NCBI RefSeq assembly: GCF_000212695.1
Contig: NC_015514.1
Coordinates: 1,116,001 to 1,180,000, forward strand
DNA from: Cellulomonas fimi ATCC 484
GTDB taxonomy: Bacteria > Actinomycetota > Actinomycetes > Actinomycetales > Cellulomonadaceae
DNA length: 64,000 bases
Direction of reading: 5' to 3'
Numbering within the stretch: the first letter of the stretch is position 1; each line of letters starts with the position of its first letter. The notes below the pieces were generated by a model that was not told the origin of the DNA, ran no database searches, and saw only the letters and a program-made list of their open reading frames with translations. Made by a program: the position numbers and the translations under genes. Shown piece by piece: positions 1 to 64,000 of the stretch.

Positions 1-188
1 TGTACCCGGACGGTGGCGACGTGACGGTCGCCGACCTGGTCGCGAAGGGTGCGGTCCGCAAGGGCCAGCCCGTCAAGGTGCTCGGCACCGGCGAGCTGAC
101 GGTCAAGGTCTCCGTCGCCGTGGACGCCTACTCGGCGTCGGCGAAGGAGAAGATCGTGGCCGCCGGCGGCAGCGTCGCGCAGGACTGA
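1..188 (+). CDS. rplO: 50S ribosomal protein L15, C-terminal part (cut by window start)
   Basis: The last 61 residues of uL15 are visible, reading in frame from base 3 to the TGA at 186-188. The segment has the KVLGTGEL block and the closing [13 protein letters not shown] block that end bacterial L15, a 23S rRNA-binding protein of the large subunit. Its place directly before secY is the standard end of the spc operon. The N-terminal two thirds lie outside the window. Confidence 0.93.
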
Positions 189-196
189 TCGCCGGA

Positions 197-240
197 CGAG
201 GCCGGTGGGATCTCACTTCCCACCGGCCTCGTTCCGTTTG
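197..240 (+). terminator. Hairpin between rplO and secY
   Basis: A perfect 14-bp inverted repeat (197-210 with 218-231, loop of 7) is followed by a T-rich tail at 232-239. This is a good intrinsic terminator or attenuator. It could lower secY-adk-map expression relative to the ribosomal protein genes upstream. Confidence 0.8.
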
Positions 241-351
241 TCGTCAGGCATCCGTTAGGGTGCCTCGTTGCCCCGCGTCGTGGCGGGGGTGCACGGTCCG
301 GGACCGCCCGGGTCGTACGAGATGCCGCCCTCGGCGGCCCAGGAGGACCAG

Positions 352-1650
352 GTGCTCAGCGCATTCGTCCGGGCGTTCAGGACGCCCGACCTGCGGCGCA
401 AGCTGCTCTTCACGATCGGGATCATGGTGATCTTCCGGGTCGGCTCGTTCCTGCCGACCCCGGGCGTGAGCTATCCGAACGTGCAGGCCTGCATCGACCA
501 GACGCAGGGGTCGAACGACCTGCTCGGCCTGGTGAACCTGTTCAGCGGGGGAGCGCTCCTGCAGCTCTCCGTCTTCGCGCTCGGGATCATGCCGTACATC
601 ACGGCGAGCATCATCATCCAGCTGCTGCGCGTGGTCATCCCGCGCTTCGAGGAGCTGCACCGCGAGGGCCAGTCGGGGACGGCGAAGCTCACGCAGTACA
701 CGCGGTACCTGACGATCGCGCTGGCGATCCTGCAGTCGACGACGATCATCACGATCGCGCGCAGCGGCCAGCTGTTCCAGGGCTGCACCGTCGACGTCAT
801 CCCCGACTCGAGCTGGGTCACGCTGCTCATCATGGTCATCACCATGACCGCGGGCACCGGCCTGATCATGTGGCTCGGCGAGCTCATCACCGAGCGCGGC
901 GTCGGCAACGGCATGTCGCTGCTCATTTTCACGTCGATCGCCGCGAGCTTCCCGACGGCCATGTGGTCGATCGCGGGTGGCGACAACGGCGCGACGAAGT
1001 TCGTCGTCGTGCTCGCGATCGTCGTGCTCGTCATCGGCCTGGTCGTGTTCGTCGAGCAGTCGCAGCGCCGCATCCCCGTCCAGTACGCCAAGCGCATGGT
1101 CGGGCGCCGCATGTACGGCGGGTCGAGCACCTACATCCCGATCAAGATCAACATGGCCGGCGTCATCCCGGTCATCTTCGCCTCGTCGCTGCTGGCGGTC
1201 CCCGGGCTCATCGCCCAGTTCGGCGACCCGGCCGCGGGCTGGGTGCAGTGGGTGTCCCGCTACATCGCGGACCCGGCCTCGCCGTGGCACATCGCGATCT
1301 ACGTCGTCCTCATCATCTTCTTCTGCTACTTCTACACGGCGATCACGTTCAACCCGGACGAGGTCGCGGACAACATGAAGAAGTACGGCGGCTTCATCCC
1401 CGGCATCCGTGCCGGCCGCCCGACCGCCGAGTACCTCGACTACGTCATCACGCGCATCACGGCGCCCGGGTCGGTGTACCTGGCCCTCGTCGCGCTGATC
1501 CCGACGATCGCGTTCATCGTCCTCGAGGTCGGCACCAACATCCCGTTCGGCGGCTCGTCGATCCTCATCGTCGTCGGTGTGGGTCTGGAGACCGTCAAGC
1601 AGATCGAGTCGCAGCTGCAGCAGCGGCACTACGAAGGGTTCCTGCGGTGA
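352..1650 (+). CDS. secY: Protein translocase subunit SecY
   Basis: This is the channel-forming subunit of the SecYEG preprotein translocase in the cytoplasmic membrane, with the usual ten hydrophobic helices in 432 residues. Family blocks visible are RTPDLRRKLLFTIGIM at the N-terminus, the plug-region segment LLGLVNLFSGGALLQLSVFALGIMP and the cytoplasmic loop GNGMSLLIF. I chose the GTG at 352 because AGGAGG lies at 341-346, five bases upstream, and homologues begin LSAF.RAFRTPDLRRK. The in-frame GTG at 268 would add 28 residues that do not look like SecY. The stop overlaps the adk start (GTGA), so the two are probably translationally coupled. Confidence 0.97.
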   Translation: MLSAFVRAFRTPDLRRKLLFTIGIMVIFRVGSFLPTPGVSYPNVQACIDQTQGSNDLLGLVNLFSGGALLQLSVFALGIMPYITASIIIQLLRVVIPRFEELHREGQSGTAKLTQYTRYLTIALAILQSTTIITIARSGQLFQGCTVDVIPDSSWVTLLIMVITMTAGTGLIMWLGELITERGVGNGMSLLIFTSIAASFPTAMWSIAGGDNGATKFVVVLAIVVLVIGLVVFVEQSQRRIPVQYAKRMVGRRMYGGSSTYIPIKINMAGVIPVIFASSLLAVPGLIAQFGDPAAGWVQWVSRYIADPASPWHIAIYVVLIIFFCYFYTAITFNPDEVADNMKKYGGFIPGIRAGRPTAEYLDYVITRITAPGSVYLALVALIPTIAFIVLEVGTNIPFGGSSILIVVGVGLETVKQIESQLQQRHYEGFLR

Positions 1651-2219
1651 CCGCTCGTCTCGTCCTCCTCGGCCCTCCCGGAGCAGGCAAGGGCACGCAG
1701 GCCGCGCGCCTCGCCGAGAAGCTCGGTGTCCCGGCGATCTCGACGGGCGACATCTTCCGCGCCAACATCAAGGGCGGCACGGAGCTGGGCAAGAAGGTCC
1801 AGGCGATCACGGCCTCGGGCGCCCTCGTCCCGGACGAGCTCACGAACGACCTCGTGCGCGACCGCCTCGCGCAGGCCGACACCGCCGACGGGTTCCTGCT
1901 CGACGGCTACCCCCGCAACGTGGCCCAGGTCGCGGCGCTCGACGAGATCCTCGGCGAGCGCGCCGTCGACCTCGCCGTGGAGATCACCGCCGACCCGGAC
2001 GTCGTGGTCGGGCGTCTGCTCAAGCGGGCCGAGATCGAGGGCCGCGAGGACGACACCGAGGACGTGATCCGGCACCGGCTCGACGTGTACGCCGAGCAGA
2101 CGGCGCCGATCTCGGCGGTCTACGCGGAGCGCGGGCTGCTGGTCCAGGTCGACGGCATCGGCGACGTCGACGAGGTCACCGAGCGTCTGCTCGCCGCGAT
2201 CGGTCCCGCGACCCGCTGA
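1647..2219 (+). CDS. adk: Adenylate kinase
   Basis: This cytosolic enzyme interconverts AMP + ATP and 2 ADP. The protein has 190 residues, the short form without the zinc-type LID insertion. The P-loop GPPGAGKGTQA lies at residues 9-19, followed by the AMP-binding TGDIFRANI and the DGYPRN motif. Its GTG start overlaps the secY stop by four bases and it has no separate ribosome site beyond the end of secY. secY-adk-map is the conserved order. Confidence 0.97.
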   Translation: MTARLVLLGPPGAGKGTQAARLAEKLGVPAISTGDIFRANIKGGTELGKKVQAITASGALVPDELTNDLVRDRLAQADTADGFLLDGYPRNVAQVAALDEILGERAVDLAVEITADPDVVVGRLLKRAEIEGREDDTEDVIRHRLDVYAEQTAPISAVYAERGLLVQVDGIGDVDEVTERLLAAIGPATR

Positions 2220-2258
2220 GGCGGGTCGTCCTGGTGACCGCCGACCTGGTGGTGTCGC

Positions 2259-3101
2259 GTGTTCGGTCGTGAGCGCATCGAGTACAAGTCCCCGGACCAG
2301 GTGCGCGTCATGCGGCGTGCGGGCCTGGTGGTCGCCGACGCTCTCGCCGCGGTGCGCGAGCACGTCCGCCCGGGCGTGACGACGGCCGACCTCGACGCGG
2401 TCGCCGCGAAGGTCATCGCCGACGCCGGAGCGACGCCGTCGTTCCTCGGCTACCACGGCTACCCGGCGACGCTGTGCGTCTCCGTCAACGACGAGGTGGT
2501 GCACGGCATCCCGGGCTCGCGCGTGCTCGAGCCGGGTGACGTCGTGTCCGTCGACTGCGGTGCGGTCGTCGACGGCTGGCACGGCGACTCCGCCGTCACG
2601 ATCGTGCTCGAGGGGGCTGACCCGGCCGACCTCGACCTCGCAGCGACCACGGAGCAGGCGATGTGGGCCGGCATCGCCGCCCTGGCCACGGCCGAGCGCC
2701 TGGGTGCGGTGGGGGAGGCCGTCGAGGACGTCGTCGACGCGGCCGCCGCCGAAGGGCGCAACGGCGGTCAGCGCTACGGCGTGGTCGAGGAGTACGTCGG
2801 CCACGGCATCGGCACGGCCATGCACCAGCCGCCCGACGTCCTCAACTACCGGACGCGTGACCGCGGACCGCGCGTGCGCCCCGGCCTGTGCGTGGCGATC
2901 GAGCCCATGGTCGTGCGTGGGCAGCGGTTCACGCAGGTCCTCGACGACGACTGGACCGTCGTGACGGTGGACGGCTCACGGGCGTCGCACTGGGAGCACA
3001 CGGTCGCGGTGGGCGAGGGCGGGCTGTGGGTCCTCACCGCTCGTGACGGTGGCGCGGCCGCGCTCGCCGCGCTGGGTGTCGAGGTCGCACCGCTCGACTG
3101 A
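2259..3101 (+). CDS. map: Type I methionine aminopeptidase
   Basis: This enzyme removes the initiator Met from nascent proteins. The 280-residue protein has the pita-bread fold signatures of type I enzymes: GYPATLCVSVNDEVVHGIP, the metal ligands in SVDCGAVVDGWHGDSAVT, the HGIGTAMH block, and the late Glu ligands in IEPMV and SHWEHTVAV. The start is a GTG 39 bases after adk with only a weak purine-rich site, so re-initiation from adk is plausible. No zinc-finger extension is present. Confidence 0.95.
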   Translation: MFGRERIEYKSPDQVRVMRRAGLVVADALAAVREHVRPGVTTADLDAVAAKVIADAGATPSFLGYHGYPATLCVSVNDEVVHGIPGSRVLEPGDVVSVDCGAVVDGWHGDSAVTIVLEGADPADLDLAATTEQAMWAGIAALATAERLGAVGEAVEDVVDAAAAEGRNGGQRYGVVEEYVGHGIGTAMHQPPDVLNYRTRDRGPRVRPGLCVAIEPMVVRGQRFTQVLDDDWTVVTVDGSRASHWEHTVAVGEGGLWVLTARDGGAAALAALGVEVAPLD

Positions 3102-3115
3102 GCCGACGGATCCTC

Positions 3116-3260
3116 GGCGTGCGACCGGTCCCCAGCCCGTGACCGGTCGACGGCGTCCGAGCCGTCTCCGGCCTGCGACTGGTCGTCGGCGTGCGACCGA
3201 GAGCGGGCGTCCGACCCCGTCGACGGCGTCCGACCCGTCTCCGGCGTGCCCCTGGTCGTG
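3116..3260. repeat. Degenerate 18-bp tandem array downstream of map
   Basis: About eight imperfect units of 18 bp (one of 19) run head to tail from 3116. Most start GGCGT(C/G)CGAC and continue with CGGTC, CGTCTCC or TGGTCGTC. The best-matching pair is 3152-3169 and 3225-3242. Because 18 is a multiple of three, every frame gives a hexapeptide period, but no frame has a credible gene start. Confidence 0.75.
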
Positions 3261-3659
3261 GCGTGCGGACGTTCCTGCGGGCGTCCGGCGTCGGGAGGGT
3301 GACGACCCGTCGTGTGCGGCTGACGTCCGGGGGTCGTGGGGGGCGAGCGCAGCCCCCGGGGACCGGCGCGTGCGCGCGCGGCTGGACCGGTTGCCCCCGG
3401 GGGCCGCACCGGCCGCTCCGGGCGCACCACACGATCGGGTGAACACGTGTCCAACAGCCGTCCGATTGCATCCCACCTGCGCAAATGGCCCCACGCGGTC
3501 CGGTTTGTCGGATAGTGTGCCCGCGGCGGGTTCGTCCTCCCGCCAGGACCGCCTTCGCACCTCGTCGCCCACCCGCGGCGAGGTGCTCGTGCGCGGTCCG
3601 CCGGCCACGCAGGCGTGCGCCCCTCGTCATGCCTGCCGCACAACGATGGGTTGGTCCCT
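3261..3659. other. Non-coding stretch before the wall-protein gene
   Basis: I see no gene here. The last 220 bases are less GC-extreme than the surroundings, and a TAGTGT hexamer at 3514-3519 could be a -10 element for the wall-protein gene. No convincing -35 or ribosome binding site is visible. A GTG at 3615 is in frame with the following gene but would put hydrophilic residues ahead of a good signal peptide. Confidence 0.4.
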
Positions 3660-4589
3660 ATGCAGCGCAGCAGCCGTCCGTCCGTCCGTTCCCACGCCCG
3701 GCGGCTCGCCGCCGTCGGGACGACCGTCCTCGCCGCCGGCGTGCTCGCCGCGGCGCCGGCTGCGGCGGGCGTCTCGGCTCACGGCGGCTCCGACGGGTAC
3801 CGCGACGGGTCGACGCGCACGACGACTGCCCCGACGCCCAAGCCCTCCGAGCAGCCCCGCCCGACGCGCGGCGGTCCGACCGCGACGGCGGCGTACGTCT
3901 ACCTCAAGCTCGACCCGTCGAAGGGCGCGTACTGGGAGAACTCGGGGCAGCAGTACCTCGTCGCGGCGTGGGAGGGCGCCGAGTGGCGCAACATCACGTG
4001 GGAGCAGATCCGTGACGCGGTGCCCGTCGAGGTCTGCGGGGCCGGCTGGGCCGTGCAGGAGGACGCCGCGTACGGCGGCACCGAGGTGTTCACGGACTCC
4101 GAGGCGCCCCACTACCCGGACGGCGTGCTGAAGTGGACGGACAAGGGCGGGCCGCTGTTCGACGCGGACCACTGGGACCTGGAGGAGCACGTCGGGGCCG
4201 TCCCGGACTGCGCCCCGACCTACCCGGTGCCGACGCCCACGCCCACGCCGTCGGTGCCGCCCGTGCCGACCCCCACGCCGACGGTGACGCAGTCGGGCCC
4301 GACGCCGAGCGCCACGCCGACGACGACCCCGTCCGCCGTGCCCGCCCCGACGTCCTCCGCGACGCCCGCGCCGACGACCACGCCCACGTCGGAGGTGCTC
4401 GCCGCGACGCCGCGCCCGACGCCGTCCGCCACGGTCCGTTCGGAGGTGCTCGCCGCGGGTGACGCGGCGCTGGCCACGACGGGCTCGACCGTCCTCCCCG
4501 TGGCGATCGGGGCCGGGGTCCTGGTGGCCGCCGGTGGTGTGCTCGTCGCCCTGCGGCAGCGTCGTCGGTCGAACGGCTCCGACGCCTGA
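3660..4589 (+). CDS. Secreted, sortase-anchored wall protein (LATTG sorting signal)
   Basis: The predicted protein has 309 residues. An Arg-rich start and hydrophobic stretch form a signal peptide ending near APAAA (about residue 37). A unique folded region of about 110 residues (AYVYLKLD to DLEEHVGAVPDC) has two Cys and many Trp/Tyr. About 90 residues of Pro/Thr/Ser linker follow. LATTG at 271-275, a hydrophobic helix and an RQRRR tail complete a cell-wall sorting signal of the LAxTG type used by actinobacterial class E sortases. The folded region is unknown to me. The gene sits between map and infA, where most actinobacteria have none. The start at 3660 was chosen to fit the signal peptide. 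Confidence 0.8.
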   Translation: MQRSSRPSVRSHARRLAAVGTTVLAAGVLAAAPAAAGVSAHGGSDGYRDGSTRTTTAPTPKPSEQPRPTRGGPTATAAYVYLKLDPSKGAYWENSGQQYLVAAWEGAEWRNITWEQIRDAVPVEVCGAGWAVQEDAAYGGTEVFTDSEAPHYPDGVLKWTDKGGPLFDADHWDLEEHVGAVPDCAPTYPVPTPTPTPSVPPVPTPTPTVTQSGPTPSATPTTTPSAVPAPTSSATPAPTTTPTSEVLAATPRPTPSATVRSEVLAAGDAALATTGSTVLPVAIGAGVLVAAGGVLVALRQRRRSNGSDA

Positions 4590-4981
4590 CGCGTCGCCCC
4601 GGCACATGATGGCCGGTGAGCTCCCTGCGGGTGGGCTCGCCGGCCGTCGTGCTGTCCGGGCGCACCCGGCACCCGCCGACGGCCGGTCCCGCACCGGGGG
4701 GGCGCCCTGCGTCGAGGACCGAGGCGCGGTGCACGTCGCTGCGCGCCGCAGCGGTGCCGGCGGCGGCTCCTGGCGGGGGACCGGCGGTTTCGTCCATCGT
4801 GCCGGATGCCGTACCATGGTCCGTTGGGTGTGTGCCCGAACATCGTCGCGCGACAGGTCTCCTTCCCGGGGCCTCACCGTGGCGGGGCAGCACTCTCCAC
4901 GAACGCCGGTCCCGTCCCCGCACGCGCGGGGGCCACGGCTGACGTGGGCTGATCGAAACCGACCGACAGTTAGCGGAGGAC
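4590..4981. other. Non-coding leader region of the infA operon
   Basis: No gene is supported here. The stretch holds the putative infA promoter (4789-4817), an untranslated leader of about 155 bases and the infA ribosome site GGAGG just before 4982. Confidence 0.5.
4789..4817 (+). promoter_or_regulatory. Putative promoter of the infA-rplQ (alpha) operon
   Basis: TACCAT at 4812-4817 is a good actinobacterial -10. TTCGTC at 4789-4794 is a weak -35 at a 17-base spacing. It lies where a promoter is needed, because the wall-protein gene and repeats separate infA from map. Confidence 0.45.
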
Positions 4982-5203
4982 ATGGCGAAGAAGGACGGTG
5001 TCATCGAGATCGAGGGCAGCGTCGTGGAGGCTCTGCCGAACGCGATGTTCCGCGTGGAGCTCACCAACGGCCACAAGGTGCTCGCCCACATCTCGGGCAA
5101 GATGCGTCAGCACTACATCCGCATCCTCCCGGAGGACCGGGTGGTCGTGGAGCTGAGCCCGTACGACCTGTCCCGCGGTCGAATCGTCTACCGCTACAAG
5201 TAA
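4982..5203 (+). CDS. infA: Translation initiation factor IF-1
   Basis: This is a 73-residue OB-fold protein that binds the 30S A site during initiation. The whole sequence follows the family: [12 protein letters not shown], then [23 protein letters not shown] and [26 protein letters not shown] strong GGAGG precedes the ATG. It is the first gene of the alpha operon here. Confidence 0.98.
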
Positions 5204-5267
5204 CCACCACTCGAACACGCCGTCACGCCCCCGGGAACGGGGGTCCACGGCGGCGGAGGAACACGCG

Positions 5268-5381
5268 ATGAAGGTCAAGCCCAGCGTCAAGAAGATCTGC
5301 GACAAGTGCAAGGTGATCCGCCGGCACGGTCGCGTCCAGGTGATCTGCGAGAACCTGCGCCACAAGCAGCGCCAGGGCTGA
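5268..5381 (+). CDS. rpmJ: 50S ribosomal protein L36
   Basis: A 37-residue protein beginning [15 protein letters not shown] and ending HKQRQG. It keeps the zinc ribbon pattern C-x2-C, C, H typical of the zinc-binding form of L36. GGAGGA lies about ten bases before the ATG. It sits 64 bases after infA, as expected. Confidence 0.97.
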
Positions 5382-5394
5382 CGCCCTGACGTGG

Positions 5395-5560
5395 GCCGCG
5401 GACGGTGTCCGCGGCACAGGTCGAGCAGCACCACCGGTCCCCACGGGGACCACGGCCCCTCGGGGCCGGCAAGCGCACCGCCACTCCGGCCGGTGCCGGG
5501 CTCCACGCCTGGCCGGGCCGGCGAACCCTCGGTCGGAGGCCGGGGCCCGCAGCACGCGGG
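5395..5560 (+). promoter_or_regulatory. Highly structured rpmJ-rpsM spacer (possible r-protein leader RNA)
   Basis: The 226-base spacer holds several near-perfect hairpins in series: a 9-bp stem with 3-base loop (5395-5415), a 7-bp stem with 2-base loop (5436-5451), a 6-bp stem with 2-base loop (5454-5467) and a 5-bp stem (5546-5560). This packing ahead of rpsM suggests an RNA control element or processing site. The function is inferred only. Confidence 0.4.
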
Positions 5561-5607
5561 AGGGCGGTGCGGAAGACCTCCGACGCAGTTCAGGAGCCAC
5601 CAGGCAC

Positions 5608-5988
5608 ATGGCACGTCTCATCGGCGTCGACCTCCCCCGCGAGAAGCGGCTGGAGATCGCGCTCACCTACATCTACGGGGTCGGCCGCACGCGCGCCCAG
5701 CAGACCCTCGCCGCCACGGGCATCAGCCCCGACGTCCGCGTGAAGGACCTCGGGGACACCGAGCTCGTCGCGCTGCGTGACTACCTCGAGGGCAACTTCA
5801 AGCTCGAGGGTGACCTCCGTCGCGAGGTCGCCGCGGACATCCGCCGCAAGGTCGAGATCGGCTGCTACGAGGGCCTCCGCCACCGCCGTGGCCTTCCCGT
5901 GCGCGGTCAGCGCACGAAGACCAACGCGCGCACCCGCAAGGGCCCGAAGCGCACCGTCGCCGGCAAGAAGAAGGCCGGGCGCAAGTAA
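5608..5988 (+). CDS. rpsM: 30S ribosomal protein S13
   Basis: A 126-residue protein of the small-subunit head that contacts 16S rRNA and the P-site tRNA. It shows [22 protein letters not shown], the helix-two-turn-helix region and the basic tail [27 protein letters not shown] is 11 bases before the ATG. It follows the structured spacer and precedes rpsK by 86 bases. Confidence 0.98.
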
Positions 5989-6074
5989 CCCGCCCGTCCC
6001 GCGAGGACCACGCCCCACGGCGCGTGTCCCGGGACGCCGGCACAGCAGCCTGACGACCACGAGAGAAGAAGCAG

Positions 6075-6476
6075 ATGCCTCCCAAGACCCGCAGTTCCGT
6101 GCGCAAGCCGCGCCGCAAGGAGAAGAAGAACGTCTCCCACGGCCAGGCGCACATCAAGAGCACGTTCAACAACACCATCGTCTCCATCACGGACCCCTCG
6201 GGTGCCGTGATCGCGTGGGCGTCCTCCGGCCAGGTGGGCTTCAAGGGCTCGCGCAAGTCGACGCCGTTCGCCGCGCAGCTCGCCGCCGAGGCCGCTGCCC
6301 GTCGCGCGCAGGAGCACGGCATGCGCAAGGTCGACGTCTTCGTCAAGGGCCCCGGCTCGGGCCGTGAGACCGCGATCCGCTCGCTGCAGGCCACCGGCCT
6401 CGAGGTGGGCTCGATCCAGGACGTGACGCCGCAGGCGCACAACGGCTGCCGCCCGCCGAAGCGCCGCCGCGTCTGA
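6075..6476 (+). CDS. rpsK: 30S ribosomal protein S11
   Basis: A 133-residue platform protein of the 30S subunit. Conserved blocks include [15 protein letters not shown], the [15 protein letters not shown] segment and the tail [19 protein letters not shown] purine-rich GAGAGAAGAAG site precedes the ATG. In many bacteria rpsD follows; here rpoA follows directly after 150 bases, so S4 must be encoded elsewhere. Confidence 0.98.
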
Positions 6477-6626
6477 CACCCGGCTCCGCCGTGGCCGGCG
6501 CTCGTCACCCGACGCACCGGCCACGGCGTCGCTCGTCCGACCCACCGGTCATGTGGACCGAGGCATGGCCGTCACGAAGTACTGCGGAGCGTCATATGGC
6601 GGACGCCCGCTGAGAGGAAACCCACC

Positions 6627-7637
6627 GTGCTCATCGCACAGCGCCCCACCCTGACCGAAGAGGTCATCTCGGAGAACCGCTCGCGGTTCTCCATCGAGCC
6701 GCTCGAGCCCGGCTTCGGCTACACGCTCGGCAACTCGCTGCGCCGGACGCTGCTGTCCTCCATCCCCGGTGCCGCCGTCACGTCCATCCGGATCGACGGC
6801 GTGCTGCACGAGTTCTCCACCGTGCCGGGTGTCAAGGAGGACGTCACCGAGATCATCCTCAACATCAAGAACCTCGTCGTCTCCTCGGAGAACGACGAGC
6901 CGGTCGTGATGTACCTGCGCAAGCAGGGTTCGGGCGTCGTCACCGCCGCCGACATCGTCCCGCCGGCAGGCGTCGAGGTGCACAACCCCGACCTGCACCT
7001 GGCGACGCTGAACGACAAGGGCAAGCTGGAGATCGAGCTCACGGTCGAGCGTGGCCGTGGCTACGTCTCCGCCGCCCAGAACAAGTCGTTCGAGGCCGAG
7101 ATCGGCCGGATCCCGGTCGACTCGATCTACTCGCCGGTGCTCAAGGTGACCTACAAGGTCGAGGCGACGCGTGTCGAGCAGCGGACGGACTTCGACAAGC
7201 TCATCGTCGACGTCGAGACGAAGGCGGCGATCAGCCCGCGCGACGCGCTCGCGTCGGCCGGCAAGACCCTCGTCGAGCTGTTCGGCCTGGCGCGCGAGCT
7301 CAACGTCGAGGCGGAGGGCATCGAGATCGGCCCGTCGCCGACCGACGCCGCGCTCGCCGCGGACCTCGCGCTGCCGATCGAGGACCTGCAGCTGACCATC
7401 CGGTCGTACAACTGCCTCAAGCGTGAGGGCATCCACACGGTGGGTGAGCTCGTGGCGCGCAGCGAGGCCGACCTGCTGGACATCCGCAACTTCGGTGCGA
7501 AGTCCATCACCGAGGTCAAGGAGAAGCTGGCCGAGCTCGGCCTGACGCTCAAGGACAGCCCGCTCGACTTCGACCCGACCGCGTCCGCCTACTACGGCGA
7601 GGACGAGGGCGACTTCGTCGAGGACGAGCAGTACTGA
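6627..7637 (+). CDS. rpoA: DNA-directed RNA polymerase subunit alpha
   Basis: A 336-residue protein. The N-terminal assembly domain includes [30 protein letters not shown] in the dimer interface. The C-terminal domain includes [37 protein letters not shown], which binds UP elements and activators. The start is GTG with AGAGGAAA upstream; homologues begin MLIAQRPTL. The acidic C-terminal tail is normal for actinobacteria. Confidence 0.98.
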
Positions 7638-7710
7638 CGCCCGGGGAACGCGCACCCGGGTCTGACCCGGGCGCGCGTCGCCGATCACTGGAACTCAAGG
7701 AGTAGAGACC

Positions 7711-8232
7711 ATGCCCACGCCCACCAAGGGTCCCCGGCTCGGTGGCGGACCGGCGCACGAGCGTCTGATCCTCGCGAACCTCGCGACGCAGCTGTTCGAG
7801 CACAAGCGGATCACGACGACCGAGGCGAAGGCCAAGCGCCTGCGCCCCCTCGCCGAGCGCCTCGTCACCTTCGCCAAGCGCGGTGACCTGCACGCCCGCC
7901 GCCGTGTCCTGACCGTCGTCAAGGACAAGAGTGTCGTGCACACCCTGTTCACCGAGATCGCGCCGGCCGTCGCCGAGCGTCAGGGTGGCTACACGCGCAT
8001 CACGAAGATCGGTCCGCGCAAGGGCGACAACGCGCCCATGGCCGTGATCGAGCTCGTGCTCGAGCCGCTGTCGCCGAAGCAGGCCGTCGTCAAGGAGGCC
8101 ACGAAGGCCACCGCGAAGGCTGCCCCGAAGGCTGAGAAGAAGGACGCGAAGGTCGAGGAAGCGCCTGCCGCCGAGTCCACCGAGGCCCCGGCCGAGGAGA
8201 CCGCGACCGAGGGCGACGCCGACAAGGCCTGA
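7711..8232 (+). CDS. rplQ: 50S ribosomal protein L17 with acidic/Ala-rich C-terminal extension
   Basis: The first 120 residues are a complete L17 ([34 protein letters not shown]). About 50 extra residues follow, rich in Ala, Lys, Glu and Pro ([25 protein letters not shown]). Such tails occur in high-GC actinobacteria and are probably disordered. The gene ends the alpha operon and is followed 15 bases later by a strong terminator. truA, which follows rplQ in many relatives, is displaced by 2.5 kb. Confidence 0.97.
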
Positions 8233-8247
8233 GCCCTCCACCGCAGC

Positions 8248-8286
8248 ACGACGGGCCCGGAACCGCACAGGTTCCGGGCCCGTCGT
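8248..8286 (+). terminator. Terminator of the alpha operon
   Basis: A perfect 17-bp stem (8248-8264 with 8270-8286) closes on a 5-base loop right after rplQ. There is no T tract, but the stem is very strong, as is common in high-GC genomes. Confidence 0.82.
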
Positions 8287-8317
8287 CGGTCCCAGACCCG
8301 GACGCCCCACGCGGTCG

Positions 8318-8323
8318 TAGGGT
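8318..8323 (+). promoter_or_regulatory. -10 hexamer TAGGGT, leaderless promoter for 8330
   Basis: The hexamer ends 6 bases before the ATG at 8330, so transcription should start at or beside the start codon. There is no Shine-Dalgarno sequence. Confidence 0.6.
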
Positions 8324-8329
8324 CGGGGC

Positions 8330-9124
8330 ATGGGACTTCCGGTCGTCTTCGTGCACGGGTTGCGCACGTCGCGGACCATGTGGCGCGCGCAGGTCGACGC
8401 GCTCGAGCGTGCGGGTCGCGTCGCCGTCGCGATGGACCTGCCCGGGCACGGTGAGCGCGCCGACGAACCGTTCACCCTCGACGGTGCGGTCGCGACGGTG
8501 GCCGACGCCGTGGACGGTGTCGGCGGGCGGGCGCTCGTGGTCGGCCTGTCGCTCGGCGGCTACACGGCCATCACGCACGCCGCCCGGCACCCCGAGCAGG
8601 TCGCGGGGCTGGTCGCGGCGTCGTGCTCGACGCGGCCGCTGCGTCTGCTGGTCGGCGGCTGGTCGCTCGCGGCGCGGGGGATCGTCCGGCTCCCGGACCA
8701 CGGTGCCGGGCTCAACGCGATGATGGTCCGGCGGTTCCTGCCGCCGCAGGGAGCGCAGGACGTCGGGGCGGGCGGGTTCGCGCTCCTCGTGACCGAGGAC
8801 GTGCTGCGGGAGGTCGCGCGGGCGACGCCCGTCGAGGACCTCGCCCGGCTGCGCGTGCCGGTGTGGGTCGTCAACGGCCGGTTCGACCACTTCCGCGGCG
8901 ACGAGCGGCTGTTCGTGCGCGCGTGCGCGGACGGCAGGCTCGTCGTCGTGCCCGGTGCGACGCACCTCGTCAGCCTCGTCGCGCCGGAACGGTTCACGCG
9001 CGTCGTGCTCGAGGCGCTGGACGAGCTCGACGCGATCGACGCGGGCCGACCCCCCACCCGGACCGCCGTCCCGGCGCTCCCGTCGACGGCGGCCGGAAGC
9101 CCCACGGACGAGCGCGCAGGCTGA
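8330..9124 (+). CDS. Alpha/beta-hydrolase family protein
   Basis: A 264-residue cytosolic hydrolase. FVHGLRTSR at 7-15 is the oxyanion-hole region, GLSLGG (Ser74) is the nucleophile elbow, and an Asp in VWVVNGRFDHF and His in VPGATHLVS complete a plausible triad. The substrate cannot be read from sequence. The gene stands alone between the alpha-operon terminator and minus-strand genes, with its own leaderless-type promoter. Confidence 0.85.
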   Translation: MGLPVVFVHGLRTSRTMWRAQVDALERAGRVAVAMDLPGHGERADEPFTLDGAVATVADAVDGVGGRALVVGLSLGGYTAITHAARHPEQVAGLVAASCSTRPLRLLVGGWSLAARGIVRLPDHGAGLNAMMVRRFLPPQGAQDVGAGGFALLVTEDVLREVARATPVEDLARLRVPVWVVNGRFDHFRGDERLFVRACADGRLVVVPGATHLVSLVAPERFTRVVLEALDELDAIDAGRPPTRTAVPALPSTAAGSPTDERAG

Positions 9125-9128
9125 CCGC

Positions 9129-9153
9129 GGACGACCCGCGGGGACGGTCGTCC
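9129..9153. terminator. Hairpin between convergent genes
   Basis: An 8-bp inverted repeat (9129-9136 with 9146-9153) lies between the hydrolase and the convergent gene ending at 9176, so it can serve both strands. Confidence 0.5.
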
Positions 9154-9175
9154 GACGGGAGCGACCGGCGGGGGC

Positions 9176-9841
9176 TCAGCCGCCGACGAGCTCGGCGAGG
9201 AGCGCGGTGTCCAGGCGCACCGTGCCGTCGGCGGCGCGCACGGTGACCGGGCGCAGGGCCCCGTCCGGGGCGCGGTGGTGCAGGTGCGGCGTCACGGGCA
9301 GGAGCGTCGACGGCCGCGGGCTCGTCGCCCAGTCGAGCATGCCGCGGGCCGCGGACAGCACGGTGCCGCCCGAGACGACGTGCACCGCGACCGCGGACGC
9401 GTGCGGGACGGCGACGAGCATCCCCGCGCCCTCGTCGCTGCGCCGGCCCACCGCCGCGAACAGCTGGTCGACGACCAGCACGCGGCTCGGTGCGAGCTGG
9501 TCCTGCGTCGTGAGCACGTGCATGTCGCCGCCGCCGCGGAAGCCGACGACGTGCCACTCCGGGAGGGGGAGCCGGAGAGTCCCCGCGAGCGCCTCCGGCG
9601 CGTGCACCGCCCAGCCACCACGCTCGCCGAGGTCGTGCACGGGCCGCGGCTCGCCGTCGAAGAGCAGCATCGCGCAGGCCTGGAGGTGCGGGCCAAGCGC
9701 GGGGCCGGCGTCGGCCGGCAGGATGCCGGCGGGAACGATGCCCGCGGCGACGCGCGGCAGGTCCGGCGGGCGGGGTGCCGGCGCGGCGTCGGGCGCGGGG
9801 GAGGGCTGATCGGCACGCCGCCGACGGAAGAACGAGGGCAC
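9176..9841 (-). CDS. Hypothetical protein
   Basis: A predicted 221-residue soluble protein that I do not recognise. It starts with an Arg/Pro/Ala-rich segment (FFRRRRADQPSPAPDAAPAPRPPD), then a mixed alpha/beta body with several His. There is no signal peptide or membrane segment. The GTG start is supported by TACGGT ending 6 bases upstream (leaderless arrangement) and by codon use like its neighbours. It could be a secretion-accessory or enzyme-like protein, but nothing shows this. Confidence 0.7.
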   Translation of the reverse strand: MPSFFRRRRADQPSPAPDAAPAPRPPDLPRVAAGIVPAGILPADAGPALGPHLQACAMLLFDGEPRPVHDLGERGGWAVHAPEALAGTLRLPLPEWHVVGFRGGGDMHVLTTQDQLAPSRVLVVDQLFAAVGRRSDEGAGMLVAVPHASAVAVHVVSGGTVLSAARGMLDWATSPRPSTLLPVTPHLHHRAPDGALRPVTVRAADGTVRLDTALLAELVGG

Positions 9842-9847
9842 GTCGCC

Positions 9848-9853
9848 ACCGTA
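9848..9853 (-). promoter_or_regulatory. -10 hexamer TACGGT, leaderless promoter for the gene starting at 9841
   Basis: On the minus strand the hexamer ends 6 bases before the GTG. No ribosome binding site is present. Confidence 0.55.
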
Positions 9854-9898
9854 GGCGCAGGTCAGGGGACATGTCCGGGACCGTCACCCGGACGGCCG

Positions 9899-10666
9899 TC
9901 AGGTCTGCAGGCTCCAGGCCCGCACGCCGCCGACGATGCCCGCCTGGTTGGGCACGACGACGACGTCATCGCCGAGCCGCTCGAGCACCTGCGGCGTCAC
10001 CTGCCGTGCGTTGCCGCCCCCGAGGTACAGGCGGTCCCAGTGCACGACGGGGCGCAGGCCCTCGACGACGCGACGCACGCGCCGCGACCACAGCCCGTCG
10101 CCGAGCCGGGCCCGCTCGACCTGCCCGATGTACGCGTCGTAGGTCGTGCCCCAGCGCACCGGCGCGTGCGACAGCTCGAGGTGCGGCGCGAGCGTGCCGC
10201 CGTCGAACAGCGCGGACCCGAGTCCCGTGCCGAGGGTGAGCACGAGCTCGACGCCCGTGCCGGAGACCACGCCGGCGCCGTGGACCTCGGCGTCGTTGAG
10301 CACGAGCGTCGGCACGCCGAGCCGCTCCTGCAGGGCCGCGCGGATGTCGCACCCCGCCCACGCGGTCACGAGCGCCGGGTCGACCGCGGTCCGCGGCCCG
10401 GACCGGGTGACGTAGTGCGGTGTCGCGACGACGACCCCGTGCCGGATCATCCCGGGCATCCCGACCGTCGCCCGGTCCGCGTCGGGGAGGCCCGCGGCGA
10501 TCTGCGCGATCGTGTCGACGAGCCGCGACGGCGGCAACGGGTAGGGCGTCGGCACCCGGACCGCGGGTGCATGCAGCGTGCCGGCGGCGTCGAGCACCGA
10601 CGCCTTGATCCCGCCGCCCCCGCAGTCGACGGCGAGCGTGAAGGGATGGGACGAGAGGCTCGGCAC
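9899..10666 (-). CDS. ROK-family kinase, polyphosphate-glucokinase-like
   Basis: A 255-residue sugar kinase of the ASKHA/ROK fold that would phosphorylate glucose from polyphosphate or ATP. The N-terminal phosphate loop reads VDCGGGGIKASVLD, the catalytic Asp is in VLNDAEVHGAG, and the second phosphate loop is LTLGTGLGSALF, which resembles PpgK closely. RWGTTYDAYIG matches the PpgK region after it. The phosphate loop has GGGG where PpgK usually has GGSG. Glucose use and the polyphosphate donor are inferred from family. The gene is monocistronic with a TAGCGT leaderless promoter. Confidence 0.82.
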   Translation of the reverse strand: MPSLSSHPFTLAVDCGGGGIKASVLDAAGTLHAPAVRVPTPYPLPPSRLVDTIAQIAAGLPDADRATVGMPGMIRHGVVVATPHYVTRSGPRTAVDPALVTAWAGCDIRAALQERLGVPTLVLNDAEVHGAGVVSGTGVELVLTLGTGLGSALFDGGTLAPHLELSHAPVRWGTTYDAYIGQVERARLGDGLWSRRVRRVVEGLRPVVHWDRLYLGGGNARQVTPQVLERLGDDVVVVPNQAGIVGGVRAWSLQT

Positions 10667-10672
10667 CCGTCC

Positions 10673-10678
10673 ACGCTA
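10673..10678 (-). promoter_or_regulatory. -10 hexamer TAGCGT, leaderless promoter for the ROK kinase
   Basis: It ends 6 bases before the GTG start at 10666 on the minus strand. Confidence 0.6.
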
Positions 10679-10719
10679 GCGCCGCCCGGCGCCCGACCAC
10701 GGCGGCACCACGGCGGCAC

Positions 10720-10725
10720 TACCGT
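10720..10725 (+). promoter_or_regulatory. -10 hexamer TACCGT, near-leaderless promoter for truA
   Basis: It ends 8 bases before the GTG at 10734, so the mRNA would begin within a base or two of the start codon. Confidence 0.5.
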
Positions 10726-10733
10726 GGTGGCCC

Positions 10734-11684
10734 GTGACGCAGCAGGAGACCCCGGGCGGTGCCCCGACGCACGCGGACGCGGTGCGGCTGCGCCTCGACC
10801 TCGCCTACGACGGCACGTCGTTCAGCGGCTGGGCGCGGCAGCCTGCGCTGCGGACCGTGCAGGGCGTGCTCGAGGACGCGCTCGCCACCGTGCTGCGCAC
10901 CGCCGCGCACGGCGAGCCGGCGCCGCACGTCACGGTCGCCGGCCGCACCGACGCGGGGGTGCACGCGCGGGGGCAGGTCGCGCACATGGACGTCGCGCCG
11001 CACGTGCTCGACGCGGTCCGCGGCCGGTCCGACCGCACGCCCACCGACGCCCTTGTCGCGCGGCTCGCGGGTGTGCTCCCCGCGGACGTCGTCGTGCACC
11101 GCGTCGCCGTCGCCCCGCTCGGGTTCGACGCGCGGTTCTCCGCGCTGCGGCGCCGGTACGCGTACCGCATCTGCGACGACAGCGGCGCGCGGGACCCGCT
11201 GAGCCGCGCGCACGTGCTGTGGCACCGCCGCCCGCTCGACGTCGCGGCGATGGACGCCGCCGCGCGCACCCTCGTCGGCCGGCACGACTTCGCCGCGTAC
11301 TGCAAGCCGCGTGAGGGGGCGACGACCATCCGCACGCTCGAGGAGTTCGTGTGGGAGCGGGCGTCCGGCGGTGCGGAGGCGGGGCTCGTGGTCGCCCGCG
11401 TGCAGGCGGACGCGTTCTGCCACTCGATGGTCCGGGCGCTGGTCGGCGCGAGCGTGGCGGTGGGCGAGGGTCGGCGACCGGTCGCGTGGCCCGCGCAGCT
11501 GCTCGCCGGTGGGCGGCGGGACGCGGCGGCGCACGTCGTCGCGGCGCACGGCCTGACGCTGGAGGAGGTCGGCTACCCGCCCGACGCGGAGCTCGCGGAG
11601 CGGGCGGCCCGCACGCGCGCCCGCCGTGAGGCGCACGACGTCGACCCGCGCCCGGGGACGGACGGACCGGCGGGCTGCTGCTGA
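10734..11684 (+). CDS. truA: tRNA pseudouridine(38-40) synthase
   Basis: This enzyme converts U38-U40 in the tRNA anticodon stem to pseudouridine. The protein has 316 residues. [20 protein letters not shown] opens the domain, catalytic Asp73 lies in [15 protein letters not shown], and [11 protein letters not shown] is the conserved late motif. It is a little longer than E. coli TruA because of inserts around residues 55-65 and 95-105. It is transcribed from its own promoter here instead of following rplQ. Confidence 0.95.
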
Positions 11685-11700
11685 GCAGCACGCCCGCCGG
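11667..11700. terminator. Hairpin overlapping the truA stop codon
   Basis: A 15-bp stem with one bulged base (11667-11681 with 11685-11700, three-base loop) spans the truA TGA and lies between convergent truA and the DUF5709 gene. Confidence 0.65.
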
Positions 11701-11712
11701 TCCGTGGCCTCG

Positions 11713-12168
11713 TCAGAGGCGGTCGTCGTCCTCGGTGTAGCGCCGGTCGTCGACGTACTCCTCCTCGATGAGGTGCACGGCGGCCTCCTCGGCGCTCGCG
11801 GCCCCGCCCGAGACACCGGCGTCGACGGCGAACGTGTCCGTCGGGCCCGCCTCGACGGCGCCGTCGTCGGCGACGAGGCGTCCCGCCCGGAGCTCCTCGC
11901 GGTGCCCCTCGACGCGCGGCCGGGCCTCCCAGACCTCGGGCTCTTCCTGCGCGATGCGCTGGTCGATGGTCTCCCGGTGCTGCTCCTCCCACGGCGTCTC
12001 GCCGTAGTGGGACGACCGCGGGCGCTCGCGCTCGGGCGGGGAGTAGCCCTCGTCCAGCAGGTCGTCGACGCCACGCTCGAGCAGCGTGTCGTCGCCGGTC
12101 AGCTGGTCGGTGTCGCCCTCGCTGCCGAGCTCGGGATCTGTCCTGGTGGCGGGGGTCTCGTCGCTCAT
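11713..12168 (-). CDS. DUF5709-type acidic protein
   Basis: A 151-residue, strongly acidic protein. It includes the LLERGVDDLLDEGYSPPERERP segment and the ETIDQRIAQEEPEVWE block shared by actinobacterial DUF5709 proteins. It is probably cytosolic and partly disordered. Function is unknown. The end EEYVDDRRYTEDDDRL is typical. GAGGGT ends 6 bases before the ATG, again a leaderless layout. Confidence 0.8.
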   Translation of the reverse strand: MSDETPATRTDPELGSEGDTDQLTGDDTLLERGVDDLLDEGYSPPERERPRSSHYGETPWEEQHRETIDQRIAQEEPEVWEARPRVEGHREELRAGRLVADDGAVEAGPTDTFAVDAGVSGGAASAEEAAVHLIEEEYVDDRRYTEDDDRL

Positions 12169-12174
12169 GGCACG

Positions 12175-12180
12175 ACCCTC
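12175..12180 (-). promoter_or_regulatory. -10-like hexamer GAGGGT before the DUF5709 gene
   Basis: It ends 6 bases before the ATG at 12168. It keeps A2 and T6 but has G at position 1, so it is weaker evidence than the TANNNT cases. Confidence 0.4.
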
Positions 12181-12252
12181 GCACCGCGTCGCGCACGGCG
12201 CCAGGGGAGCGCGACGGCCAGGAATGCGGTTCGACGGGGCGCTCCGGGCGGC

Positions 12253-12258
12253 GACACT
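12253..12258 (+). promoter_or_regulatory. -10-like hexamer GACACT before the ABC-F gene
   Basis: It ends 6 bases before the ATG at 12265. No Shine-Dalgarno sequence precedes that ATG. Confidence 0.45.
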
Positions 12259-12264
12259 GTGCGC

Positions 12265-13947
12265 ATGGGTCATCTCGACATCGGCGGCGTCGGCTACGTG
12301 CTGCCGGACGGCCGCCCCCTGCTCGACGACGTGACGTTCCGGGTGGGGGAGGGGGCCCGCGTCGCGCTCGTCGGGCCCAACGGCGTCGGCAAGTCGACGC
12401 TGCTGCGCGTCGTCGCGGGCGACGAGCAGCCGCACGCGGGGTCGGTCCAGCGCAGCGGCGGGCTCGGCGTCATGCGGCAGGACGTGGGGCGGATCGACGA
12501 CGACCGCTCCGTCCGGGACCTGCTGGCCTCGCTCGCACCCCCGGCCGTGCGCGACGCGGCGGCGGAGCTCGCGGCGGCCGAGCTGGGGATCATGGAGGTC
12601 GACGACGAGCCGGCGCAGATGCGGTACGCGCAGGCGCTCGTCGACTGGGCGGACGTCGGCGGGTACGAGGCGGAGGCCGGCTGGGACCGCGTGACGGACG
12701 CGGTGCTCTCGGTGCCGTTCGAGCGTGCGCAGCACCGGGAGGTGCGGACGCTGTCGGGCGGCGAGCAGAAGCGCCTCGTCCTCGAGGCGCTGCTGCGCGG
12801 GCCGGACGAGGTGCTGCTGCTCGACGAGCCCGACAACGCGCTCGACGTCCCGACGAAGCGCTGGCTCGAGGAGCGGCTCGTCGCGTCGCCGAAGTCGGTG
12901 CTGCTCGTGAGCCACGACCGCGAGCTGCTCGCGAGGGTGGCGACGCACGTCGCGACCCTGGAGCCGACCGCGGTGGGGGCGTCGGCGTGGGTGCACGGCG
13001 GCGGGTTCGCGACGTACCACCAGGCGCGCGAGGACCGGCGCTCGCGGCTCGAGGAGCTGCTGCGGCGGTGGGAGGAGGAGCACGCCAAGCTGCGCGAGCT
13101 CGTCCTGACGCTCAAGACGAAGGCCGCCTTCAACGACGGCCTGGCGTCGCGGTACCAGGCCGCGCAGACCCGGCTGCGCAAGTTCGAGGAGGCCGGGCCG
13201 CCGATGGTCCGGGTCCGGGAGCAGTCGGTGCGGGTGCGGCTGCGGGGCGGGCGGACCGCGAAGCGCGCCGTGGTCGCCCAGGGGCTCGAGCTCACGGGGC
13301 TCATGCGGCCGTTCGACCTGGAGGTGTGGTTCGGAGAGCGGGTCGCCGTGCTCGGCTCGAACGGGTCGGGCAAGTCGCACTTCCTGCGGCTGCTGGCTGC
13401 GGGCGGCTCCGACCCCGGGCCCGAGCACGTGCCTGCGGGGGAGACCGCGGTGGCGCCCGTGCGGCACACGGGGTCGGTCGTCCTCGGCTCGCGCGTGCGC
13501 CCGGGGTGGTTCGCGCAGAACCACGCGCACCCCGAGCTGGTCGGCCGGACCCTGCTGGAGATCCTGCACCGCGGCGACGCGCACCGGGCGGGGATGGGCC
13601 GCGAGCAGGCGAGCCGCGCGCTGGACCGGTACGAGCTGGTCGAGCGGGCGGAGCAGCCGTACGAGACGCTCTCGGGCGGTCAGCAGGCGCGGCTGCAGAT
13701 CCTGCTGCTCGAGCTGGGCGGCGCGACGCTGCTGCTGCTGGACGAGCCGACGGACAACCTCGACCTGCACTCCGCCGAGGCGCTCGAGGCGGGGCTGGCC
13801 GCGTTCGAGGGCACCGTCGTGGCGGTCACGCACGACCGGTGGTTCACGCGCACGTTCGACCGCTTCCTGGTGTTCGCGGCCGACGGGTCGGTCGTCGAGA
13901 CGCCCGAGCCGGTGTGGGACGCGGCGCGGGTCGAGCGCGCGCGTTGA
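12265..13947 (+). CDS. ABC-F family ATPase
   Basis: A 560-residue protein with two ABC ATPase domains and no membrane segment, so it belongs to the ABC-F ribosome-associated class and not to transporters. Walker A motifs are GPNGVGKST and GSNGSGKSH, signatures are LSGGEQ and LSGGQQ, and Walker B motifs are LLLDEPDNALD and LLLDEPTDNLD. The charged helical linker between the domains (about 245-315) is the part that enters the ribosomal E site in ABC-F proteins. The role could be translation rescue or antibiotic protection; sequence alone cannot separate these. It is monocistronic. Confidence 0.9.
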   Translation: MGHLDIGGVGYVLPDGRPLLDDVTFRVGEGARVALVGPNGVGKSTLLRVVAGDEQPHAGSVQRSGGLGVMRQDVGRIDDDRSVRDLLASLAPPAVRDAAAELAAAELGIMEVDDEPAQMRYAQALVDWADVGGYEAEAGWDRVTDAVLSVPFERAQHREVRTLSGGEQKRLVLEALLRGPDEVLLLDEPDNALDVPTKRWLEERLVASPKSVLLVSHDRELLARVATHVATLEPTAVGASAWVHGGGFATYHQAREDRRSRLEELLRRWEEEHAKLRELVLTLKTKAAFNDGLASRYQAAQTRLRKFEEAGPPMVRVREQSVRVRLRGGRTAKRAVVAQGLELTGLMRPFDLEVWFGERVAVLGSNGSGKSHFLRLLAAGGSDPGPEHVPAGETAVAPVRHTGSVVLGSRVRPGWFAQNHAHPELVGRTLLEILHRGDAHRAGMGREQASRALDRYELVERAEQPYETLSGGQQARLQILLLELGGATLLLLDEPTDNLDLHSAEALEAGLAAFEGTVVAVTHDRWFTRTFDRFLVFAADGSVVETPEPVWDAARVERAR

Positions 13948-14066
13948 GCCGGACGGGCGACGGGCGCTCCGCCCGGGCGGAGCGCGGTCACCCGGATGCA
14001 CTACGGCCGCATGCCGCTGACCTGCGCCGCCGCGTTTCTCACCCGCCGGGAGAGGCCTGCGGGCGT

Positions 14067-14072
14067 GAGAAT
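14067..14072 (+). promoter_or_regulatory. -10-like hexamer GAGAAT before the gene at 14079
   Basis: It ends 6 bases before the ATG. The surrounding GGCGGG is not a convincing ribosome site at that spacing. Confidence 0.45.
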
Positions 14073-14078
14073 GGCGGG

Positions 14079-14498
14079 ATGTCGAACACCACCGCCCCGT
14101 GGGTCCACCGATCCGCGCGTGTCGACGACGCCGCGGCCCTGAGCACGCTCGCCGAGTGGCTCTCCCACGTGCAGCTCGCGAGCACCACCGACCAGGAGGA
14201 GCTCGAGCGGTGCTCGGCCGCGCTCGAGCGCATCGCGCTCGCGTCGGGCGTGCTCATGCGCCAGCTCGGCGACCTGTCGCTGGACCGGTGCGACTTCACG
14301 GACCACCTGCTGGCCGACGAGCGGCACCGCGTCGCCGAGGCGCAGCGTGCGGCGTTCCAGGACGCGCTGGGCTCGCTCGTGGAGCGGGCGCGGCAGCGGC
14401 GCGGGCGGCACGCCAACGTGGTGCCCGTGCAGGACCTGCTGCCGCTGCTGCCGGCGCGGCTGCGCGAGCCGGCCCCGGCGTCGCCCGCGGCCGTCTGA
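14079..14498 (+). CDS. Hypothetical helical protein
   Basis: A 139-residue soluble protein, predicted to be mostly helical, that I do not recognise. It contains two Cys (in ERCSAALERI and LDRCDFTDH), Arg-rich RARQRRGRHA and a Pro/Ala-rich end. Codon pattern and the upstream GAGAAT hexamer support a real gene. There are no catalytic motifs and no operon partner. Confidence 0.65.
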   Translation: MSNTTAPWVHRSARVDDAAALSTLAEWLSHVQLASTTDQEELERCSAALERIALASGVLMRQLGDLSLDRCDFTDHLLADERHRVAEAQRAAFQDALGSLVERARQRRGRHANVVPVQDLLPLLPARLREPAPASPAAV

Positions 14499-14583
14499 CG
14501 GGACCTCCGCTCCGCGCCCCGGTGCGACGGGTGCCTCCGTCGCGGCGTCGCGGGCGGTCGGCCGAGGACGGGCGTCACCGGGG

Positions 14584-15186
14584 TCAGCCGACGACGAGCG
14601 ACACGGCGAGCCCTGCCATGACGAGCGCGACGCCGACGTCGAGCACCTGCCACGCGCGCGGCCGGGCGAACAGCGGGCGCAGCCGCGCGGCGCCGAACCC
14701 GAGCGTCGTGAACCAGGTGATCGACGCGACCACGGCGCCCGCACCGAACGCCCACCCGCCCGCGGCCGGGTGCTGCTGCGCGAGGCCGCCCAGCAGGACC
14801 ACGGTGTCGAGGTAGACGTGCGGGTTGAGGAACGTCAGGGCGAGGCACGTGAGGACGACGGCGGAGCGCCGGGCCGGGCCGTCGGCCGCGGGGTCGAGGT
14901 GCTCGGGACGCAGCGCGCGCCGGGCGGCACCGACCGCCAGCACGGCGAGGAACGCCGCGCCGGCCCAGCGGACGACCTGCAGGACGACGGGCCGGTCGGC
15001 GACGAGCGAGCCGAGCCCGGCGACGCCGACCGAGACGAGCAGCGCGTCCGCCCCGGCGCACACGAGGACGACCGGCAGCACGTGCTCGCGCCGCAGCCCC
15101 TGGCGCAGGACGAAGGCGTTCTGCGCGCCGATGGCGACGATGAGCGAGAGGCCGGTGAGGAAGCCTGCGAGGGTGGCGGGAAGCAC
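14584..15186 (-). CDS. LysE/ArgO-family basic amino acid exporter
   Basis: A 200-residue inner-membrane protein with about six hydrophobic helices. IVAIGAQNAFVLRQGL near the start and LTFLNPHVYLDTVVLLG match LysE/ArgO family hallmarks (the GAQNAF and NPH.YLDT blocks). Members export L-lysine and/or L-arginine when these build up. It is divergent from a LysG/ArgP-type regulator with 69 bases between starts, which is the classical regulated pair. Whether Lys or Arg is the main substrate is not readable. Confidence 0.9.
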   Translation of the reverse strand: MLPATLAGFLTGLSLIVAIGAQNAFVLRQGLRREHVLPVVLVCAGADALLVSVGVAGLGSLVADRPVVLQVVRWAGAAFLAVLAVGAARRALRPEHLDPAADGPARRSAVVLTCLALTFLNPHVYLDTVVLLGGLAQQHPAAGGWAFGAGAVVASITWFTTLGFGAARLRPLFARPRAWQVLDVGVALVMAGLAVSLVVG

Positions 15187-15192
15187 GCCACG

Positions 15193-15198
15193 ACGCTA
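15193..15198 (-). promoter_or_regulatory. -10 hexamer TAGCGT, leaderless promoter for the exporter
   Basis: It ends 6 bases before the GTG start at 15186 on the minus strand. Confidence 0.55.
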
Positions 15199-15212
15199 GG
15201 TACGGATGCCCC

Positions 15213-15256
15213 TGAAGACCAGTTCATGTTTCTGGTGAAGCATTAGCATCGCTTCA
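15213..15256. promoter_or_regulatory. Candidate LysG/ArgP operator region
   Basis: Four alternating half sites occur: TGAA at 15213 and 15236, TTCA at 15223 and 15253. The last pair forms a TGAAGC-N9-GCTTCA palindrome (15236-15256) whose right arm overlaps the regulator's start codon. LysR-type regulators bind such dyads. The placement fits control of the exporter and autoregulation. Confidence 0.5.
15244..15249 (+). promoter_or_regulatory. -10 hexamer TAGCAT, leaderless promoter for the LysR-type regulator
   Basis: It lies inside the palindrome 15236-15256 and ends 6 bases before the ATG at 15256, so regulator binding would block its own transcription. Confidence 0.55.
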
Positions 15257-16158
15257 TGTCCATCGACTCCGAGCAGCTGCGGACGCTCGCGGCCGTCGTC
15301 GCCGAGGGGTCGTTCGACGCCGCGGCTCAGGCGCTCCACCTCACGCCCTCCGCGGTGAGCCAGCGGATCAAGGCCCTCGAGCAGCAGGTCGGGGGCGTCG
15401 TCGTGCGGCGGACCCGCCCCTGCCTGCCGACGCCCGCCGGAGAGGTGCTCGTGCGGCTCGCTGGTCAGGTCGACCTGCTCACGCGCGACGCGCTCGTCGA
15501 GCTGGGTGCCGACGCCGGCACCGACGCGTCACCCGACGTGCTCGGGCGCCGCCGGATCGCGGTGGCCGTCAACGCCGACTCGCTCTCGACCTGGTTCCCG
15601 GCGGCGCTCGCGGACCTGCCGGCCGACCTGCTGCTCGACCTGCGCCGCGAGGACCAGGACCTGTCCGCGACGCTCCTGCGGGACGGGACCGTGGCGGCCG
15701 CGGTCACCGCGGAGCAACGCGCCGTGCAGGGCTGCCGCGTCCGGCCGCTCGGGGCGATGCGGTACGTCGCGGTCGCCGCGCCGCACGCGCGCTCGCGCTG
15801 GTTCCCGGCGGGGCTGGACACCGGGTCGGCCGCCCGCGCGCCGGCGCTCGCGTTCAACCGCGCGGACGGGCTGCAGCACGCGTTCGTGCGGCAGGTGCTG
15901 GGGGACGCCCCGCCCCTGCCCGTGCACTACGCGCCCGAGCAGGGGGCGTTCGTCGCGCTCGTGCAGGCGGGGCTCGGGTGGGGGATGGTGCCCGAGCAGG
16001 CGGCCGCCGGGCCGCTCGCGGACGGCACGCTCGTCGAGCTCGAGCCGGGCCGGTGGCTCGACGTGCCGCTGTTCTGGCAGCACTGGTCGCTGCGCACACC
16101 GACGTTGGACGACCTCACCGCTCGCGTGGTGGCCGCGGCGCGCGTGCTGCACCGCTGA
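15256..16158 (+). CDS. LysR-family regulator, LysG/ArgP type
   Basis: A 300-residue protein. The N-terminal winged helix reads LRTLAAVVAEGSFDAAAQALHLTPSAVSQRIKALEQQVG, and a periplasmic-binding-like effector domain follows. The divergent LysE-type exporter identifies it as the LysG/ArgP subgroup, which activates export when basic amino acids are abundant. The start is fixed by TAGCAT 6 bases upstream. No nearby gene is co-transcribed. Confidence 0.9.
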   Translation: MSIDSEQLRTLAAVVAEGSFDAAAQALHLTPSAVSQRIKALEQQVGGVVVRRTRPCLPTPAGEVLVRLAGQVDLLTRDALVELGADAGTDASPDVLGRRRIAVAVNADSLSTWFPAALADLPADLLLDLRREDQDLSATLLRDGTVAAAVTAEQRAVQGCRVRPLGAMRYVAVAAPHARSRWFPAGLDTGSAARAPALAFNRADGLQHAFVRQVLGDAPPLPVHYAPEQGAFVALVQAGLGWGMVPEQAAAGPLADGTLVELEPGRWLDVPLFWQHWSLRTPTLDDLTARVVAAARVLHR

Positions 16159-16310
16159 CGCCGTGCGGGACGCGGCCGACGACGCCGGCCTCGGGGCGGT
16201 CGGCGGCGCCGGTCGCGGGGCGGTCGGCGGCGTTCCGCGGCCCTTCGCGGGTGCGCGATGGAGGTGCACGGACGCCCCGCCGCAGGCCCGGGCCTCGCGG
16301 GGGTGCCGTT
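16159..16310. other. Spacer after the LysR-type gene, with a 17-bp direct repeat
   Basis: No gene is seen. A 17-bp direct repeat (16192-16208 and 16216-16232, starting CGGGGCGGTCGG) lies 24 bases apart. It could form competing hairpins and act as the terminator region of the upstream gene. Confidence 0.4.
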
Positions 16311-16340
16311 TTGACCGTCGCTCCGCAGCGCCGGTAGTCT
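16311..16340 (+). promoter_or_regulatory. Strong housekeeping promoter of rplM-rpsI
   Basis: TTGACC (16311-16316) and TAGTCT (16335-16340) are 18 bases apart, the clearest sigma-A type promoter in this part of the window. The untranslated leader would be about 160 bases, long enough for r-protein feedback control. Confidence 0.75.
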
Positions 16341-16509
16341 TGTGCGTTGTTGTGCGTCCCCTGTCGCGCGCCCGGACTTCTCACCTGAGCGCTGCGGTGG
16401 CGTCCCGGTGCGGTTCCCACTCGCCGGAGGGATGCTCCGACAGCCCTCCACGGCGCCGCTCGCGCGACGACCGTGACATGCAGACACAACGAACGAAGGC
16501 TTACGACCC

Positions 16510-16959
16510 GTGCGTACGTACACCCCGAAGCCCGGCGACGTCGAGCGGACCTGGTACGTCATCGACGCGACCGATGTCGTCCTCGGCCGCCTGGCCACCC
16601 ACGTGGCCACGCTGCTGCGCGGCAAGCACAAGGCCACCTTTGCTCCGCACGTCGACGGCGGCGACTTCGTCATCGTCATCAACGCGGACAAGGTCGCCCT
16701 CACCGGCAACAAGCGCGAGACCAAGCTCGCCTACCGCCACTCCGGCTACCCGGGTGGTCTGCGGGCGACGCGTTACAGCGAGCTCCTCGAGAAGCACCCG
16801 GAGCGCGCGATCGAGAAGGCCGTCCGCGGCATGCTCCCCAAGAGCTCGCTCGCTGCCAAGCAGCTCGGCAAGCTCAAGGTCTACGCCGGCGCCGAGCACC
16901 CGCACGCCGCCCAGCAGCCGAAGCCGTTCGAGATCACCCAGGTCGCGCAGCAGGCCTGA
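16510..16959 (+). CDS. rplM: 50S ribosomal protein L13
   Basis: A 149-residue early-assembly protein of the 50S subunit. It starts [30 protein letters not shown] and contains the HSGYPGGLR and VRGMLPK blocks that define L13. The start is GTG with GAAGG upstream. It forms the usual two-gene operon with rpsI 40 bases downstream, driven by the promoter at 16311. Confidence 0.98.
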
Positions 16960-16999
16960 CGGCCGCCGCGCGTAGAGCAGACAGGAACCGAGGACACCA

Positions 17000-17488
17000 G
17001 TGGCAGAGACCACGGTCGACATCGACCTCGAGGGCGACGAGACGCCCACCAGCTACACCAGCGAGACGGCCGCCCCCCAGGGGCGCGGTCAGTCCATCAC
17101 GGCCCCCGGCCAGGCACTCGGCCGCCGCAAGGAGGCGATCGCCCGCGTGCGGCTCGTCCCCGGCACCGGCCAGTGGAAGATCAACGGGCGCACGCTCGAG
17201 GACTACTTCCCGAACAAGGTGCACCAGCAGCTCGTCAACTCGCCGCTGAAGCTCGTGGACGTCGAGGGTCGCTTCGACGTCGTCGCGCGCATCACCGGCG
17301 GTGGCGTCACCGGCCAGGCCGGCGCGCTGCGCCTGGGCATCGCCCGCGCGCTCAACGCGATCGACGCCGAGCACAACCGTCCGGCCCTCAAGAAGGCCGG
17401 CTTCCTCACGCGTGACGCCCGAGTGGTCGAGCGCAAGAAGGCCGGTCTCAAGAAGGCCCGCAAGGCGCCGCAGTACTCGAAGCGCTGA
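17000..17488 (+). CDS. rpsI: 30S ribosomal protein S9
   Basis: A 162-residue protein whose C-terminal tail reaches the P-site tRNA. A 40-residue acidic extension ([21 protein letters not shown]) comes before the conserved [17 protein letters not shown], as in other actinobacteria. The family end [17 protein letters not shown] is intact. The GTG start has an AGGA-type site upstream. Confidence 0.97.
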
Positions 17489-17502
17489 TCCCAGCGCCTC
17501 AT

Positions 17503-17542
17503 CCGATGGCCCCGTCGGTCGAACGACCTGCGGGGCCATCGG
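17503..17542 (+). terminator. Terminator of rplM-rpsI
   Basis: An 11-bp perfect stem (17503-17513 with 17532-17542) encloses a second inner stem (GGTCG/CGACC). It lies 15 bases after the rpsI stop. Confidence 0.75.
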
Positions 17543-17626
17543 CGTCTGCGGCATCGTGAACGAAGCGACGGAGCGGGGAAGCGCGGGTACGCGCCGGCGA
17601 CGTCGCGCGACGGCGAAGGAGTCCTG

Positions 17627-18976
17627 ATGACCCGACTGTTCGGCACCGACGGGGTGCGAGGCCTGGCGAACCGCGACGTGACGGCCGAGCTCGCGCTCGA
17701 CCTGTCCGTGGCGGCGGCGCACGTGCTCGGCGCGAGCGGCGCGTTCGAGGGCCACCGGCCCCGGGCCGTCGTCGGCCGCGACTCACGCGCGTCGGGGGAG
17801 TTCCTCGCGGCGGCCGTCGCCGCAGGGCTCGCGTCGGCCGGCGTCGACGTCGTGAACGTCGGCGTGCTCCCCACGCCCGCGGTCGCGTACCTGACCGCGC
17901 AGCTCGAGGTCGACCTCGGCGTCGTCCTGTCGGCGTCGCACAACCCGATGCCGGACAACGGCATCAAGTTCCTCGCGCGCGGGGGCCACAAGCTCGACGA
18001 CGAGCTGGAGCGGGCCATCGAGGCGCGCATGGGCGAGGCCTGGGACCGTCCGGTCGGCGCCGACGTCGGGCGGATCCGCCTCGACACAGGACGCGCGGGC
18101 GACGACTACGTCGAGCACCTCGTCTCCACCATCGGCGTCTCGCTCGAGGGTCTGCGCATCGCCGTGGACTGCGCGAACGGTGCCGCGAGCGACGTGGGAC
18201 CCGCGGCGCTGCGCGAGGCCGGCGCGGACGTCGTCGTCATCAACGCCTCGCCCGACGGGCGCAACATCAACGAGAAGTGCGGCTCGACGCACCCCGAGCA
18301 GCTGCTCGCCGCGGTGGTCGCGTCCGAGGCGGACCTGGGCGTCGCCTTCGACGGGGACGCCGACCGGTGCCTCGCCGTCGACGCCGACGGACGCCTCGTC
18401 GACGGCGACCAGATCATGGGTGTCCTCGCGCTCGCCATGCGGGACGCGGGCACGCTCGTCGACGACACGCTCGTCACGACCGTCATGAGCAACCTGGGAC
18501 TGCGCCTGGCGATGCGTGACCACGGGGTGCGGACCGTCGAGACCGCGGTGGGCGACCGCTACGTGCTCGAGGCCATGCGCGCGGGCGGGTACGCGCTGGG
18601 CGGCGAGCAGTCCGGCCACATCATCATGGCGGCGCACGCCACGACGGGCGACGGTGTCCTGACGGCCCTGCAGCTCGCGGCCCGCGTCGCGGCGACGGGT
18701 GAGCCGCTCGCGAAGCTGGCCGGGATCGTGCAGCGGCTGCCGCAGACCCTGGTGAACGTCGCGGGCGTCGACAAGGCCCGTGCCGGCAGCGACGTCCCGC
18801 TCCTGGAAGCGGTGCGTGCGGCCGAGGCACGGCTGGGTGACACCGGACGCGTGCTCCTGCGCCCGTCCGGCACGGAGCCGCTCGTGCGCGTCATGGTCGA
18901 GGCGGGCACGCAGCAGGACGCGGACGCGGTCGCGCGCGAGCTCGCCGGCGTCGTCTCGGACCGGCTCGCGCTGTGA
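17627..18976 (+). CDS. glmM: Phosphoglucosamine mutase
   Basis: This enzyme converts glucosamine-6-phosphate to glucosamine-1-phosphate for UDP-GlcNAc and peptidoglycan. The 449-residue protein has [13 protein letters not shown] at the start, the active-site phosphoserine loop [14 protein letters not shown], the metal-binding FDGDADR and the phosphate-binding [12 protein letters not shown] near the end. AAGGAG precedes the ATG. Its partner glmS is 5.5 kb downstream. Its end overlaps the def start. Confidence 0.97.
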
Positions 18977-19938
18977 GCGGGGGCGGGTCCAGCCGGCAGC
19001 GGGACATCGCGCTGCGCGACCTCGTGCTGCGGCTGCTGGACTCCGCCCAGGGGACGGGCAAGGTGCCGATCGTGCAGGCCGGGCACCCGGTGCTGCGCGC
19101 GCAGGCGCTGCCCTACGACGGTCAGCTCGCCGACGACGAGCTCGAGTCGCTGGTGCACGTCATGCGCGCGACCATGCACGCCGCGCCGGGCGTGGGCCTG
19201 GCCGCGCCGCAGATCGGCCTGCCGGTCGCCGTCGCCGTGCTGGAGGACTCCGGTCCGCCCGACGGGGACGTCGCCCAGGTGCGGGAGCGCGCGCCGCTGG
19301 AGTTCCGCGTGCTCGTCAACCCGCGGTACGCAGCCGTCGACGACGAGCGCCGCGCGTTCTACGAGGGGTGCCTCAGCGTCGTCGGCTACCAGGCCGTCGT
19401 CGCGCGTCCTCGCCGGGTGCACCTGGTCGGTGCGGACGAGCGGGGCCGCCCCCTCGACGAGGTGCTCACGGGCTGGCCCGCGCGCATCGTGCAGCACGAG
19501 ACGGACCACCTGGGCGGCGTGCTGTACCTCGACCGCGCCGAGCTGCGCTCGCTGGCCGCGGCCGACGCCCTCGGGCTGCGCTGGGCGAGCGAGCCGCGAC
19601 CGACGACCGCCGCGCTCGCGCTCGGGTTCGCCCTCGACGGTGCGGGCGGCGCGCACGCGAGCGCTGCGGGGACGGCCGCCGACGGCGTGGATGACGAGCG
19701 GGACGCGGCGCAGGACCTCCCGCCGGCCCCGTCCGGGCAGCCCGCACCCGAGCAGCCTGCACCCGAGCAGCCTGCACCCGAGCAGCCCGCACCCGAGCCG
19801 GCGGAGCCCGACCCGGCGCACGTGCCCGCGGAGGCGACCGTCGAGCCGCCCCCCGACCACGCCGCCGACGCCGACGGCGGTACCGGCGCGCCGGTCGAGG
19901 GCGACCGGGTGGACGACCGCGCCCCCGAGCCCGCCTGA
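18973..19938 (+). CDS. def: Peptide deformylase with long Pro/Ala/Glu tail
   Basis: This metalloenzyme removes the formyl group from nascent proteins. All three family motifs are present: GVGLAAPQ (73-80), EGCLS (131-135, metal Cys) and QHETDH (174-179, metal His residues and catalytic Glu). At 321 residues it is much longer than the usual 165-220. About 25 extra residues precede the domain, and about 100 low-complexity residues follow, with PAPEQ repeated four times. The GTG start overlaps the glmM stop (GTGA), so it is coupled to glmM. Confidence 0.93.
19741..19800 (+). repeat. 15-bp tandem repeat encoding PAPEQ in def
   Basis: Four consecutive 15-bp units (first CCCGCACCCGAGCAG, last ending GAGCCG) encode PAPEQ x3 and PAPEP in the disordered C-terminal tail of the deformylase. 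The near-identity of the units suggests recent copy-number change. Confidence 0.85.
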
Positions 19939-20147
19939 CGGCTCGGCCCCCACGGCGGCCCCGTCGCACCTCCCGCCCTGGGTGGAGACGCGCGACGGCG
20001 GCCTCCACCCGACGTCTCTGTCGGGGTGACCTCAGGGAGGATCCGGGGGTATCCCCTATGTCCCGGACGGGGTCATCGGCCTACCGTGGGAGTCACGACG
20101 CGGCCCGTGCAGGGCCAGCGCCCGACGACCGCTGGAGCTGATGGCAC

Positions 20148-20828
20148 GTGGAGGCATGGACGCTCGCACTGGTGGGCTCCCCCTGGATGTTCGTCGTCCT
20201 GTACCTGTTCGCGACCATCGACGGCTTCTTCCCCCCGATCCCGAGCGAGTCCATCGTCATCGCGCTCGCCGCGCTCGCCATGTCGCACGGCGAGCCGAAC
20301 CTCGCGCTCGTCGTGCTCGTCGCGGCGGCCGGCGCGTTCACGGGCGACCAGATCGCGTACCAGATCGGCACCAAGGTGCGGGTCCGCGAGGTGCGGTTCC
20401 TGCGGTCGGCGCGCGCCCAGGCGGCGATCGACTGGGCGGAGCGGGCGCTCGAGCACCGCGGCGCGTCGTTCATCATCGCGGCCCGGTACATCCCGGTGGG
20501 GCGCGTCGCGGTCAACATGACGGCGGGCGCGCTCGGGTACAGCCGTCGACGGTTCACCGCGCTCGCCGGCATCGCCGCCCTGACGTGGGGCGTGTACTCG
20601 TGCGCGATCGGGATCGGTGCGGCGGCGTGGCTCGGTCACAACCCGCTCCTGGCGGTGGCGGCGGGGGTCGTCGGGGGCATCCTGCTCGGCGTCCTGGTCG
20701 ACTGGGTGCTGCGCAGCTGGGAGGCGCTCGTGACGCGCCGTCGCCGCCGGGTCGCGGTGCCGCCCGTCCCGCTGCGCCCCGACGGCGTGGTGCCGCGTGA
20801 GGTCGTCGAGGACGACGCGGTCGCCTGA
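20148..20828 (+). CDS. DedA-family membrane protein
   Basis: A 226-residue integral membrane protein. DedA/SNARE-associated family marks are FPPIPSESIVIALAALA, the GDQIAYQIG segment and the FIIAARYIPVGRVAVNMTAGALGYSRRRF block, which carries the conserved Arg and Gly residues. Family members move lipid carriers such as undecaprenyl phosphate or phospholipids. The start is GTG with GGAG about 12 bases upstream. A TACCGT at 20082-20087 could be its -10. Confidence 0.88.
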   Translation: MEAWTLALVGSPWMFVVLYLFATIDGFFPPIPSESIVIALAALAMSHGEPNLALVVLVAAAGAFTGDQIAYQIGTKVRVREVRFLRSARAQAAIDWAERALEHRGASFIIAARYIPVGRVAVNMTAGALGYSRRRFTALAGIAALTWGVYSCAIGIGAAAWLGHNPLLAVAAGVVGGILLGVLVDWVLRSWEALVTRRRRRVAVPPVPLRPDGVVPREVVEDDAVA

Positions 20829-20838
20829 GCCGGGCGCA

Positions 20839-20877
20839 TGGTCACGGTGCCTGGTCACGGCGCCTGGTCACGGTCTG
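20839..20877. repeat. 13-bp tandem repeat after the DedA gene
   Basis: Three head-to-tail units of TGGTCACGG(T/C)GCC (20839-20851, 20852-20864, and 20865-20877 with a degenerate end) begin 11 bases after the stop codon. A further CTCACG follows. The role is unknown. Confidence 0.7.
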
Positions 20878-21038
20878 CTCACGATCCTCGCGCCGCTGCT
20901 AACGATCCGGTTGCAGCGGCGTCCGGGCGCGGTGCGTGTGCCTAGGCTCGGAGGTGGGTCGACGCGGGAGTCGACGCACTCCCGCGACCCGCGTGGCCTC
21001 ACGGCCGGTGTCGCGGGTCGACGCCACAGGGGGCACAC

Positions 21039-21674
21039 ATGGCAGCGCGCACGCGACACGGTCGACCGCCGGACCGGGCGGACGGTTCGCCGCGCCCACG
21101 CGCGGCGGCGGCGCTCGTCGTCGCCGTCGTCGGGACGCTGGCCGGCTGTGCGGGCGCGGCGCCCGAGATGACCGACGCGCCCGAGGCGCGCGTCTCGGTG
21201 CAGGCCGACTGCCTCGACGGCCGCGTCGTGCGCGACCTGGGCCTCGTGCCCGACGAGGGCGGGTCGGCCGGGGCGTCGCAGGGGGTGAGCGAGGTGCGCC
21301 CGGGGGCGGTCCCCGAGGGGTTCGCGCCCGTGAGCGTGCTGGTCTGCTCGGCGTCCGGGACGCTGCGGTCGGTGTCCGGGACGTGGGCGGCAGTCACCGA
21401 GAGCCGCCGCGAGGGCGACCTGGCGCCGTTGCTCGACGCGCTCGAGCGGCCGTCGCAGGAACCGACGGGAACGTGCCAGGCGTCCGGCGCGGCCGCGCCC
21501 ACGGTGCTCTGGCTCGTGGACGCGCTCGGCCGCGCGGTGCGACCCGTGTGGCCCACGGACGCGTGCGGGGTCCCCGTGGCCGAGGTCCAGGACGCGCTCG
21601 ACGCGCTCGACGAGACCGACTCGACGGACTACCCCGTGGAGCGCGTGGAGCCGACGGCACCGTCCGGCCGCTGA
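21039..21674 (+). CDS. Putative lipoprotein of unknown function
   Basis: A 211-residue exported protein. Arg-rich start, hydrophobic core AAAALVVAVVGTLAGC and the lipobox LAGC (Cys at about residue 37) mark it as membrane-anchored through a lipid-modified Cys. The mature part has four Cys (in ADCLDG, LVCSA, GTCQAS, TDACG) that could form two disulfides. I do not recognise the domain. It ends one base before the coaA stop on the other strand. Confidence 0.75.
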   Translation: MAARTRHGRPPDRADGSPRPRAAAALVVAVVGTLAGCAGAAPEMTDAPEARVSVQADCLDGRVVRDLGLVPDEGGSAGASQGVSEVRPGAVPEGFAPVSVLVCSASGTLRSVSGTWAAVTESRREGDLAPLLDALERPSQEPTGTCQASGAAAPTVLWLVDALGRAVRPVWPTDACGVPVAEVQDALDALDETDSTDYPVERVEPTAPSGR

Positions 21675-21675
21675 C

Positions 21676-22626
21676 CTAGAGCTTGCGCAGCCGGACCCGC
21701 TCGACGGAGTGGTCCGCGCCCTTGGTGAGGACGAGGGTCGCGCGGCTGCGCGTCGGCAGGATGTTCTGCTCGAGGTTCGGGGCGTTGATGCTGTCCCAGA
21801 TGCCCTCGGCGCGCTCCACCGCCTCGTCGTCGGACAGCGACGCGTACCGGTGGAAGTACGACTCGGGCTGGGCGAACGCGGTCGCGCGCAGGCTGAGGAA
21901 CCGGTCGACGTACCACTGGCGGATGTCGGCGGTGCGCGCGTCGACGTAGATCGAGAAGTCGAAGAAGTCGCTCACGGCGAGGTTCGACGTGCCCTCCTGC
22001 GTGGGCCGCGCCGGCTGCAGCACGTTGAGGCCCTCCATGATGAGGACGTCGGGGCGGCTGACGACGATCTCCTTGCCGGGGACGATGTCGTAGGTCAGGT
22101 GGTCGTAGACGGGTGCCCGGACCTCGGGACGTCCCGCCTTGACCTTCGAGACGAACCGCAGCAGCGCCCGGCGGTCGTACGACTCGGGGAAGCCCTTGCG
22201 GTCCATGAGCCCGCGTCGCTCCAGCTCGGCGTTCGGGTAGAGGAAGCCGTCGGTGGTGATGAGCTGCACGCGCGGGGTCGCGGGCCAGCGGGCCAGCAGC
22301 TCGCGCAGGAGCCGCGCGGTCGTCGACTTGCCGACCGCCACCGACCCGGCCACGCCGATGACGAACGGCGTCCCGCCGACGTCCTCGCGCAGGAACGTCG
22401 TGGAGGCGGCGTGCAGGCCGCGCGTCGCCTCGATGTACAGGTCGAGCAGGCGGGAGATCGGCCGGTAGATCGCGTCGACCTCGGCCAGGTCGATCGGGTC
22501 TCCGAGCCCGGCGAGCCGGTCGACGTCCGCGTCGGTGAGCGGGAGCGGCGTCGAGGCGGACAGGCGCCGCCAGGCGTCACGGTCCAGGTCGACGTACGGC
22601 GTGGCCGGGGTGAGCGACGGTGGCAC
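21676..22626 (-). CDS. coaA: Type I pantothenate kinase
   Basis: This enzyme phosphorylates pantothenate in the first step of CoA synthesis and is usually feedback-inhibited by CoA. The 316-residue protein has the Walker A motif [12 protein letters not shown] (about 91-102), [19 protein letters not shown] and the YDIVPG and EGLNVLQ blocks of bacterial CoaA. The GTG start has CACAAT ending 7 bases upstream. Confidence 0.96.
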
Positions 22627-22633
22627 GGGGACG

Positions 22634-22639
22634 ATTGTG
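22634..22639 (-). promoter_or_regulatory. -10-like hexamer CACAAT, leaderless promoter for coaA
   Basis: On the minus strand it ends 7 bases before the GTG start at 22626. Confidence 0.5.
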
Positions 22640-22710
22640 CCGGACGCGGCGCACCGCTCGGTGCCGCCCTGCGGGTGGGACGGTCCGTCGACGCTGCGCC
22701 GCGCCCCAGA

Positions 22711-24333
22711 TCAGACCCGGAAGCGCCCGACCAGCGCGTCGAGCTCGTGGGAGTTGCGGGCGACCTCGTCCGCCGACGAGCGGATCTGGTCGATGTGGCC
22801 CACCGTGTACTGCGCGTTGTCGGCGATCGAGCGCACGTTGTCCGCGATCGTCGTCGCGCCGACGGCGGCCTCCGCGATGGTGTTCGACATCTCCGACGTC
22901 GTGGCGCTCTGCTCCTCGACCGATCCCGCGATGCTGCTCTGGTGGTCGTTGACCTGCCCGATGACGTGCGTCGTCGTAGAGATCGCCGCGACCGCGACGT
23001 CCACGTCCGCCTGGATCTGCGTGATCCGGGCGGTGATCTCCTCGGTCGCGCGCGCCGTCTCCTGCGCGAGCTCCTTGACCTCGCCGGCGACGACCGCGAA
23101 CCCCTTGCCGGCCTCCCCGGCGCGCGCCGCCTCGATGGTCGCGTTGAGCGCGAGCAGGTTGGTCTGCTGCGCGATCGTGTTGATGAGCGCGACCACCCCG
23201 CCGATCGCGGCGGACGAGTCACCGAGCCGGGTGATCGTGGCGTTCGCCTCGTCGGTGCTCGCGACGGCCGTGTGGCCCGCGGCGTTCGCGTCCGACGCGC
23301 TGCGGGCGATCTCCTGGATCGACGCGCCCATCTGCTCGCTCGCGGCGGCGACGGTCTGCACGTTGGAGGAGACCTGCTCGGCGGCGGCCGCGGCGGCGGC
23401 GGCCTGGTGCGCGGCCTCGGCGGACTGGCGGCTCATCTCGGCGGTGATCGCCGACAGCTCCTGCGCCGCGGCCGAGGACGTGCCCGCGGTCTCGCCGATC
23501 TGGCGGACGAGGGCCGCGATGTTCGCGACGAAGCGGTTGAACACGGCCGCGAGGGCGCCGATCTCGTCGCGTCGCGAGTCGTCGACCTGCTGCGTGAGGT
23601 CGCCGTCGCCGTCCGCGATCTCCCGCAGGCGCGCGGTGAGCTCGCCGATGGGCCGCGTGATGCTGCGCGTGAGGAACGTCGCGAGGGCCACGACGACGAC
23701 CACGGCGAGCGCCGAGCCGCCGACGACGACGGCCTTGGTGGCGCCCGCGGCCGCGGCCGACTCCTGCGCCCGCTGCTCGAGCAGGGCCTGCTCGTCGGCG
23801 CGGACGTCCTCGAGCACGCCCCGGATCTGGTCCATGACGGCCTTGCCCTCGTCGGACACGACGATCGCGCGGGCGGCCTCGAACCCCTGGGAGTCGCGGA
23901 CGTCGATCGTCTCCTGCATCTCCGCGAACTTCGCCGCGACGAGGGGCTCGAGCTCGGTGAGACGGTCCTGCTGCACGGGGTTGTCGCTCGTGAGCCCGCG
24001 GACGGCGTCCAGGTGGTCCTGCACCTCCTCGCGCGCCGCCGTGTAGGGCGCGAGGTAGGAGTCGACGCCCGTGATGAGGTAGCCGCGCTGGCCCGTCTCG
24101 GCGTCCTTGAGGGACGACAGGATCGCGTCGGTCTCGCCCAGCACCTCGTGCGTGTGCTCGACCCAGCCGCTGCTCGTCACGAGCGCCTGGGTGTTGACGA
24201 ACGACACGACGCCGATGCCGGTCATGAGGACGAGCGCGACGGCGTAGCCGGCCACGAGCCGGCGGCCGACGGTCCAGGTCCACCGCGGCTGGTGCGGCGT
24301 CGGTGCAGGGGAGGTCGAGAGGGTGCTGCTCAC
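22711..24333 (-). CDS. Methyl-accepting chemotaxis protein with CHASE3-like sensor
   Basis: A 540-residue transmembrane receptor. Segment 1 is at about 27-48. A helical extracellular domain at 49-198 carries the CHASE3-like [29 protein letters not shown]. Segment 2 is at 201-221, HAMP at about 222-275, and the signalling domain at about 300-510 has the conserved hairpin tip [24 protein letters not shown] and [14 protein letters not shown]. It would relay signals to CheA/CheW, so the organism is probably motile. No other che gene is in the window. The GTG at 24333 has AGGAG upstream; longer readings extend into the antisense of glmS and are false. Confidence 0.93.
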
Positions 24334-24488
24334 AGGGGTGCTCCTGGGGGACGGTGTGCGGTGCTGCCCGTCCCATCGGGCGGCGACGGCGCGTCCTGAG
24401 CGTCTGTCGGGCCCCGGGTCGCCGGTCGCGGCGACGGTGCAGGTCGTGACGCTGAGCACCCCGCGCCCGGGGGTCGGGGTGCGGCGGA

Positions 24489-24494
24489 TAGACT
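24489..24494 (+). promoter_or_regulatory. -10 hexamer TAGACT, leaderless promoter for glmS
   Basis: It ends 7 bases before the ATG at 24502. No ribosome binding site and no room for a glmS ribozyme lie between. Confidence 0.6.
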
Positions 24495-24501
24495 CGCGGC
24501 C

Positions 24502-26358
24502 ATGTGTGGAATCGTGGGCTACGTCGGATCCCAGACCGCGAGCGACCGTCCGCTGGACGTCGTGCTCGAGGGCCTGCGACGGCTGGAGTACCGGGGCTAC
24601 GACTCCGCCGGCGTCGCACTCGTCAGCCCGGCAGCGGGGCTCGACACCGCCAAGAAGGCCGGCAAGCTCGCGAACCTCGTCGAGGAGCTCGACGCGCACC
24701 CGATGGCAGCGTCGACCGCCGCGATCGGGCACACCCGGTGGGCGACGCACGGCGCGCCGAACGACGTCAACGCCCACCCGCACGTGGCCGGCCGCCTCGC
24801 GCTCATCCACAACGGCATCGTCGAGAACTTCGCGACCCTCAAGGCCGGCCTGCTCGCCGACGGCGTGGAGTTCACCTCGGAGACCGACACCGAGGTCGCC
24901 GCGCACCTCGTGGCACGTGCCTACGACCGCACCGGCGACCTGACGCAGGCGCTGACGGAGGTCGCCCGCACGCTGCACGGCACGTTCACGCTGCTCGCGG
25001 TTCACGCCGACGCGCCCGACGTGGTCGTCGGCGCACGGCACGACTCGCCGCTCGTCGTCGGGCTGGGCGAGGGGGAGAACTTCCTCGGCTCGGACGTCGC
25101 GGCGTTCATCGCGCACACCCGCGAGGCCCTCGAGCTCGGCCAGGACCAGGTCGTCACCATCACCCCGACCGGCGTGACCGTGACGGGCTTCGACGGCAAG
25201 CCGGCGCAGGCGCGCCGCTACACCGTCGACTGGGACGCGGCTGCCGCGGAGAAGGGCGGCTTCGCGTCCTTCATGGACAAGGAGATCCACGACCAGCCGC
25301 ACGCCGTCGCGGACACGCTGCTCGGCCGCACGGACGTGCGCGGTCAGCTCGTGCTCGACGAGGTGCGCATCGACGAGTCGGTCCTGCGGGCCGTCGACAA
25401 GATCGTCGTCATCGCCTGCGGCACCGCCGCCTACGCGGGGCACGTCGCGAAGTACGCGATCGAGCACTGGTGCCGCATCCCGGTCGAGGTCGAGCTCGCG
25501 CACGAGTTCCGGTACCGCGACCCGGTCGTCGACGAGCAGACGCTCGTCGTCGCGATCTCGCAGTCCGGCGAGACGATGGACACCCTCATGGCCGTGCGGC
25601 ACGCGCGCGAGCAGGGCGCCAAGGTGCTCGCGATCGTCAACACGCACGGCTCGACGATCCCCCGCGAGTCCGACGCCGTGCTGTACACGCACGCCGGCCC
25701 GGAGATCGCGGTCGCGTCGACCAAGGCGTTCCTCGCCCAGATCACCGCGACCTACCTCCTGGGCCTCTACCTCGCGCAGCTGCGCGGGAACAAGTTCCCG
25801 GACGAGGTCGCCGCCGTGCTCGCCGAGCTGCGCGCGATGCCGGACAAGATCCAGCAGGTCATCGACCGCTCCGGCCGGGTGCGCGAGATCGCCCGCTGGA
25901 TGGCCGACACGCAGTCCGTGCTGTTCCTCGGCCGGCACGTCGGGTTCCCCGTCGCGATGGAGGGCGCGCTCAAGCTCAAGGAGCTCGCGTACATCCACGC
26001 CGAGGGGTTCGCGGCGGGTGAGCTCAAGCACGGCCCGATCGCGCTCATCGAGCCCGGCCAGCCGGTGTTCGTCGTCGTCCCGTCGCCGCGCGGCCGCGAC
26101 TCGCTGCACTCGAAGGTCGTCTCGAACATCCAGGAGATCCGTGCCCGGGGTGCGCGCACCCTGGTGATCGCGGAGGACGGCGACGAGGCGGTCCGCCCGT
26201 TCGCCGACGAGGTCTTCTACGTCCCGCAGGCGCCGACGCTGCTCGCGCCGCTGCTCGCCGTGGTGCCGCTCCAGGTGTTCGCGTGCGAGCTCGCGACCGC
26301 GAAGGGCCTCGACGTCGACCAGCCGCGCAACCTGGCCAAGTCCGTCACGGTCGAGTGA
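24502..26358 (+). CDS. glmS: Glutamine--fructose-6-phosphate aminotransferase
   Basis: This enzyme makes glucosamine-6-phosphate, the entry to UDP-GlcNAc. The 618-residue protein has an N-terminal glutaminase (Cys2 nucleophile in MCGIVGYVG, then GHTRWATHG) and two SIS isomerase domains ([35 protein letters not shown]), ending KSVTVE as in the family. It works with glmM at 17627. Actinobacteria do not use the Firmicutes glmS ribozyme and none is seen. Confidence 0.97.
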
Positions 26359-26383
26359 GCGCGCTGGTCACGGCGGTCCGGGC

Positions 26384-26737
26384 GTGATCGTCGGCGTCGG
26401 GATCGACGTCGTCGACATCGCGCGGTTCGTCGCGACGCTGCACCGCGCCCCCGCGCTGCGCGACAAGCTGTTCACGCCCGCCGAGCGCGTCATGCCCGAG
26501 ACCTCCTTGGCCGCGCGCTTCGCGGCGAAGGAGGCGCTCGCCAAGGCCCTCGGCGCGCCGCCCGGCATGCACTGGCACGACGCCGCCGTCCCGCGCACGG
26601 CCGGCGCCCAGCCGGTGCTCGAGGTGCGCGGCACGGTCGCGGCCCGCGCCGCCGAGCTGGGTGTCACCCGGTTCCACCTGTCGATCTCGCACGACGCGGG
26701 CATCGCGTCGGCGGTGGTGGTCGCCGAGCGCGACTGA
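26384..26737 (+). CDS. acpS: Holo-[acyl-carrier-protein] synthase
   Basis: This enzyme transfers 4'-phosphopantetheine from CoA to ACP. The 117-residue protein has the two signatures of the AcpS type: [10 protein letters not shown] (metal-binding Asp) and the [13 protein letters not shown] motif with catalytic Glu, plus FHLSISHD near the end. It starts 26 bases after glmS with GTG, probably co-transcribed. It sits close to nnr, as in other actinobacteria. Confidence 0.95.
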
Positions 26738-26772
26738 CGCCCCGCACGGCCCGCAGGGCGGCGTGGCGGTGG

Positions 26773-26806
26773 CCGAGGGTGGGCGCTCACCGGCACCCAC
26801 CCTCGG
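26773..26806. terminator. Bidirectional terminator between acpS and the LLM oxidoreductase
   Basis: A perfect 11-bp stem (26773-26783 with 26796-26806) with a 12-base loop lies between convergent genes. Confidence 0.75.
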
Positions 26807-26828
26807 ACGGACCTGGCTCCGCGGTCGG

Positions 26829-27815
26829 TCAGCGCAGCGCCGGGACGACCTCGCGCTCGAACAGCTCGATGCCCGAGCGGTCGTAGGCGGCCTCGGCGAA
26901 GTACGTGATCGCGTAGGTCATGCCGAGCTTCTCGAGGTCCCGGAGCTTCTCGACGAGCTGCTCCGGGGTGCCGACGAGCACGCCCTTGCGGAACTCCTCG
27001 GCGACCTCGGGGGCCTTGTCCGGCACGGTGAGCGACAGGTGCTCCTCGACCCACGCCATGCGGTCGTCGACGTCCGCCTCGGTCTCGCCGATGACGACGT
27101 TGAAGTTCGACGAGCGCGTGATCTCCTCGAACGGGCGGCCGATCGCCTCGCAGTGCCCGCGCAGCACCTCGGACTTGTGCGTGAACACCTCGGGGTGCCC
27201 GTCGAAGTTCGTGAACTGCGCGTGCTCGGCGGCGATCCGCAGGGTCTTGCGCTCGCCGCCTCCCGCGATCCACAGCGGCGGTCCGTCGACCTGCAGGGGA
27301 AGCGGCGCGAGCTGCGCACCGTCGACCTGGTAGTGCTTCCCCTGGAAGGTCGCGACGCCGTTCGTCCAGAGCTGCTTGAAGATCTGCACGCCCTCGTCGA
27401 GCATCGCCAGGCGCTCGCCCGCACGCGGGAAGCCGTAGCCGTACGCGCGCCACTCGTGCTCGTACCAGCCGGCGCCGATGCCCATCTGCACGCGGCCGCC
27501 CGAGATGACGTCGGCGGTCGCGGCGACCTTCGCCAGGTAGGCGGGGTTGCGGTACGCCATGCACGTGCACATCTGGCCGAGCTTCACGCGCGACGTCGTC
27601 GCCGCGTAGGCGTTGATGAGGCTCCAGGCCTCGTGCGTCGCCTCGCCGTTCGGCTCGGGCACCGCGTGGAAGTGGTCGTACACCCAGATCGAGTCGAAGG
27701 CGTCGCCGGTGTCGGCGTGCTGGGCGAGGCCGTTCATGACCGCCCAGTGGTCGCGCGGCTCGATTCCGGTGAGGTCCTGCCGCCAGCCCTGGGGGATGAA
27801 GAGTCCGAAGCGCAT
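26829..27815 (-). CDS. LLM-class F420-dependent oxidoreductase
   Basis: A 328-residue luciferase-like TIM-barrel protein. It has MRFGLFIPQGW at the start, FDSIWVYDHFHAVP, ISGGRVQMGIGAGWYEHEWRAYGY and FVLVGTPEQLVEKL-like KGVLVGTPEQLVEKLRDLE. These match actinobacterial F420-type members that reduce or oxidise unknown small molecules. F420 rather than FMN is inferred from the subfamily. TAACGT ends 7 bases before the ATG. Confidence 0.88.
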   Translation of the reverse strand: MRFGLFIPQGWRQDLTGIEPRDHWAVMNGLAQHADTGDAFDSIWVYDHFHAVPEPNGEATHEAWSLINAYAATTSRVKLGQMCTCMAYRNPAYLAKVAATADVISGGRVQMGIGAGWYEHEWRAYGYGFPRAGERLAMLDEGVQIFKQLWTNGVATFQGKHYQVDGAQLAPLPLQVDGPPLWIAGGGERKTLRIAAEHAQFTNFDGHPEVFTHKSEVLRGHCEAIGRPFEEITRSSNFNVVIGETEADVDDRMAWVEEHLSLTVPDKAPEVAEEFRKGVLVGTPEQLVEKLRDLEKLGMTYAITYFAEAAYDRSGIELFEREVVPALR

Positions 27816-27822
27816 GCTGGGC

Positions 27823-27828
27823 ACGTTA
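27823..27828 (-). promoter_or_regulatory. -10 hexamer TAACGT, leaderless promoter for the LLM oxidoreductase
   Basis: It ends 7 bases before the ATG at 27815 on the minus strand. The gene on the other side (27846) uses a normal GCGAGG ribosome site instead. Confidence 0.55.
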
Positions 27829-27845
27829 CCTGCGGAGCCGCGAGG

Positions 27846-29369
27846 ATGAGACCCGTGCTGCTGACGTGGAACGCGGCCCGGGTGCGGGCGGCCGAGGAAC
27901 CCCTGCTCGCGGCCGGTGCGCCGCTCATGGCGCACGCCGCCTTCGCGCTGCACGTCGCGGTCGCGCGCGAGCTGCGGGCCCGTCGCGGCCGGGTCGCGGG
28001 AGCGGTCGTCGTGGTGCTCGCGGGCGCGGGCAACAACGGCGGGGACGCGCTGCACGCCGGTGCGCTGCTCGCGCGCCGCGGTGCCCGGGTGCTCGCCCTG
28101 ACGACGGCGCAGCGGTGGCACGACGAGGGCGCCGCCGCGCTGCTCGCCGCGGGCGGACGGCTGCGTGCCCTCGTCCCGGACGCGGTGGACGACGACGCCG
28201 CGCAGGTCCTGGCGGCGGACGTCGTGCTCGACGGGGTGCTCGGGATCGGGGCGCGCGGCGGGCTGCGCGGGCCGGTCGCCCGGCTCGTCGAGGCGGTCGC
28301 GGCCGCGCGGCCCGACGGTGACTCGCCGCTCGTGGTCGCCGTCGACGTGCCGTCCGGCATCGGCGTGGACGACGGGACGCGCGCGGGGACAGTCCTCGAC
28401 GCCGACCTGACCGTCACGTTCGGGGGCGCCAAGCCCGGGCTCGTGCTGCCGCCCGCCGCGTGGGCCGCCGGCCGGGTGGAGGTCGTCGACCTCGGCCTCG
28501 CCCTGGCGGGGCCCGCGGACGTCGCCTCGCTCGGTCCGGACGACGTCGCCGCCCTGTGGCCCGTACCCGAGCGGGCGGCGCACAAGTACGCGCGCGGGGT
28601 GGTCGGCGTCGTCGCGGGGACGCGGACGTACCCGGGCGCCGCGGTGCTCGCGTCGAGCGGTGCGGCGCTCGCGGGCGTCGGGATGGTGCGGTACGTCGGC
28701 GACGCGGGGGACGCGGTGCTCGCCGCGCGCCCCGAGGTGGTCGTGGGGCCCGGGCGGGTGCAGGCGTGGGTGCTCGGGCCGGGCGTGTCGCCGGACGACG
28801 CCGCGCAGCGCCGGCGCGTGCAGAGGGCGTTCGACGGGGTCCTGCACCGCGGGGAGGCGGCGGTCGTCGACGCGGGCGCGCTCGACCTGCTGCCCGAGCG
28901 CGTCGGCCCGCACGTGGTGCTGACCCCCCACGCGGGGGAGCTCGCGCGCCTGCTCGCCCAGCACGGGGTCGACGTCGAGCGCACGGCGGTGGAGGCGGAG
29001 CCGCTGCGGTGGGCGCGCGAGGCGCACGACCGGACCGGGGCGACCGTGCTGCTCAAGGGCGGCACGACCGTCGTCGTGGGCGCGCACGGCGCGGTCTACG
29101 CGCAGTCCGACGGCCCGACGTGGCTCGCGACCGCGGGAGCCGGGGACGTGCTCGCCGGGGTCCTGGGCGCGCTGCTCGCGGCCCGCGTGGACGACGTGCA
29201 CGAGGACCCGTCGCTCGCCGCGGCGCTCGCCGCCGCGGCCGCGCTCGTGCACGGCCGGGCGGCGCACCGGGCCGTGCCGGACGGGCCGATCGTCGCGCTC
29301 GCGGTCGCGCACGCCGTCCCGGCGACCGTCGCCGAGCTGCTCCGCGCGACGGGCACACTGGCCCGGTGA
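27846..29369 (+). CDS. nnr: Bifunctional NAD(P)H-hydrate epimerase / ADP-dependent NAD(P)H-hydrate dehydratase
   Basis: This protein repairs hydrated NADH and NADPH. It has 507 residues. The YjeF N-terminal epimerase domain (1 to about 215) has AGAGNNGGDALH at 60-70 and VDVPSGIGVDDG. The ribokinase-like dehydratase domain (about 230-507) has HKYARGVVGVVAG, LTPHAGELARLL and TAGAGDVLAGVLGALLA. It is first in a tightly packed run with a kinase, alr and the tsa genes. Confidence 0.93.
   Translation: MRPVLLTWNAARVRAAEEPLLAAGAPLMAHAAFALHVAVARELRARRGRVAGAVVVVLAGAGNNGGDALHAGALLARRGARVLALTTAQRWHDEGAAALLAAGGRLRALVPDAVDDDAAQVLAADVVLDGVLGIGARGGLRGPVARLVEAVAAARPDGDSPLVVAVDVPSGIGVDDGTRAGTVLDADLTVTFGGAKPGLVLPPAAWAAGRVEVVDLGLALAGPADVASLGPDDVAALWPVPERAAHKYARGVVGVVAGTRTYPGAAVLASSGAALAGVGMVRYVGDAGDAVLAARPEVVVGPGRVQAWVLGPGVSPDDAAQRRRVQRAFDGVLHRGEAAVVDAGALDLLPERVGPHVVLTPHAGELARLLAQHGVDVERTAVEAEPLRWAREAHDRTGATVLLKGGTTVVVGAHGAVYAQSDGPTWLATAGAGDVLAGVLGALLAARVDDVHEDPSLAAALAAAAALVHGRAAHRAVPDGPIVALAVAHAVPATVAELLRATGTLAR
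29354..29359 (+). promoter_or_regulatory. -10-like hexamer CACACT inside the end of nnr
   Basis: It ends 6 bases before the GTG at 29366. It could give an internal leaderless transcript, but the gene also overlaps nnr (GTGA), so coupling alone may suffice. Confidence 0.3.
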
Positions 29370-30040
29370 CGTCCCGGACGAACCCGCCGACCACGCGCGT
29401 GCCCGGCGCCGCACCCGCCGCGGCGCTCGACCCCGCCCTCGCGGCACGCGTCGACGCGCTGCTCGACCGCGGCGGGCGCGTCGTCCTGGGCATCGCGGGA
29501 GCGCCCGGGGCGGGCAAGTCCACGCTCGCCGCTCAGGTCGCCGCGGCCTACCCGGGACGTGCGGTCGTGGTCCCCATGGACGGCTTCCACCTCGCGCAGA
29601 GCGAGCTCGAGCGGATCGGCCGCGCGGACCGCAAGGGCGCGCCCGACACGTTCGACGCCGCGGGGTTCGTCGCGCTCCTGCGGCGGCTGCGGGACGCCCC
29701 CGCCGGCGAGGTCGTCTACGCGCCCGAGTACCGGCGGGACCTGCGCAACGGCGTCGCGGGGGCGATCGCGGTGGGGCCGGCCGTCCCGCTCGTCGTGACC
29801 GAGGGGAACTACCTGCTGCTCGACGCGCACGGGTTCGGTGCCGTCGCGGGCCTGCTCGACGAGGCGTGGTTCGTCGCGCCGGACGACGACGTGCGGCTCG
29901 CCCGGCTGGTGGCGCGGCACGAGGCGTTCGGCAAGCCGGCGGACGCCGCGCGGGCGTGGGCGCACGGGCCCGACGAGCGCAACGCGCGGCTCGTCGCGGG
30001 CACGGCCGCGCGCGCGGACGTCGTGGTGCGGCCGCGGTGA
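29366..30040 (+). CDS. P-loop nucleoside/sugar kinase family protein
   Basis: A 224-residue kinase of the phosphoribulokinase/uridine kinase superfamily. Walker A is GIAGAPGAGKST (about 44-55), followed by VPMDGFHLAQSEL, DRKGAPDTFDAAGF, YAPEYRRDLRN and VVTEGNYLLLD. This set matches actinobacterial proteins annotated as nucleoside/nucleotide or fructose kinases; the true substrate is unknown. The GTG overlaps the nnr stop, and the stop overlaps an in-frame GTG for alr at 30037. Confidence 0.85.
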   Translation: MTSRTNPPTTRVPGAAPAAALDPALAARVDALLDRGGRVVLGIAGAPGAGKSTLAAQVAAAYPGRAVVVPMDGFHLAQSELERIGRADRKGAPDTFDAAGFVALLRRLRDAPAGEVVYAPEYRRDLRNGVAGAIAVGPAVPLVVTEGNYLLLDAHGFGAVAGLLDEAWFVAPDDDVRLARLVARHEAFGKPADAARAWAHGPDERNARLVAGTAARADVVVRPR

Positions 30041-30092
30041 GCCGCCCGCCCGGGGGGACGACGCCCCGGCCCGTCGTGCCGCCCGCGGGTGC

Positions 30093-30098
30093 GAGACT
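30093..30098 (+). promoter_or_regulatory. -10-like hexamer GAGACT before alr
   Basis: It ends 7 bases before the GTG at 30106, supporting that start and a separate alr transcript. Confidence 0.4.
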
Positions 30099-30105
30099 GG
30101 GCGCC

Positions 30106-31302
30106 GTGAGCCTGTACCCCGCTCGAGCCGTCGTCGACCTCGCCGCGATCCGCGGCAACGTGCGCAGCCTCGCGGCGCACGCCCCGTCCGCCCAGGTCAT
30201 GGCCGTGGTCAAGGCCGACGCGTACGGGCACGGGCTCGTGCCGTCGGCGCGCGCCGCGGTCGAGGGCGGCGCCACGTGGCTCGGTGCCGCGCAGGTCGCC
30301 GAGGCGCTCGAGCTGCGGCGCGCGGGCGTCGTCGGGCCGCGCGTCCTGACCTGGCTGTACGCGCCCGGCGCCCCGCTCGCCGACGCCGTCGCCGCGGTCG
30401 TCGACGTGTCCGTGGCCGCGGCGTGGGCGCTCGACGAGGTCGTCGCGGCGGCCCGCGTCGCGCATCGCACGGCCCGCGTGCACCTCAAGGTCGACACGGG
30501 CCTCGGCCGCAACGGGCTGACCCCGGGCGACCTGGCGGCGCTGCTGCCCGCCGTGCTGCGCGCGCAGGCGGAGGGGGCCGTCGAGGTCGTGGGCGTCTGG
30601 TCGCACCTCGCGTTCGCGGACGAGCCCGCCCACCCGACCGTGCGCGCGCAGGCCGGGGTGTTCGCCGACGCGGTCCGCACCGTCGAGCAGGCCGGGCTGC
30701 GCCCGGAGGTGCGGCACCTGGCCAACTCGGCCGCGACGCTCACCGACCCGTCGGTCCACCACGACCTGGTCCGCCCCGGGATCGCGGTCTACGGGCTCTC
30801 GCCCGTGCCGCAGGTCGGCGGTCCCGCGGACTTCGGGCTGGTGCCCGCCATGACCTTCGAGGCCGAGCTCGCGACGGTGAAGACCGTGCCGGCCGGGCAG
30901 GGCCTGTCCTACGCGCACCGGTACGTCACGCCGCAGGAGACGGTCGTCGGGATCGTGCCCGTCGGGTACGCGGACGGCGTCCCGCGGCACGCGTCGGGCG
31001 GGCAGGACGGCCCGGGCGGGCCGCTGCGCGTCGGGGGCCGCACGCTCGCCGTCGCCGGCCGCGTCTGCATGGACCAGGTCGTCGTCGACCTCGGGCCGGG
31101 TGCGTGCGAGGTGGCCGGGGACCGCGTCGAGCTGTTCGGCACGGGCGCGGACGGCGGCCCGACCGCGCAGGACTGGGCGGACGCCGCCGGCACCATCGCG
31201 TACGAGATCGTCACCCGCGTCGGCGCCCGTGTGCCGCGCGTCCACGTCGACACCGCGGCGCCCTCGCAGGGGGCGGACCGCACCCAGGAGGTGGCCCGAT
31301 GA
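30106..31302 (+). CDS. alr: Alanine racemase
   Basis: This PLP enzyme makes D-alanine for peptidoglycan. The 398-residue protein has the PLP lysine (Lys36) in AVVKADAYGHG, catalytic Tyr269 in GLSYAHRY, and VGYADGVPR and GRVCMDQ as family blocks. I prefer the GTG at 30106, since homologues begin just before ARAVVDL. An upstream in-frame GTG at 30037 overlaps the kinase stop and would add 23 Pro-rich residues. The stop overlaps the tsaE ATG (ATGA). Confidence 0.95.
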   Translation: MSLYPARAVVDLAAIRGNVRSLAAHAPSAQVMAVVKADAYGHGLVPSARAAVEGGATWLGAAQVAEALELRRAGVVGPRVLTWLYAPGAPLADAVAAVVDVSVAAAWALDEVVAAARVAHRTARVHLKVDTGLGRNGLTPGDLAALLPAVLRAQAEGAVEVVGVWSHLAFADEPAHPTVRAQAGVFADAVRTVEQAGLRPEVRHLANSAATLTDPSVHHDLVRPGIAVYGLSPVPQVGGPADFGLVPAMTFEAELATVKTVPAGQGLSYAHRYVTPQETVVGIVPVGYADGVPRHASGGQDGPGGPLRVGGRTLAVAGRVCMDQVVVDLGPGACEVAGDRVELFGTGADGGPTAQDWADAAGTIAYEIVTRVGARVPRVHVDTAAPSQGADRTQEVAR

Positions 31303-31877
31303 CCGGCCGGCACGGTGCGCCCGCGGGCGCGCAGACACGCGACGAGACCGTCGCGTCGACGAGCGTGACGCTGCCCGACGCCGACGCGACGCGTGCGTTC
31401 GGCCGCGCGCTCGCGCGGGTGCTGCGCGCGGGCGACCTGGTCGTGCTCACGGGTGACCTGGGTGCGGGCAAGACGACGCTCACGCAGGGCATCGGTGCGG
31501 GCCTCGGCGTGCGCGGGCAGGTCGCGTCGCCGACGTTCATCATCGCCCGCGAGCACCCCCCGGTGCCGGGACCCGACGGCGTGCGCGGTCCGGGGCTCGT
31601 GCACGTCGACGCGTACCGCCTGTCGTCGCTCGACGAGGTCGACGCGCTCGACCTCGACGCGAGCCTGGACGAGTCGGTGACGGTCGTCGAGTGGGGCGAG
31701 GGGTGGGTCGAGGGCCTCGCCGCGGACCGCCTCGAGGTCAGCCTGACGCGGCCGCGCGGGGGCGTCGCGCCGGGCGACGACGTCGACGCCGCCGCGGGGG
31801 AGCGCGCCGTCACGGTGCGCGCCGTCGGCAGCCGCTGGGTGGGCGTGGAGCTGCCCGGCGCGGACCTGGCAGGCTGA
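31299..31877 (+). CDS. tsaE: tRNA t6A-synthesis ATPase TsaE
   Basis: This ATPase works with TsaB and TsaD to make N6-threonylcarbamoyladenosine at A37 of ANN-decoding tRNAs. The 192-residue protein has Walker A GDLGAGKTT (52-60), GQVASPTFIIAREH and the HVDAYRL and VTVVEWGEGW blocks of the family. It carries a 20-residue polar N-terminal extension and an Ala/Asp-rich insert near residue 155. The ATG overlaps the alr stop. Confidence 0.94.
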   Translation: MTGRHGAPAGAQTRDETVASTSVTLPDADATRAFGRALARVLRAGDLVVLTGDLGAGKTTLTQGIGAGLGVRGQVASPTFIIAREHPPVPGPDGVRGPGLVHVDAYRLSSLDEVDALDLDASLDESVTVVEWGEGWVEGLAADRLEVSLTRPRGGVAPGDDVDAAAGERAVTVRAVGSRWVGVELPGADLAG

Positions 31878-31881
31878 CGCC

Positions 31882-32574
31882 GTGCCCGTCCTCGCCCTCG
31901 ACACCTCGGCGGCCGTGGCCGTCGCCCTGCTCGACGACTCCGGTGCCGTCCTCGCGGCTCGCAGCGACGACCAGCCCCGGCACCACGCCGAGCTCCTCGC
32001 GCCGATGGTCGCGGCCGTGCTGGCCGACGCGGGCGTCGACCGCACCGACCTGACGTCCGTCGTCGTCGGGACCGGCCCCGCCCCGTTCACGGGCCTGCGC
32101 GTCGGCCTCGTCACCGCGCGCACGCTCGCGCTCGCGCTGGGGGTGCCGGCGCTGGGTGTGCCGAGCCTCGACGCGATCGGCGCGTCGGCGTCCCGCGTGC
32201 TCGCGCCGGGGTCGACCGTCCTCGTCGCGACGGACGCACGGCGCCGCGAGGTGTACTGGTCGCTGTACCGGGTGACCGGCCCGGGGGAGGTCGACGTGCT
32301 GGTCGCACCCGAGGTCGCCGCACCGGCGGACGTCGCGGCCGACGAGCGCGTCGCCGGTGCGGCCGTCGTGGGCCGGGGCGCGCTGCTGCACCCGGTGCTC
32401 GGCGTCGCGGACCCGGACCTCGACGCGCACGGCCTGCTCGACCCGGATCCCGTCGAGCTCGCGGCGCTCGCGCGGCTGCGGGCCTCCCGCGGTGCGGAGC
32501 TGCCGACGGCGCCGCTGTACCTGCGACGGCCCGACGCGGTCCCGTCGGCGGCGCGCAAGCGCGTCCTCGGATGA
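31882..32574 (+). CDS. tsaB: tRNA t6A-synthesis protein TsaB
   Basis: This is the TsaD partner in the t6A complex. The 230-residue ASKHA-fold protein has VLALDTSAAVAVALLD at the N-terminus, the helix HHAELLAPMVAAVL and VVVGTGPAPFTGLRVGLVTARTLA, the signature of TsaB. It starts with GTG four bases after tsaE. Its stop overlaps the rimI ATG (ATGA). Confidence 0.93.
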   Translation: MPVLALDTSAAVAVALLDDSGAVLAARSDDQPRHHAELLAPMVAAVLADAGVDRTDLTSVVVGTGPAPFTGLRVGLVTARTLALALGVPALGVPSLDAIGASASRVLAPGSTVLVATDARRREVYWSLYRVTGPGEVDVLVAPEVAAPADVAADERVAGAAVVGRGALLHPVLGVADPDLDAHGLLDPDPVELAALARLRASRGAELPTAPLYLRRPDAVPSAARKRVLG

Positions 32575-33059
32575 CCGACGGCCGCCCGGGCGTCGTCGTC
32601 CGCGCGCTGACCCCGGACGACGTGCCGGCGCTCGTCGCGATGGAGGTCGAGCTGTTCGGCGCGGGCGCGTGGTCGGCCGCCATGCTCGCCGAGGAGGTCG
32701 TCGGCCCGGGGCGCTGGTACGTCGGGGCGCAGGACACGGCGTCGGGTGCGCTCGTCGGGTACGCGGGCCTGTGGTTCGACGGGTTCGACGTGCAGGTCAT
32801 GACGATCGGCACGGCGCGCGACCGGCAGGGGCAGGGCGTGGGGCGGCTGCTGCTGGGCGCCCTGCTCGACCGGGCGCGCACCTTGGGGGCCGCGGTCGCG
32901 CTGCTCGAGGTCCGCGTCGACAACGACCCTGCGCTGCACCTGTACGAGAGCGTCGGCTTCGAGCGGTTCGGCCTGCGCCGCGGGTACTACCAGCCGGAGA
33001 ATGCGGACGCATGGACCATGCGGCTCGAGCTGCGCCGCCACGAGGGGGAGGCACGATGA
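32571..33059 (+). CDS. rimI: Ribosomal protein alanine N-acetyltransferase (GNAT)
   Basis: A 162-residue GNAT enzyme that acetylates N-termini, classically of S18. The acetyl-CoA loop reads RQGQGVGRLLLGALLD, followed by LEVRVDNDPALHLYESVGF and RRGYYQPENADAWTM, which match RimI. It is embedded between tsaB and, in most actinobacteria, tsaD. Here a rhodanese gene comes next, overlapping by ATGA. Confidence 0.93.
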   Translation: MTDGRPGVVVRALTPDDVPALVAMEVELFGAGAWSAAMLAEEVVGPGRWYVGAQDTASGALVGYAGLWFDGFDVQVMTIGTARDRQGQGVGRLLLGALLDRARTLGAAVALLEVRVDNDPALHLYESVGFERFGLRRGYYQPENADAWTMRLELRRHEGEAR

Positions 33060-33925
33060 CGGACCAGCGGACCGAGCGGCGGGGGGCGTCGGCGGCACGC
33101 GACGCGGTGCTCGTCGACCCGATCGACCTGGCGGGGCTGACGGCCGGCGACGAGCCGCCGGTCGTGCTGGACGTGCGCTGGTCGCTGGGCCGGGACGACG
33201 GCCACGAGCAGTACCTCGCCGGGCACCTGCCGGGCGCGGTCTACGTCGACCTCGACACCGAGCTCGCGGCCATGCCGAGCCCGGCCGAGGGCCGGCACCC
33301 GTTGCCGGCCGTCGCCGACCTGGAGGTCGCCGCCCGGCGCTGGGGCGTGCGGGAGGACCGCGCCGTCGTGGTGTACGACGACGCGGGCGCGACGTCGGCG
33401 GCGCGCGCCTGGTGGCTGCTGCGCTGGGCGGGCCTGACGGACGTGCGCCTGCTGGACGGCGGGCTGGCGGCATGGACGGCGGCCGGGTTGCCGGTGGAGG
33501 CCGGGCCGGTGACGGCGGAGGCGGGCGACGTGGTGCTCACCACGGGTGGCATGCCGACGGTCTCGGCCGACGAGGCCGCCGCCTGGCAGGGCACGCTGCT
33601 CGACGCGCGTGCCCTGCCCCGCTACCTCGGGGAGGTCGAGCCGGTGGACCCGCGTGCCGGGCACATCCCGGGCGCCGTGAGCGCCCCCACGGCGGGCAAC
33701 CTCGGTCCCGACGGCACGTTCCTGCCCGACGACGCGCTGCGGGAGCGGTTCCGGGGGCTCGGGGTCGAGCCCGGCGCGCCCGTCGCGGTGTACTGCGGGT
33801 CCGGCGTGACCGCGGCGCACGAGGTCGCGGCGCTCGCGTCGGTGGGCGTCCCCGCCGCGCTGTACCCGGGGTCGTGGTCGCAGTGGTCGAACGACCCGGC
33901 CCGGCCGGTGGCCACGGGGCGCTGA
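33056..33925 (+). CDS. Two-domain rhodanese (thiosulfate/3-mercaptopyruvate sulfurtransferase)
   Basis: A 289-residue protein with tandem rhodanese domains. The first (about 20-145) has LDVRWSLG, HLPGAVYVDLD and VVVYDDAGATSAARAWWLLRWAG with Asp where Cys would sit, so it is inactive. The second (about 165-285) has catalytic Cys247 in VYCGSGVTA, the loop type CGSGVT typical of mercaptopyruvate sulfurtransferases. It would move sulfane sulfur to thiol acceptors. It is translationally coupled to rimI, an unusual place within the tsa cluster. Confidence 0.92.
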   Translation: MTDQRTERRGASAARDAVLVDPIDLAGLTAGDEPPVVLDVRWSLGRDDGHEQYLAGHLPGAVYVDLDTELAAMPSPAEGRHPLPAVADLEVAARRWGVREDRAVVVYDDAGATSAARAWWLLRWAGLTDVRLLDGGLAAWTAAGLPVEAGPVTAEAGDVVLTTGGMPTVSADEAAAWQGTLLDARALPRYLGEVEPVDPRAGHIPGAVSAPTAGNLGPDGTFLPDDALRERFRGLGVEPGAPVAVYCGSGVTAAHEVAALASVGVPAALYPGSWSQWSNDPARPVATGR

Positions 33926-33991
33926 CCGGCCCGGCCGCGTCCCCGCGCGTCGCCTCCGGCAGCCCGCGGCGCGCGCCGGACCGTCCGGACG

Positions 33992-34031
33992 CGCCGCAGG
34001 GCCGCCCCGGCAGCGGGACGGCCCTGCGGCG
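33992..34031. terminator. Bidirectional terminator after the rhodanese gene
   Basis: A perfect 13-bp stem (33992-34004 with 34019-34031) lies between convergent genes. An inner CCCC/GGGG extends it. Confidence 0.72.
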
Positions 34032-34039
34032 TGGCGCGG

Positions 34040-34681
34040 TCAGACGGTGCGCGCGACCTGGTCGTAGTCCAGGCGCGCGGCGCGCGGGTGCGGCGTGCCG
34101 ACGCCGTCGCGGCGCCCGACGTTGACCACGAGGAGCGAGCGCCAGCCCGACTCGGCGAAGAACTCCGCGTCGATGCCGTGGGCGTCCATGCCGCTCATGG
34201 GGCCGACGTCGAGGCCGGCGGCGCGCAGGCCGACGATGAGGTAGCCGACCTGCAGGAGCGCGCTGGTGCGGGCCATCTGCTCACGCTGCTCGGGCTGCGG
34301 CTCGAGCGCGTCGGCGAGCGCGGCCATGTGCGGCGCGAGGACGGGCAGGTGCGCGTGGAAGCCGGGGTCGGCGGCGAGGACGAGCGAGACGGGGGCGGCG
34401 AGGACGCGCTCGCGGTTCGACTCGTTCATGTGCGCGGCGAGCCGGGCGCGGGCCTCGGGAGTGCGCACGACGAGCAGCCGCAGCGGGACGGTGTTGAGGG
34501 CCGTCGGGCCCCACCGGACGAGGTCGTACACGGCGGCGAGCTGCTCGTCGGTGACCTCCTCGGGCGTGAACGCGCCGACGGTGCGGGCCTGCCGGAACAG
34601 CAGGTCGGCGACGTCGTCGGGGACGGCGAGGCCGGACGTGGGGAAGTCGAGGCCGTCGAGGACGGTGCTGTCGGTCGTCAT
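34040..34681 (-). CDS. Nitroreductase-family protein, RutE / malonic semialdehyde reductase-like
   Basis: A 213-residue FMN flavoprotein. RWGPTALNTVPLRLLVVRTPEAR, the SALLQVGYLIVGLRAAGLDVGPMSGMD block and SLLVVNVG match the RutE/YdfN subgroup, which reduces malonic semialdehyde or similar small aldehydes and nitro compounds. No rut pyrimidine genes are nearby, so the physiological substrate is open. It is inverted between the rhodanese and tsaD. Confidence 0.88.
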   Translation of the reverse strand: MTTDSTVLDGLDFPTSGLAVPDDVADLLFRQARTVGAFTPEEVTDEQLAAVYDLVRWGPTALNTVPLRLLVVRTPEARARLAAHMNESNRERVLAAPVSLVLAADPGFHAHLPVLAPHMAALADALEPQPEQREQMARTSALLQVGYLIVGLRAAGLDVGPMSGMDAHGIDAEFFAESGWRSLLVVNVGRRDGVGTPHPRAARLDYDQVARTV

Positions 34682-34754
34682 GGTTGGTTGAATCGTGAAC
34701 GACCCGTCGACATTCCGGCCACGGACGTGACGGTGGTCACGCCGTGCGCCCGCC

Positions 34755-34760
34755 TATCCT
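34755..34760 (+). promoter_or_regulatory. -10 hexamer TATCCT, leaderless promoter for tsaD
   Basis: It ends 7 bases before the ATG at 34768, giving tsaD its own transcript apart from tsaE-tsaB-rimI. Confidence 0.6.
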
Positions 34761-34767
34761 GGTCCCC

Positions 34768-35820
34768 ATGTCCGCGACCGGCGCCCAGCCCCTCGTCCTC
34801 GGGATCGAGACGTCCTGCGACGAGACGGGCGTCGCGCTCGTGCGGGGCCACGACCTGCTGGTCGACGCCGTCGCGAGCTCGGTCGACGAGCACGCGCGGT
34901 TCGGCGGGATCATCCCCGAGATCGCGTCGCGCGCCCACCTCGAGGCCATGGTCCCGACGATCGAGCGGGCGCTCGCGACCGCGGACGTGTCGCTCGGCGA
35001 GGTCGACGCGATCGCCGTGACGGCGGGCCCGGGACTGGTCGGCCCGCTCACGGTCGGGGCGTCCGCCGCCAAGGCGCTCGCCATCGCGCTCGACAAGCCG
35101 CTGTACGGCGTCAACCACGTCATCGGCCACGCGGTCGTCGACGAGCTCGTCGACGGGCCGTTCCCCGAGCGGGTCATGGCCCTCGTCGTCTCGGGCGGCC
35201 ACTCCTCGCTGCTGCTCCTCGACGACACGGTCGACGTCACCGAGCTCGGCTCGACGCTCGACGACGCCGCCGGCGAGGCGTTCGACAAGGTGGGACGGCT
35301 GCTGGGCCTGCCGTACCCGGGCGGCCCGCACATCGACCGCCTCGCCCGCGAGGGCGACCCGCACGCGATCCGGTTCCCGCGCGGCCTCACGGCCCCGAAG
35401 GACCAGGCCCGGCACGCCGCCGACTTCTCGTTCTCGGGCCTCAAGACGGCTGTCGCGCGCTGGGTCGAGGCGCGGCAGGACGCGGGGGAGGAGATCCCGC
35501 TGCCCGACGTCGCGGCGTCGTTCGCGGAGGCGGTCGCCGACGTGCTCACGGCCAAGACCATCGCCGCGTGCCGCGCGCACGGCGTCGAGACGCTCGTCGT
35601 CGGTGGGGGCTTCTCGGCGAACTCGCAGCTTCGCGACATGGCCGCGAAGCGGTGCGCGGAGGCGGGGATCGAGCTGCGCATCCCGCCGATCCGCTACTGC
35701 ACGGACAACGGCGCGATGATCGCGGCGCTGGGCTCGGCCGTCGTGCGCCGCGGGCTGCCGCCGTCGTCGCTCGACCTGCCGGTCGACTCCTCGATGCCGC
35801 TCACGCAGGTGCTCGTGTGA
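34768..35820 (+). CDS. tsaD: tRNA N6-adenosine threonylcarbamoyltransferase
   Basis: The catalytic Kae1/TsaD subunit transfers the threonylcarbamoyl group to A37. The 350-residue protein has [15 protein letters not shown], the metal-binding HVIGH (His117, His121 with the preceding Asn), [10 protein letters not shown], the [15 protein letters not shown] block and [11 protein letters not shown]. The start is fixed by TATCCT upstream and by family alignment. Its 3' end overlaps the convergent HAAS gene by 20 bases. Confidence 0.96.
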
Positions 35821-36331
35821 GGTCCCGCTCCCGGGTGGGCAGCAGGCGCCACAGCCGCGCGCCGAGGGTGAACACGACGGCGAACACCGCGCCGTAGAGC
35901 ACGAGCCACTGCCACGACGCCTCGGTCCCGACCGAGAGCTCGCCGTCCGTCGACGTGTATACCGTCGTGGCGCCGAGCGTGGTGCGGGTGAGCGTGCCGC
36001 CGCCCAGGTCGGCGAGGGTGTCCAGCGTGCCGACCGCGTACGCGACGACGAGGTACGCGACCGCGCCGACCGCGAGCGCGGCCCACGTCGCGCCCGTCGC
36101 CCAGCGCGGGACGCGGTGGTCGAGCGTCGCGAGGTATCCCTCGGCGAGCACGCGCGGGTGCCCGAGGTCGGCGACGGCGCGACGCACGCCGACGTCGTCG
36201 GCCGCCGCCGTGAGCTCGCGCCGCAGGTCGCGGACGAGCCGCTCCGAACGGGGGTAGTCCTGCACCGCCCAGGAGAAGCGGGTGAGGAAGGCCTCGCGGA
36301 CCAGCAGGTCGCGCAGCGTCAGGGTGCTCAT
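35801..36331 (-). CDS. HAAS/DUF1700-type membrane protein
   Basis: A 176-residue protein. A cytosolic N-terminal half, with [25 protein letters not shown] and the [21 protein letters not shown] block typical of HAAS domains, is followed by two hydrophobic segments (about 96-118 and 145-167) and a basic tail. Such proteins pair with PadR regulators and may act as membrane partners or anti-regulators. Its ATG overlaps the padR stop. Confidence 0.82.
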
Positions 36332-36684
36332 CGGGTGCTCCCGGTGGGGTCGGTGGCGGGGTGGTCGAGGACGTGCGTGACGGTGGCGCTCAGGTGCTGC
36401 CACGAGCGCTGCGCGCGGGCGAGCTCGGCGAGGCCGGCGTCGGTGGGTGCGTAGTACTTGCGGGCGGGCCCGGACGGCGACGCGACGAGGCGGGAGGAGA
36501 CGCGGGCGTCGCGCTCGAGCCGGCTGAGCACGGGGTAGAGGGTGCCGGTGCCGAGGTCCTGCAGCCCGGCGTCGCGCAGGCGGGTGACGAGCTCGTAGCC
36601 GTACGACTCGTCCTCGCGCAGCAGCGCGAGCACGAGCATCGGCAGCACGCCCTTGAGCAGCTGGGGGTCGCGGTTGTCGTCCAC
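36328..36684 (-). CDS. PadR-family transcriptional regulator
   Basis: A 118-residue winged-helix protein. LKGVLPMLVLALLREDESYGYELVTRLRDAG and LGTGTLYPVLSRLERD are the PadR core, followed by the PARKYYAPTDAGLAELARAQRSW C-terminal helix for dimerisation. It is translationally coupled to the HAAS protein gene, the usual pairing. GTG start with TAGCCT ending 6 bases upstream. The spacer above it has short CTAG-containing repeats (36699-36721) that could be its operator. Confidence 0.9.
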   Translation of the reverse strand: MDDNRDPQLLKGVLPMLVLALLREDESYGYELVTRLRDAGLQDLGTGTLYPVLSRLERDARVSSRLVASPSGPARKYYAPTDAGLAELARAQRSWQHLSATVTHVLDHPATDPTGSTR

Positions 36685-36690
36685 ACGGCG

Positions 36691-36696
36691 AGGCTA
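36691..36696 (-). promoter_or_regulatory. -10 hexamer TAGCCT, leaderless promoter for padR
   Basis: It ends 6 bases before the GTG at 36684 on the minus strand. Confidence 0.6.
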
Positions 36697-36813
36697 TGCC
36701 TGCTAGCGGGCAATGACAACTAGTGCCGTAGCAGTTCACCCGGCGGTCCCTTTCGTGGGTGATTGACATGGTTTGCCGCGCCCGTTCCACTGGACCGGAA
36801 CCCAGGAGCCGCC

Positions 36814-39453
36814 ATGCCCGTCCCTGCGTCGGCCCGCCACGAGCGGCCCGAGCACCCCCGTCGCCTCGCGCACGCGCGCGCGGTCGTCCCCGGCCCGCGC
36901 CGGCACGGCCGTCGTCTCGCCGGCACCCTCGCCCTCGTCGGTGCCGTGCTGGCCGGGGGTCTCGTGGCCGCACCCGCCGGCGCCGCCGACCCCGAGCCGT
37001 TCACGTTCGTCGTGCTGCCCGACACGCAGAACTACGTGAGCACGTCGACGAACCAGGCCACGATGGGCGTGCAGACGCAGTGGATCGCCGACCACCGCGA
37101 CGACCTCGACATCGCGTTCGTCTCCCAGGTGGGCGACCTCGTCGGGGTCGACACGGCGGAGGTGCAGTGGCAGCGGGCGTCGCAGCACATGGCCGTGCTC
37201 GACGCCGCGGGCGTGCCGAACGCGGTGCTGCCGGGCAACCACGACATGGACCTCACGACGGGCGACGCGCCCCTGTTCCGGCAGTACTTCCCGCCGAGCC
37301 GGTACGCGAACGCCTCCTGGAACGGCGCCGCCGCGTCCTACGGCGGCCACCTCGGGCAGCACGTCGTCGGGCCCGACCCCGTCGACCGGCAGAACATGGA
37401 CAGCTTCGCGCTGTTCAGCGCGGGCGGCATGGACTTCCTCCTGCTCAGCCTCGAGATGAACGCCCCCGACTACGCGCTCGACTGGGGCCGGCGGGTGCTC
37501 GCCGCGTATCCCGAGCGGCGTGCGATCGTCGCGACGCACTCCTACGTCGACACCGCGGGCGGCCTGACGACGCAGGTCGCGCGGGCCGACGGCGGCAACA
37601 GCGGCCGCGCGATCTGGGAGGAGCTCGTGCGGCCCTCGTGCTCGGTCTTCCTGGTCGTCAGCGGCCACTTCAGCGAGGGCGACCTCGGAGAGGCGCGGCG
37701 CACCGACACCAACGCGTGCGGCGACCCGGTGCACGCGGTCCTCACCGACTACCAGGACCGTGCCCGCGGAGGCGACGGCTGGCTGCGGTACTACACGTTC
37801 GACCCCGCCGCCGACGAGATCCGCGCGACCACGTACTCGCCGACGCTCGACCGGTACGAGACCGACGCCGACAGCAGCTTCACGCTCCCGTACGCCATGA
37901 CGGGCGTACCGCCCGACCCCGACCCGGGGCCGCTCGCCGCCGACACGTTCGGACGCACGCTCACAGGCGGCTGGGGCGGTGCCGACACCGGCGGCGCCTG
38001 GTCCGTGGGCGGCGGCTCGAGCCGGTTCGCGGTCGGCGGCGGCACGGGGCAGCAGTCGCCCGCACCGGGCGGGACGGTCACCTCGACGCTGGGCTCGGTG
38101 CAGTCCACGGCCACCGACGTGACAGCCTCCGTCGCGCTCGACCGCATCCCGAGCAACGCGCTGTACGCGACCGTGTCAGGGCGGGTCGTCGGGTCCGGCG
38201 ACTACGGCGCGCGCCTCAAGGTGCTCGCGACGGGCGCCGTCCAGCTGCACACCGAACGCTCGGGCACGGTGCTCACGGGCGGCACGCTGCCGGGCGTCTC
38301 GCTGACCTCGGGCGAGCGGCTGCGCGTGCGGGTGCAGGTCGAGGGGACCGGCCCGACGGTCGTGCGCGTGCGCGCGTGGGAGGACGGGCAGCCCGAGCCG
38401 TCGACGTGGCAGCACACCGCGACCGACGCGACCCCGGCCCTCCAGGGTGCCGGCGGCGTGCGCCTCATGACCTACGTGAGCTCGACCACCACGGGCGGGG
38501 CGCTCACGGTCCGCTGGGACGACCTGCTCGCGACCCGCATCGGGGCGGCGCCCCCGCCGCCCCCACCCGTGAACCAGCCGCCCGTCGCGTCGTTCACGGT
38601 CGCGACGGACGGGCTCACGGTGGCCGTCGACGCGTCCGGCTCGAGCGACCCGGACGGCATCGTCGTCGCGCGGTCGTGGGCGTTCGGCGACGGCGCCACC
38701 GCGTCCGGCACGACAGCCGCACGCACCTACGCGGCGGCGGGCACCTACACCGTCACGCTGACGGTCACCGACGACGACGGGGCCGTCGCGTCCACGGCGC
38801 GGGCCGTGACCGTGAGCGCCCCGCCCCCGGTCGGCGTGCTCGCGGCCGACCCGTTCGACCGGACCGTGACCGGTGGCTGGGGCGCGGCGGCGACGGGCGG
38901 GCCCTGGACCGTCGCGGGCGGCGCGTCGCGCTTCTCGGTCGCGGCGGGCGCGGGCGCCATGCAGGTCCCGGCGGGTGCCACGCTCACCGCCGGGCTCGGC
39001 GCGGTGTCCGGCACGTCCACCGACCTCACGGCGAGCCTCGCCCTGGCCTCCGTCCCCGACGGGCCGCTGTACGCGACGCTGTCCGGCCGGGTCGTCGGCG
39101 GCGCGGACCTCGGTGCGCGGGTCAAGGTGCTCACGACGGGTGCCGTGCAGCTGCACACGGAGCGGACCGGCACGGTGCTCACGGGAGGCACCCTGCCCGG
39201 GGTGGTCCTGACGCCCGGCGCACGGCTGCGGGTCCGCGTCCAGGTGCAGGGGACGGCGCCGACGACGGTCCGTGCACGTGCGTGGCTCGAGGGCAGCCCG
39301 GAGCCGTCGACGTGGCAGTACGCCGCGACCGACGGCACCGCGGCGCTGCAGGCCGCCGGCTCCGTGCGGCTCATGTCCTACCTGTCGTCGTCCGCGACCA
39401 CCGGGCCCGTGACCGTGCGCTGGGACGACGTGCTCGTGACCCCCGCGGGGTGA
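36814..39453 (+). CDS. Secreted metallophosphoesterase with PKD domain between two copies of one C-terminal domain
   Basis: An 879-residue exported protein. Signal peptide about 1-57. Calcineurin-like phosphoesterase at about 62-365 with metal ligands in VVLPDTQNY, QVGDLVG, LPGNHDMD, VATHSY and VSGHFSEGD. Then a beta-rich domain of about 200 residues (about 373-575), a Pro linker, a PKD domain (about 588-668, ending YTVTLTVTDDDG) and a second copy of the beta-rich domain (about 675-879). Shared blocks are TGGWG, SRFXV, GAVQLHTER, GTVLTGGTLPGV and PEPSTWQ. No sorting signal or membrane anchor follows. AGGAG precedes the ATG. The enzyme substrate is unknown; a phosphodiester or nucleotide outside the cell is likely. 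Confidence 0.9.
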   Translation: MPVPASARHERPEHPRRLAHARAVVPGPRRHGRRLAGTLALVGAVLAGGLVAAPAGAADPEPFTFVVLPDTQNYVSTSTNQATMGVQTQWIADHRDDLDIAFVSQVGDLVGVDTAEVQWQRASQHMAVLDAAGVPNAVLPGNHDMDLTTGDAPLFRQYFPPSRYANASWNGAAASYGGHLGQHVVGPDPVDRQNMDSFALFSAGGMDFLLLSLEMNAPDYALDWGRRVLAAYPERRAIVATHSYVDTAGGLTTQVARADGGNSGRAIWEELVRPSCSVFLVVSGHFSEGDLGEARRTDTNACGDPVHAVLTDYQDRARGGDGWLRYYTFDPAADEIRATTYSPTLDRYETDADSSFTLPYAMTGVPPDPDPGPLAADTFGRTLTGGWGGADTGGAWSVGGGSSRFAVGGGTGQQSPAPGGTVTSTLGSVQSTATDVTASVALDRIPSNALYATVSGRVVGSGDYGARLKVLATGAVQLHTERSGTVLTGGTLPGVSLTSGERLRVRVQVEGTGPTVVRVRAWEDGQPEPSTWQHTATDATPALQGAGGVRLMTYVSSTTTGGALTVRWDDLLATRIGAAPPPPPPVNQPPVASFTVATDGLTVAVDASGSSDPDGIVVARSWAFGDGATASGTTAARTYAAAGTYTVTLTVTDDDGAVASTARAVTVSAPPPVGVLAADPFDRTVTGGWGAAATGGPWTVAGGASRFSVAAGAGAMQVPAGATLTAGLGAVSGTSTDLTASLALASVPDGPLYATLSGRVVGGADLGARVKVLTTGAVQLHTERTGTVLTGGTLPGVVLTPGARLRVRVQVQGTAPTTVRARAWLEGSPEPSTWQYAATDGTAALQAAGSVRLMSYLSSSATTGPVTVRWDDVLVTPAG

Positions 39454-39487
39454 CCGCACGGGCCCTGGTCGCCCTGGGGGTCGGCGG

Positions 39488-40219
39488 TCAGGCCGACGCC
39501 GCGCCGGCCGGGGCGTCGGGGGCCTCGGTCTCGAGCATCACCCGCGCGTCCGCCGCCGCGCGCAGGATGCTGTCGCTGACCAGGTCCATGAACCGCGCCA
39601 TGCTGGCGAGGCGCATCCCGGCGGGTGTGTCGGGCCCGACCAGCTGGGCGCCCTGGCGGGACGCCTCGGCGAGGTCGGCGTTGGTCCGGGCCGCCGTGAG
39701 GAGCGAGCGGAACCAGACGTCCCCGTCGGCCACGTAGCGCTCGCGGCGGCCCGCGACGCGCTCGCGCAGGACCAGGCCGTGCGTCTCGAGCCCGGCGATC
39801 GCCTTGGAGACCGCCGACGGGCTCACGCCGAGTCGCTGCACGAGATCCGCGGCGGTGAGTCCCGAGTCGTTGCTGAGGTACAGGCACATGAGCACGCCCG
39901 CGGGGGTGCGCGGCAGGCCGGACTGCATGAGCAGCGTCGTGAACCACTCCTCGAACTCGCGCAGCGCGTGCGCGTCGCCCGACCGCGCGGGTGACGGCGC
40001 AGCGGGTGCCGTGGCGGGACGGCGGCGCGCGCGACGCGCGGCCGCGCGCTGCGCCAGGTCGGCGCGGTAGGAGCCGGGGCCGCCGTTGCGCAGGACCTCG
40101 CGCGTGACGGTCGAGGTCGGGCGGTCGAGCCGCCGGGCGATCTCGGCGTACGTCAGGTCGTCAGAGAGCCCCAGCGCGATCTGCTGGCGCTCGGGCTGCG
40201 TGAGCCGGCCCCCGGGCAT
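39488..40219 (-). CDS. Hybrid regulator: IS30-type HTH fused to MarR/GbsR-like winged helix
   Basis: A 243-residue protein. Residues 5-48 (LTQPERQQIALGLSDDLTYAEIARRLDRPTSTVTREVLRNGG in pieces) form a helix-turn-helix like that of IS30 transposases. A basic Arg/Ala/Pro linker follows (50-82). Residues 88-190 form a MarR/GbsR-type winged helix (GVLMCLYLSNDSGLTAADLVQRLGVSPSAVSKAIAGLETHGLVLRER). There is no transposase catalytic domain. It is divergent from the DUF4097-ABC operon and likely controls it through the palindromes at 40268-40402. AAGGAGG precedes the ATG. Confidence 0.82.
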   Translation of the reverse strand: MPGGRLTQPERQQIALGLSDDLTYAEIARRLDRPTSTVTREVLRNGGPGSYRADLAQRAAARRARRRPATAPAAPSPARSGDAHALREFEEWFTTLLMQSGLPRTPAGVLMCLYLSNDSGLTAADLVQRLGVSPSAVSKAIAGLETHGLVLRERVAGRRERYVADGDVWFRSLLTAARTNADLAEASRQGAQLVGPDTPAGMRLASMARFMDLVSDSILRAAADARVMLETEAPDAPAGAASA

Positions 40220-40267
40220 GCGGTCCTCCTTCGTCGCTGGGGGCGACAGTAGCGTTCTCGGACACCC

Positions 40268-40376
40268 AATGCAACGCGGTGCGCCGAGGCGTGTTGCATT
40301 GCGTGGTGGCCTGGTGCAACGAAAAGGTCCGGCTGACCTGCGGTAACGGCGTTCCGATGCAACAAGGATGTTGCGT
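40268..40376. promoter_or_regulatory. Cluster of TGCAAC/GTTGCA operator-like motifs
   Basis: Five copies of TGCAAC in either direction occur: an 8-bp dyad AATGCAAC/GTTGCATT (40268-40275 and 40293-40300), a single TGCAAC at 40315-40320, and a near-perfect dyad ATGCAACA-N4-TGTTGCGT (40357-40376). They lie in a less GC-rich divergent spacer and are probable repressor sites. Confidence 0.6.
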
Positions 40377-40382
40377 GCCTAG

Positions 40383-40402
40383 GAAACGCTACGTAGCGTT
40401 TC
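40383..40402. promoter_or_regulatory. 20-bp perfect palindrome (operator)
   Basis: The perfect inverted repeat GAAACGCTACGTAGCGTTTC lies 46 bases before the DUF4097 start. A related half site, GTAGCGTT, occurs at 40249-40256 near the regulator's own start. The length and symmetry are typical of a dimeric regulator site. Confidence 0.7.
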
Positions 40403-40448
40403 GCACATCGGAAACACACCGACCCGCACCGCAGACCGAGGAGACACC

Positions 40449-41108
40449 GTGCACACCTTCGCCACGCCGCACCCGCTGTCCGTCGCCGTCGACGTCCCCG
40501 CCGGTCGCGTGCGGCTCGTCGCCGGACCGCGCACCGACACGACCGTCGAGCTGCGCCCGACCGACCCGTCCCGCCGACGGGACACCGCCGCCGCCGAACG
40601 CACCGACGTCGAGCTGCGTGAGGGCGTCCTGCGCATCACGACGCCGGTCCGGCACGAGCTGCTCGGTCCGTCCGGGCAGGTCGACGTGACCGTGCACCTG
40701 CCTGCCGGCTCGGACGTCCGTGTGGACGGCAGCGCCCAGACCCAGGCCGTCGGGCGGCTCGGCGACGTCACGGTCGCGGGCTCCTACGGCGCGGTGACCC
40801 TCGACGAGGTCGCCACCGCGCGGATCACCGCGGCCGCGGGCGACGTCGTGGTCGGCCGCCTGGCCGGTCCCGCCGAGATCGCCACGACCAAGGGCGACGT
40901 CCGGGTCTCCGAGGCCCACGGCGGGCGGGTCGTGCTCAGCACGCAGATGGGCGACATCGACGTGACCGCCGCGGCCGGCGTCGCCGCGACGCTCGACGCG
41001 GGCACAGCCCTCGGGCGCGTGAGCGACGCGCTGCGCACGGACGGCACGCCGCAGCTCGCCGTCACCGCCACCACGAGCCTCGGCGACATCACGGCCCGGA
41101 GCCTCTGA
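40449..41108 (+). CDS. DUF4097-family beta-strand repeat protein
   Basis: A 219-residue protein predicted to form a right-handed beta helix, built from repeats such as GDVTVAGSYGAVTL, GDVVVGRLAGPAEI, GDVRVSEAHGGRVVL and GDIDVTAAAG. It has no signal peptide or membrane segment, so it is probably cytosolic. Family members often sit beside regulators and ABC exporters; the molecular role is unknown. The start is GTG with GAGGAG 6 bases upstream. It heads an operon with the two ABC genes. Confidence 0.85.
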   Translation: MHTFATPHPLSVAVDVPAGRVRLVAGPRTDTTVELRPTDPSRRRDTAAAERTDVELREGVLRITTPVRHELLGPSGQVDVTVHLPAGSDVRVDGSAQTQAVGRLGDVTVAGSYGAVTLDEVATARITAAAGDVVVGRLAGPAEIATTKGDVRVSEAHGGRVVLSTQMGDIDVTAAAGVAATLDAGTALGRVSDALRTDGTPQLAVTATTSLGDITARSL

Positions 41109-41155
41109 CCGGGCCGCGCCACGGCACACCACCCACCGCCACCGAAGGAGCTCCC

Positions 41156-41989
41156 ATGCCCACCACCCTCGCCAGGCCGGCGATCGAGATCGCCGGCCTG
41201 CGCAAGACCTACCGCTCGTCGTCCGGCGAGCAGGTCGTGCTCGACGACGTCGACCTCGTCGTGCCGGCCGGGACCGTCACCGCGCTGCTCGGCCCGAACG
41301 GCGCGGGCAAGACCACGACCGTCGGCATCCTGTCGACGCTCCTGCGCGCCGACGCCGGCGTCGTCCGCGTCGCCGGGTACGACGTGGTGCGCGAGGCCGA
41401 CGCGGTGCGCGCGTCGATCGGCGTGACGGGCCAGATCACGGCCGTCGACGACCTGCTCACGGGCGCCGAGAACCTGCGTCTCATGGCGCGGCTGCACCAC
41501 CTGGGACGTGCCGAGGGGCAGCGCCGGACCACCGAGCTGCTCGAGCGCTTCGACCTCGCGGACGCCGCGGGCAAGCCGGTCGCGACGTACTCGGGCGGCA
41601 TGAAGCGCAAGCTCGACCTCGCCCTGACGCTCGTGGGCGCACCGTCCGTGGTCTTCCTCGACGAGCCGACGACAGGGCTCGACCCGCGCAGCCGGCGAGC
41701 GCTGTGGGACGAGGTGCGGGCGCTGGTCGCCGCGGGCACCACGATCCTGCTCACCACGCAGTACCTGGAGGAGGCCGACCAGCTCGCCGACTCCGTCGCG
41801 GTCCTGCACCAGGGGCGGGTCGTCGCGCAGGGCACGCCGGCCGAGCTCAAGCAGGTGCACGACGCCGGCTCGCTCGACGAGGTGTTCCTCGCGCTCACCG
41901 CGCCGCCCTCCGACACCGACCCCGATCCCGACACCCGCACCGGCGCCCGCACGGGCACCGTCTCGACCGACGAGGAGACCGTCCGATGA
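41156..41989 (+). CDS. ABC transporter ATP-binding protein, DrrA-like
   Basis: A 277-residue ATPase. Walker A GPNGAGKTTT, Q-loop TGQITAVDDLLTGAENL, signature YSGGMKRKLDLA, Walker B VVFLDEPTTGLD, and TTQYLEEADQLADSVAVL match the daunorubicin-resistance (DrrA) group that energises export. It ends with an Asp/Thr-rich tail overlapping the permease start (ATGA). It works with the permease at 41986. Confidence 0.93.
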   Translation: MPTTLARPAIEIAGLRKTYRSSSGEQVVLDDVDLVVPAGTVTALLGPNGAGKTTTVGILSTLLRADAGVVRVAGYDVVREADAVRASIGVTGQITAVDDLLTGAENLRLMARLHHLGRAEGQRRTTELLERFDLADAAGKPVATYSGGMKRKLDLALTLVGAPSVVFLDEPTTGLDPRSRRALWDEVRALVAAGTTILLTTQYLEEADQLADSVAVLHQGRVVAQGTPAELKQVHDAGSLDEVFLALTAPPSDTDPDPDTRTGARTGTVSTDEETVR

Positions 41990-42822
41990 CCGCCGTCGCC
42001 ACGACCCTGCCCGCGACCGCCCGCCCGCGCCCGGTGGCCGACGTCGCCACGATGGTCGGCCGCAGCCTGCTGCGGGCCGTGCGCTACCCGGGGCTGACGG
42101 TCTTCCTCGTCCTCGGCCCGATCCTCATGCTCGTGCTGTTCGTGTACGTCTTCGGCGGGGCGTTCGGGGCCGGCGTCGCGCCGGGCGTCGAGCCCGGCGC
42201 GGACGGCCGCGCCGCGTACCTGGACTACATCGCGCCGAGCCTGCTGGTCCTCACGGTGGTCGGCGGCGCGACGTCGGTGGCGACGAGCGCGGCCATGGAC
42301 GCCGCGGGCGGCATCATGGCGCGGTTCCGCACCATGCCGATCGCGCCGGGGTCGGTGCTCTCGGGCCAGGTCGTCGGGTTCCTGCTGCAGGCGCTGGTCG
42401 CGGTGGCGCTCGTGCTCGGCGCGGCCGTCGCCATGGGCTACCGGCCCGAGGCCGACGCGCTGGACTGGCTGGCCCTGCTCGGCGTCCTGTCCGCCGTCGG
42501 GCTCGCGCTCAACTGGCTGTGCGTCGCGCTGGGCCTGAACGCGCGCAGCGTCGAGACGGCGAGCAACGCGCCGCTGATCCTGCTGATCCTGCCGTTCCTC
42601 GGCAGCGGCTTCGTGCCGGTCGAGACGATGCCGACGGCGGTGCGCTGGTTCGCCGAGCACCAGCCGTTCACGCCGATCATCGAGACGGTCCGCGGGCTGC
42701 TCGCGGGCGGCGAGGGCCTGGAGGGGGCCGTCGTCGTGCAGGCGCTGGCCTGGTGCGCCGTGCTGGGCGTCGCCGGCTACGTGTGGGCGCGCTCGCTCTA
42801 CCGCCGCGAGCGCCGCGCCTGA
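41986..42822 (+). CDS. ABC-2 type transporter permease
   Basis: A 278-residue membrane protein with six predicted helices in the ABC-2 arrangement. LLRAVRYPGLTVFLVLGPILMLVLFVYVFGGAFG is at the start. AAGGIMARFRTMPIAPGSVLSGQVVG and the late PFLGSGFVPVETMPTAVRWFAEHQPFTPIIETVRGLL are DrrB family blocks. It forms the pore for the ATPase upstream. Cargo could be a drug, lipid or peptide; nothing in the sequence decides. Confidence 0.92.
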   Translation: MTAVATTLPATARPRPVADVATMVGRSLLRAVRYPGLTVFLVLGPILMLVLFVYVFGGAFGAGVAPGVEPGADGRAAYLDYIAPSLLVLTVVGGATSVATSAAMDAAGGIMARFRTMPIAPGSVLSGQVVGFLLQALVAVALVLGAAVAMGYRPEADALDWLALLGVLSAVGLALNWLCVALGLNARSVETASNAPLILLILPFLGSGFVPVETMPTAVRWFAEHQPFTPIIETVRGLLAGGEGLEGAVVVQALAWCAVLGVAGYVWARSLYRRERRA

Positions 42823-42829
42823 CCGACCG

Positions 42830-42874
42830 GCCGCGGGGGTCGCACCGGAGCAGCTCCGGAGCGGCCCCCGCGGC
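42830..42874. terminator. Strong bidirectional terminator after the ABC operon
   Basis: A 14-bp stem with one G-T wobble (42830-42843 with 42861-42874) encloses a perfect 6-bp inner stem (CCGGAG/CTCCGG). It separates the convergent permease and ligase genes. Confidence 0.82.
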
Positions 42875-42956
42875 GTGCGTCGGCGCCGGGTGCGCTCGTG
42901 CCGTGCCGTGCCGTGCCCGCGCGAGCACGTGTGCCCGCGCCGCCCGTGCCCAGGCG

Positions 42957-44105
42957 TCAGAGGGGCCGGCCCGCCGCCATCTCCGCGACGAGCGAGCGGA
43001 CGACGGCGTCGAGCTCGCCCGCGTTGCGCCGCGCCACCGCGCGCTGCCGCTGGTAGGACGCGCCGCGGCGCAGCACGACACGCACCTGGTCGAGCTCCTC
43101 GCTGCAGCCGAGCCGCTCCGCGACGGGCGCGAGCTCCACGAGCCACCGGGAGACCGCGTCCGTGACGAGCTCCTCGTCACCCGCGGCGTTCGTGATGATG
43201 ATCGCGTCCATGCCGTACCGGGCCGAGCGCCACTTGTTCTCCTGCGCGAACCACGGCGGCATGGTCGGCAGGGTCTCGCCGCGGTCGAGCATCGTCGAGA
43301 AGTGCTCCACGAGGCAGTGCGTGAGGGCCGAGATCGCGGTGACCTCGAGCAGGTTGGTCGCGCCGTCGGCGATCCGCATCTCGAGCGTCCCGAACCGTGG
43401 CGCGGGCCGGATGTCCCACCGGACCTCGTCGAACTGGTCGATGACGCCGGTGTGCAGCATGTCGCCGACGTACTGCTCGAGCTCCTCCCACCGCGCGAAG
43501 CCGAACGGCAGCCCCGCGGTCGGCAGCTGCTGGAACAGCAGCGCACGGTTCGACGCGTAGCCCGTGTCCTTGCCGCCCCAGAACGGGGACGACGCCGACA
43601 GGGACTGCAGGTGCGGGAACACCGTGAGCATCGCGCGCGACAGCGGCAGCACCTTGTCGCGGTCCTCGATGCCGACGTGCACGTGCACGCCGAAGATGAG
43701 CATCTGCCGGCCCCACCACTGCGTCCGGTCGATGAGCGTCGCGTACCGCTGCTTGTCGGAGACCTTCTGCTGCGCCCAGTTCGCGAACGGGTGCGTCCCG
43801 CCGCCCATGAGCTGGATGCGCAGCGGCTCCGCGGCGGCGGCGACCTCGTCGAGGGCCCGCCGCAGGTCCTCGCCGGCCTGCCCGACGGTGCGGCACACCC
43901 CGGAGGACACCTCGACGGTGTTGAGCAGCAGCTCCTGCTTGATGGACGGGTGGTCGCTCCCGTCCGCCGGGCGCACCGCGTCGAAGATCGACTGCGCCGC
44001 CTGCCGCAGGTCGCCGGAGTCGGCGTCGACGAGCGCGACCTCCCACTCCAGCCCGACCGTGGAGCGCTCGGAGCGGGCGAACGGCAGCGTGACCGGGGCC
44101 GCCAT
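42957..44105 (-). CDS. Carboxylate-amine ligase, YbdK-type (glutamate-cysteine ligase 2 family)
   Basis: A 382-residue protein. TVGLEWEVALVDADSG, ELLLNTVEVSSGVC, GGGTHPFANW, FGVHVHVGIEDRDKVLPL and APRFGTLEMRIADG match the GCS2/YbdK family, which ligates glutamate to cysteine or another amine using ATP. Actinobacteria rely on mycothiol, so true glutathione synthesis is doubtful and the product is uncertain. The ATG overlaps the TGA of the upstream methyltransferase/THUMP-like frame, suggesting coupling. Confidence 0.88.
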   Translation of the reverse strand: MAAPVTLPFARSERSTVGLEWEVALVDADSGDLRQAAQSIFDAVRPADGSDHPSIKQELLLNTVEVSSGVCRTVGQAGEDLRRALDEVAAAAEPLRIQLMGGGTHPFANWAQQKVSDKQRYATLIDRTQWWGRQMLIFGVHVHVGIEDRDKVLPLSRAMLTVFPHLQSLSASSPFWGGKDTGYASNRALLFQQLPTAGLPFGFARWEELEQYVGDMLHTGVIDQFDEVRWDIRPAPRFGTLEMRIADGATNLLEVTAISALTHCLVEHFSTMLDRGETLPTMPPWFAQENKWRSARYGMDAIIITNAAGDEELVTDAVSRWLVELAPVAERLGCSEELDQVRVVLRRGASYQRQRAVARRNAGELDAVVRSLVAEMAAGRPL

Positions 44106-45291
44106 CAGACGCGCTCCACGACCAGCACCTGCTGGTGTCCCGCGACGCGGGTGAGCACGACGGTCGCCTCGGCGTCGCCGCGCAGGTCGAGCTGCCTGCG
44201 GAGCTGCTCGGGCACCACGGCCGTGCCGCGCTTCTTGATCGTGAGCCGGCCGACGCCGCGCTCGCGCAGGTAGGTGCGCAGCCGCTTGAGGCCGAACGGG
44301 AGGGTGTCGAGCACGCGGTAGGCGGTCGCCACCGGCTCGTCGTGCAGCTCGTCGGACGTCACGTAGGCGATCGTGGTGTCCACGAGCGTGCCGTGCACGC
44401 GCTGCGCGACGTCGCCGACGAGCCCGGCGCGGATGACGGCCCCGTCGGGCTCGTACAGGTAGGCGCCCACCGGCCCGGCGGGGACGACCGCGGGACCGTC
44501 GGGCCCGGCGTGCAGCGTGTGCGCACCGCCGTCGGTCAGCACGAGCGCCGAGCGGCCGGGGCCCTCGGGTGCCAGGGGCCGAACCACAGGCCCACCTCGA
44601 CGACGTCCCCGTCCACGGAGACCCACTGCGCCTGCGCGTCGCGGGGGAGCGCGGAGTGCGGCACGCCCGGCCCGAGCTTGAGCCCGAGCGCGGGGACCTG
44701 GTCCCGCAGCGCGAGCACCGCGTCGAGCGGCGGCGCGTACGCGGCGGGGTCGAAGACGCGGCTGCCCGCGGAGGTGCGCCGTGCGGGGTCGGCGTAGACG
44801 CCGTCGACGCCCTCGGCCCGCAGGTCGAGCGCGAGGCCGTCGCCGTGCCGGACGTGGGTGTCGGGGAAGTGCCGCAGGTTGACGGTGGCGATCGCGGCGG
44901 TCGCCTCGTCGACGTCGGTCGCGAGCACCGCGAGGCCGACGCCGGCGAAGGCGAGCGAGTCGGCGCCGATGCCGCACGTCAGGTCGGCGACCCGCGTGGT
45001 GCCCGCGTCGCGGTACCGGCGGGCGTGGTGCGCGGCGACCGTCAGGCGCGTCGCCTGCTCGAGCCCCGCGGCGGTGAACAGCATGCCGTCGGCGAAGTCG
45101 CCGAGCTTCGCCCGGGCGCGCGACCGCAGGCGCGACTGCGTGAGCGCGGCCGCGACGAGGCCGGGGTCGATGCCCTCGGCGTGCAGGCGCTCCGAGAGCG
45201 CCATGGCGCGGTGCTCGTCGTAGGGCGGGAGCGCCGAGAGCAGGGCCCAGCCCTGGGGGCTGAGCAGTGCGGTGAGGCCGGCGGCGTCCAT
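44105..45291 (-). pseudogene. SAM-dependent methyltransferase with THUMP-like C-terminal domain, interrupted by a frameshift
   Basis: The N-terminal part reads as a class I methyltransferase (VADLTCGIGADSLAFA, TDVDEATAAIA, VDGVYADPARR) until GLWFGP, then hits a stop at 44536 after wrong-frame residues. The next frame continues without a gap as LAPEGPGRSALVLTDGG to the stop at 44105, the known THUMP-like end (FGLKRLRTYLRERGVGRLTIKKRGTAV). The break is at four C bases (G at 44575-44578 on the plus strand); one more base would restore a 395-residue protein. It may be a real lesion, a sequence error, or a -1 slip of a Pro tRNA on CCCC. Confidence 0.85.
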
Positions 45292-45298
45292 GCGGGCG

Positions 45299-45304
45299 AT
45301 CCTC
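45299..45304 (-). promoter_or_regulatory. -10-like hexamer GAGGAT before the methyltransferase
   Basis: It ends 7 bases before the ATG at 45291 on the minus strand. GAGGAT may double as a poor ribosome site, so the call is tentative. Confidence 0.35.
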
Positions 45305-45369
45305 GCACGCCGTGCGGGAGCCCACCGAGCGCCCGGACCGCCGTCCCGCGGCCGCGCCCCGGCGGGTCG

Positions 45370-45396
45370 TTGGCACTCGCCTTGACCGAGTGCTAA
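45370..45396 (+). promoter_or_regulatory. CIRCE element (HrcA operator) of groES
   Basis: TTGGCACTC (45370-45378), nine bases, then GAGTGCTAA (45388-45396). This matches the CIRCE consensus TTAGCACTC-N9-GAGTGCTAA with one mismatch. It overlaps the -35 box, so HrcA would block polymerase until heat stress. Confidence 0.93.
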
Positions 45397-45410
45397 CGCC
45401 TTCCTAGAGT
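45382..45410 (+). promoter_or_regulatory. groES promoter
   Basis: TTGACC (45382-45387) and TAGAGT (45405-45410) are 17 bases apart, within and just after the CIRCE element. Transcription should start near 45417, giving a leader of about 115 bases. Confidence 0.85.
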
Positions 45411-45416
45411 GAGGAG

Positions 45417-45443
45417 CTGGCACTCTCCCGGTGAGTGTGCCAG
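45417..45443 (+). promoter_or_regulatory. Second CIRCE-like inverted repeat at the groES transcription start
   Basis: CTGGCACTC (45417-45425) and GAGTGTGCCAG (45433-45443) form an imperfect dyad with CIRCE-like CACTC/GAGTG cores and 7-base spacing. It lies at the predicted +1 and may be a second HrcA site or an mRNA 5' hairpin. Confidence 0.6.
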
Positions 45444-45531
45444 CTGCGCACCTGGTCACGGCACCCGCGACGACGTGAGCCGGCGCGCTCGGACTGCTCG
45501 GAACTACTCACATGCGAAGGGGAGGTCCGCT

Positions 45532-45828
45532 GTGTCGGTCTCCATCAAGCCCCTCGAGGACCGGATCGTCGTCAAGACGCTCGACGCGGAGACGACGACG
45601 GCCTCGGGTCTCGTCATCCCGGACAGCGCGAAGGAGAAGCCCCAGGAGGGCGAGGTCCTCGCGGTCGGCCCGGGCCGTGTCGACGACAACGGCAACCGCG
45701 TCCCGCTCGACGTGGCCGTCGGCGACAAGGTCATCTACTCGAAGTACGGCGGCACCGAGGTGAAGTACGCCGGCGAGGAGTACCTCATCCTCTCGGCGCG
45801 CGACATCCTCGCGGTCGTCGTCAAGTGA
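45532..45828 (+). CDS. groES: Co-chaperonin GroES
   Basis: A 98-residue 10-kDa chaperonin that caps GroEL. It has [45 protein letters not shown], the mobile loop and the [28 protein letters not shown] end. I chose the GTG at 45532 because GGGGAGG lies at about 45519-45525 and the family starts (M)SVSIKPL. HrcA control is indicated by CIRCE. No groEL follows; the next gene is convergent whiB. Confidence 0.97.
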
Positions 45829-45984
45829 CGTCCGGGGTGCCCGTCGTGCGTCCGTGACGTCCGGCGGCGCACCCTCCGCGGCCCCTCGACCCTCCTGCGG
45901 GAGCGGTCGGGGGGCCGTCGTCGTCCTCGGGGCCCGGTCGGCGGTGCAGCGCGGGCGACGGCCGCCGCGCCCGGTGCGGACAGG

Positions 45985-46022
45985 GGAGAGGCCCGCCCCG
46001 CGTGCGCGGGACGGGCCTCTCC
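45985..46022. terminator. Bidirectional terminator between groES and whiB
   Basis: An 11-bp stem (45985-45995 with 46012-46022) extends inward through CCCCGCG/CGCGGGA. It lies between convergent genes. Confidence 0.78.
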
Positions 46023-46041
46023 GGCTCGTGCGAGGCGAGCG

Positions 46042-46338
46042 TCAGACGACGGCGCGGCGACCGTTGCGCTGCGCGAGGATCGCGGCCCGCTCGTCCTCGG
46101 ACAGGCCGCCCCACACGCCGTACGGCTCGCGCACCGCGAGCGACTGCTCGCGGCACTCCTTGAGCACCGGGCACGTCGCGCAGATGGCCTTCGCGGCCTC
46201 GGCGCGCCGGCGTCGTGCCGACCCCCGCTCACCCTCCGGGTGGAAGAACAGGTCCTGGTCGGCGTCGCGGCAGGCTCCCTCGAACTGCCACTCCCACAGG
46301 TCCATCACCGGTCCGGGCAACCGCGAGATCTCCGCCAT
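46042..46338 (-). CDS. WhiB-family iron-sulfur regulator, WhiB3/WhiD type
   Basis: A 98-residue [4Fe-4S] protein with ligands Cys23, Cys53, Cys56 and Cys62 and the G(V/I)WGG turn. LPGP, the W.WQ block, FFHPEGERGSAR and CPVLKECREQSLAVREPYGVWGGLSEDER match WhiB3 of mycobacteria and WhiD of streptomycetes better than other Wbl types. These bind the housekeeping sigma factor and respond to redox or nitric oxide. The position beside groES, bldM and guaB agrees with that identity. AGGAGG precedes the ATG. Confidence 0.93.
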   Translation of the reverse strand: MAEISRLPGPVMDLWEWQFEGACRDADQDLFFHPEGERGSARRRRAEAAKAICATCPVLKECREQSLAVREPYGVWGGLSEDERAAILAQRNGRRAVV

Positions 46339-46411
46339 GCGTCCTCCTCAGTCGTACCGAGTCCGCGGTCCCGCGAGGCGGTCGCGCTCGGTGGCTCGGT
46401 TGTCAGGCAGC

Positions 46412-46429
46412 CCCGCACGGTGGTGCGGG
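46412..46429 (-). promoter_or_regulatory. Hairpin in the whiB 5' leader
   Basis: A perfect 7-bp stem with a 4-base loop (46412-46418 with 46423-46429) lies within the roughly 100-base untranslated leader of whiB. Its role is unknown. Confidence 0.35.
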
Positions 46430-46446
46430 TGGTGCGATGAAGCGAA

Positions 46447-46475
46447 ACAGTACAACCGCGCCAGAAGTTGTTCAA
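46447..46475 (-). promoter_or_regulatory. Promoter of whiB
   Basis: On the minus strand TTGAAC (46475-46470) and TACTGT (46452-46447) are 17 bases apart. This is a good housekeeping-type promoter, with transcription starting near 46440. Confidence 0.75.
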
Positions 46476-46588
46476 GACCGCTTCGCACGATCGTGTGATG
46501 AAGCGGTTCTGGACGCCTGTGCTGGTCGCCGCGCCGACGCGCGACGCGATCCGGCCCGTCGTCCGTCGAGGACGCCCCGACGGGCTGG

Positions 46589-46594
46589 CACAAT
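46589..46594 (+). promoter_or_regulatory. -10-like hexamer CACAAT, leaderless promoter for the MerR-type gene
   Basis: It ends 6 bases before the ATG at 46601. No ribosome site is present. Confidence 0.5.
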
Positions 46595-46600
46595 CGCGTC

Positions 46601-47557
46601 ATGCCCGCCGACGAGGACGGCTCGACGCCCGCGACGGGCGCGACCGGGACGGCCGCGCCCGCCCTGGCCGTCGCCGCCGTGGCCAAGCGCCTCGGCGTCG
46701 CGCCCGCGACGCTGCGCACGTGGGACCGGCGCTACGGCCTCGGGCCGTCCGAGCACGCCGCCGGCGCCCACCGCCGCTACAGCGCGACCGACGTCGAGCG
46801 CCTGCTCGTCATGCGCCGGCTCACGCTCGACGGCGTCGCCCCCGGCGAGGCCGCCCGCATCGCGCTCGCGACCGACGTCGACACCCCGGGCCGCGGCAGC
46901 ACGGTCGACACCGTGCCGCACCCGCGTGCCCCGCACCCCGACGCCAGCCCCACCGCGGTCGTCGACGCCGCGCTCGCGGGCGACGCCGAGCGCTGCGCGC
47001 GGCTGCTCGCCCTCGGGACCGCGCCGGGCTCGGCCGCGCGCTGGTGGACGGAGCTCGTCGAGCCCGCGCTCGCCCGGCTCGCGCGGCAGACGGTCGTCGA
47101 CCGCCCCGGCGTCGACGCGCCGCTCACGGTGCGCGCCGCCGCGTCCGCTGCGCTGCGGGCCGCGACCGCGGCCTCGCCCCACCCGAGCAGCCCCGTCGTG
47201 CTCGTGCTCGTCCCGGCGGGCGAGGACCGTCCCCTCGTCGTGCACGCGCTCGCAGCCGCGCTCGTCGAGCACGGCGTCGACGCGCGCATGGTCGGCGGAC
47301 CCGTCGGCGGGCACCACGCCGCCGAGCTCGTCGCGATGACGCGTGCGCGGGCCGTGGTGACGGTCGGGCGGCGCCCCGACCCGGACCTGAGCGTCGTCGA
47401 GCGCCTCGCGAAGGACCACCCCGACGTGCCGCAGTTCGTCATGCTCCCCGACACCGCGCACGAGCACGTCCCCGTGGCGCGCCACGTGCACCGCGCGCGG
47501 ACGTTCACCGGGCTCCTGCACGAGGTCCTCGCGGTCGCGCGACCCACCGCCCGCTGA
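46601..47557 (+). CDS. MerR-family regulator with degenerate cobalamin-binding-like domain
   Basis: A 318-residue protein. The N-terminal winged helix reads VAKRLGVAPATLRTWDRRYGLGPSEHAAGAHRRYSATDVERL (about 29-70). A helical segment (about 115-165) and a Rossmann-like domain (about 195-310) follow in the order of the light/B12 sensors CarH and LitR. The expected E/D-x-H-x-x-G cobalamin motif is not seen; the matching place reads PAGEDRPLVVHALAAAL. It therefore may not bind B12. It lies between whiB and bldM and is monocistronic. Confidence 0.82.
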   Translation: MPADEDGSTPATGATGTAAPALAVAAVAKRLGVAPATLRTWDRRYGLGPSEHAAGAHRRYSATDVERLLVMRRLTLDGVAPGEAARIALATDVDTPGRGSTVDTVPHPRAPHPDASPTAVVDAALAGDAERCARLLALGTAPGSAARWWTELVEPALARLARQTVVDRPGVDAPLTVRAAASAALRAATAASPHPSSPVVLVLVPAGEDRPLVVHALAAALVEHGVDARMVGGPVGGHHAAELVAMTRARAVVTVGRRPDPDLSVVERLAKDHPDVPQFVMLPDTAHEHVPVARHVHRARTFTGLLHEVLAVARPTAR

Positions 47558-47843
47558 GGCCCCCGCGGTCGCCGCGCATGACCCGTCCGGACGCACCTCG
47601 GGGCCGCCCGGCCGTCGCCCGACCGGCCGAGCGACAATCCACGCCAGGAGCCCCCGCGGCGGGAGAAAACGGGGCACGGGGAGGCGCCAGGTGGCCCGAG
47701 AGGGCTAACGTCTGCGTGCGCGTCGACCGATACCCGTGACATCAGGACGTCCGGGTCGCGGACAGGTCGGCGGGGGCCGCGCCACATCCGTCGGAGCCGA
47801 CGGACGTCCGACAACGGTTCGGCAACTGGCAACTGGAGGAACG

Positions 47844-48540
47844 ATGGCGGGAGTCGTGGTCTGTCACGGCTCAGCGGTGATCCGTGAGCGCCTGGTGGTG
47901 ACCTCGATCGGGGTGCCTGCCCTCACGCCCGTGCGTGCGGCGGCCTCGGTCGACGAGCTCGTCACGCTCGCGCGGCGGGTCCCGCCGACGGTCGTGCTCC
48001 TCGACGCGCACCTGCCGGTGCCCGGTGCGTCCGAGGCGATCCGGCGGCTGCGGGCCGTCGCACCCTCGGCGGCGATCGTGCTGCTGGCCAACCCCGACGA
48101 CTCGGTCGCGCTCGACCGTGCGCTGTCGCTCGGTGCGCGGGGCTTCCTCGCCCCGGACGTCGGCCGGGCCGAGCTGTCCGCGGTCGCGGCGCACGTGCTG
48201 GCCAGCGCGGTGCTCCCCGTCCAGGGCGGTCAGCGCCCGGCGGTCGACGTGCCGACGCCGATCGGCGGCCCGGCGCCCGAGGGCGTGCGCGGTGCCACGG
48301 CGACCGCGGTCGACGGCGACGGTGCGGCCCCCCGAGCCGGGCCCGGCGCCGCTGACCAAGCGCGAGATCGAGGTGCTCATCGGCATGAGCAACGGCCGGT
48401 CCAACGCGCAGATCGGGGCGGAGCTGTTCCTCTCGGAGGACACCGTCAAGACGCACGCGCGCCGGCTGTTCCGCAAGCTCGGCGCCAAGGACCGCGCACA
48501 GGCGGTCGCGATCGGCCTGCGCCGGGGACTCATCCGCTGA
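47844..48540 (+). pseudogene. bldM: BldM-like atypical response regulator, frameshifted between receiver and DNA-binding domain
   Basis: The receiver-like domain starts at the ATG with GGAGGA upstream and holds VVLLDAHLPVPG (Asp54). It lacks the paired acidic residues, the Thr/Ser and the Lys of phosphorylated receivers, as in BldM. The LuxR-type HTH (LTKREIEVLIGMSNGRSNAQIGAELFLSEDTVKTHARRLFRKLGAKDRAQAVAIGLRRGLIR, split across blocks) is nearly that of Streptomyces BldM but lies in another frame. The switch is in a run of six C (48328-48333); five would restore a 231-residue protein. The whiD-bldM-guaB order agrees. It may be a true break or a sequence error. Confidence 0.87.
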
Positions 48541-50211
<1,671 letters not shown>

Positions 50212-50220
50212 CTGCCGCGC

Positions 50221-50251
50221 CGCCCGGGACCCCCGAGCGGGTGCCCGGGCG
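50221..50251. terminator. Hairpin between guaB and the exonuclease gene
   Basis: CGCCCGGG (50221-50228) pairs with CCCGGGCG (50244-50251), extended by ACCC/GGGT with a one-base bulge. It lies between convergent genes. Confidence 0.65.
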
Positions 50252-50284
50252 TCGTCGTCCCCGTGCGCGGCGGCCGAGGGCGTG

Positions 50285-51004
50285 CTACCAGAGCGTGCCG
50301 ACGGGCTCGCGCGCGGGCCACGTGGGCTCCGCGCCCGGGCCGTCGAGCCCCTTCTCGGTGCGCCAGGCGTTGAAGCTCTCCGCCCACGCGCGGTGCGCGG
50401 TCACCTGGTACTCGTGCAGCGTGTCGAGGTCCAGGTCGGCGAGGTGCGGGAAGCGGCCGACGATCCGCTCCAGCACGTCGAGCGTCGCGACGACGTCGAC
50501 GTCCGCGTTGTGCAGGTCCCCCGACTCGACGACCTCGTAGACGCCGCACAGGTCGACCAGCTTGCGCTTGCCCTCACGCTCGCGGTCCACGGCCCGGTCC
50601 AGCACCAGCGGGTCGATGACGGGCCGCGCGGCGCCGAGCAGGCGGTCGGGGAGCGTGGGCAGCCGGTGGCGGCGCAGCTCCGCGTCGAGCAGGCACAGGT
50701 CGAACGCGGCGTTGTAGGCGACGACCGGGACGCCGGCGCGGAACGCCCCGGCGAGCTCCGTCGCGATCTCGTCGAGCGCCGCCTTCGGGGCGACGCCGTG
50801 CGCCTTCGCGTGCTCGGTGCTGACGCCGTGGATGGACGCCGCGGCCTCGGGGATCTCGACGCCCGGGTCCAGCAGCCACGTGCGGACGTGGGTGCCTGCG
50901 GCGTCGCGGCGGACCAGCGCGGCGGTGACGATCCGGTCGCGGTCGACGTCGAGCCCCGTGGTCTCCGTGTCGAAGCCCAGCAGGGGTCCGTCGTTCCAGC
51001 CCAT
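50285..51004 (-). CDS. DnaQ-like 3'-5' exonuclease
   Basis: A 239-residue DEDD-family nuclease. Exo I is LLGFDTETTGLDV (Asp12, Glu14), Exo II is YNAAFDLCLLDAEL, and Exo III is HNADVDVVATLDVL. This matches actinobacterial exonucleases annotated as polymerase III epsilon-like. It carries no BRCT or GIY-YIG domain. GAAGGA lies about 8 bases before the ATG at 51004. The role, proofreading or RNA trimming, is not decided. Confidence 0.9.
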   Translation of the reverse strand: MGWNDGPLLGFDTETTGLDVDRDRIVTAALVRRDAAGTHVRTWLLDPGVEIPEAAASIHGVSTEHAKAHGVAPKAALDEIATELAGAFRAGVPVVAYNAAFDLCLLDAELRRHRLPTLPDRLLGAARPVIDPLVLDRAVDREREGKRKLVDLCGVYEVVESGDLHNADVDVVATLDVLERIVGRFPHLADLDLDTLHEYQVTAHRAWAESFNAWRTEKGLDGPGAEPTWPAREPVGTLW

Positions 51005-51138
51005 CGCGCGTCCTTCGTCCGTCGTGCTCGCCCTCGGGGCACCGGCCCTCCGGGCGGCGGGCCCGTCGTGCCGCCCGCTTCGCCAGGATCGCACCCGCCA
51101 CCGACACCCCGACGCAGCGACACGACCGGCGTGCCGCC

Positions 51139-51360
51139 TCAGTCCTCGCGCAGGTACCCGGTCTCGGGGTCGACGTCCCGCAGGAAGTCGCGGGCAGCGC
51201 TCTCGAGGCTCTCCGGGGGGACCGGTGAGCCGTCGTTCGTCCCGATCGTGAACCCGTACCCGTCGTTCGGGCCCGTCACCCACGTGAGGTCGTAGGTGCC
51301 CGGGGCGCGCTCGCCGACCTCGAACCGGTGTCCGTCCACGTCGAGAGGCCACGTCCGCAT
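51139..51360 (-). CDS. Small conserved hypothetical protein
   Basis: A 73-residue acidic protein (TWPLDVDGHRFEVGERAPGTYDLTWVTGPNDGYGFTIG in blocks) with a beta-rich N-terminal half and a C-terminal helix LESAARDFLRDVDP. I do not recognise the family. Codon bias and the CACGAT hexamer 6 bases before the ATG support it as a real gene, divergent from guaB3. Confidence 0.65.
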   Translation of the reverse strand: MRTWPLDVDGHRFEVGERAPGTYDLTWVTGPNDGYGFTIGTNDGSPVPPESLESAARDFLRDVDPETGYLRED

Positions 51361-51366
51361 GCCGCC

Positions 51367-51372
51367 ATCGTG
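51367..51372 (-). promoter_or_regulatory. -10-like hexamer CACGAT before the 73-residue gene
   Basis: It ends 6 bases before the ATG at 51360 on the minus strand. Confidence 0.4.
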
Positions 51373-51401
51373 CCGTGGGCGGGGGCGGGTGGCCGCGCCG
51401 G

Positions 51402-51407
51402 TAGCCT
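51402..51407 (+). promoter_or_regulatory. -10 hexamer TAGCCT, leaderless promoter for guaB3
   Basis: It ends 6 bases before the GTG at 51414. Confidence 0.6.
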
Positions 51408-51413
51408 GGTGCG

Positions 51414-52538
51414 GTGAGCAACGAGATCGAGATCGGGCGCGGGAAGCGCGGACGGCGGGCCTTCTCCTTCGACGACGTGGCGGTCGTCCCGTCGCGGCGG
51501 ACGCGGGACCCGGAGGAGGTCTCGGTCGGCTGGCAGATCGACGCGTACCACTTCGACCTGCCGGTGCTCGCGGCGCCCATGGACTCGGTCATGAGCCCCG
51601 CGACGGCGGTCGCCCTCGGTCAGGCCGGCGGGCTGGGCGTGCTCGACCTCGAGGGCCTGTGGACGCGCTACGAGGACCCGACCCCGCTGCTCGCGGGGAT
51701 CGCGGCGCTCGACCCGGCGCGCGCCACGGCGCGCATGCAAGAGGTCTACGCGGCGCCCATCCAGCCCGACCTGGTGAGCGCGCGCCTCAAGGAGATCCGC
51801 GCGGCCGGGGTCACGGTCGCGGGCGCGCTGTCGCCGCAGCGCACGCAGGAGCTGTGGCGCACGGTCGTCGACGCGGGCGTCGACCTGTTCGTCATCCGGG
51901 GCACGACGGTCTCGGCCGAGCACGTCTCGGGTCGCGCCGAGCCGCTCAACCTCAAGCGCTTCATCTACGAGCTCGACGTCCCCGTGATCGTCGGCGGCGC
52001 GTCGACGTACACGGCGGCGCTGCACCTCATGCGCACGGGCGCCGCGGGCGTCCTGGTCGGGTTCGGCGGAGGCGCGGCGCACACGACGCGCGTGTCGCTG
52101 GGCATCCACGCGCCCATGGCGACGGCCGTGGCGGACGTCGCGGCGGCGCGGCGGGACTACCTCGACGAGTCCGGCGGCCGGTACGTGCACGTCATCGCGG
52201 ACGGCGGGGTCGGCCGCTCGGGCGACCTGGTCAAGGCGGTCGCGTGCGGCGCCGACGCGGTGATGCTGGGTGCGGCGCTCGCGCGGGCGACGGAGGCTCC
52301 GGGCCGCGGCTGGCACTGGGGTCCCGAGGCGCACCACCCGCACCTGCCGCGCGGGGAGCGGGTCGAGGTGGGCACGGCCGGCTCGCTGCAGGAGATCCTG
52401 TTCGGCCCCGGCCACACGGCGGACGGCACGCTCAACCTCATCGGCGCGCTGCGCCGGGCGATGGCGACGACCGGCTACTCGGACCTCAAGGAGTTCCAGC
52501 GGGTCGAGGTCGTGGTCTCGCCGTACCAGCCGCACTGA
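51414..52538 (+). CDS. guaB3: GuaB3-type IMP dehydrogenase-related protein
   Basis: A 374-residue TIM barrel without CBS domains. It has FSFDDVAVVPSRRTRDPEEVSVGWQIDAY, VLAAPMDSVMSP and HVIADGGVGRSGDLVKAVACGADAVMLG. These match the GuaB3 subgroup found after guaB in actinobacteria. The loop matching the catalytic-Cys loop of GuaB reads GFGGGAAHTTR (216-226), with His223 where guaB in this window has Cys316. Activity as an IMP dehydrogenase is therefore doubtful. GTG start supported by TAGCCT upstream. Confidence 0.93.
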   Translation: MSNEIEIGRGKRGRRAFSFDDVAVVPSRRTRDPEEVSVGWQIDAYHFDLPVLAAPMDSVMSPATAVALGQAGGLGVLDLEGLWTRYEDPTPLLAGIAALDPARATARMQEVYAAPIQPDLVSARLKEIRAAGVTVAGALSPQRTQELWRTVVDAGVDLFVIRGTTVSAEHVSGRAEPLNLKRFIYELDVPVIVGGASTYTAALHLMRTGAAGVLVGFGGGAAHTTRVSLGIHAPMATAVADVAAARRDYLDESGGRYVHVIADGGVGRSGDLVKAVACGADAVMLGAALARATEAPGRGWHWGPEAHHPHLPRGERVEVGTAGSLQEILFGPGHTADGTLNLIGALRRAMATTGYSDLKEFQRVEVVVSPYQPH

Positions 52539-52584
52539 CACCAGTCGCACTGACACCAGCCGCACCGACGCCAGTCGCACCGAC
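52525..52584. repeat. 15-bp tandem repeat spanning the guaB3 stop codon
   Basis: Four units of (A/G)CCAG(C/T)CGCAC(T/C)GAC run from 52525. The first encodes the end of guaB3 (YQPH) and contains its stop codon, so the repeats grew outward from the gene end. Confidence 0.8.
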
Positions 52585-52600
52585 GCGCCACAGGCTCACC

Positions 52601-52638
52601 GACGACGCCCGCTCCGGACCTCCGGGGCGGGCGTCGTC
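52601..52638 (+). terminator. Terminator of guaB3
   Basis: A perfect 12-bp stem (52601-52612 with 52627-52638) with an inner CCGGA/TCCGG pair. Confidence 0.78.
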
Positions 52639-52779
52639 GCATCCCGGGGACACCGCGGCGGCCGTGCGCGGACAGATGCCCGATCGGACATCTGCGGTTG
52701 GTCCGATGCCCGGTCTCTGCCCGTAGAGGCCCGGTCGTGGCGGGAAACGGGCATCCGCTGCCCGGAACAAGCGTCCAGG
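52639..52779. other. Non-coding part of the guaB3-fruR spacer
   Basis: I see no gene. Several GCCCGG/CCGGGC and CGGGCAT motifs recur (for example near 52708, 52723 and 52749), which may be further regulator contacts. Confidence 0.3.
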
Positions 52780-52814
52780 TCAACGTTTGATTGTGCCCGA
52801 ATGGGCCCGAATGG
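52780..52814 (+). promoter_or_regulatory. Candidate FruR operator of the fructose operon
   Basis: TCAACGTTTGA (52780-52790) is a near-palindrome of the CAA/TTTGA kind bound by DeoR-type sugar regulators. It is followed by a 9-bp direct repeat CCCGAATGG at 52796-52804 and 52806-52814. All of it lies just upstream of the -35 box. Confidence 0.5.
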
Positions 52815-52815
52815 C

Positions 52816-52844
52816 TTGACATGCAACGGTGTGGCGAGGACTCT
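52816..52844 (+). promoter_or_regulatory. Promoter of the fruR-ptsI operon
   Basis: A consensus TTGACA (52816-52821) and GACTCT (52839-52844) are 17 bases apart. The transcript would start near 52851, about 45 bases before fruR. Confidence 0.7.
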
Positions 52845-52895
52845 GGACGCATCAGACGTCGCTACGGGAGCGGCGTCCGGCACGACGGAGGCAGC

Positions 52896-53657
52896 GTGTA
52901 CGCACCGGAGCGGCACCAGCAGATCCTGGCTCGCGCCCGGGCCGAGGGCCGTGTGGACGTCACCGCGCTGGCGGACCAGCTCGACGTCACCCCGGAGACG
53001 ATCCGGCGCGACCTGACCGCCCTCGAGCGGCACGGGCTCGTGCGTCGCGTGCACGGCGGCGCGATCCCCGTCGAGCGCCTCGGGTTCGAGCCCGGCATCG
53101 CGGACCGCGAGGGCGTGCTCGCGGGGGAGAAGGAGCGGATCGCCAAGGCCGCGCTCGACGAGCTGCCCGACGGTGGCGCCGTCATCCTCGACGCGGGCAC
53201 GACGACGGTCCGGCTCGCCGAGCTGCTGCCGTCGGACCGCGAGCTCACGGTCGTCACGCACGCGCTCCCCGTCGCGACCGTCCTGGCGCCGCGCCCCGGC
53301 ATCACGCTGCACCTCGTCGGCGGCACCGTCCGCGGCCGCACGCTCGCGGCCGTCGGGTCGTGGGCCGTACGCGCCCTCGCCGACATCCACGCCGACGTCG
53401 CGTTCGTCGGCACCAACGGGCTGTCGGTCGAGCACGGGCTCACGACGCCCGACCTCGCCGAGGCGGCCGTCAAGCGCGCGCTCGTGCGCAGCGCGCGGCG
53501 CACCGTCGTGCTCGCGGACCACACCAAGCTCGGCCGCGTGGACTTCGCGCACGTCGTCCCGCTCGCCGACGTCGACACGGTCGTCACCGACACCGGCGCG
53601 GAGCCCGAGCTCGTCGACGAGATCGAGGCCGCCGGCACCCGGGTGGTGCGCGCATGA
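52896..53657 (+). CDS. fruR: DeoR-family regulator of fructose use
   Basis: A 253-residue protein. The DeoR winged helix is YAPERHQQILARARAEGRVDVTALADQLDVTPETIRRDLTALERHGLVRRVHGGA (in blocks). The DeoRC effector domain has VILDAGTTTVRLAELL and AFVGTNGLSVEHGLTTPDLAEAAVKRALV. Family members sense fructose-1-phosphate or related sugars. It is first in the fru operon, with GGAGG before the GTG, and its stop overlaps fruK (ATGA). Confidence 0.9.
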   Translation: MYAPERHQQILARARAEGRVDVTALADQLDVTPETIRRDLTALERHGLVRRVHGGAIPVERLGFEPGIADREGVLAGEKERIAKAALDELPDGGAVILDAGTTTVRLAELLPSDRELTVVTHALPVATVLAPRPGITLHLVGGTVRGRTLAAVGSWAVRALADIHADVAFVGTNGLSVEHGLTTPDLAEAAVKRALVRSARRTVVLADHTKLGRVDFAHVVPLADVDTVVTDTGAEPELVDEIEAAGTRVVRA

Positions 53658-54601
53658 TCCTCACGCTCACCCCGAACCCCAGCCTCGACCGGGCGCTGGA
53701 GGTCGACCGGCTCGAGGTCGGCGGCGTCAACCGGGCCGAGGCTGCCTGGGTCCACCCCGGCGGCAAGGGCATCAACGTCTCGCGCGTGCTCGTCGCGCAC
53801 GGCGTGCCCACGCTCGCGGTCCTGCCCGTCGGCGGCGCCGACGGCGCGCGGCTCACCGAGCTGCTGGGCGAGCAGGGCGTGCCCGCCCTGCCCGTGCCCG
53901 TCGCCGAGGACACGCGCACCAACCTCACGCTCGTCGAGCGCGGCGGGACGACGACCAAGGTCAACGCGCCCGGCCCGGCGCTCACCGAGGACGAGGTCGA
54001 GGCGCTCCTTGCCGCCGTCGAGCAGCAGCTGGCCCTGCAGCCCGCCGCGCTGGTCAGCGCCGGCTCGCTGCCGCTCGGCGCACCCGAGTGCTTCTTCGTC
54101 CGCGTCGCGGGCCTCGCCGCACGCCACGCGGTGCCGTTCGCGCTCGACACGTCGGGCCTGCCGCTGACGCGGGCCGTTCGCTCGGGCGGCCTCGCGCTCG
54201 TCAAGCCCAACGACGAGGAGCTCGCCGAGCTCGTCGGGCGCGAGCTCGTGACCGTCGGCGACGTCGTCGAGGCCGCACGCGAGGTCGTCGCCGCCGGGAC
54301 CCGCGCGGTGCTCGTGAGCCTCGGTGCGCACGGTGCGCTGCTCGTGTCCGCGCAGCGCTCCTGGTGGGCGGGCGGCCCGTGTCTCGTGCCGCAGTCCACC
54401 GTCGGTGCGGGCGACTCGACGCTCGCGGGCTTCCTCGCGGGCGACGGCGACGCGGGTGAGCGCCTGCGCCGGGCCGTCGCCTTCGGCCGTGCCGCCGTCC
54501 TCCTGCCGGGCACCGAGGTGCCCCTGCCCGACCAGATCCAGCTCGACGACGTCCGAGTCGTCGAGGACCCCGACCCCCGCACCGCGCTGAAGGAGCTGTG
54601 A
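53654..54601 (+). CDS. fruK: 1-phosphofructokinase
   Basis: This PfkB-family kinase converts fructose-1-phosphate to fructose-1,6-bisphosphate. The 315-residue protein has MILTLTPNPSLDRALEVDRLEVGGVNRAEA, VHPGGKGINVSRVLVAHG, and the anion-hole and catalytic-base motif TVGAGDSTLAGFLAG. Its place before the fructose PTS genes supports this over 6-phosphofructokinase or tagatose-6-phosphate kinase. Confidence 0.95.
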   Translation: MILTLTPNPSLDRALEVDRLEVGGVNRAEAAWVHPGGKGINVSRVLVAHGVPTLAVLPVGGADGARLTELLGEQGVPALPVPVAEDTRTNLTLVERGGTTTKVNAPGPALTEDEVEALLAAVEQQLALQPAALVSAGSLPLGAPECFFVRVAGLAARHAVPFALDTSGLPLTRAVRSGGLALVKPNDEELAELVGRELVTVGDVVEAAREVVAAGTRAVLVSLGAHGALLVSAQRSWWAGGPCLVPQSTVGAGDSTLAGFLAGDGDAGERLRRAVAFGRAAVLLPGTEVPLPDQIQLDDVRVVEDPDPRTALKEL

Positions 54602-54602
54602 C

Positions 54603-55058
54603 GTGACCACCCCCCTCATCACCGCCGACCTGGTCGCCGTCGACCTCGTCGCGACGGACCGCGACGACGCGACCCGTCAGCTCATCGACCTGCTGGCCGC
54701 CGCCGGCCGTGTCACCGACGCCGACGGGTTCCACGCCGACGTGCGTGCCCGCGAGGCGCAGATGGCGACCGGCATGCCCGGCGGCATCGGCCTGCCGCAC
54801 GCGCGCTCCGCGCACGTCACCGTGCCGAGCCTCGCGGTCGGCAAGGTGCCCGCGGGCGTCGACTTCGGCGCCCCGGACGGGCCCGCGACGCTCGTCTTCC
54901 TCATCGCCGCCCCCGACTCGGGGGACAGCGCCCACCTGCAGATCCTCGCCGCGCTCGCGCGGCGCCTCGTGCACGAGTCGTTCCGGACGTCCCTCAAGGA
55001 CGCACCGGACGCCGCGACCGTCGCCGAGATCGTCACCCGAGAGGTCGTGCCCGCATGA
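54603..55058 (+). CDS. PTS fructose transporter subunit IIA
   Basis: A 151-residue EIIA(Fru) domain protein. It takes phosphate from HPr on His66 in GGIGLPHARS and passes it to IIB. GMPGGIGLPHA and LVFLIAAPDSGDSAHLQILAALAR are typical. It is a stand-alone protein, where many species fuse IIA to HPr or IIBC. The GTG start lies one base after the fruK stop. Its stop overlaps the IIBC start (ATGA). Confidence 0.94.
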   Translation: MTTPLITADLVAVDLVATDRDDATRQLIDLLAAAGRVTDADGFHADVRAREAQMATGMPGGIGLPHARSAHVTVPSLAVGKVPAGVDFGAPDGPATLVFLIAAPDSGDSAHLQILAALARRLVHESFRTSLKDAPDAATVAEIVTREVVPA

Positions 55059-56575
55059 AGCTCGTCGCCGTCACCTCGTGCCCCACGGGGATCGCGCACA
55101 CGTACATGGCCGCCGAGGCGCTCGAGCAGGCCGGCCGCGCCGCCGGCCACGAGGTCGCCGTCGAGACGCAGGGTGCCGCCGGCTCGATGCCGCTCGACCC
55201 GCGCGTCATCGCCGACGCCGACGGCGTGATCTACGCCGCCGACCTCGAGGTCAAGGACAAGGACCGGTTCGCCGGCAAGCCGTTCGTCGACGTCGGCGTG
55301 AAGAAGGCCGTGCACGACGCCCCCGGCGTCATCGCGGCCGCCGTCGCGGCCGTCGCGTCGGGCGTGCCCGCCCCCGCCGCCACCGCGCACGCACCCGGCA
55401 CCGGCCCCGCGACCAAGGTCGACTCCGGCGCCGGCGCCGGCACGCGCATCCGGCAGTGGCTCATGACGGGCGTGTCGTACATGATCCCGTTCGTCGCCGC
55501 GGGCGGGATCCTCATCGCCCTGTCGTTCATGCTCGCGCAGGTCGCGTGGGGCGAGGAGGGCGTCGTCCTCGTCACGCAGGTGCCCGTCGAGGACCTCATG
55601 ACGTCGTTCAACGTCGTCTCGCTGCAGGACTGGGCGGTGCTGCTGTTCCGCACCGGCGGGGTGGCCTTCGGGTTCCTCGTCCCCGTGCTGTCCGGCTTCA
55701 TCGCCTACGCGATCGCCGACCGGCCCGGCCTCGTGCCCGGGTTCGTCGGGGGCGCGGTGTCCGTCACCGTCGGCGCCGGCTTCCTCGGCGGTCTCGTGAC
55801 CGGCTTCCTCGCCGGGTTCGTGGCGCTGTGGATCTCCCGCTGGAAGGTCCCGAAGGGCGTGCGCGGCGTGATGCCCGTCGTGGTGATCCCGCTGCTGTCG
55901 TCGTTCGTCGTCGGGCTCGTGATGTTCGTCGTCATCGGCCGCCCCATCGCGAGCCTCATGGACGGGCTCAGCAGCTGGCTCAACGGCCTGTCCGGCTCCA
56001 ACCTCGTGCTCCTCGGCCTGCTGCTCGGCGCCATGATGGGCTTCGACCTCGGCGGTCCGATCAACAAGGTCGCGTACACCTTCGCGGTCACGGGCCTGGC
56101 CACCGAGGGCCTCGAGGCCGGTGCCACCCAGTACAAGGTCATGGCCGCCGTCATGGCCGCCGGCATGGTCGCGCCCCTCGCGATGGCGCTCGCGACCGTC
56201 GTGCGCAAGAAGCTGTTCACGCACGCCGAGCAGGAGAACGGCAAGGCCGCGTGGCTGCTCGGGGCCTCGTTCATCTCCGAGGGCGCGATCCCGTTCGCCG
56301 CCGCCGACCCGTGGCGCGTGATCGTGTCGTCCGTGGTCGGGTCGTCCGTCACGGGCGGGCTCGTCATGGCGTTCGGCTCGACGCTGCGCGCCCCGCACGG
56401 CGGCATCTGGGTGCTGCCGCTCATCGGGAACCCGCTCGGGTTCCTCGCCGCGGTCGCCATCGGCACCGTCGTCACCGCCGCGGTGGTCGTCGTGCTCAAG
56501 AGCGCCAAGCCCAACCCGCTGGTGCAGGCCGAGCAGGCCGCCGACCAGCAGGCCCTCGTCGGCCAGACCGCCTGA
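55055..56575 (+). CDS. fruA: PTS fructose transporter subunit IIBC
   Basis: A 506-residue fusion. The IIB domain (1 to about 100) has the phosphorylated Cys9 in VTSCPTGIAHTYMAAEAL. An Ala/Pro linker leads to the membrane IIC domain (about 130-490), with LMTGVSYMIPFVAAGGILIALSF, GFDLGGPINKVAYTF and SEGAIPFAAADPWRV, typical of fructose permeases. It imports fructose as fructose-1-phosphate for FruK. Confidence 0.96.
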   Translation: MKLVAVTSCPTGIAHTYMAAEALEQAGRAAGHEVAVETQGAAGSMPLDPRVIADADGVIYAADLEVKDKDRFAGKPFVDVGVKKAVHDAPGVIAAAVAAVASGVPAPAATAHAPGTGPATKVDSGAGAGTRIRQWLMTGVSYMIPFVAAGGILIALSFMLAQVAWGEEGVVLVTQVPVEDLMTSFNVVSLQDWAVLLFRTGGVAFGFLVPVLSGFIAYAIADRPGLVPGFVGGAVSVTVGAGFLGGLVTGFLAGFVALWISRWKVPKGVRGVMPVVVIPLLSSFVVGLVMFVVIGRPIASLMDGLSSWLNGLSGSNLVLLGLLLGAMMGFDLGGPINKVAYTFAVTGLATEGLEAGATQYKVMAAVMAAGMVAPLAMALATVVRKKLFTHAEQENGKAAWLLGASFISEGAIPFAAADPWRVIVSSVVGSSVTGGLVMAFGSTLRAPHGGIWVLPLIGNPLGFLAAVAIGTVVTAAVVVVLKSAKPNPLVQAEQAADQQALVGQTA

Positions 56576-56616
56576 GCGCGGCACCGGCCGGATCGCATCG
56601 GAAACGGAGAGAACCC

Positions 56617-56919
56617 ATGGCTCAGCGCACCGCCGTCGTCGCCTCCCGCGTGGGGCTGCACGCCCGCCCGGCGATGATCTTCACCAACGCGGTCGCCGCC
56701 ACCGGCGTCCCGGTGACCCTCGCCCGGCCGGGCGGCGAGCCCGTCGACGCGAGCAGCATCCTGTTCGTCATGTCGCTCGGCGTCCCGCACGGCGAGGAGG
56801 TCACGCTCACCACCGAGGACGGTGCCGAGCGCGTGCTCGACGAGCTCGTCACGCTGCTCGAGACCGACCTCGACGCGCAGGACGCCCCCACGGGCGCGTC
56901 GGGAGGGTCGGCGTCGTGA
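56617..56919 (+). CDS. ptsH: Phosphocarrier protein HPr
   Basis: A 100-residue general PTS protein. His15 in VGLHARPA receives phosphate from enzyme I. The region around residue 46 (DASSILFVMSLG) has two Ser, but HPr kinase is not generally known in actinobacteria. A short Ala/Gly/Ser tail extends the usual 88 residues. AACGGAGAG precedes the ATG. Confidence 0.95.
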   Translation: MAQRTAVVASRVGLHARPAMIFTNAVAATGVPVTLARPGGEPVDASSILFVMSLGVPHGEEVTLTTEDGAERVLDELVTLLETDLDAQDAPTGASGGSAS

Positions 56920-58616
56920 CCGGCGACCGCGTGCTGCGCGGCGTCGGCGTCGGCCGTCGCGGGGTCGTCGGGCCCGTCGCGCAGGTGCAGCCCGCGCCGT
57001 TCGTGCAGGACGACGCCCCGCTGCTCGTCGACGGGGTCCCGGCCGACCCGGCCACCGCACGGCAGGTCGTCGACGACGCGTTCACGCACGTCGTCGACGA
57101 CCTGCGGGCCCAGTCCGCGCGCGCCACCGGCACGGTGCGCGACGTCCTCGCCGCGACCGCGCAGATGGCCGACGACAAGGCGCTGCGCAGCCAGGTGCTC
57201 ACGCGCGTCGCCGCGGGCGACCACGTGGTGCACGCCGTCGACGGGGTCGTGGCGATGTTCGCCACCATGTTCGAGCAGGCCGGCGGCTACCTCGCCGAGC
57301 GGGTCACCGACCTGCACTCGGTCCGCGACCGGGTCGTCGCCCGAGCCCTGGGGCTGCCGGCCCCGGGCGTGCCGGCCCTCGACCGGCCGTCCGTGGTGGT
57401 CGCGCGGGACCTCGCGCCGGCCGACACCGCGGCCCTCGACCTCGACAACGTCCTCGCGATCGTGACCGAGCTCGGCGGACCCACCGGCCACACCGCGATC
57501 ATCGCGGGCCAGCTCGGCCTGCCGTGCCTCGTGCAGGTCCCGTTCGCGACGACCCTCCAGGACGGCACCGAGGTCGCGGTCGACGCGGCCGCCGGCACCG
57601 TCACGGTGGACCCGGACGACGCGCTGCGGGCCGAGCTGGCCCGGCGCGCGCAGGCCGAGGACGCGCTCGCCGCCGACGAGGCCCCGGGCGCCACCGCCGA
57701 CGGGCACGCCGTCCAGCTGCTCGCGAACATCGGGACGCCGCAGGACGCCGAGCGCGTGGCCGGCACCGCCGTCGAGGGCGTGGGCCTGTTCCGCACCGAG
57801 GTGCTGTTCCTCGAGCGCACGACCGCCCCGACGCGCGACGAGCAGGCGCGCGCGTACGCGCAGGCGCTGGCCGCGATGGGGGAGCGCAAGGTCGTCGTGC
57901 GGACGCTCGACGCCGGCGCGGACAAGCCGCTCGCGTTCGCCACCCAGCCCGACGAGGAGAACCCGGCGCTCGGCGTGCGGGGCTACCGGCTGGTGCGGCG
58001 CGACCCGGAGCTGCTCGACGTGCAGCTCGCGGCGCTCGGTGCGGCGCAGTCGGAGGCGGGCACGCCTCCCTGGGTCATGGCACCGATGGTGTCCACGGCG
58101 GCCGAGGCCCGCGACTTCGCCGCCCGCGCCCGCGCGCACGGCATCGCCACGGTCGGCGTCATGGTCGAGGTCCCCGCCGCTGCGCTGCGGGCGCGGGAGA
58201 TCCTCGCGGAGGTCGACTTCGTGTCGCTCGGCACCAACGACCTCGCGCAGTACACGATGGCCACCGACCGGCTGCGCGGCGAGCTCGCCGACCTGCTCGA
58301 CCCGTGGCAGCCCGCGGTCCTCGACCTCGTCGACGCGACCGCCCGGGCCGGCCAGGAGCTGCACAAGCCCGTCGGCGTGTGCGGGGAGTCCGCGTCGGAC
58401 CCGCTCCTCGCGCTGGTCCTGGTGGGGCTCGGCGTGACGAGCCTGTCGATGTCCGCGGGCGCCGTGCCCGCCGTGCGGTACGCGCTGCGCCACCACACGC
58501 GCGCGCAGTGCGCGACGATCGCCGCCGCCGCGCTCGCGGCACCCTCGGCGGAGGCGGCCCGCGCCGCCGTCGTCGCCCTGCTCGTGCCCGAGGTCCGCGC
58601 CACCCTCGGGGTCTGA
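56916..58616 (+). CDS. ptsI: Phosphoenolpyruvate-protein phosphotransferase (PTS enzyme I)
   Basis: A 566-residue protein that passes phosphate from PEP to HPr. The phosphorylated His192 lies in ELGGPTGHTAIIAGQLGLPCLV. The C-terminal PEP-binding barrel has GVGLFRTEVLFLER, SLGTNDLAQYTMATDR and GVCGESASDPLLA. The GTG overlaps the ptsH stop (GTGA). Having ptsH and ptsI here makes the fru operon self-sufficient. Confidence 0.96.
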   Translation: MTGDRVLRGVGVGRRGVVGPVAQVQPAPFVQDDAPLLVDGVPADPATARQVVDDAFTHVVDDLRAQSARATGTVRDVLAATAQMADDKALRSQVLTRVAAGDHVVHAVDGVVAMFATMFEQAGGYLAERVTDLHSVRDRVVARALGLPAPGVPALDRPSVVVARDLAPADTAALDLDNVLAIVTELGGPTGHTAIIAGQLGLPCLVQVPFATTLQDGTEVAVDAAAGTVTVDPDDALRAELARRAQAEDALAADEAPGATADGHAVQLLANIGTPQDAERVAGTAVEGVGLFRTEVLFLERTTAPTRDEQARAYAQALAAMGERKVVVRTLDAGADKPLAFATQPDEENPALGVRGYRLVRRDPELLDVQLAALGAAQSEAGTPPWVMAPMVSTAAEARDFAARARAHGIATVGVMVEVPAAALRAREILAEVDFVSLGTNDLAQYTMATDRLRGELADLLDPWQPAVLDLVDATARAGQELHKPVGVCGESASDPLLALVLVGLGVTSLSMSAGAVPAVRYALRHHTRAQCATIAAAALAAPSAEAARAAVVALLVPEVRATLGV

Positions 58617-58618
58617 GC

Positions 58619-59488
58619 GTGGGCGCCGGGACCTGGCCCGCGCCCGGGCCGCGCGCGTGGCGGGCGGACGCCGCGCCCGTGCCGTGCGAGGCGACCGACG
58701 TGGGCGGGCTGCTGCGCCGCGTCGTGGGGGACGACCTCGTCGGGGTGTGGCTGCACGGGTCGGCGGTCGCGGGCGGCCTGCGCCCCGACAGCGACGTCGA
58801 CGTGCTCGCGGTCGTCGCGCGGCCGCTCGACGACGCGCGCCGCGCCGCCCTCGTCGCGGGCCTGCTGGAGGTGTCCGGCCGGTACCCGCGCCGCGACGCG
58901 GCGGCCCGGCCGGTCGAGCTCGCGGTCGTCGTGCGCGACGACGTCCTGCCCTGGCGGTACCCGCCCGTGTGCGACCTGCTGTACGGCGAGTGGCTGCGGG
59001 AGGGGTGCGAGGCGGGGGACCTGCCGCGGCGGGGCGTCGACGCGGACCTCGCGGTGCTGCTCACGGTCGTGCGCGCGCACGGCGTCCCCGTCGTGGGGCC
59101 CGGTGCCGTGACGGTCCTCGACCGTGTCCCGGGCGCGGACCTGCGCCGTGCGGTGCTCGACGGCGTCGGCGCCCTGCTCGACGACCTGCGGGGCGACGAG
59201 CGCAACGTGCTGCTCACCCTCGCGCGCGTCGTCGTCACGGTGCGCACCGGCTGGATCGTGCCGAAGGACGAGGCCGCGGCCACAGTCGCCGACGACCTGC
59301 CCGCCGACTCCGCCGCCGTCCTGCGCCGCGCCCGGGCCGCCTACCTCGGCATCGCGGCCGACGAGCCGGTCGGGCCGGACGCGCTCGTGGCCGCGACCGC
59401 CGAGCGGCTCGTCGCGCTCGCCCACGACGCGGACCGCGCCGCACCGCCGCCCTCACGGCCCGTCCCGGTGGTGCCGCGCGTACCCTGA
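58619..59488 (+). CDS. AadA-like aminoglycoside nucleotidyltransferase family protein
   Basis: A 289-residue protein. The nucleotidyltransferase core LHGSAVAGGLRPDSDVDVLAVV holds the Gly-Ser and the metal-binding Asp59/Asp61. Glu100 in RPVELAVVVRDDVLPWRYPP matches the catalytic-base region of AadA. The C-terminal helical domain (ERNVLLTLARVVVTVRTGWIVPKDEAA, ARAAYLGIA) is of the ANT(3'')/(9) type. It is chromosomal, 2 bases after ptsI, without integron or transposon signs. A resistance role is possible but unproved; a house function is equally possible. Confidence 0.87.
   Translation: MGAGTWPAPGPRAWRADAAPVPCEATDVGGLLRRVVGDDLVGVWLHGSAVAGGLRPDSDVDVLAVVARPLDDARRAALVAGLLEVSGRYPRRDAAARPVELAVVVRDDVLPWRYPPVCDLLYGEWLREGCEAGDLPRRGVDADLAVLLTVVRAHGVPVVGPGAVTVLDRVPGADLRRAVLDGVGALLDDLRGDERNVLLTLARVVVTVRTGWIVPKDEAAATVADDLPADSAAVLRRARAAYLGIAADEPVGPDALVAATAERLVALAHDADRAAPPPSRPVPVVPRVP
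59481..59486 (+). promoter_or_regulatory. -10 hexamer TACCCT inside the end of the AadA-like gene
   Basis: It ends 7 bases before the ATG at 59494 and could start a separate leaderless mRNA for the dehydrogenase. Confidence 0.45.
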
Positions 59489-59493
59489 CGCGC

Positions 59494-61104
59494 ATGGCGC
59501 ACGACGGAACCGAGCTGCACGACCCGGAGACCGACCCGCTCGCGACCTACGTCCTCGAGCCCGACGACGTCCGCACCCTGCTCGCGCGCGTCGTCGCGCA
59601 GCCGGGCGCGGCGACCCACACCGCGCACGCCCCGTTCACGGGCGGCCCCATCGCGGCCGTCCCGCTGTCCACGCCCGACGACGTGGCGCGTGCCGCCCGG
59701 GCCGCGCGAGCCGCGCACCGGCTGTGGGCCGCGGCCCCGCTGCGTCGCCGCACCGCGGTGCTGTCGCGGCTGCACGACCTGGTGCTCGAGCGGCAGAGCG
59801 ACGTGCTCGACCTCATCCAGCTCGAGTCCGGCAAGTCCCGCGCGTCCGCGTTCGAGGAGGTCTGCGACATCGCGATGGTCGCCCGGCACTACGCCGTGCG
59901 GGCCGGTCGCTACCTGCGCCCGCGGACCGTGCCCGGCCTCATCCCGGGGCTCACGACCACCCGCGTGCTGCGGCACCCCGTGGGCGTCGTCGGCATCGTC
60001 GCGCCCTGGAACTTCCCGCTCACGCTCACGCTCGGCGACGTGCTGCCCGCCCTCGTCGCGGGGAACGGCGTCGTGCTGCGCCCCGACCCGCAGACCGCGC
60101 TCACCGCGCTGTGGGCGGCCGAGCTGCTCGAGGAGGCCGGGCTGCCCGAGGGCCTGCTGCAGGTCGTCGTCGGCGACGGCCCGACCGTGGGCGCCGCGGT
60201 CGTCGAGCACGTCGACCACGTGAGCTTCACCGGGTCGACCGCGACCGGGCGCGTCGTCGCCGCGGCCGCGGGGGAGCGGCTCGTGCCCGCGACGCTCGAG
60301 CTCGGCGGCAAGAACCCCATGTACGTCGCGGAGGACGTCGACGTCGAGGTCGCCGCCGAGGGGGCCGTGCGCGCGTGCTTCGTCGGGGCGGGGCAGGTGT
60401 GCGTGAGCGTCGAGCGCGTGTACGTGCGCGGAGAGGTGTTCGACGCGTTCGCGGAGGCGTTCGCACGCCGCACGCGCGCGCTGCGCCTCGGCGCCGGCCT
60501 CGACTACCGGTCGGACGTCGGGTCGCTCACGTCCGCCGCGCAGCTGGCCACCGTCGTCGAGCACGTCGAGGACGCGATCGGGCACGGCGCGACCGTCCTG
60601 GCCGGGGCCGTGCACCGCAGCGACCTCGGGCCGTACTTCTACGAGCCGACGATCCTCGCGGACGTGCCGCCCGAGGCGCGCCTGCACCGCGAGGAGACGT
60701 TCGGTCCCGTCGTCGCGCTCTACCCGGTCGCGTCGGACGACGAGGCCGTCGCCGCGATGAACGACAGCGACCTCGGCCTCAACGCGAGCATCTGGACGGC
60801 CGACACGCGCCGCGGTGCGGCACTCGCCCGGCGCGTGCGGGCCGGCACCGTCAACGTCAACGAGGGGTACGTCGCCGCGTGGGGTTCCCTCGGTGCACCG
60901 CAGGGCGGGATCGGCGCGTCGGGGCACGGGCACCGGCACGGGCGTGAGGGGCTGTGGGAGACGACGCGCGTGCAGACGGTCGCCGTGCAGCACGGGGTGC
61001 ACTCCGGGCTGGGCCTGCACCGGCTGTTCGACCTCGGGACCGAGACGTGGCCGCGCGTGTACGGGCAGGTGCTGCGCGCCATGAAGGCCGCCCGCCTGCC
61101 CTGA
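59494..61104 (+). CDS. Aldehyde dehydrogenase, succinate-semialdehyde dehydrogenase (GabD2)-like
   Basis: A 536-residue ALDH. Glu269 (TLELGGKNP) and Cys303 (GAGQVCVS) are the catalytic pair. GIVAPWNFPLTL and EETFGPVVALYPV are family blocks. The closest general type is the actinobacterial succinic semialdehyde dehydrogenase 2. The conserved cofactor Lys in the VLKP motif is Arg here (VVLRPDPQT), which may change NAD(P) binding. The C-terminus is extended by about 30 residues (GLGLHRLFDLGTETWPR) that may help oligomer contacts. Confidence 0.9.
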   Translation: MAHDGTELHDPETDPLATYVLEPDDVRTLLARVVAQPGAATHTAHAPFTGGPIAAVPLSTPDDVARAARAARAAHRLWAAAPLRRRTAVLSRLHDLVLERQSDVLDLIQLESGKSRASAFEEVCDIAMVARHYAVRAGRYLRPRTVPGLIPGLTTTRVLRHPVGVVGIVAPWNFPLTLTLGDVLPALVAGNGVVLRPDPQTALTALWAAELLEEAGLPEGLLQVVVGDGPTVGAAVVEHVDHVSFTGSTATGRVVAAAAGERLVPATLELGGKNPMYVAEDVDVEVAAEGAVRACFVGAGQVCVSVERVYVRGEVFDAFAEAFARRTRALRLGAGLDYRSDVGSLTSAAQLATVVEHVEDAIGHGATVLAGAVHRSDLGPYFYEPTILADVPPEARLHREETFGPVVALYPVASDDEAVAAMNDSDLGLNASIWTADTRRGAALARRVRAGTVNVNEGYVAAWGSLGAPQGGIGASGHGHRHGREGLWETTRVQTVAVQHGVHSGLGLHRLFDLGTETWPRVYGQVLRAMKAARLP

Positions 61105-61115
61105 GCCGGACGCAC

Positions 61116-61151
61116 CGACGCCCCCGGCCGCGCGTGCGGTCGGGGGCGTCG
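61116..61151. terminator. Bidirectional terminator between the dehydrogenase and ackA
   Basis: A perfect 11-bp stem (61116-61126 with 61141-61151) with an inner CCGC/GCGG pair, between convergent genes. Confidence 0.78.
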
Positions 61152-61173
61152 GGCTGCTGCGGGGCGGGAGGCG

Positions 61174-62451
61174 TCAGGCGTGGCCCGCGGCGGCAGGGGC
61201 CGGGTCCGTCTCCTCGCTCGTGCCCTCCAGGCCGGCGGCCTCGATGGTCGCGACCGCCTGGCGCGCGATGGCGAGCTCCTCGTTCGTGGGCAGGACGAGC
61301 ACCTTCGTCGGCGTCCAGTCGGGGGAGATGACGACCGGCTGCTTCTTACGGCCCGCGTTGCGCTCCGCGTCGACCGCGATGCCGAGCGGCTCCAGGCCCG
61401 CCAGCGCGAGGGCGCGCACGATGTCGTCGTTCTCGCCGACACCCGCCGTGAACGTGATGACGTCCACGCGGCCCAGGACCGCCAGGTACGCGCCGACGTA
61501 CTTGCGCAGCCGGTGGATGTACACGTCCAGGGCGCGGCGCGCGCTCGCGTCGCCCTCCTCGACGAGGCGGTGGATCTCGCGGAAGTCGTTCTCGCCCGCG
61601 AGGCCCTTGAGGCCCGAGCGGCGGTTCAGCAGGTCGTCGATCTCGTCGACCGACATGCCGGCGTTGCGCTGCAGGTGGATGAGGACCGCGGGGTCCAGGT
61701 CGCCCGACCGCGTGCCCATGACGAGCCCCTCGAGCGGGGTCAGGCCCATCGACGTCTCGACCGCCACGCCGCCGCGCACGGCCGACGCCGACGCGCCGTT
61801 GCCGAGGTGCAGGACGATCTGGTTGAGGTCCTCGACGCGTCGGCCGAGGAACCGCGCGACCTCGCCGGACACGAACTGGTGCGACGTGCCGTGGAAGCCG
61901 TAGCGCCGCACCCCGTAGGCCGTCGCGACGCCCTGGTCGATCGCGTACGTCGCAGCTGCGTCGGGCAGCGTGTGGAAGAACGCGGTGTCGAACACGACGA
62001 CGTGCGGCACGTCCGGCAGCAGCTCGCGCGCGACCTGGATGCCCGTGAGGTTCGGCGGGTTGTGCAGCGGCGCGAGCGGCGACAGCGCGTCGATGCGCCG
62101 CACGACGTCGTCGTCCACGAGCGCGGGACCCGCGAAGTCCGACCCGCCGTGCACGACCCGGTGGCCCACGGCGACGATGTGCGCCGACGCCAGCTCCGGT
62201 CCGATCTCGTCGAACAGGCCGAGGACGAGACGCAGGCCCGCGCCGTGGTCGGCGATCGGCTCGTCGCGCTGCGTCGTGCTGCCCGCGTACGTGTGCTTGA
62301 TCGTGCCGACGTCCTCGCCGATCCGCTCGACCAGGCCCGACGCGATCGCCTCGCCCCCGACCGGGTCGACCAGCTGGTACTTGATCGACGACGAGCCGGA
62401 GTTGACGACGAGGACCGTGCCTCGCGTGGTGGTGTGCTGCGTGCTGGTCAT
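61174..62451 (-). CDS. ackA: Acetate kinase
   Basis: This enzyme interconverts acetyl phosphate + ADP and acetate + ATP. The 425-residue ASKHA-fold protein has VLVVNSGSSSIKYQL, AVGHRVVHGG, the RRYGFHGTSHQFV block, HLGNGASASAV and FTAGVGENDDIVR, all AckA signatures. It has an Ala/Pro/Glu tail of about 20 residues. Its ATG overlaps the pta stop (ATGA), so the two are coupled. Confidence 0.97.
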   Translation of the reverse strand: MTSTQHTTTRGTVLVVNSGSSSIKYQLVDPVGGEAIASGLVERIGEDVGTIKHTYAGSTTQRDEPIADHGAGLRLVLGLFDEIGPELASAHIVAVGHRVVHGGSDFAGPALVDDDVVRRIDALSPLAPLHNPPNLTGIQVARELLPDVPHVVVFDTAFFHTLPDAAATYAIDQGVATAYGVRRYGFHGTSHQFVSGEVARFLGRRVEDLNQIVLHLGNGASASAVRGGVAVETSMGLTPLEGLVMGTRSGDLDPAVLIHLQRNAGMSVDEIDDLLNRRSGLKGLAGENDFREIHRLVEEGDASARRALDVYIHRLRKYVGAYLAVLGRVDVITFTAGVGENDDIVRALALAGLEPLGIAVDAERNAGRKKQPVVISPDWTPTKVLVLPTNEELAIARQAVATIEAAGLEGTSEETDPAPAAAGHA

Positions 62452-64000
62452 CGGGCGACCGCCTCCGTCGTGGTCGTGGGTGCGCCTGCCGGTGCGTCCT
62501 GCGCCTGCGCCTGGATCGCCGTGATCGCGACCGTGTTGACGATGTCCTGCACGAGGGCACCGCGCGACAGGTCGTTCACCGGCTTGTTGAGCCCCTGCAG
62601 CACCGGGCCGACCGCCACCGCGCCGGCGGACCGCTGGACCGCCTTGTAGGTGTTGTTGCCGGTGTTGAGGTCGGGGAAGACGAACACCGTCGCGCGGCCG
62701 GCCACGGCCGAGTCGGGCAGCTTCGTCTGGGCGACGGACGCGTCGACCGCGGCGTCGTACTGGATCGGGCCCTCGACCGACAGGTCGGGGCGACGCTCGC
62801 GCACGAGCGCGGTCGCGGCCCGCACCTTGTCGACGTCGGCGCCCGTGCCCGACGCGCCCGTCGAGTACGACAGCATCGCGATGCGCGGCTCGATCCCGAA
62901 CTGCACCGCGGTCGCCGCCGACGAGATCGCGATGTCCGCGAGCTGCTCGGCCGTCGGGTCGGGGATGACCGCGCAGTCGGCGTACACGAGCACGCGGTCC
63001 TCGAGGCACATGAGGAAGCAGCTCGACACGTTGTTCGTGCCGGGGGCCGTCTTGATGATCTCGAACGACGGCTTGATGGTGTGCGCGGTGGTGTGGGCGG
63101 CGCCCGAGACCATGCCGTCCGCGAGGCCGAGGTGCACCATCATCGTGCCGAAGTACGAGACGGACGGGACGATCTCGCGGGCCCGCTCGGGCGTCATGCC
63201 CTTGTGCGCGCGGATCTGGGTGTACTCCGCCGCGAACCGCTCGAGCAGCTCGGGGTCGTGCGGGTCGATCAGGTCCGCGTCGGCCAGGTCGAGGCCCAGC
63301 TCCGTGGCGCGGCTGCGGATCGCGGCCGGCTCGCCGAGGATCGTCAGGCGCGCGACGCCGCGGCGCAGCAGCGTCGACGCCGCGCGCAGGATGCGGTCGT
63401 CGTTGCCCTCGGGCAGGACGATGTGCTTGCGGTCGGCGCGGGCCCGGTCCAGCAGCTCGTACTCGAACATGAGCGGCGTCACGACCTCGGGGCGCGCGAC
63501 GTCGAGCGCGCCCAGCAGCGCGGTCCCGTCGACGTGCTCCTCGAACAGCGCGAGCGCGGTGTCGAGCTTGATCTGCGAGTCGGCGCTCAGGTGCCCGCGG
63601 GTCGCGGCCGCCGCGCTGGCCGAGCGGAACGAGCCCAGCGACGTCTCGATGATCGGCAGCCGCGTGCCGAGGCCGTCGATGAGGCGCTGCACGACCGGCG
63701 ACGGCTCGAACCCGCCGTTGAGGATGATGCCCGCGAGGGACGGGAAGCCCTCCGCCTGGTGCGCGATGAGCAGACCCAGCAGCACGTCCGAGCGGTCGCC
63801 CGGCGTGATGACGACGGCGCCGTCGGCGATCCGGTCCAGCAGGTGCTCGACCGACATCGCACCCACGAGCACGTCGAGCACCTCGCGCGACAGCAGCTCC
63901 TCGTCGCCCGCCAGCAGGTGCCCGCCGACGGACTCCATGAGCTGGCGGACCGTCGGTGCGGTGAGCAGCGAGCTCTCCGGCAGGGCCCACGTCGGCAGCC
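62448..64000 (-). CDS. pta: Phosphate acetyltransferase, N-terminus outside the window
   Basis: The 517 residues present belong to the long form of Pta. A DRTGG regulatory domain (around AGAIIL-like GDRSDVLLGLLIAHQ and IILNGGFEPSP) precedes the catalytic PTA_PTB domain (RADRKHIVLPEGNDDRILRAA, FGTMMVHLGLADGMVSGAAHTTA, KLPDSAVAGRATVFVFPDLNTGN). It makes acetyl phosphate from acetyl-CoA. The frame stays open to base 64000, so the remaining N-terminal nucleotide-binding part lies beyond the edge. Confidence 0.96.
   Translation of the reverse strand, partial: LPTWALPESSLLTAPTVRQLMESVGGHLLAGDEELLSREVLDVLVGAMSVEHLLDRIADGAVVITPGDRSDVLLGLLIAHQAEGFPSLAGIILNGGFEPSPVVQRLIDGLGTRLPIIETSLGSFRSASAAAATRGHLSADSQIKLDTALALFEEHVDGTALLGALDVARPEVVTPLMFEYELLDRARADRKHIVLPEGNDDRILRAASTLLRRGVARLTILGEPAAIRSRATELGLDLADADLIDPHDPELLERFAAEYTQIRAHKGMTPERAREIVPSVSYFGTMMVHLGLADGMVSGAAHTTAHTIKPSFEIIKTAPGTNNVSSCFLMCLEDRVLVYADCAVIPDPTAEQLADIAISSAATAVQFGIEPRIAMLSYSTGASGTGADVDKVRAATALVRERRPDLSVEGPIQYDAAVDASVAQTKLPDSAVAGRATVFVFPDLNTGNNTYKAVQRSAGAVAVGPVLQGLNKPVNDLSRGALVQDIVNTVAITAIQAQAQDAPAGAPTTTTEAVAR

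Follow-up and report, generated by a model that had tools for sequence, protein, structure and literature searches.

The window, by which we mean the whole 64,000-nucleotide stretch of the Cellulomonas fimi ATCC 484 genome analysed here, contains 23 starts between positions 8318 and 59486 at which a NANNNT hexamer of the leaderless kind ends 6 to 8 bases before the start codon. Thirteen of the hexamers are TANNNT, the same number as in the original prediction, and ten are other NANNNT; 22 starts had been claimed in all, not itemised, and the motif is borne out. The ortholog comparison covers the 20 of 23 starts with at least three orthologs, with 9841, 14079 and 51360 outside the count.

The forward-strand TANNNT starts are ATG 8330 of an alpha/beta hydrolase-like gene (TAGGGT, 8318..8323, spacing 6; NANNNT in 12/12 and TANNNT in 9/12 orthologs), GTG 10734 of truA (TACCGT, 10720..10725, spacing 8; TANNNT 14/25, NANNNT 20/25), ATG 15256 of an ArgP/LysG regulator (TAGCAT, 15244..15249, spacing 6; TANNNT 14/19), ATG 24502 of glmS (TAGACT, 24489..24494, spacing 7; TANNNT 28/30), ATG 34768 of tsaD (TATCCT, 34755..34760, spacing 7; TANNNT 15/20), ATG 48697 of guaB (TATCCT, 48685..48690, spacing 6; TANNNT 20/20), GTG 51414 of a GuaB3-type IMP dehydrogenase-related gene (TAGCCT, 51402..51407, spacing 6; TANNNT 18/18) and ATG 59494 of a succinic semialdehyde dehydrogenase (TACCCT, 59481..59486, spacing 7; TANNNT 13/15). 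For glmS, the leaderless probability was 0.76 in our first mixture fit and 0.37 (for the gene) in a looser fit. On the reverse strand lie GTG 9841, an upstream alternative start of the gene at 9176-9670 (TACGGT, 9848..9853, spacing 6; called from the mixture fits), GTG 10666 of a ROK/polyphosphate glucokinase-like gene (TAGCGT, 10673..10678, spacing 6; TANNNT 16/18), GTG 15186 of a LysE-type exporter divergent from the ArgP/LysG regulator (TAGCGT, 15193..15198, spacing 6; TANNNT 18/20), ATG 27815 of an F420-dependent LLM oxidoreductase (TAACGT, 27823..27828, spacing 7; TANNNT 19/19) and GTG 36684 of a PadR regulator (TAGCCT, 36691..36696, spacing 6; TANNNT 6/6).

Among the ten other starts, those on the forward strand are ATG 12265 of an ABC-F ATPase (GACACT with G at -14, 12253..12258, spacing 6; NANNNT 13/13, TANNNT 0), ATG 14079 (GAGAAT with G at -14, 14067..14072, spacing 6; from its own sequence and the mixture fits), GTG 27855 of an NAD(P)H-hydrate repair gene (GAGGAT with G at -14, 27842..27847, spacing 7; NANNNT 19/21), GTG 30106 of alr (GAGACT preceded by TGC, 30093..30098, spacing 7; NANNNT 19/20, a few at distant start codons, TANNNT 0), GTG 31882 of tsaB (CAGGCT preceded by TGG, 31870..31875, spacing 6; TANNNT 14/20, NANNNT 19/20) and ATG 46601 of a MerR-type regulator (CACAAT preceded by TGG, 46589..46594, spacing 6; NANNNT 13/14, TANNNT 1). 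The reverse strand adds ATG 12168 (GAGGGT preceded by TGC, 12175..12180, spacing 6; NANNNT 18/19, TANNNT 1), GTG 22626 of a type I pantothenate kinase (CACAAT with G at -14, 22634..22639, spacing 7; NANNNT 32/33, TANNNT 2), ATG 45291 of a gene with a weak methyltransferase match (GAGGAT preceded by TGC, 45299..45304, spacing 7; NANNNT 18/19, TANNNT 0) and ATG 51360 of a 73-aa gene (CACGAT with G at -14, 51367..51372, spacing 6; from its own sequence and the mixture fit). Six further NANNNT matches at spacing 6-8 in 8318-59486 were excluded from the 23: the hexamer at 16510 (rplM) is a Shine-Dalgarno sequence, 19072, 20172 and 33011 have weak coding support, 29366 keeps NANNNT in 2/12 relatives, and 56916 has fewer than three orthologs.

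To set these starts against chance, we took an 864-kb sample of the genome with 674 genes (64 in the window and 610 outside), picked start codons with our own gene caller by coding potential alone, blind to the motif, and made 200 dinucleotide shuffles of the upstream regions. In the window, TANNNT ended 6-8 bases before the start in 10/64 genes (shuffle mean 0.2, maximum 2) and NANNNT in 21/64 (mean 3.3, maximum 8). The excess over shuffled upstream regions that had been predicted for NANNNT was present across the sample, in 154/674 genes against 31.3, with TANNNT in 72/674 against 2.1; outside the window the counts were 133/610 against 29.0 and 62/610 against 1.8. Spacing peaked sharply, with 24, 12 and 9 of 374 genes at 6, 7 and 8 bases compared with 0.94 per position at distances 25-60, and TANNNT at 6-8 preceded 0/9042 internal in-frame ATG or GTG codons, a control made partly unfair by reading-frame limits. 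The mixture fit placed A at hexamer position 2 in 95% and T at position 6 in 96%, and reached a log-likelihood of 494.7, compared with 317.2 for decoy spacings of 15-24. That decoy fit still returned a nominal 28% of leaderless genes, with a GC-rich motif, and thus the fitted fraction alone is no proof of such genes. We also ran a mixture in which leaderless genes had a third class, labelled 'other', but discarded it, since that class moved towards GAGNNN, which resembles a Shine-Dalgarno sequence; by summed posterior this fit assigned 103 of 674 genes to T and 80 to TG, compared with 27 and 30 on shuffled upstream regions with fixed parameters. The leaderless motif is real and genome-wide in the sample taken. 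Its share is 18% by shuffle-corrected NANNNT ((154-31.3)/674) and 26% by the mixture fit, and from these sequence counts between about a fifth and a quarter of genes appear to be transcribed from the first base of the start codon, by a very small promoter joined to the gene. Start codons were ATG or GTG in 133/133 leaderless and 354/355 Shine-Dalgarno genes, so start-codon type does not discriminate between the classes.

The motif is also conserved. At the 20 window starts, relatives keep NANNNT in 358/381 ortholog cells against a decoy of 57.1, and most relatives keep it at every start, the lowest being truA with 20/25. For genes called leaderless, NANNNT was found in 274/292 ortholog cells (decoy 42.6) and TANNNT in 179 (decoy 6.9), versus 47/330 (decoy 45.6) and 16 (decoy 5.0) for genes called Shine-Dalgarno, two of whose 19 genes exceed the decoy for TANNNT (26384, 7/24; 46042, 7/19). 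Upstream of guaB, TANNNT is present in 30/30 loci of relatives despite a shifting start codon; the predicted promoter follows moving start codons across the family. Outside the family truA is mixed, with 20 TANNNT, 15 other NANNNT and 45 without either among 80 relatives, and the Streptomyces GAGGAT forms there may be Shine-Dalgarno sequences.

Based upon these results, we consider it very probable that the hexamers are -10 elements of primary sigma factor promoters, with transcription starting on the first base of the start codon and yielding leaderless mRNAs. The primary sigma factor would read the hexamer as a -10 element, in one of two promoter versions (T at -12, or G, often TG, at -14 without that T), and the spacing would place the transcription start on the codon's own first base, A or G. 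RNA 5' ends would then lie on the start codon, and ribosomes would begin on an ATG or GTG at the very 5' end, as measurements in mycobacteria have shown for that group, with no need for a Shine-Dalgarno sequence. The sigma factor contains WWIRQAITR and RIPVHMVE, and its 237 residues align with positions 375-611 of the E. coli protein; counted with the equal lengths taken as gapless, its Q, T, H and E fall at 437, 440, 455 and 458 in E. coli numbering. It is with these residues that -12T and -14G are known to be read. Some of the hexamers could be secondary promoters of longer transcripts, and a literature search returned no report on RNA 5' ends of Cellulomonas.

Shine-Dalgarno matches of at least 4 bases occur in 28% of the 72 TANNNT genes versus 26% after shuffling, and in 58% versus 38% of genes without NANNNT. 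The expectation that most such starts have no Shine-Dalgarno sequence thus holds for TANNNT genes, which are at shuffle level, and is weaker for GAGG or AAGG hexamers, which can be Shine-Dalgarno sequences, as at rplM. No -35 element was visible as TTG 22-25 bases upstream of the 89 leaderless T-type hexamers (2/89), compared with 21/99 TANNNT from upstream regions of Shine-Dalgarno genes. Pairs of -35 and -10 elements with leaders, which had been predicted for ribosomal, groES, whiB and fru operons, were found at rplM, groES and the gene at 46042-46338, and also at 40219(-) and 40449. For fru no such pair was seen up to 300 bases from 52896, ahead of the 1-phosphofructokinase gene, and the name whiB was not confirmed for 46042-46338, which had no family match at 1e-20.

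Could non-T hexamers like GAGGAT, GAGGGT and AAGGCT instead be the Shine-Dalgarno sequences of leadered genes? This fits rplM (16510, AAGGCT), where the relatives shown keep a long leader with AAGG, and the own hexamers at 27855 (+) and 45291 (-) are Shine-Dalgarno-like, with leaderless probabilities of only 0.30 and 0.38 in the first fit. The looser fit gave 0.76 and 0.95. Against this reading, relatives at these two genes vary the GG (CATGAT, CATCAT, AAAGAT, CACCAT) while keeping A2 and T6; CAGGAT and CAAGAT also occur at 27855. CACAAT, GACACT and CAGAAT are likewise unlike Shine-Dalgarno sequences, and we regard this reading as unlikely for the class. We give almost no credence to the idea that the motif arose by chance at 75% GC, with starts selected to fit it: the starts first noted had been picked by eye, but the counts at motif-blind starts, the shuffles, the decoy distances and the conservation in orthologs are all contrary.

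The hexamers at spacings 7 and 8 might also belong to near-leaderless mRNAs with leaders of 1-2 bases, as the original prediction allowed, and a purine does precede the start in a minority of cases (at -1 in 3/36 spacing-7 genes, at -1 or -2 in 5/13 spacing-8 genes). Yet -1 is a pyrimidine in 33/36 spacing-7 genes, above the 235/355 of Shine-Dalgarno genes (p=0.001), and -1 and -2 are both pyrimidines in 8/13 spacing-8 genes, which leaves the start codon's own A or G as the first base well suited to starting a transcript. Measured starts described for M. tuberculosis follow the same rule, with a -1 pyrimidine where spacing is longer (PMC4227772). Short leaders are therefore highly improbable, and spacing-7 genes are better read as leaderless, at least from their sequences. 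The original prediction is partly borne out: leaderless transcription explains these starts best, near-leaderless genes are improbable, and the density is not special to the window.

The promoter versions differ in how they are anchored. Where T at -12 is missing, G stands at -14 in 10/10 window cases, often as TG, and in 135/150 ortholog cells, and the hexamer holds more A/T. TGN[ACG]ANNNT at leaderless spacing precedes 25/674 own genes (decoy mean 1.75) and 89/2119 genes in relatives' groups (decoy 5.3). TG together with T at -12 is rare: 2/208 ortholog cells, 1/72 own and 1/199 in relatives' groups. The non-T version shares with extended -10 (TGn) promoters the TG at -15/-14 adjoining the -10 element, but not the full hexamer with T at -12. 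At tsaB the version is swapped whole, 14 relatives having T at -12 without TG and five lacking T, all with TG. It is an evenly balanced question whether, without a -35 element, Cellulomonadaceae leaderless promoters need one double-stranded sigma anchor, T at -12 or else G (often TG) at -14, with versions mostly kept across genera, swapped at tsaB, and T plus TG avoided. The trend recurs in other high-GC actinobacterial groups, with the exception of Streptosporangiales. A contrary result is that hexamers with neither anchor also exceed the decoy in relatives' groups (142 vs 76.3), and G at -14 accompanies T at -12 at the background rate (26/72 own genes). We therefore dropped a strict rule of exactly one anchor; the rare combination is TG plus T only. 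TANNNT hexamers that lie away from gene starts seldom have TG before them either, and the scarcity of TG plus T may therefore come from avoidance of strong promoters at stray sites. If the anchor rule is true, a large share of leaderless genes would escape searches for TANNNT only.

The leaderless class itself is already established in Actinobacteria (Zheng 2011, PMC3160421; Cortes 2013, PMC3898074; Shell 2015, PMC4633059). As in Zheng 2011, which predicted leaderless genes from TA-like signals and whose main text does not include Cellulomonas, TANNNT sits some 12 bases ahead of the start and leaderless genes make up about 20% (a proportion given there for 86/89 actinobacterial genomes); unlike there, relatives here show the putative promoter tracking moving start codons. 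In M. tuberculosis, where leaderless mRNAs were measured, Cortes 2013 likewise describes TANNNT, no -35 consensus and transcripts starting on a purine that commonly has a pyrimidine next to it, but with TG (TGNTANNNT) in 7% of TANNNT promoters, compared with the 1/72 and 1/199 at leaderless spacing here. Class E of the M. tuberculosis promoter architectures, TGNNANNNT without TANNNT (PMC4227772), resembles our non-T version, which differs in being at leaderless spacing in Cellulomonadaceae and traced gene by gene in relatives. In E. coli mix-and-match promoters, -14G compensates a missing -12T (Pminor), but Pminor also requires its -35 element (PMC2613000), whereas the leaderless promoters here show none. 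Both the compensation (in E. coli) and the motif (in Mycobacterium) were known before; what is freshest is the scale on which this compensation occurs here and how well it is conserved. Leaderless translation, which our sequences suggest, was measured in mycobacteria: a 5'-terminal ATG or GTG was necessary and sufficient, and 71/97 leaderless genes were leaderless in a second species too (Shell 2015, PMC4633059). The sequence rule for leaderless genes now covers a non-T class, the motif can move or fix start codons (e.g. glmS at 24502, tsaD at 34768), and the family offers a case of apparent promoter tracking of shifting start codons.

A notable split by gene class had been proposed. Of the leading genes, 109 leaderless and 200 Shine-Dalgarno in all, 93 and 160 encode no more than 520 aa; we scanned 80 of each against Pfam, and no large function-class difference appeared among the 25 listed of 129 leaderless and 25 listed of 114 Shine-Dalgarno families; solute-binding and LacI proteins occur three times each in the Shine-Dalgarno list and are absent from the 25 leaderless families listed. 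Zheng 2011 (PMC3160421), moreover, had already described leaderless genes as less frequent in the translation class, which takes novelty from such a split, and its figure of about 20% does the same for density. The window is ordinary in any case: the first mixture fit gave 23.2/64 leaderless genes there and 153.5/610 elsewhere, and single 20-kb samples ranged from 0.08 to 0.71 in the looser fit, which rules out a window-specific density. Operon position gives the clearest split, with leaderless fractions of 0.40 for divergent, 0.27 for leading and 0.10 for operon-internal genes. The claim that such starts occur almost only at lone or operon-leading genes is right in tendency and too strong: tsaB (31882), alr (30106) and 59494, which begins 5 bases after its upstream gene, are leaderless-type starts inside gene runs.

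The window covers positions 1116001-1180000 of a genome made up of one contig of 4,266,344 bases, with a G+C content of 0.749 in the first 464 kb. Outside this genome, the best TruA relatives come from Cellulomonas. Genes were called with a program written for the analysis, which uses coding potential only and yielded 375 genes, 374 of which were used for the motif-distance count; with a second sample added, the total came to 674 genes in 864 kb. TANNNT, read as the -10 element of a leaderless gene, ended 6, 7 or 8 bases upstream of 24, 12 and 9 of the 374 called starts, compared with 0.94 per position at distances of 25-60 bases. At these three spacings TANNNT preceded 72 of 674 genes versus 2.1 in 200 dinucleotide shuffles (maximum 7). 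For NANNNT, the original prediction had called for a comparison with shuffled upstream regions, and the excess is evident: 154 of 674 genes versus 31.3 in 200 dinucleotide shuffles (maximum 50). TANNNT starts in the stretch it described number 13, as it stated. Within the window alone, the shuffle comparison gave 10/64 versus 0.2 for TANNNT and 21/64 versus 3.3 for NANNNT, and in operon-internal genes 4/180 versus 0.4 and 19/180 versus 8.5, respectively.

A mixture fit, which chooses start and signal jointly, assigned 26% of genes to leaderless initiation, 65% to Shine-Dalgarno and 9% to neither. Leaderless genes amounted to 23.2/64 in the window and 153.5/610 elsewhere, and their fraction was 0.40 for divergent, 0.27 for leading and 0.10 for operon-internal genes. 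As the simple NANNNT count minus shuffles gives 18%, we take 18-26% as a fair range for the leaderless share, which is close to the roughly 20% stated by Zheng 2011 (PMC3160421). The genome is a clean, genome-wide case of an already known kind, and the part worth testing is the rule of two promoter versions described below. Among the papers listed, judged by title and in part by the start of the abstract, we found none on leaderless genes in Cellulomonas and, subscription papers aside, no transcription start-site map for the genus.

In the mixture fit, 95% of hexamers carry A at position 2 (A2) and 96% carry T at position 6 (T6). The hexamer lies at a distance that would make the usual first base of the transcript fall on the start codon. 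Leaderless hexamers with T at position 1 (T1, that is, -12) lack a -35 element, TTG being found in 2/89 versus 21/99 for TANNNT upstream of Shine-Dalgarno genes, and Shine-Dalgarno matches of these genes are at shuffle level. In 33/36 genes with spacing 7, a pyrimidine occupies the position at which transcription would usually begin (p=0.001 versus Shine-Dalgarno genes), which would move the first transcribed base to the A or G that opens the start codon; the same comparison shows no difference for spacing-6 genes (p=0.60). The same pyrimidine rule appears, for measured starts of M. tuberculosis, in a published study (PMC4227772).

The signal is also kept among relatives. At guaB, TANNNT lies 6 (29 loci) or 7 bases (1 locus) before a start codon in 30/30 loci, comprising our own and the 29 best-scoring of 61 genomes; the protein starts differ in length and neither the interior of the hexamer nor the spacer is constant, yet TANNNT is kept. 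The wider ortholog test excluded genes with fewer than 3 orthologs and drew on 17 named loci and 20 further genomes, which may share species. Each ortholog of one gene is a cell, and decoys are the same count at control distances. For window genes with a leaderless probability in C. fimi above 0.8 (16 genes, 292 cells), TANNNT was kept in 179 cells (decoy 6.9) and NANNNT in 274 (42.6), while Shine-Dalgarno genes above 0.8 (19 genes, 330 cells) gave 16 (5.0) and 47 (45.6). Because start codons anywhere between 90 bases upstream and 60 bases downstream were accepted, a few of these matches are at unlikely starts. The 20 testable starts kept NANNNT in 358/381 cells (decoy 57.1) and TANNNT in 208 (9.9). 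Leaderless promoters at tsaB (31882) and 59494 lie within gene runs, where they adjoin or overlap the preceding gene, and keep NANNNT in 19/20 and 13/15 relatives. Two genes that were called Shine-Dalgarno-led here, 26384-26737 and 46042-46338, have TANNNT at leaderless spacing in 7/24 and 7/19 relatives; they may have switched their mode of initiation or have an alternative start. In C. fimi, rplM (16510) has a TTGACC-18-TAGTCT promoter 169 bases upstream, and the relatives compared have in common a conserved leader end, ACGAAGGCT, preceding the GTG start.

Some genes keep A2 and T6 among relatives and hardly ever have T1, for example pantothenate kinase (CA[CG]AAT), a MerR-type gene (CACAAT), an ABC-F gene ([CG]ACACT), alr (GAGA[AC]T) and 45291 (AAGGAT or AAAGAT). 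In our own genome, TG at -15/-14 precedes 2/88 hexamers with T1 and 14/44 without (p=3e-6), and the hexamer interior holds 0.91 A/T bases without T1 versus 0.25 with it. A motif-blind count found TGN[ACG]ANNNT 25 times versus 1.75 in decoys, and TG with T1 in 1/72. Because the idea of two versions arose from family (Cellulomonadaceae) loci, a fairer test comes from our own genome and from the groups outside the family. Among relatives (2119 genes, including 78 of 80 truA loci, all from one neighbourhood), TGN[ACG]ANNNT occurred 89 times versus 5.3, and TG in 1/199 hexamers with T1 versus 89/331 without (p=3e-19; p values here ignore shared descent). The family contributed 57 versus 1.9, from 34 of 40 loci with six lower-GC loci omitted, and with some genes counted twice because the two stretches per genome partly overlap. 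The motif was also found in Cellulomonas/Actinotalea (9 versus 0.8), Streptomycetaceae (9 versus 1.0), other Micrococcales (8 versus 0.6) and the Nocardioidaceae/Kineococcus group (6 versus 0.2); the Streptosporangiales group had 0 versus 0.8.

G at -14 (G-14) is a commoner part of the non-T version than TG. Hexamers without T1 had G-14 in 55 cases versus 10.9 in decoys in our own genome and in 189 versus 41.6 among relatives. Those with neither anchor also exceed decoys (27 versus 17.5 and 142 versus 76.3), so that a class with neither remains, larger outside our own genome; Shine-Dalgarno sequences may account for part of this class. Of the 23 starts of this kind in the window, the 10 with a non-T hexamer all have G-14 (5 with TG), compared with 4/13 T hexamers, none with TG (p=0.0016). 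Among orthologs of the 20 genes, G-14 was present in 135/150 cells without T1 (TG in 70) and in 82/208 with T1 (TG in 2). Where the C. fimi gene has T1, it is retained in 190/207 kept cells, and T-type genes that lost it have G-14 in 13/17; genes without T1 stay so in 133/151 cells. Of the 18 exceptions, 14 belong to tsaB, whose relatives have T1 without TG (14) or TG without T1 (5). In most groups, TANNNT is preceded by TG less often at -15/-14 than at most neighbouring offsets, and this extends to intergenic and coding DNA away from gene starts; in our own intergenic regions it occurs in 10/357, with 13 to 28 at each offset from -10 to -4.

Both versions could be read by one sigma factor. 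In E. coli sigma-70, Q437/T440 read the -12 T:A pair, H455/E458 read TG at -15/-14, and a missing -12T can be offset by -14G (PMC2613000). For the C. fimi primary sigma factor, solved chains under the names SigA and HrdB gave matches at 1e-152, and 237 residues pair with E. coli RpoD 375-611; by residue count, the predicted counterparts of all four reading residues are at matching places, so a single factor could recognize both promoters.

Counting as leaderless those genes to which the T/TG mixture fit gives a T or TG posterior above 0.7, both genes are leaderless in 22/98 divergent pairs, where 14.7 would be expected if independent. Start codons in these pairs are a median of 78 bases apart (shortest 36), versus 239.5 where neither gene is leaderless (p=2e-6). 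The window holds four such pairs, 27815/27855, 51360/51414, 10666/10734 and 15186/15256, with 39, 53, 67 and 69 bases between start codons, respectively. Judging from this geometry, the promoters of each pair probably exclude each other, their -10 elements being too close; at 27815/27855, where 13 bases separate the hexamers, two polymerases could hardly bind at once.
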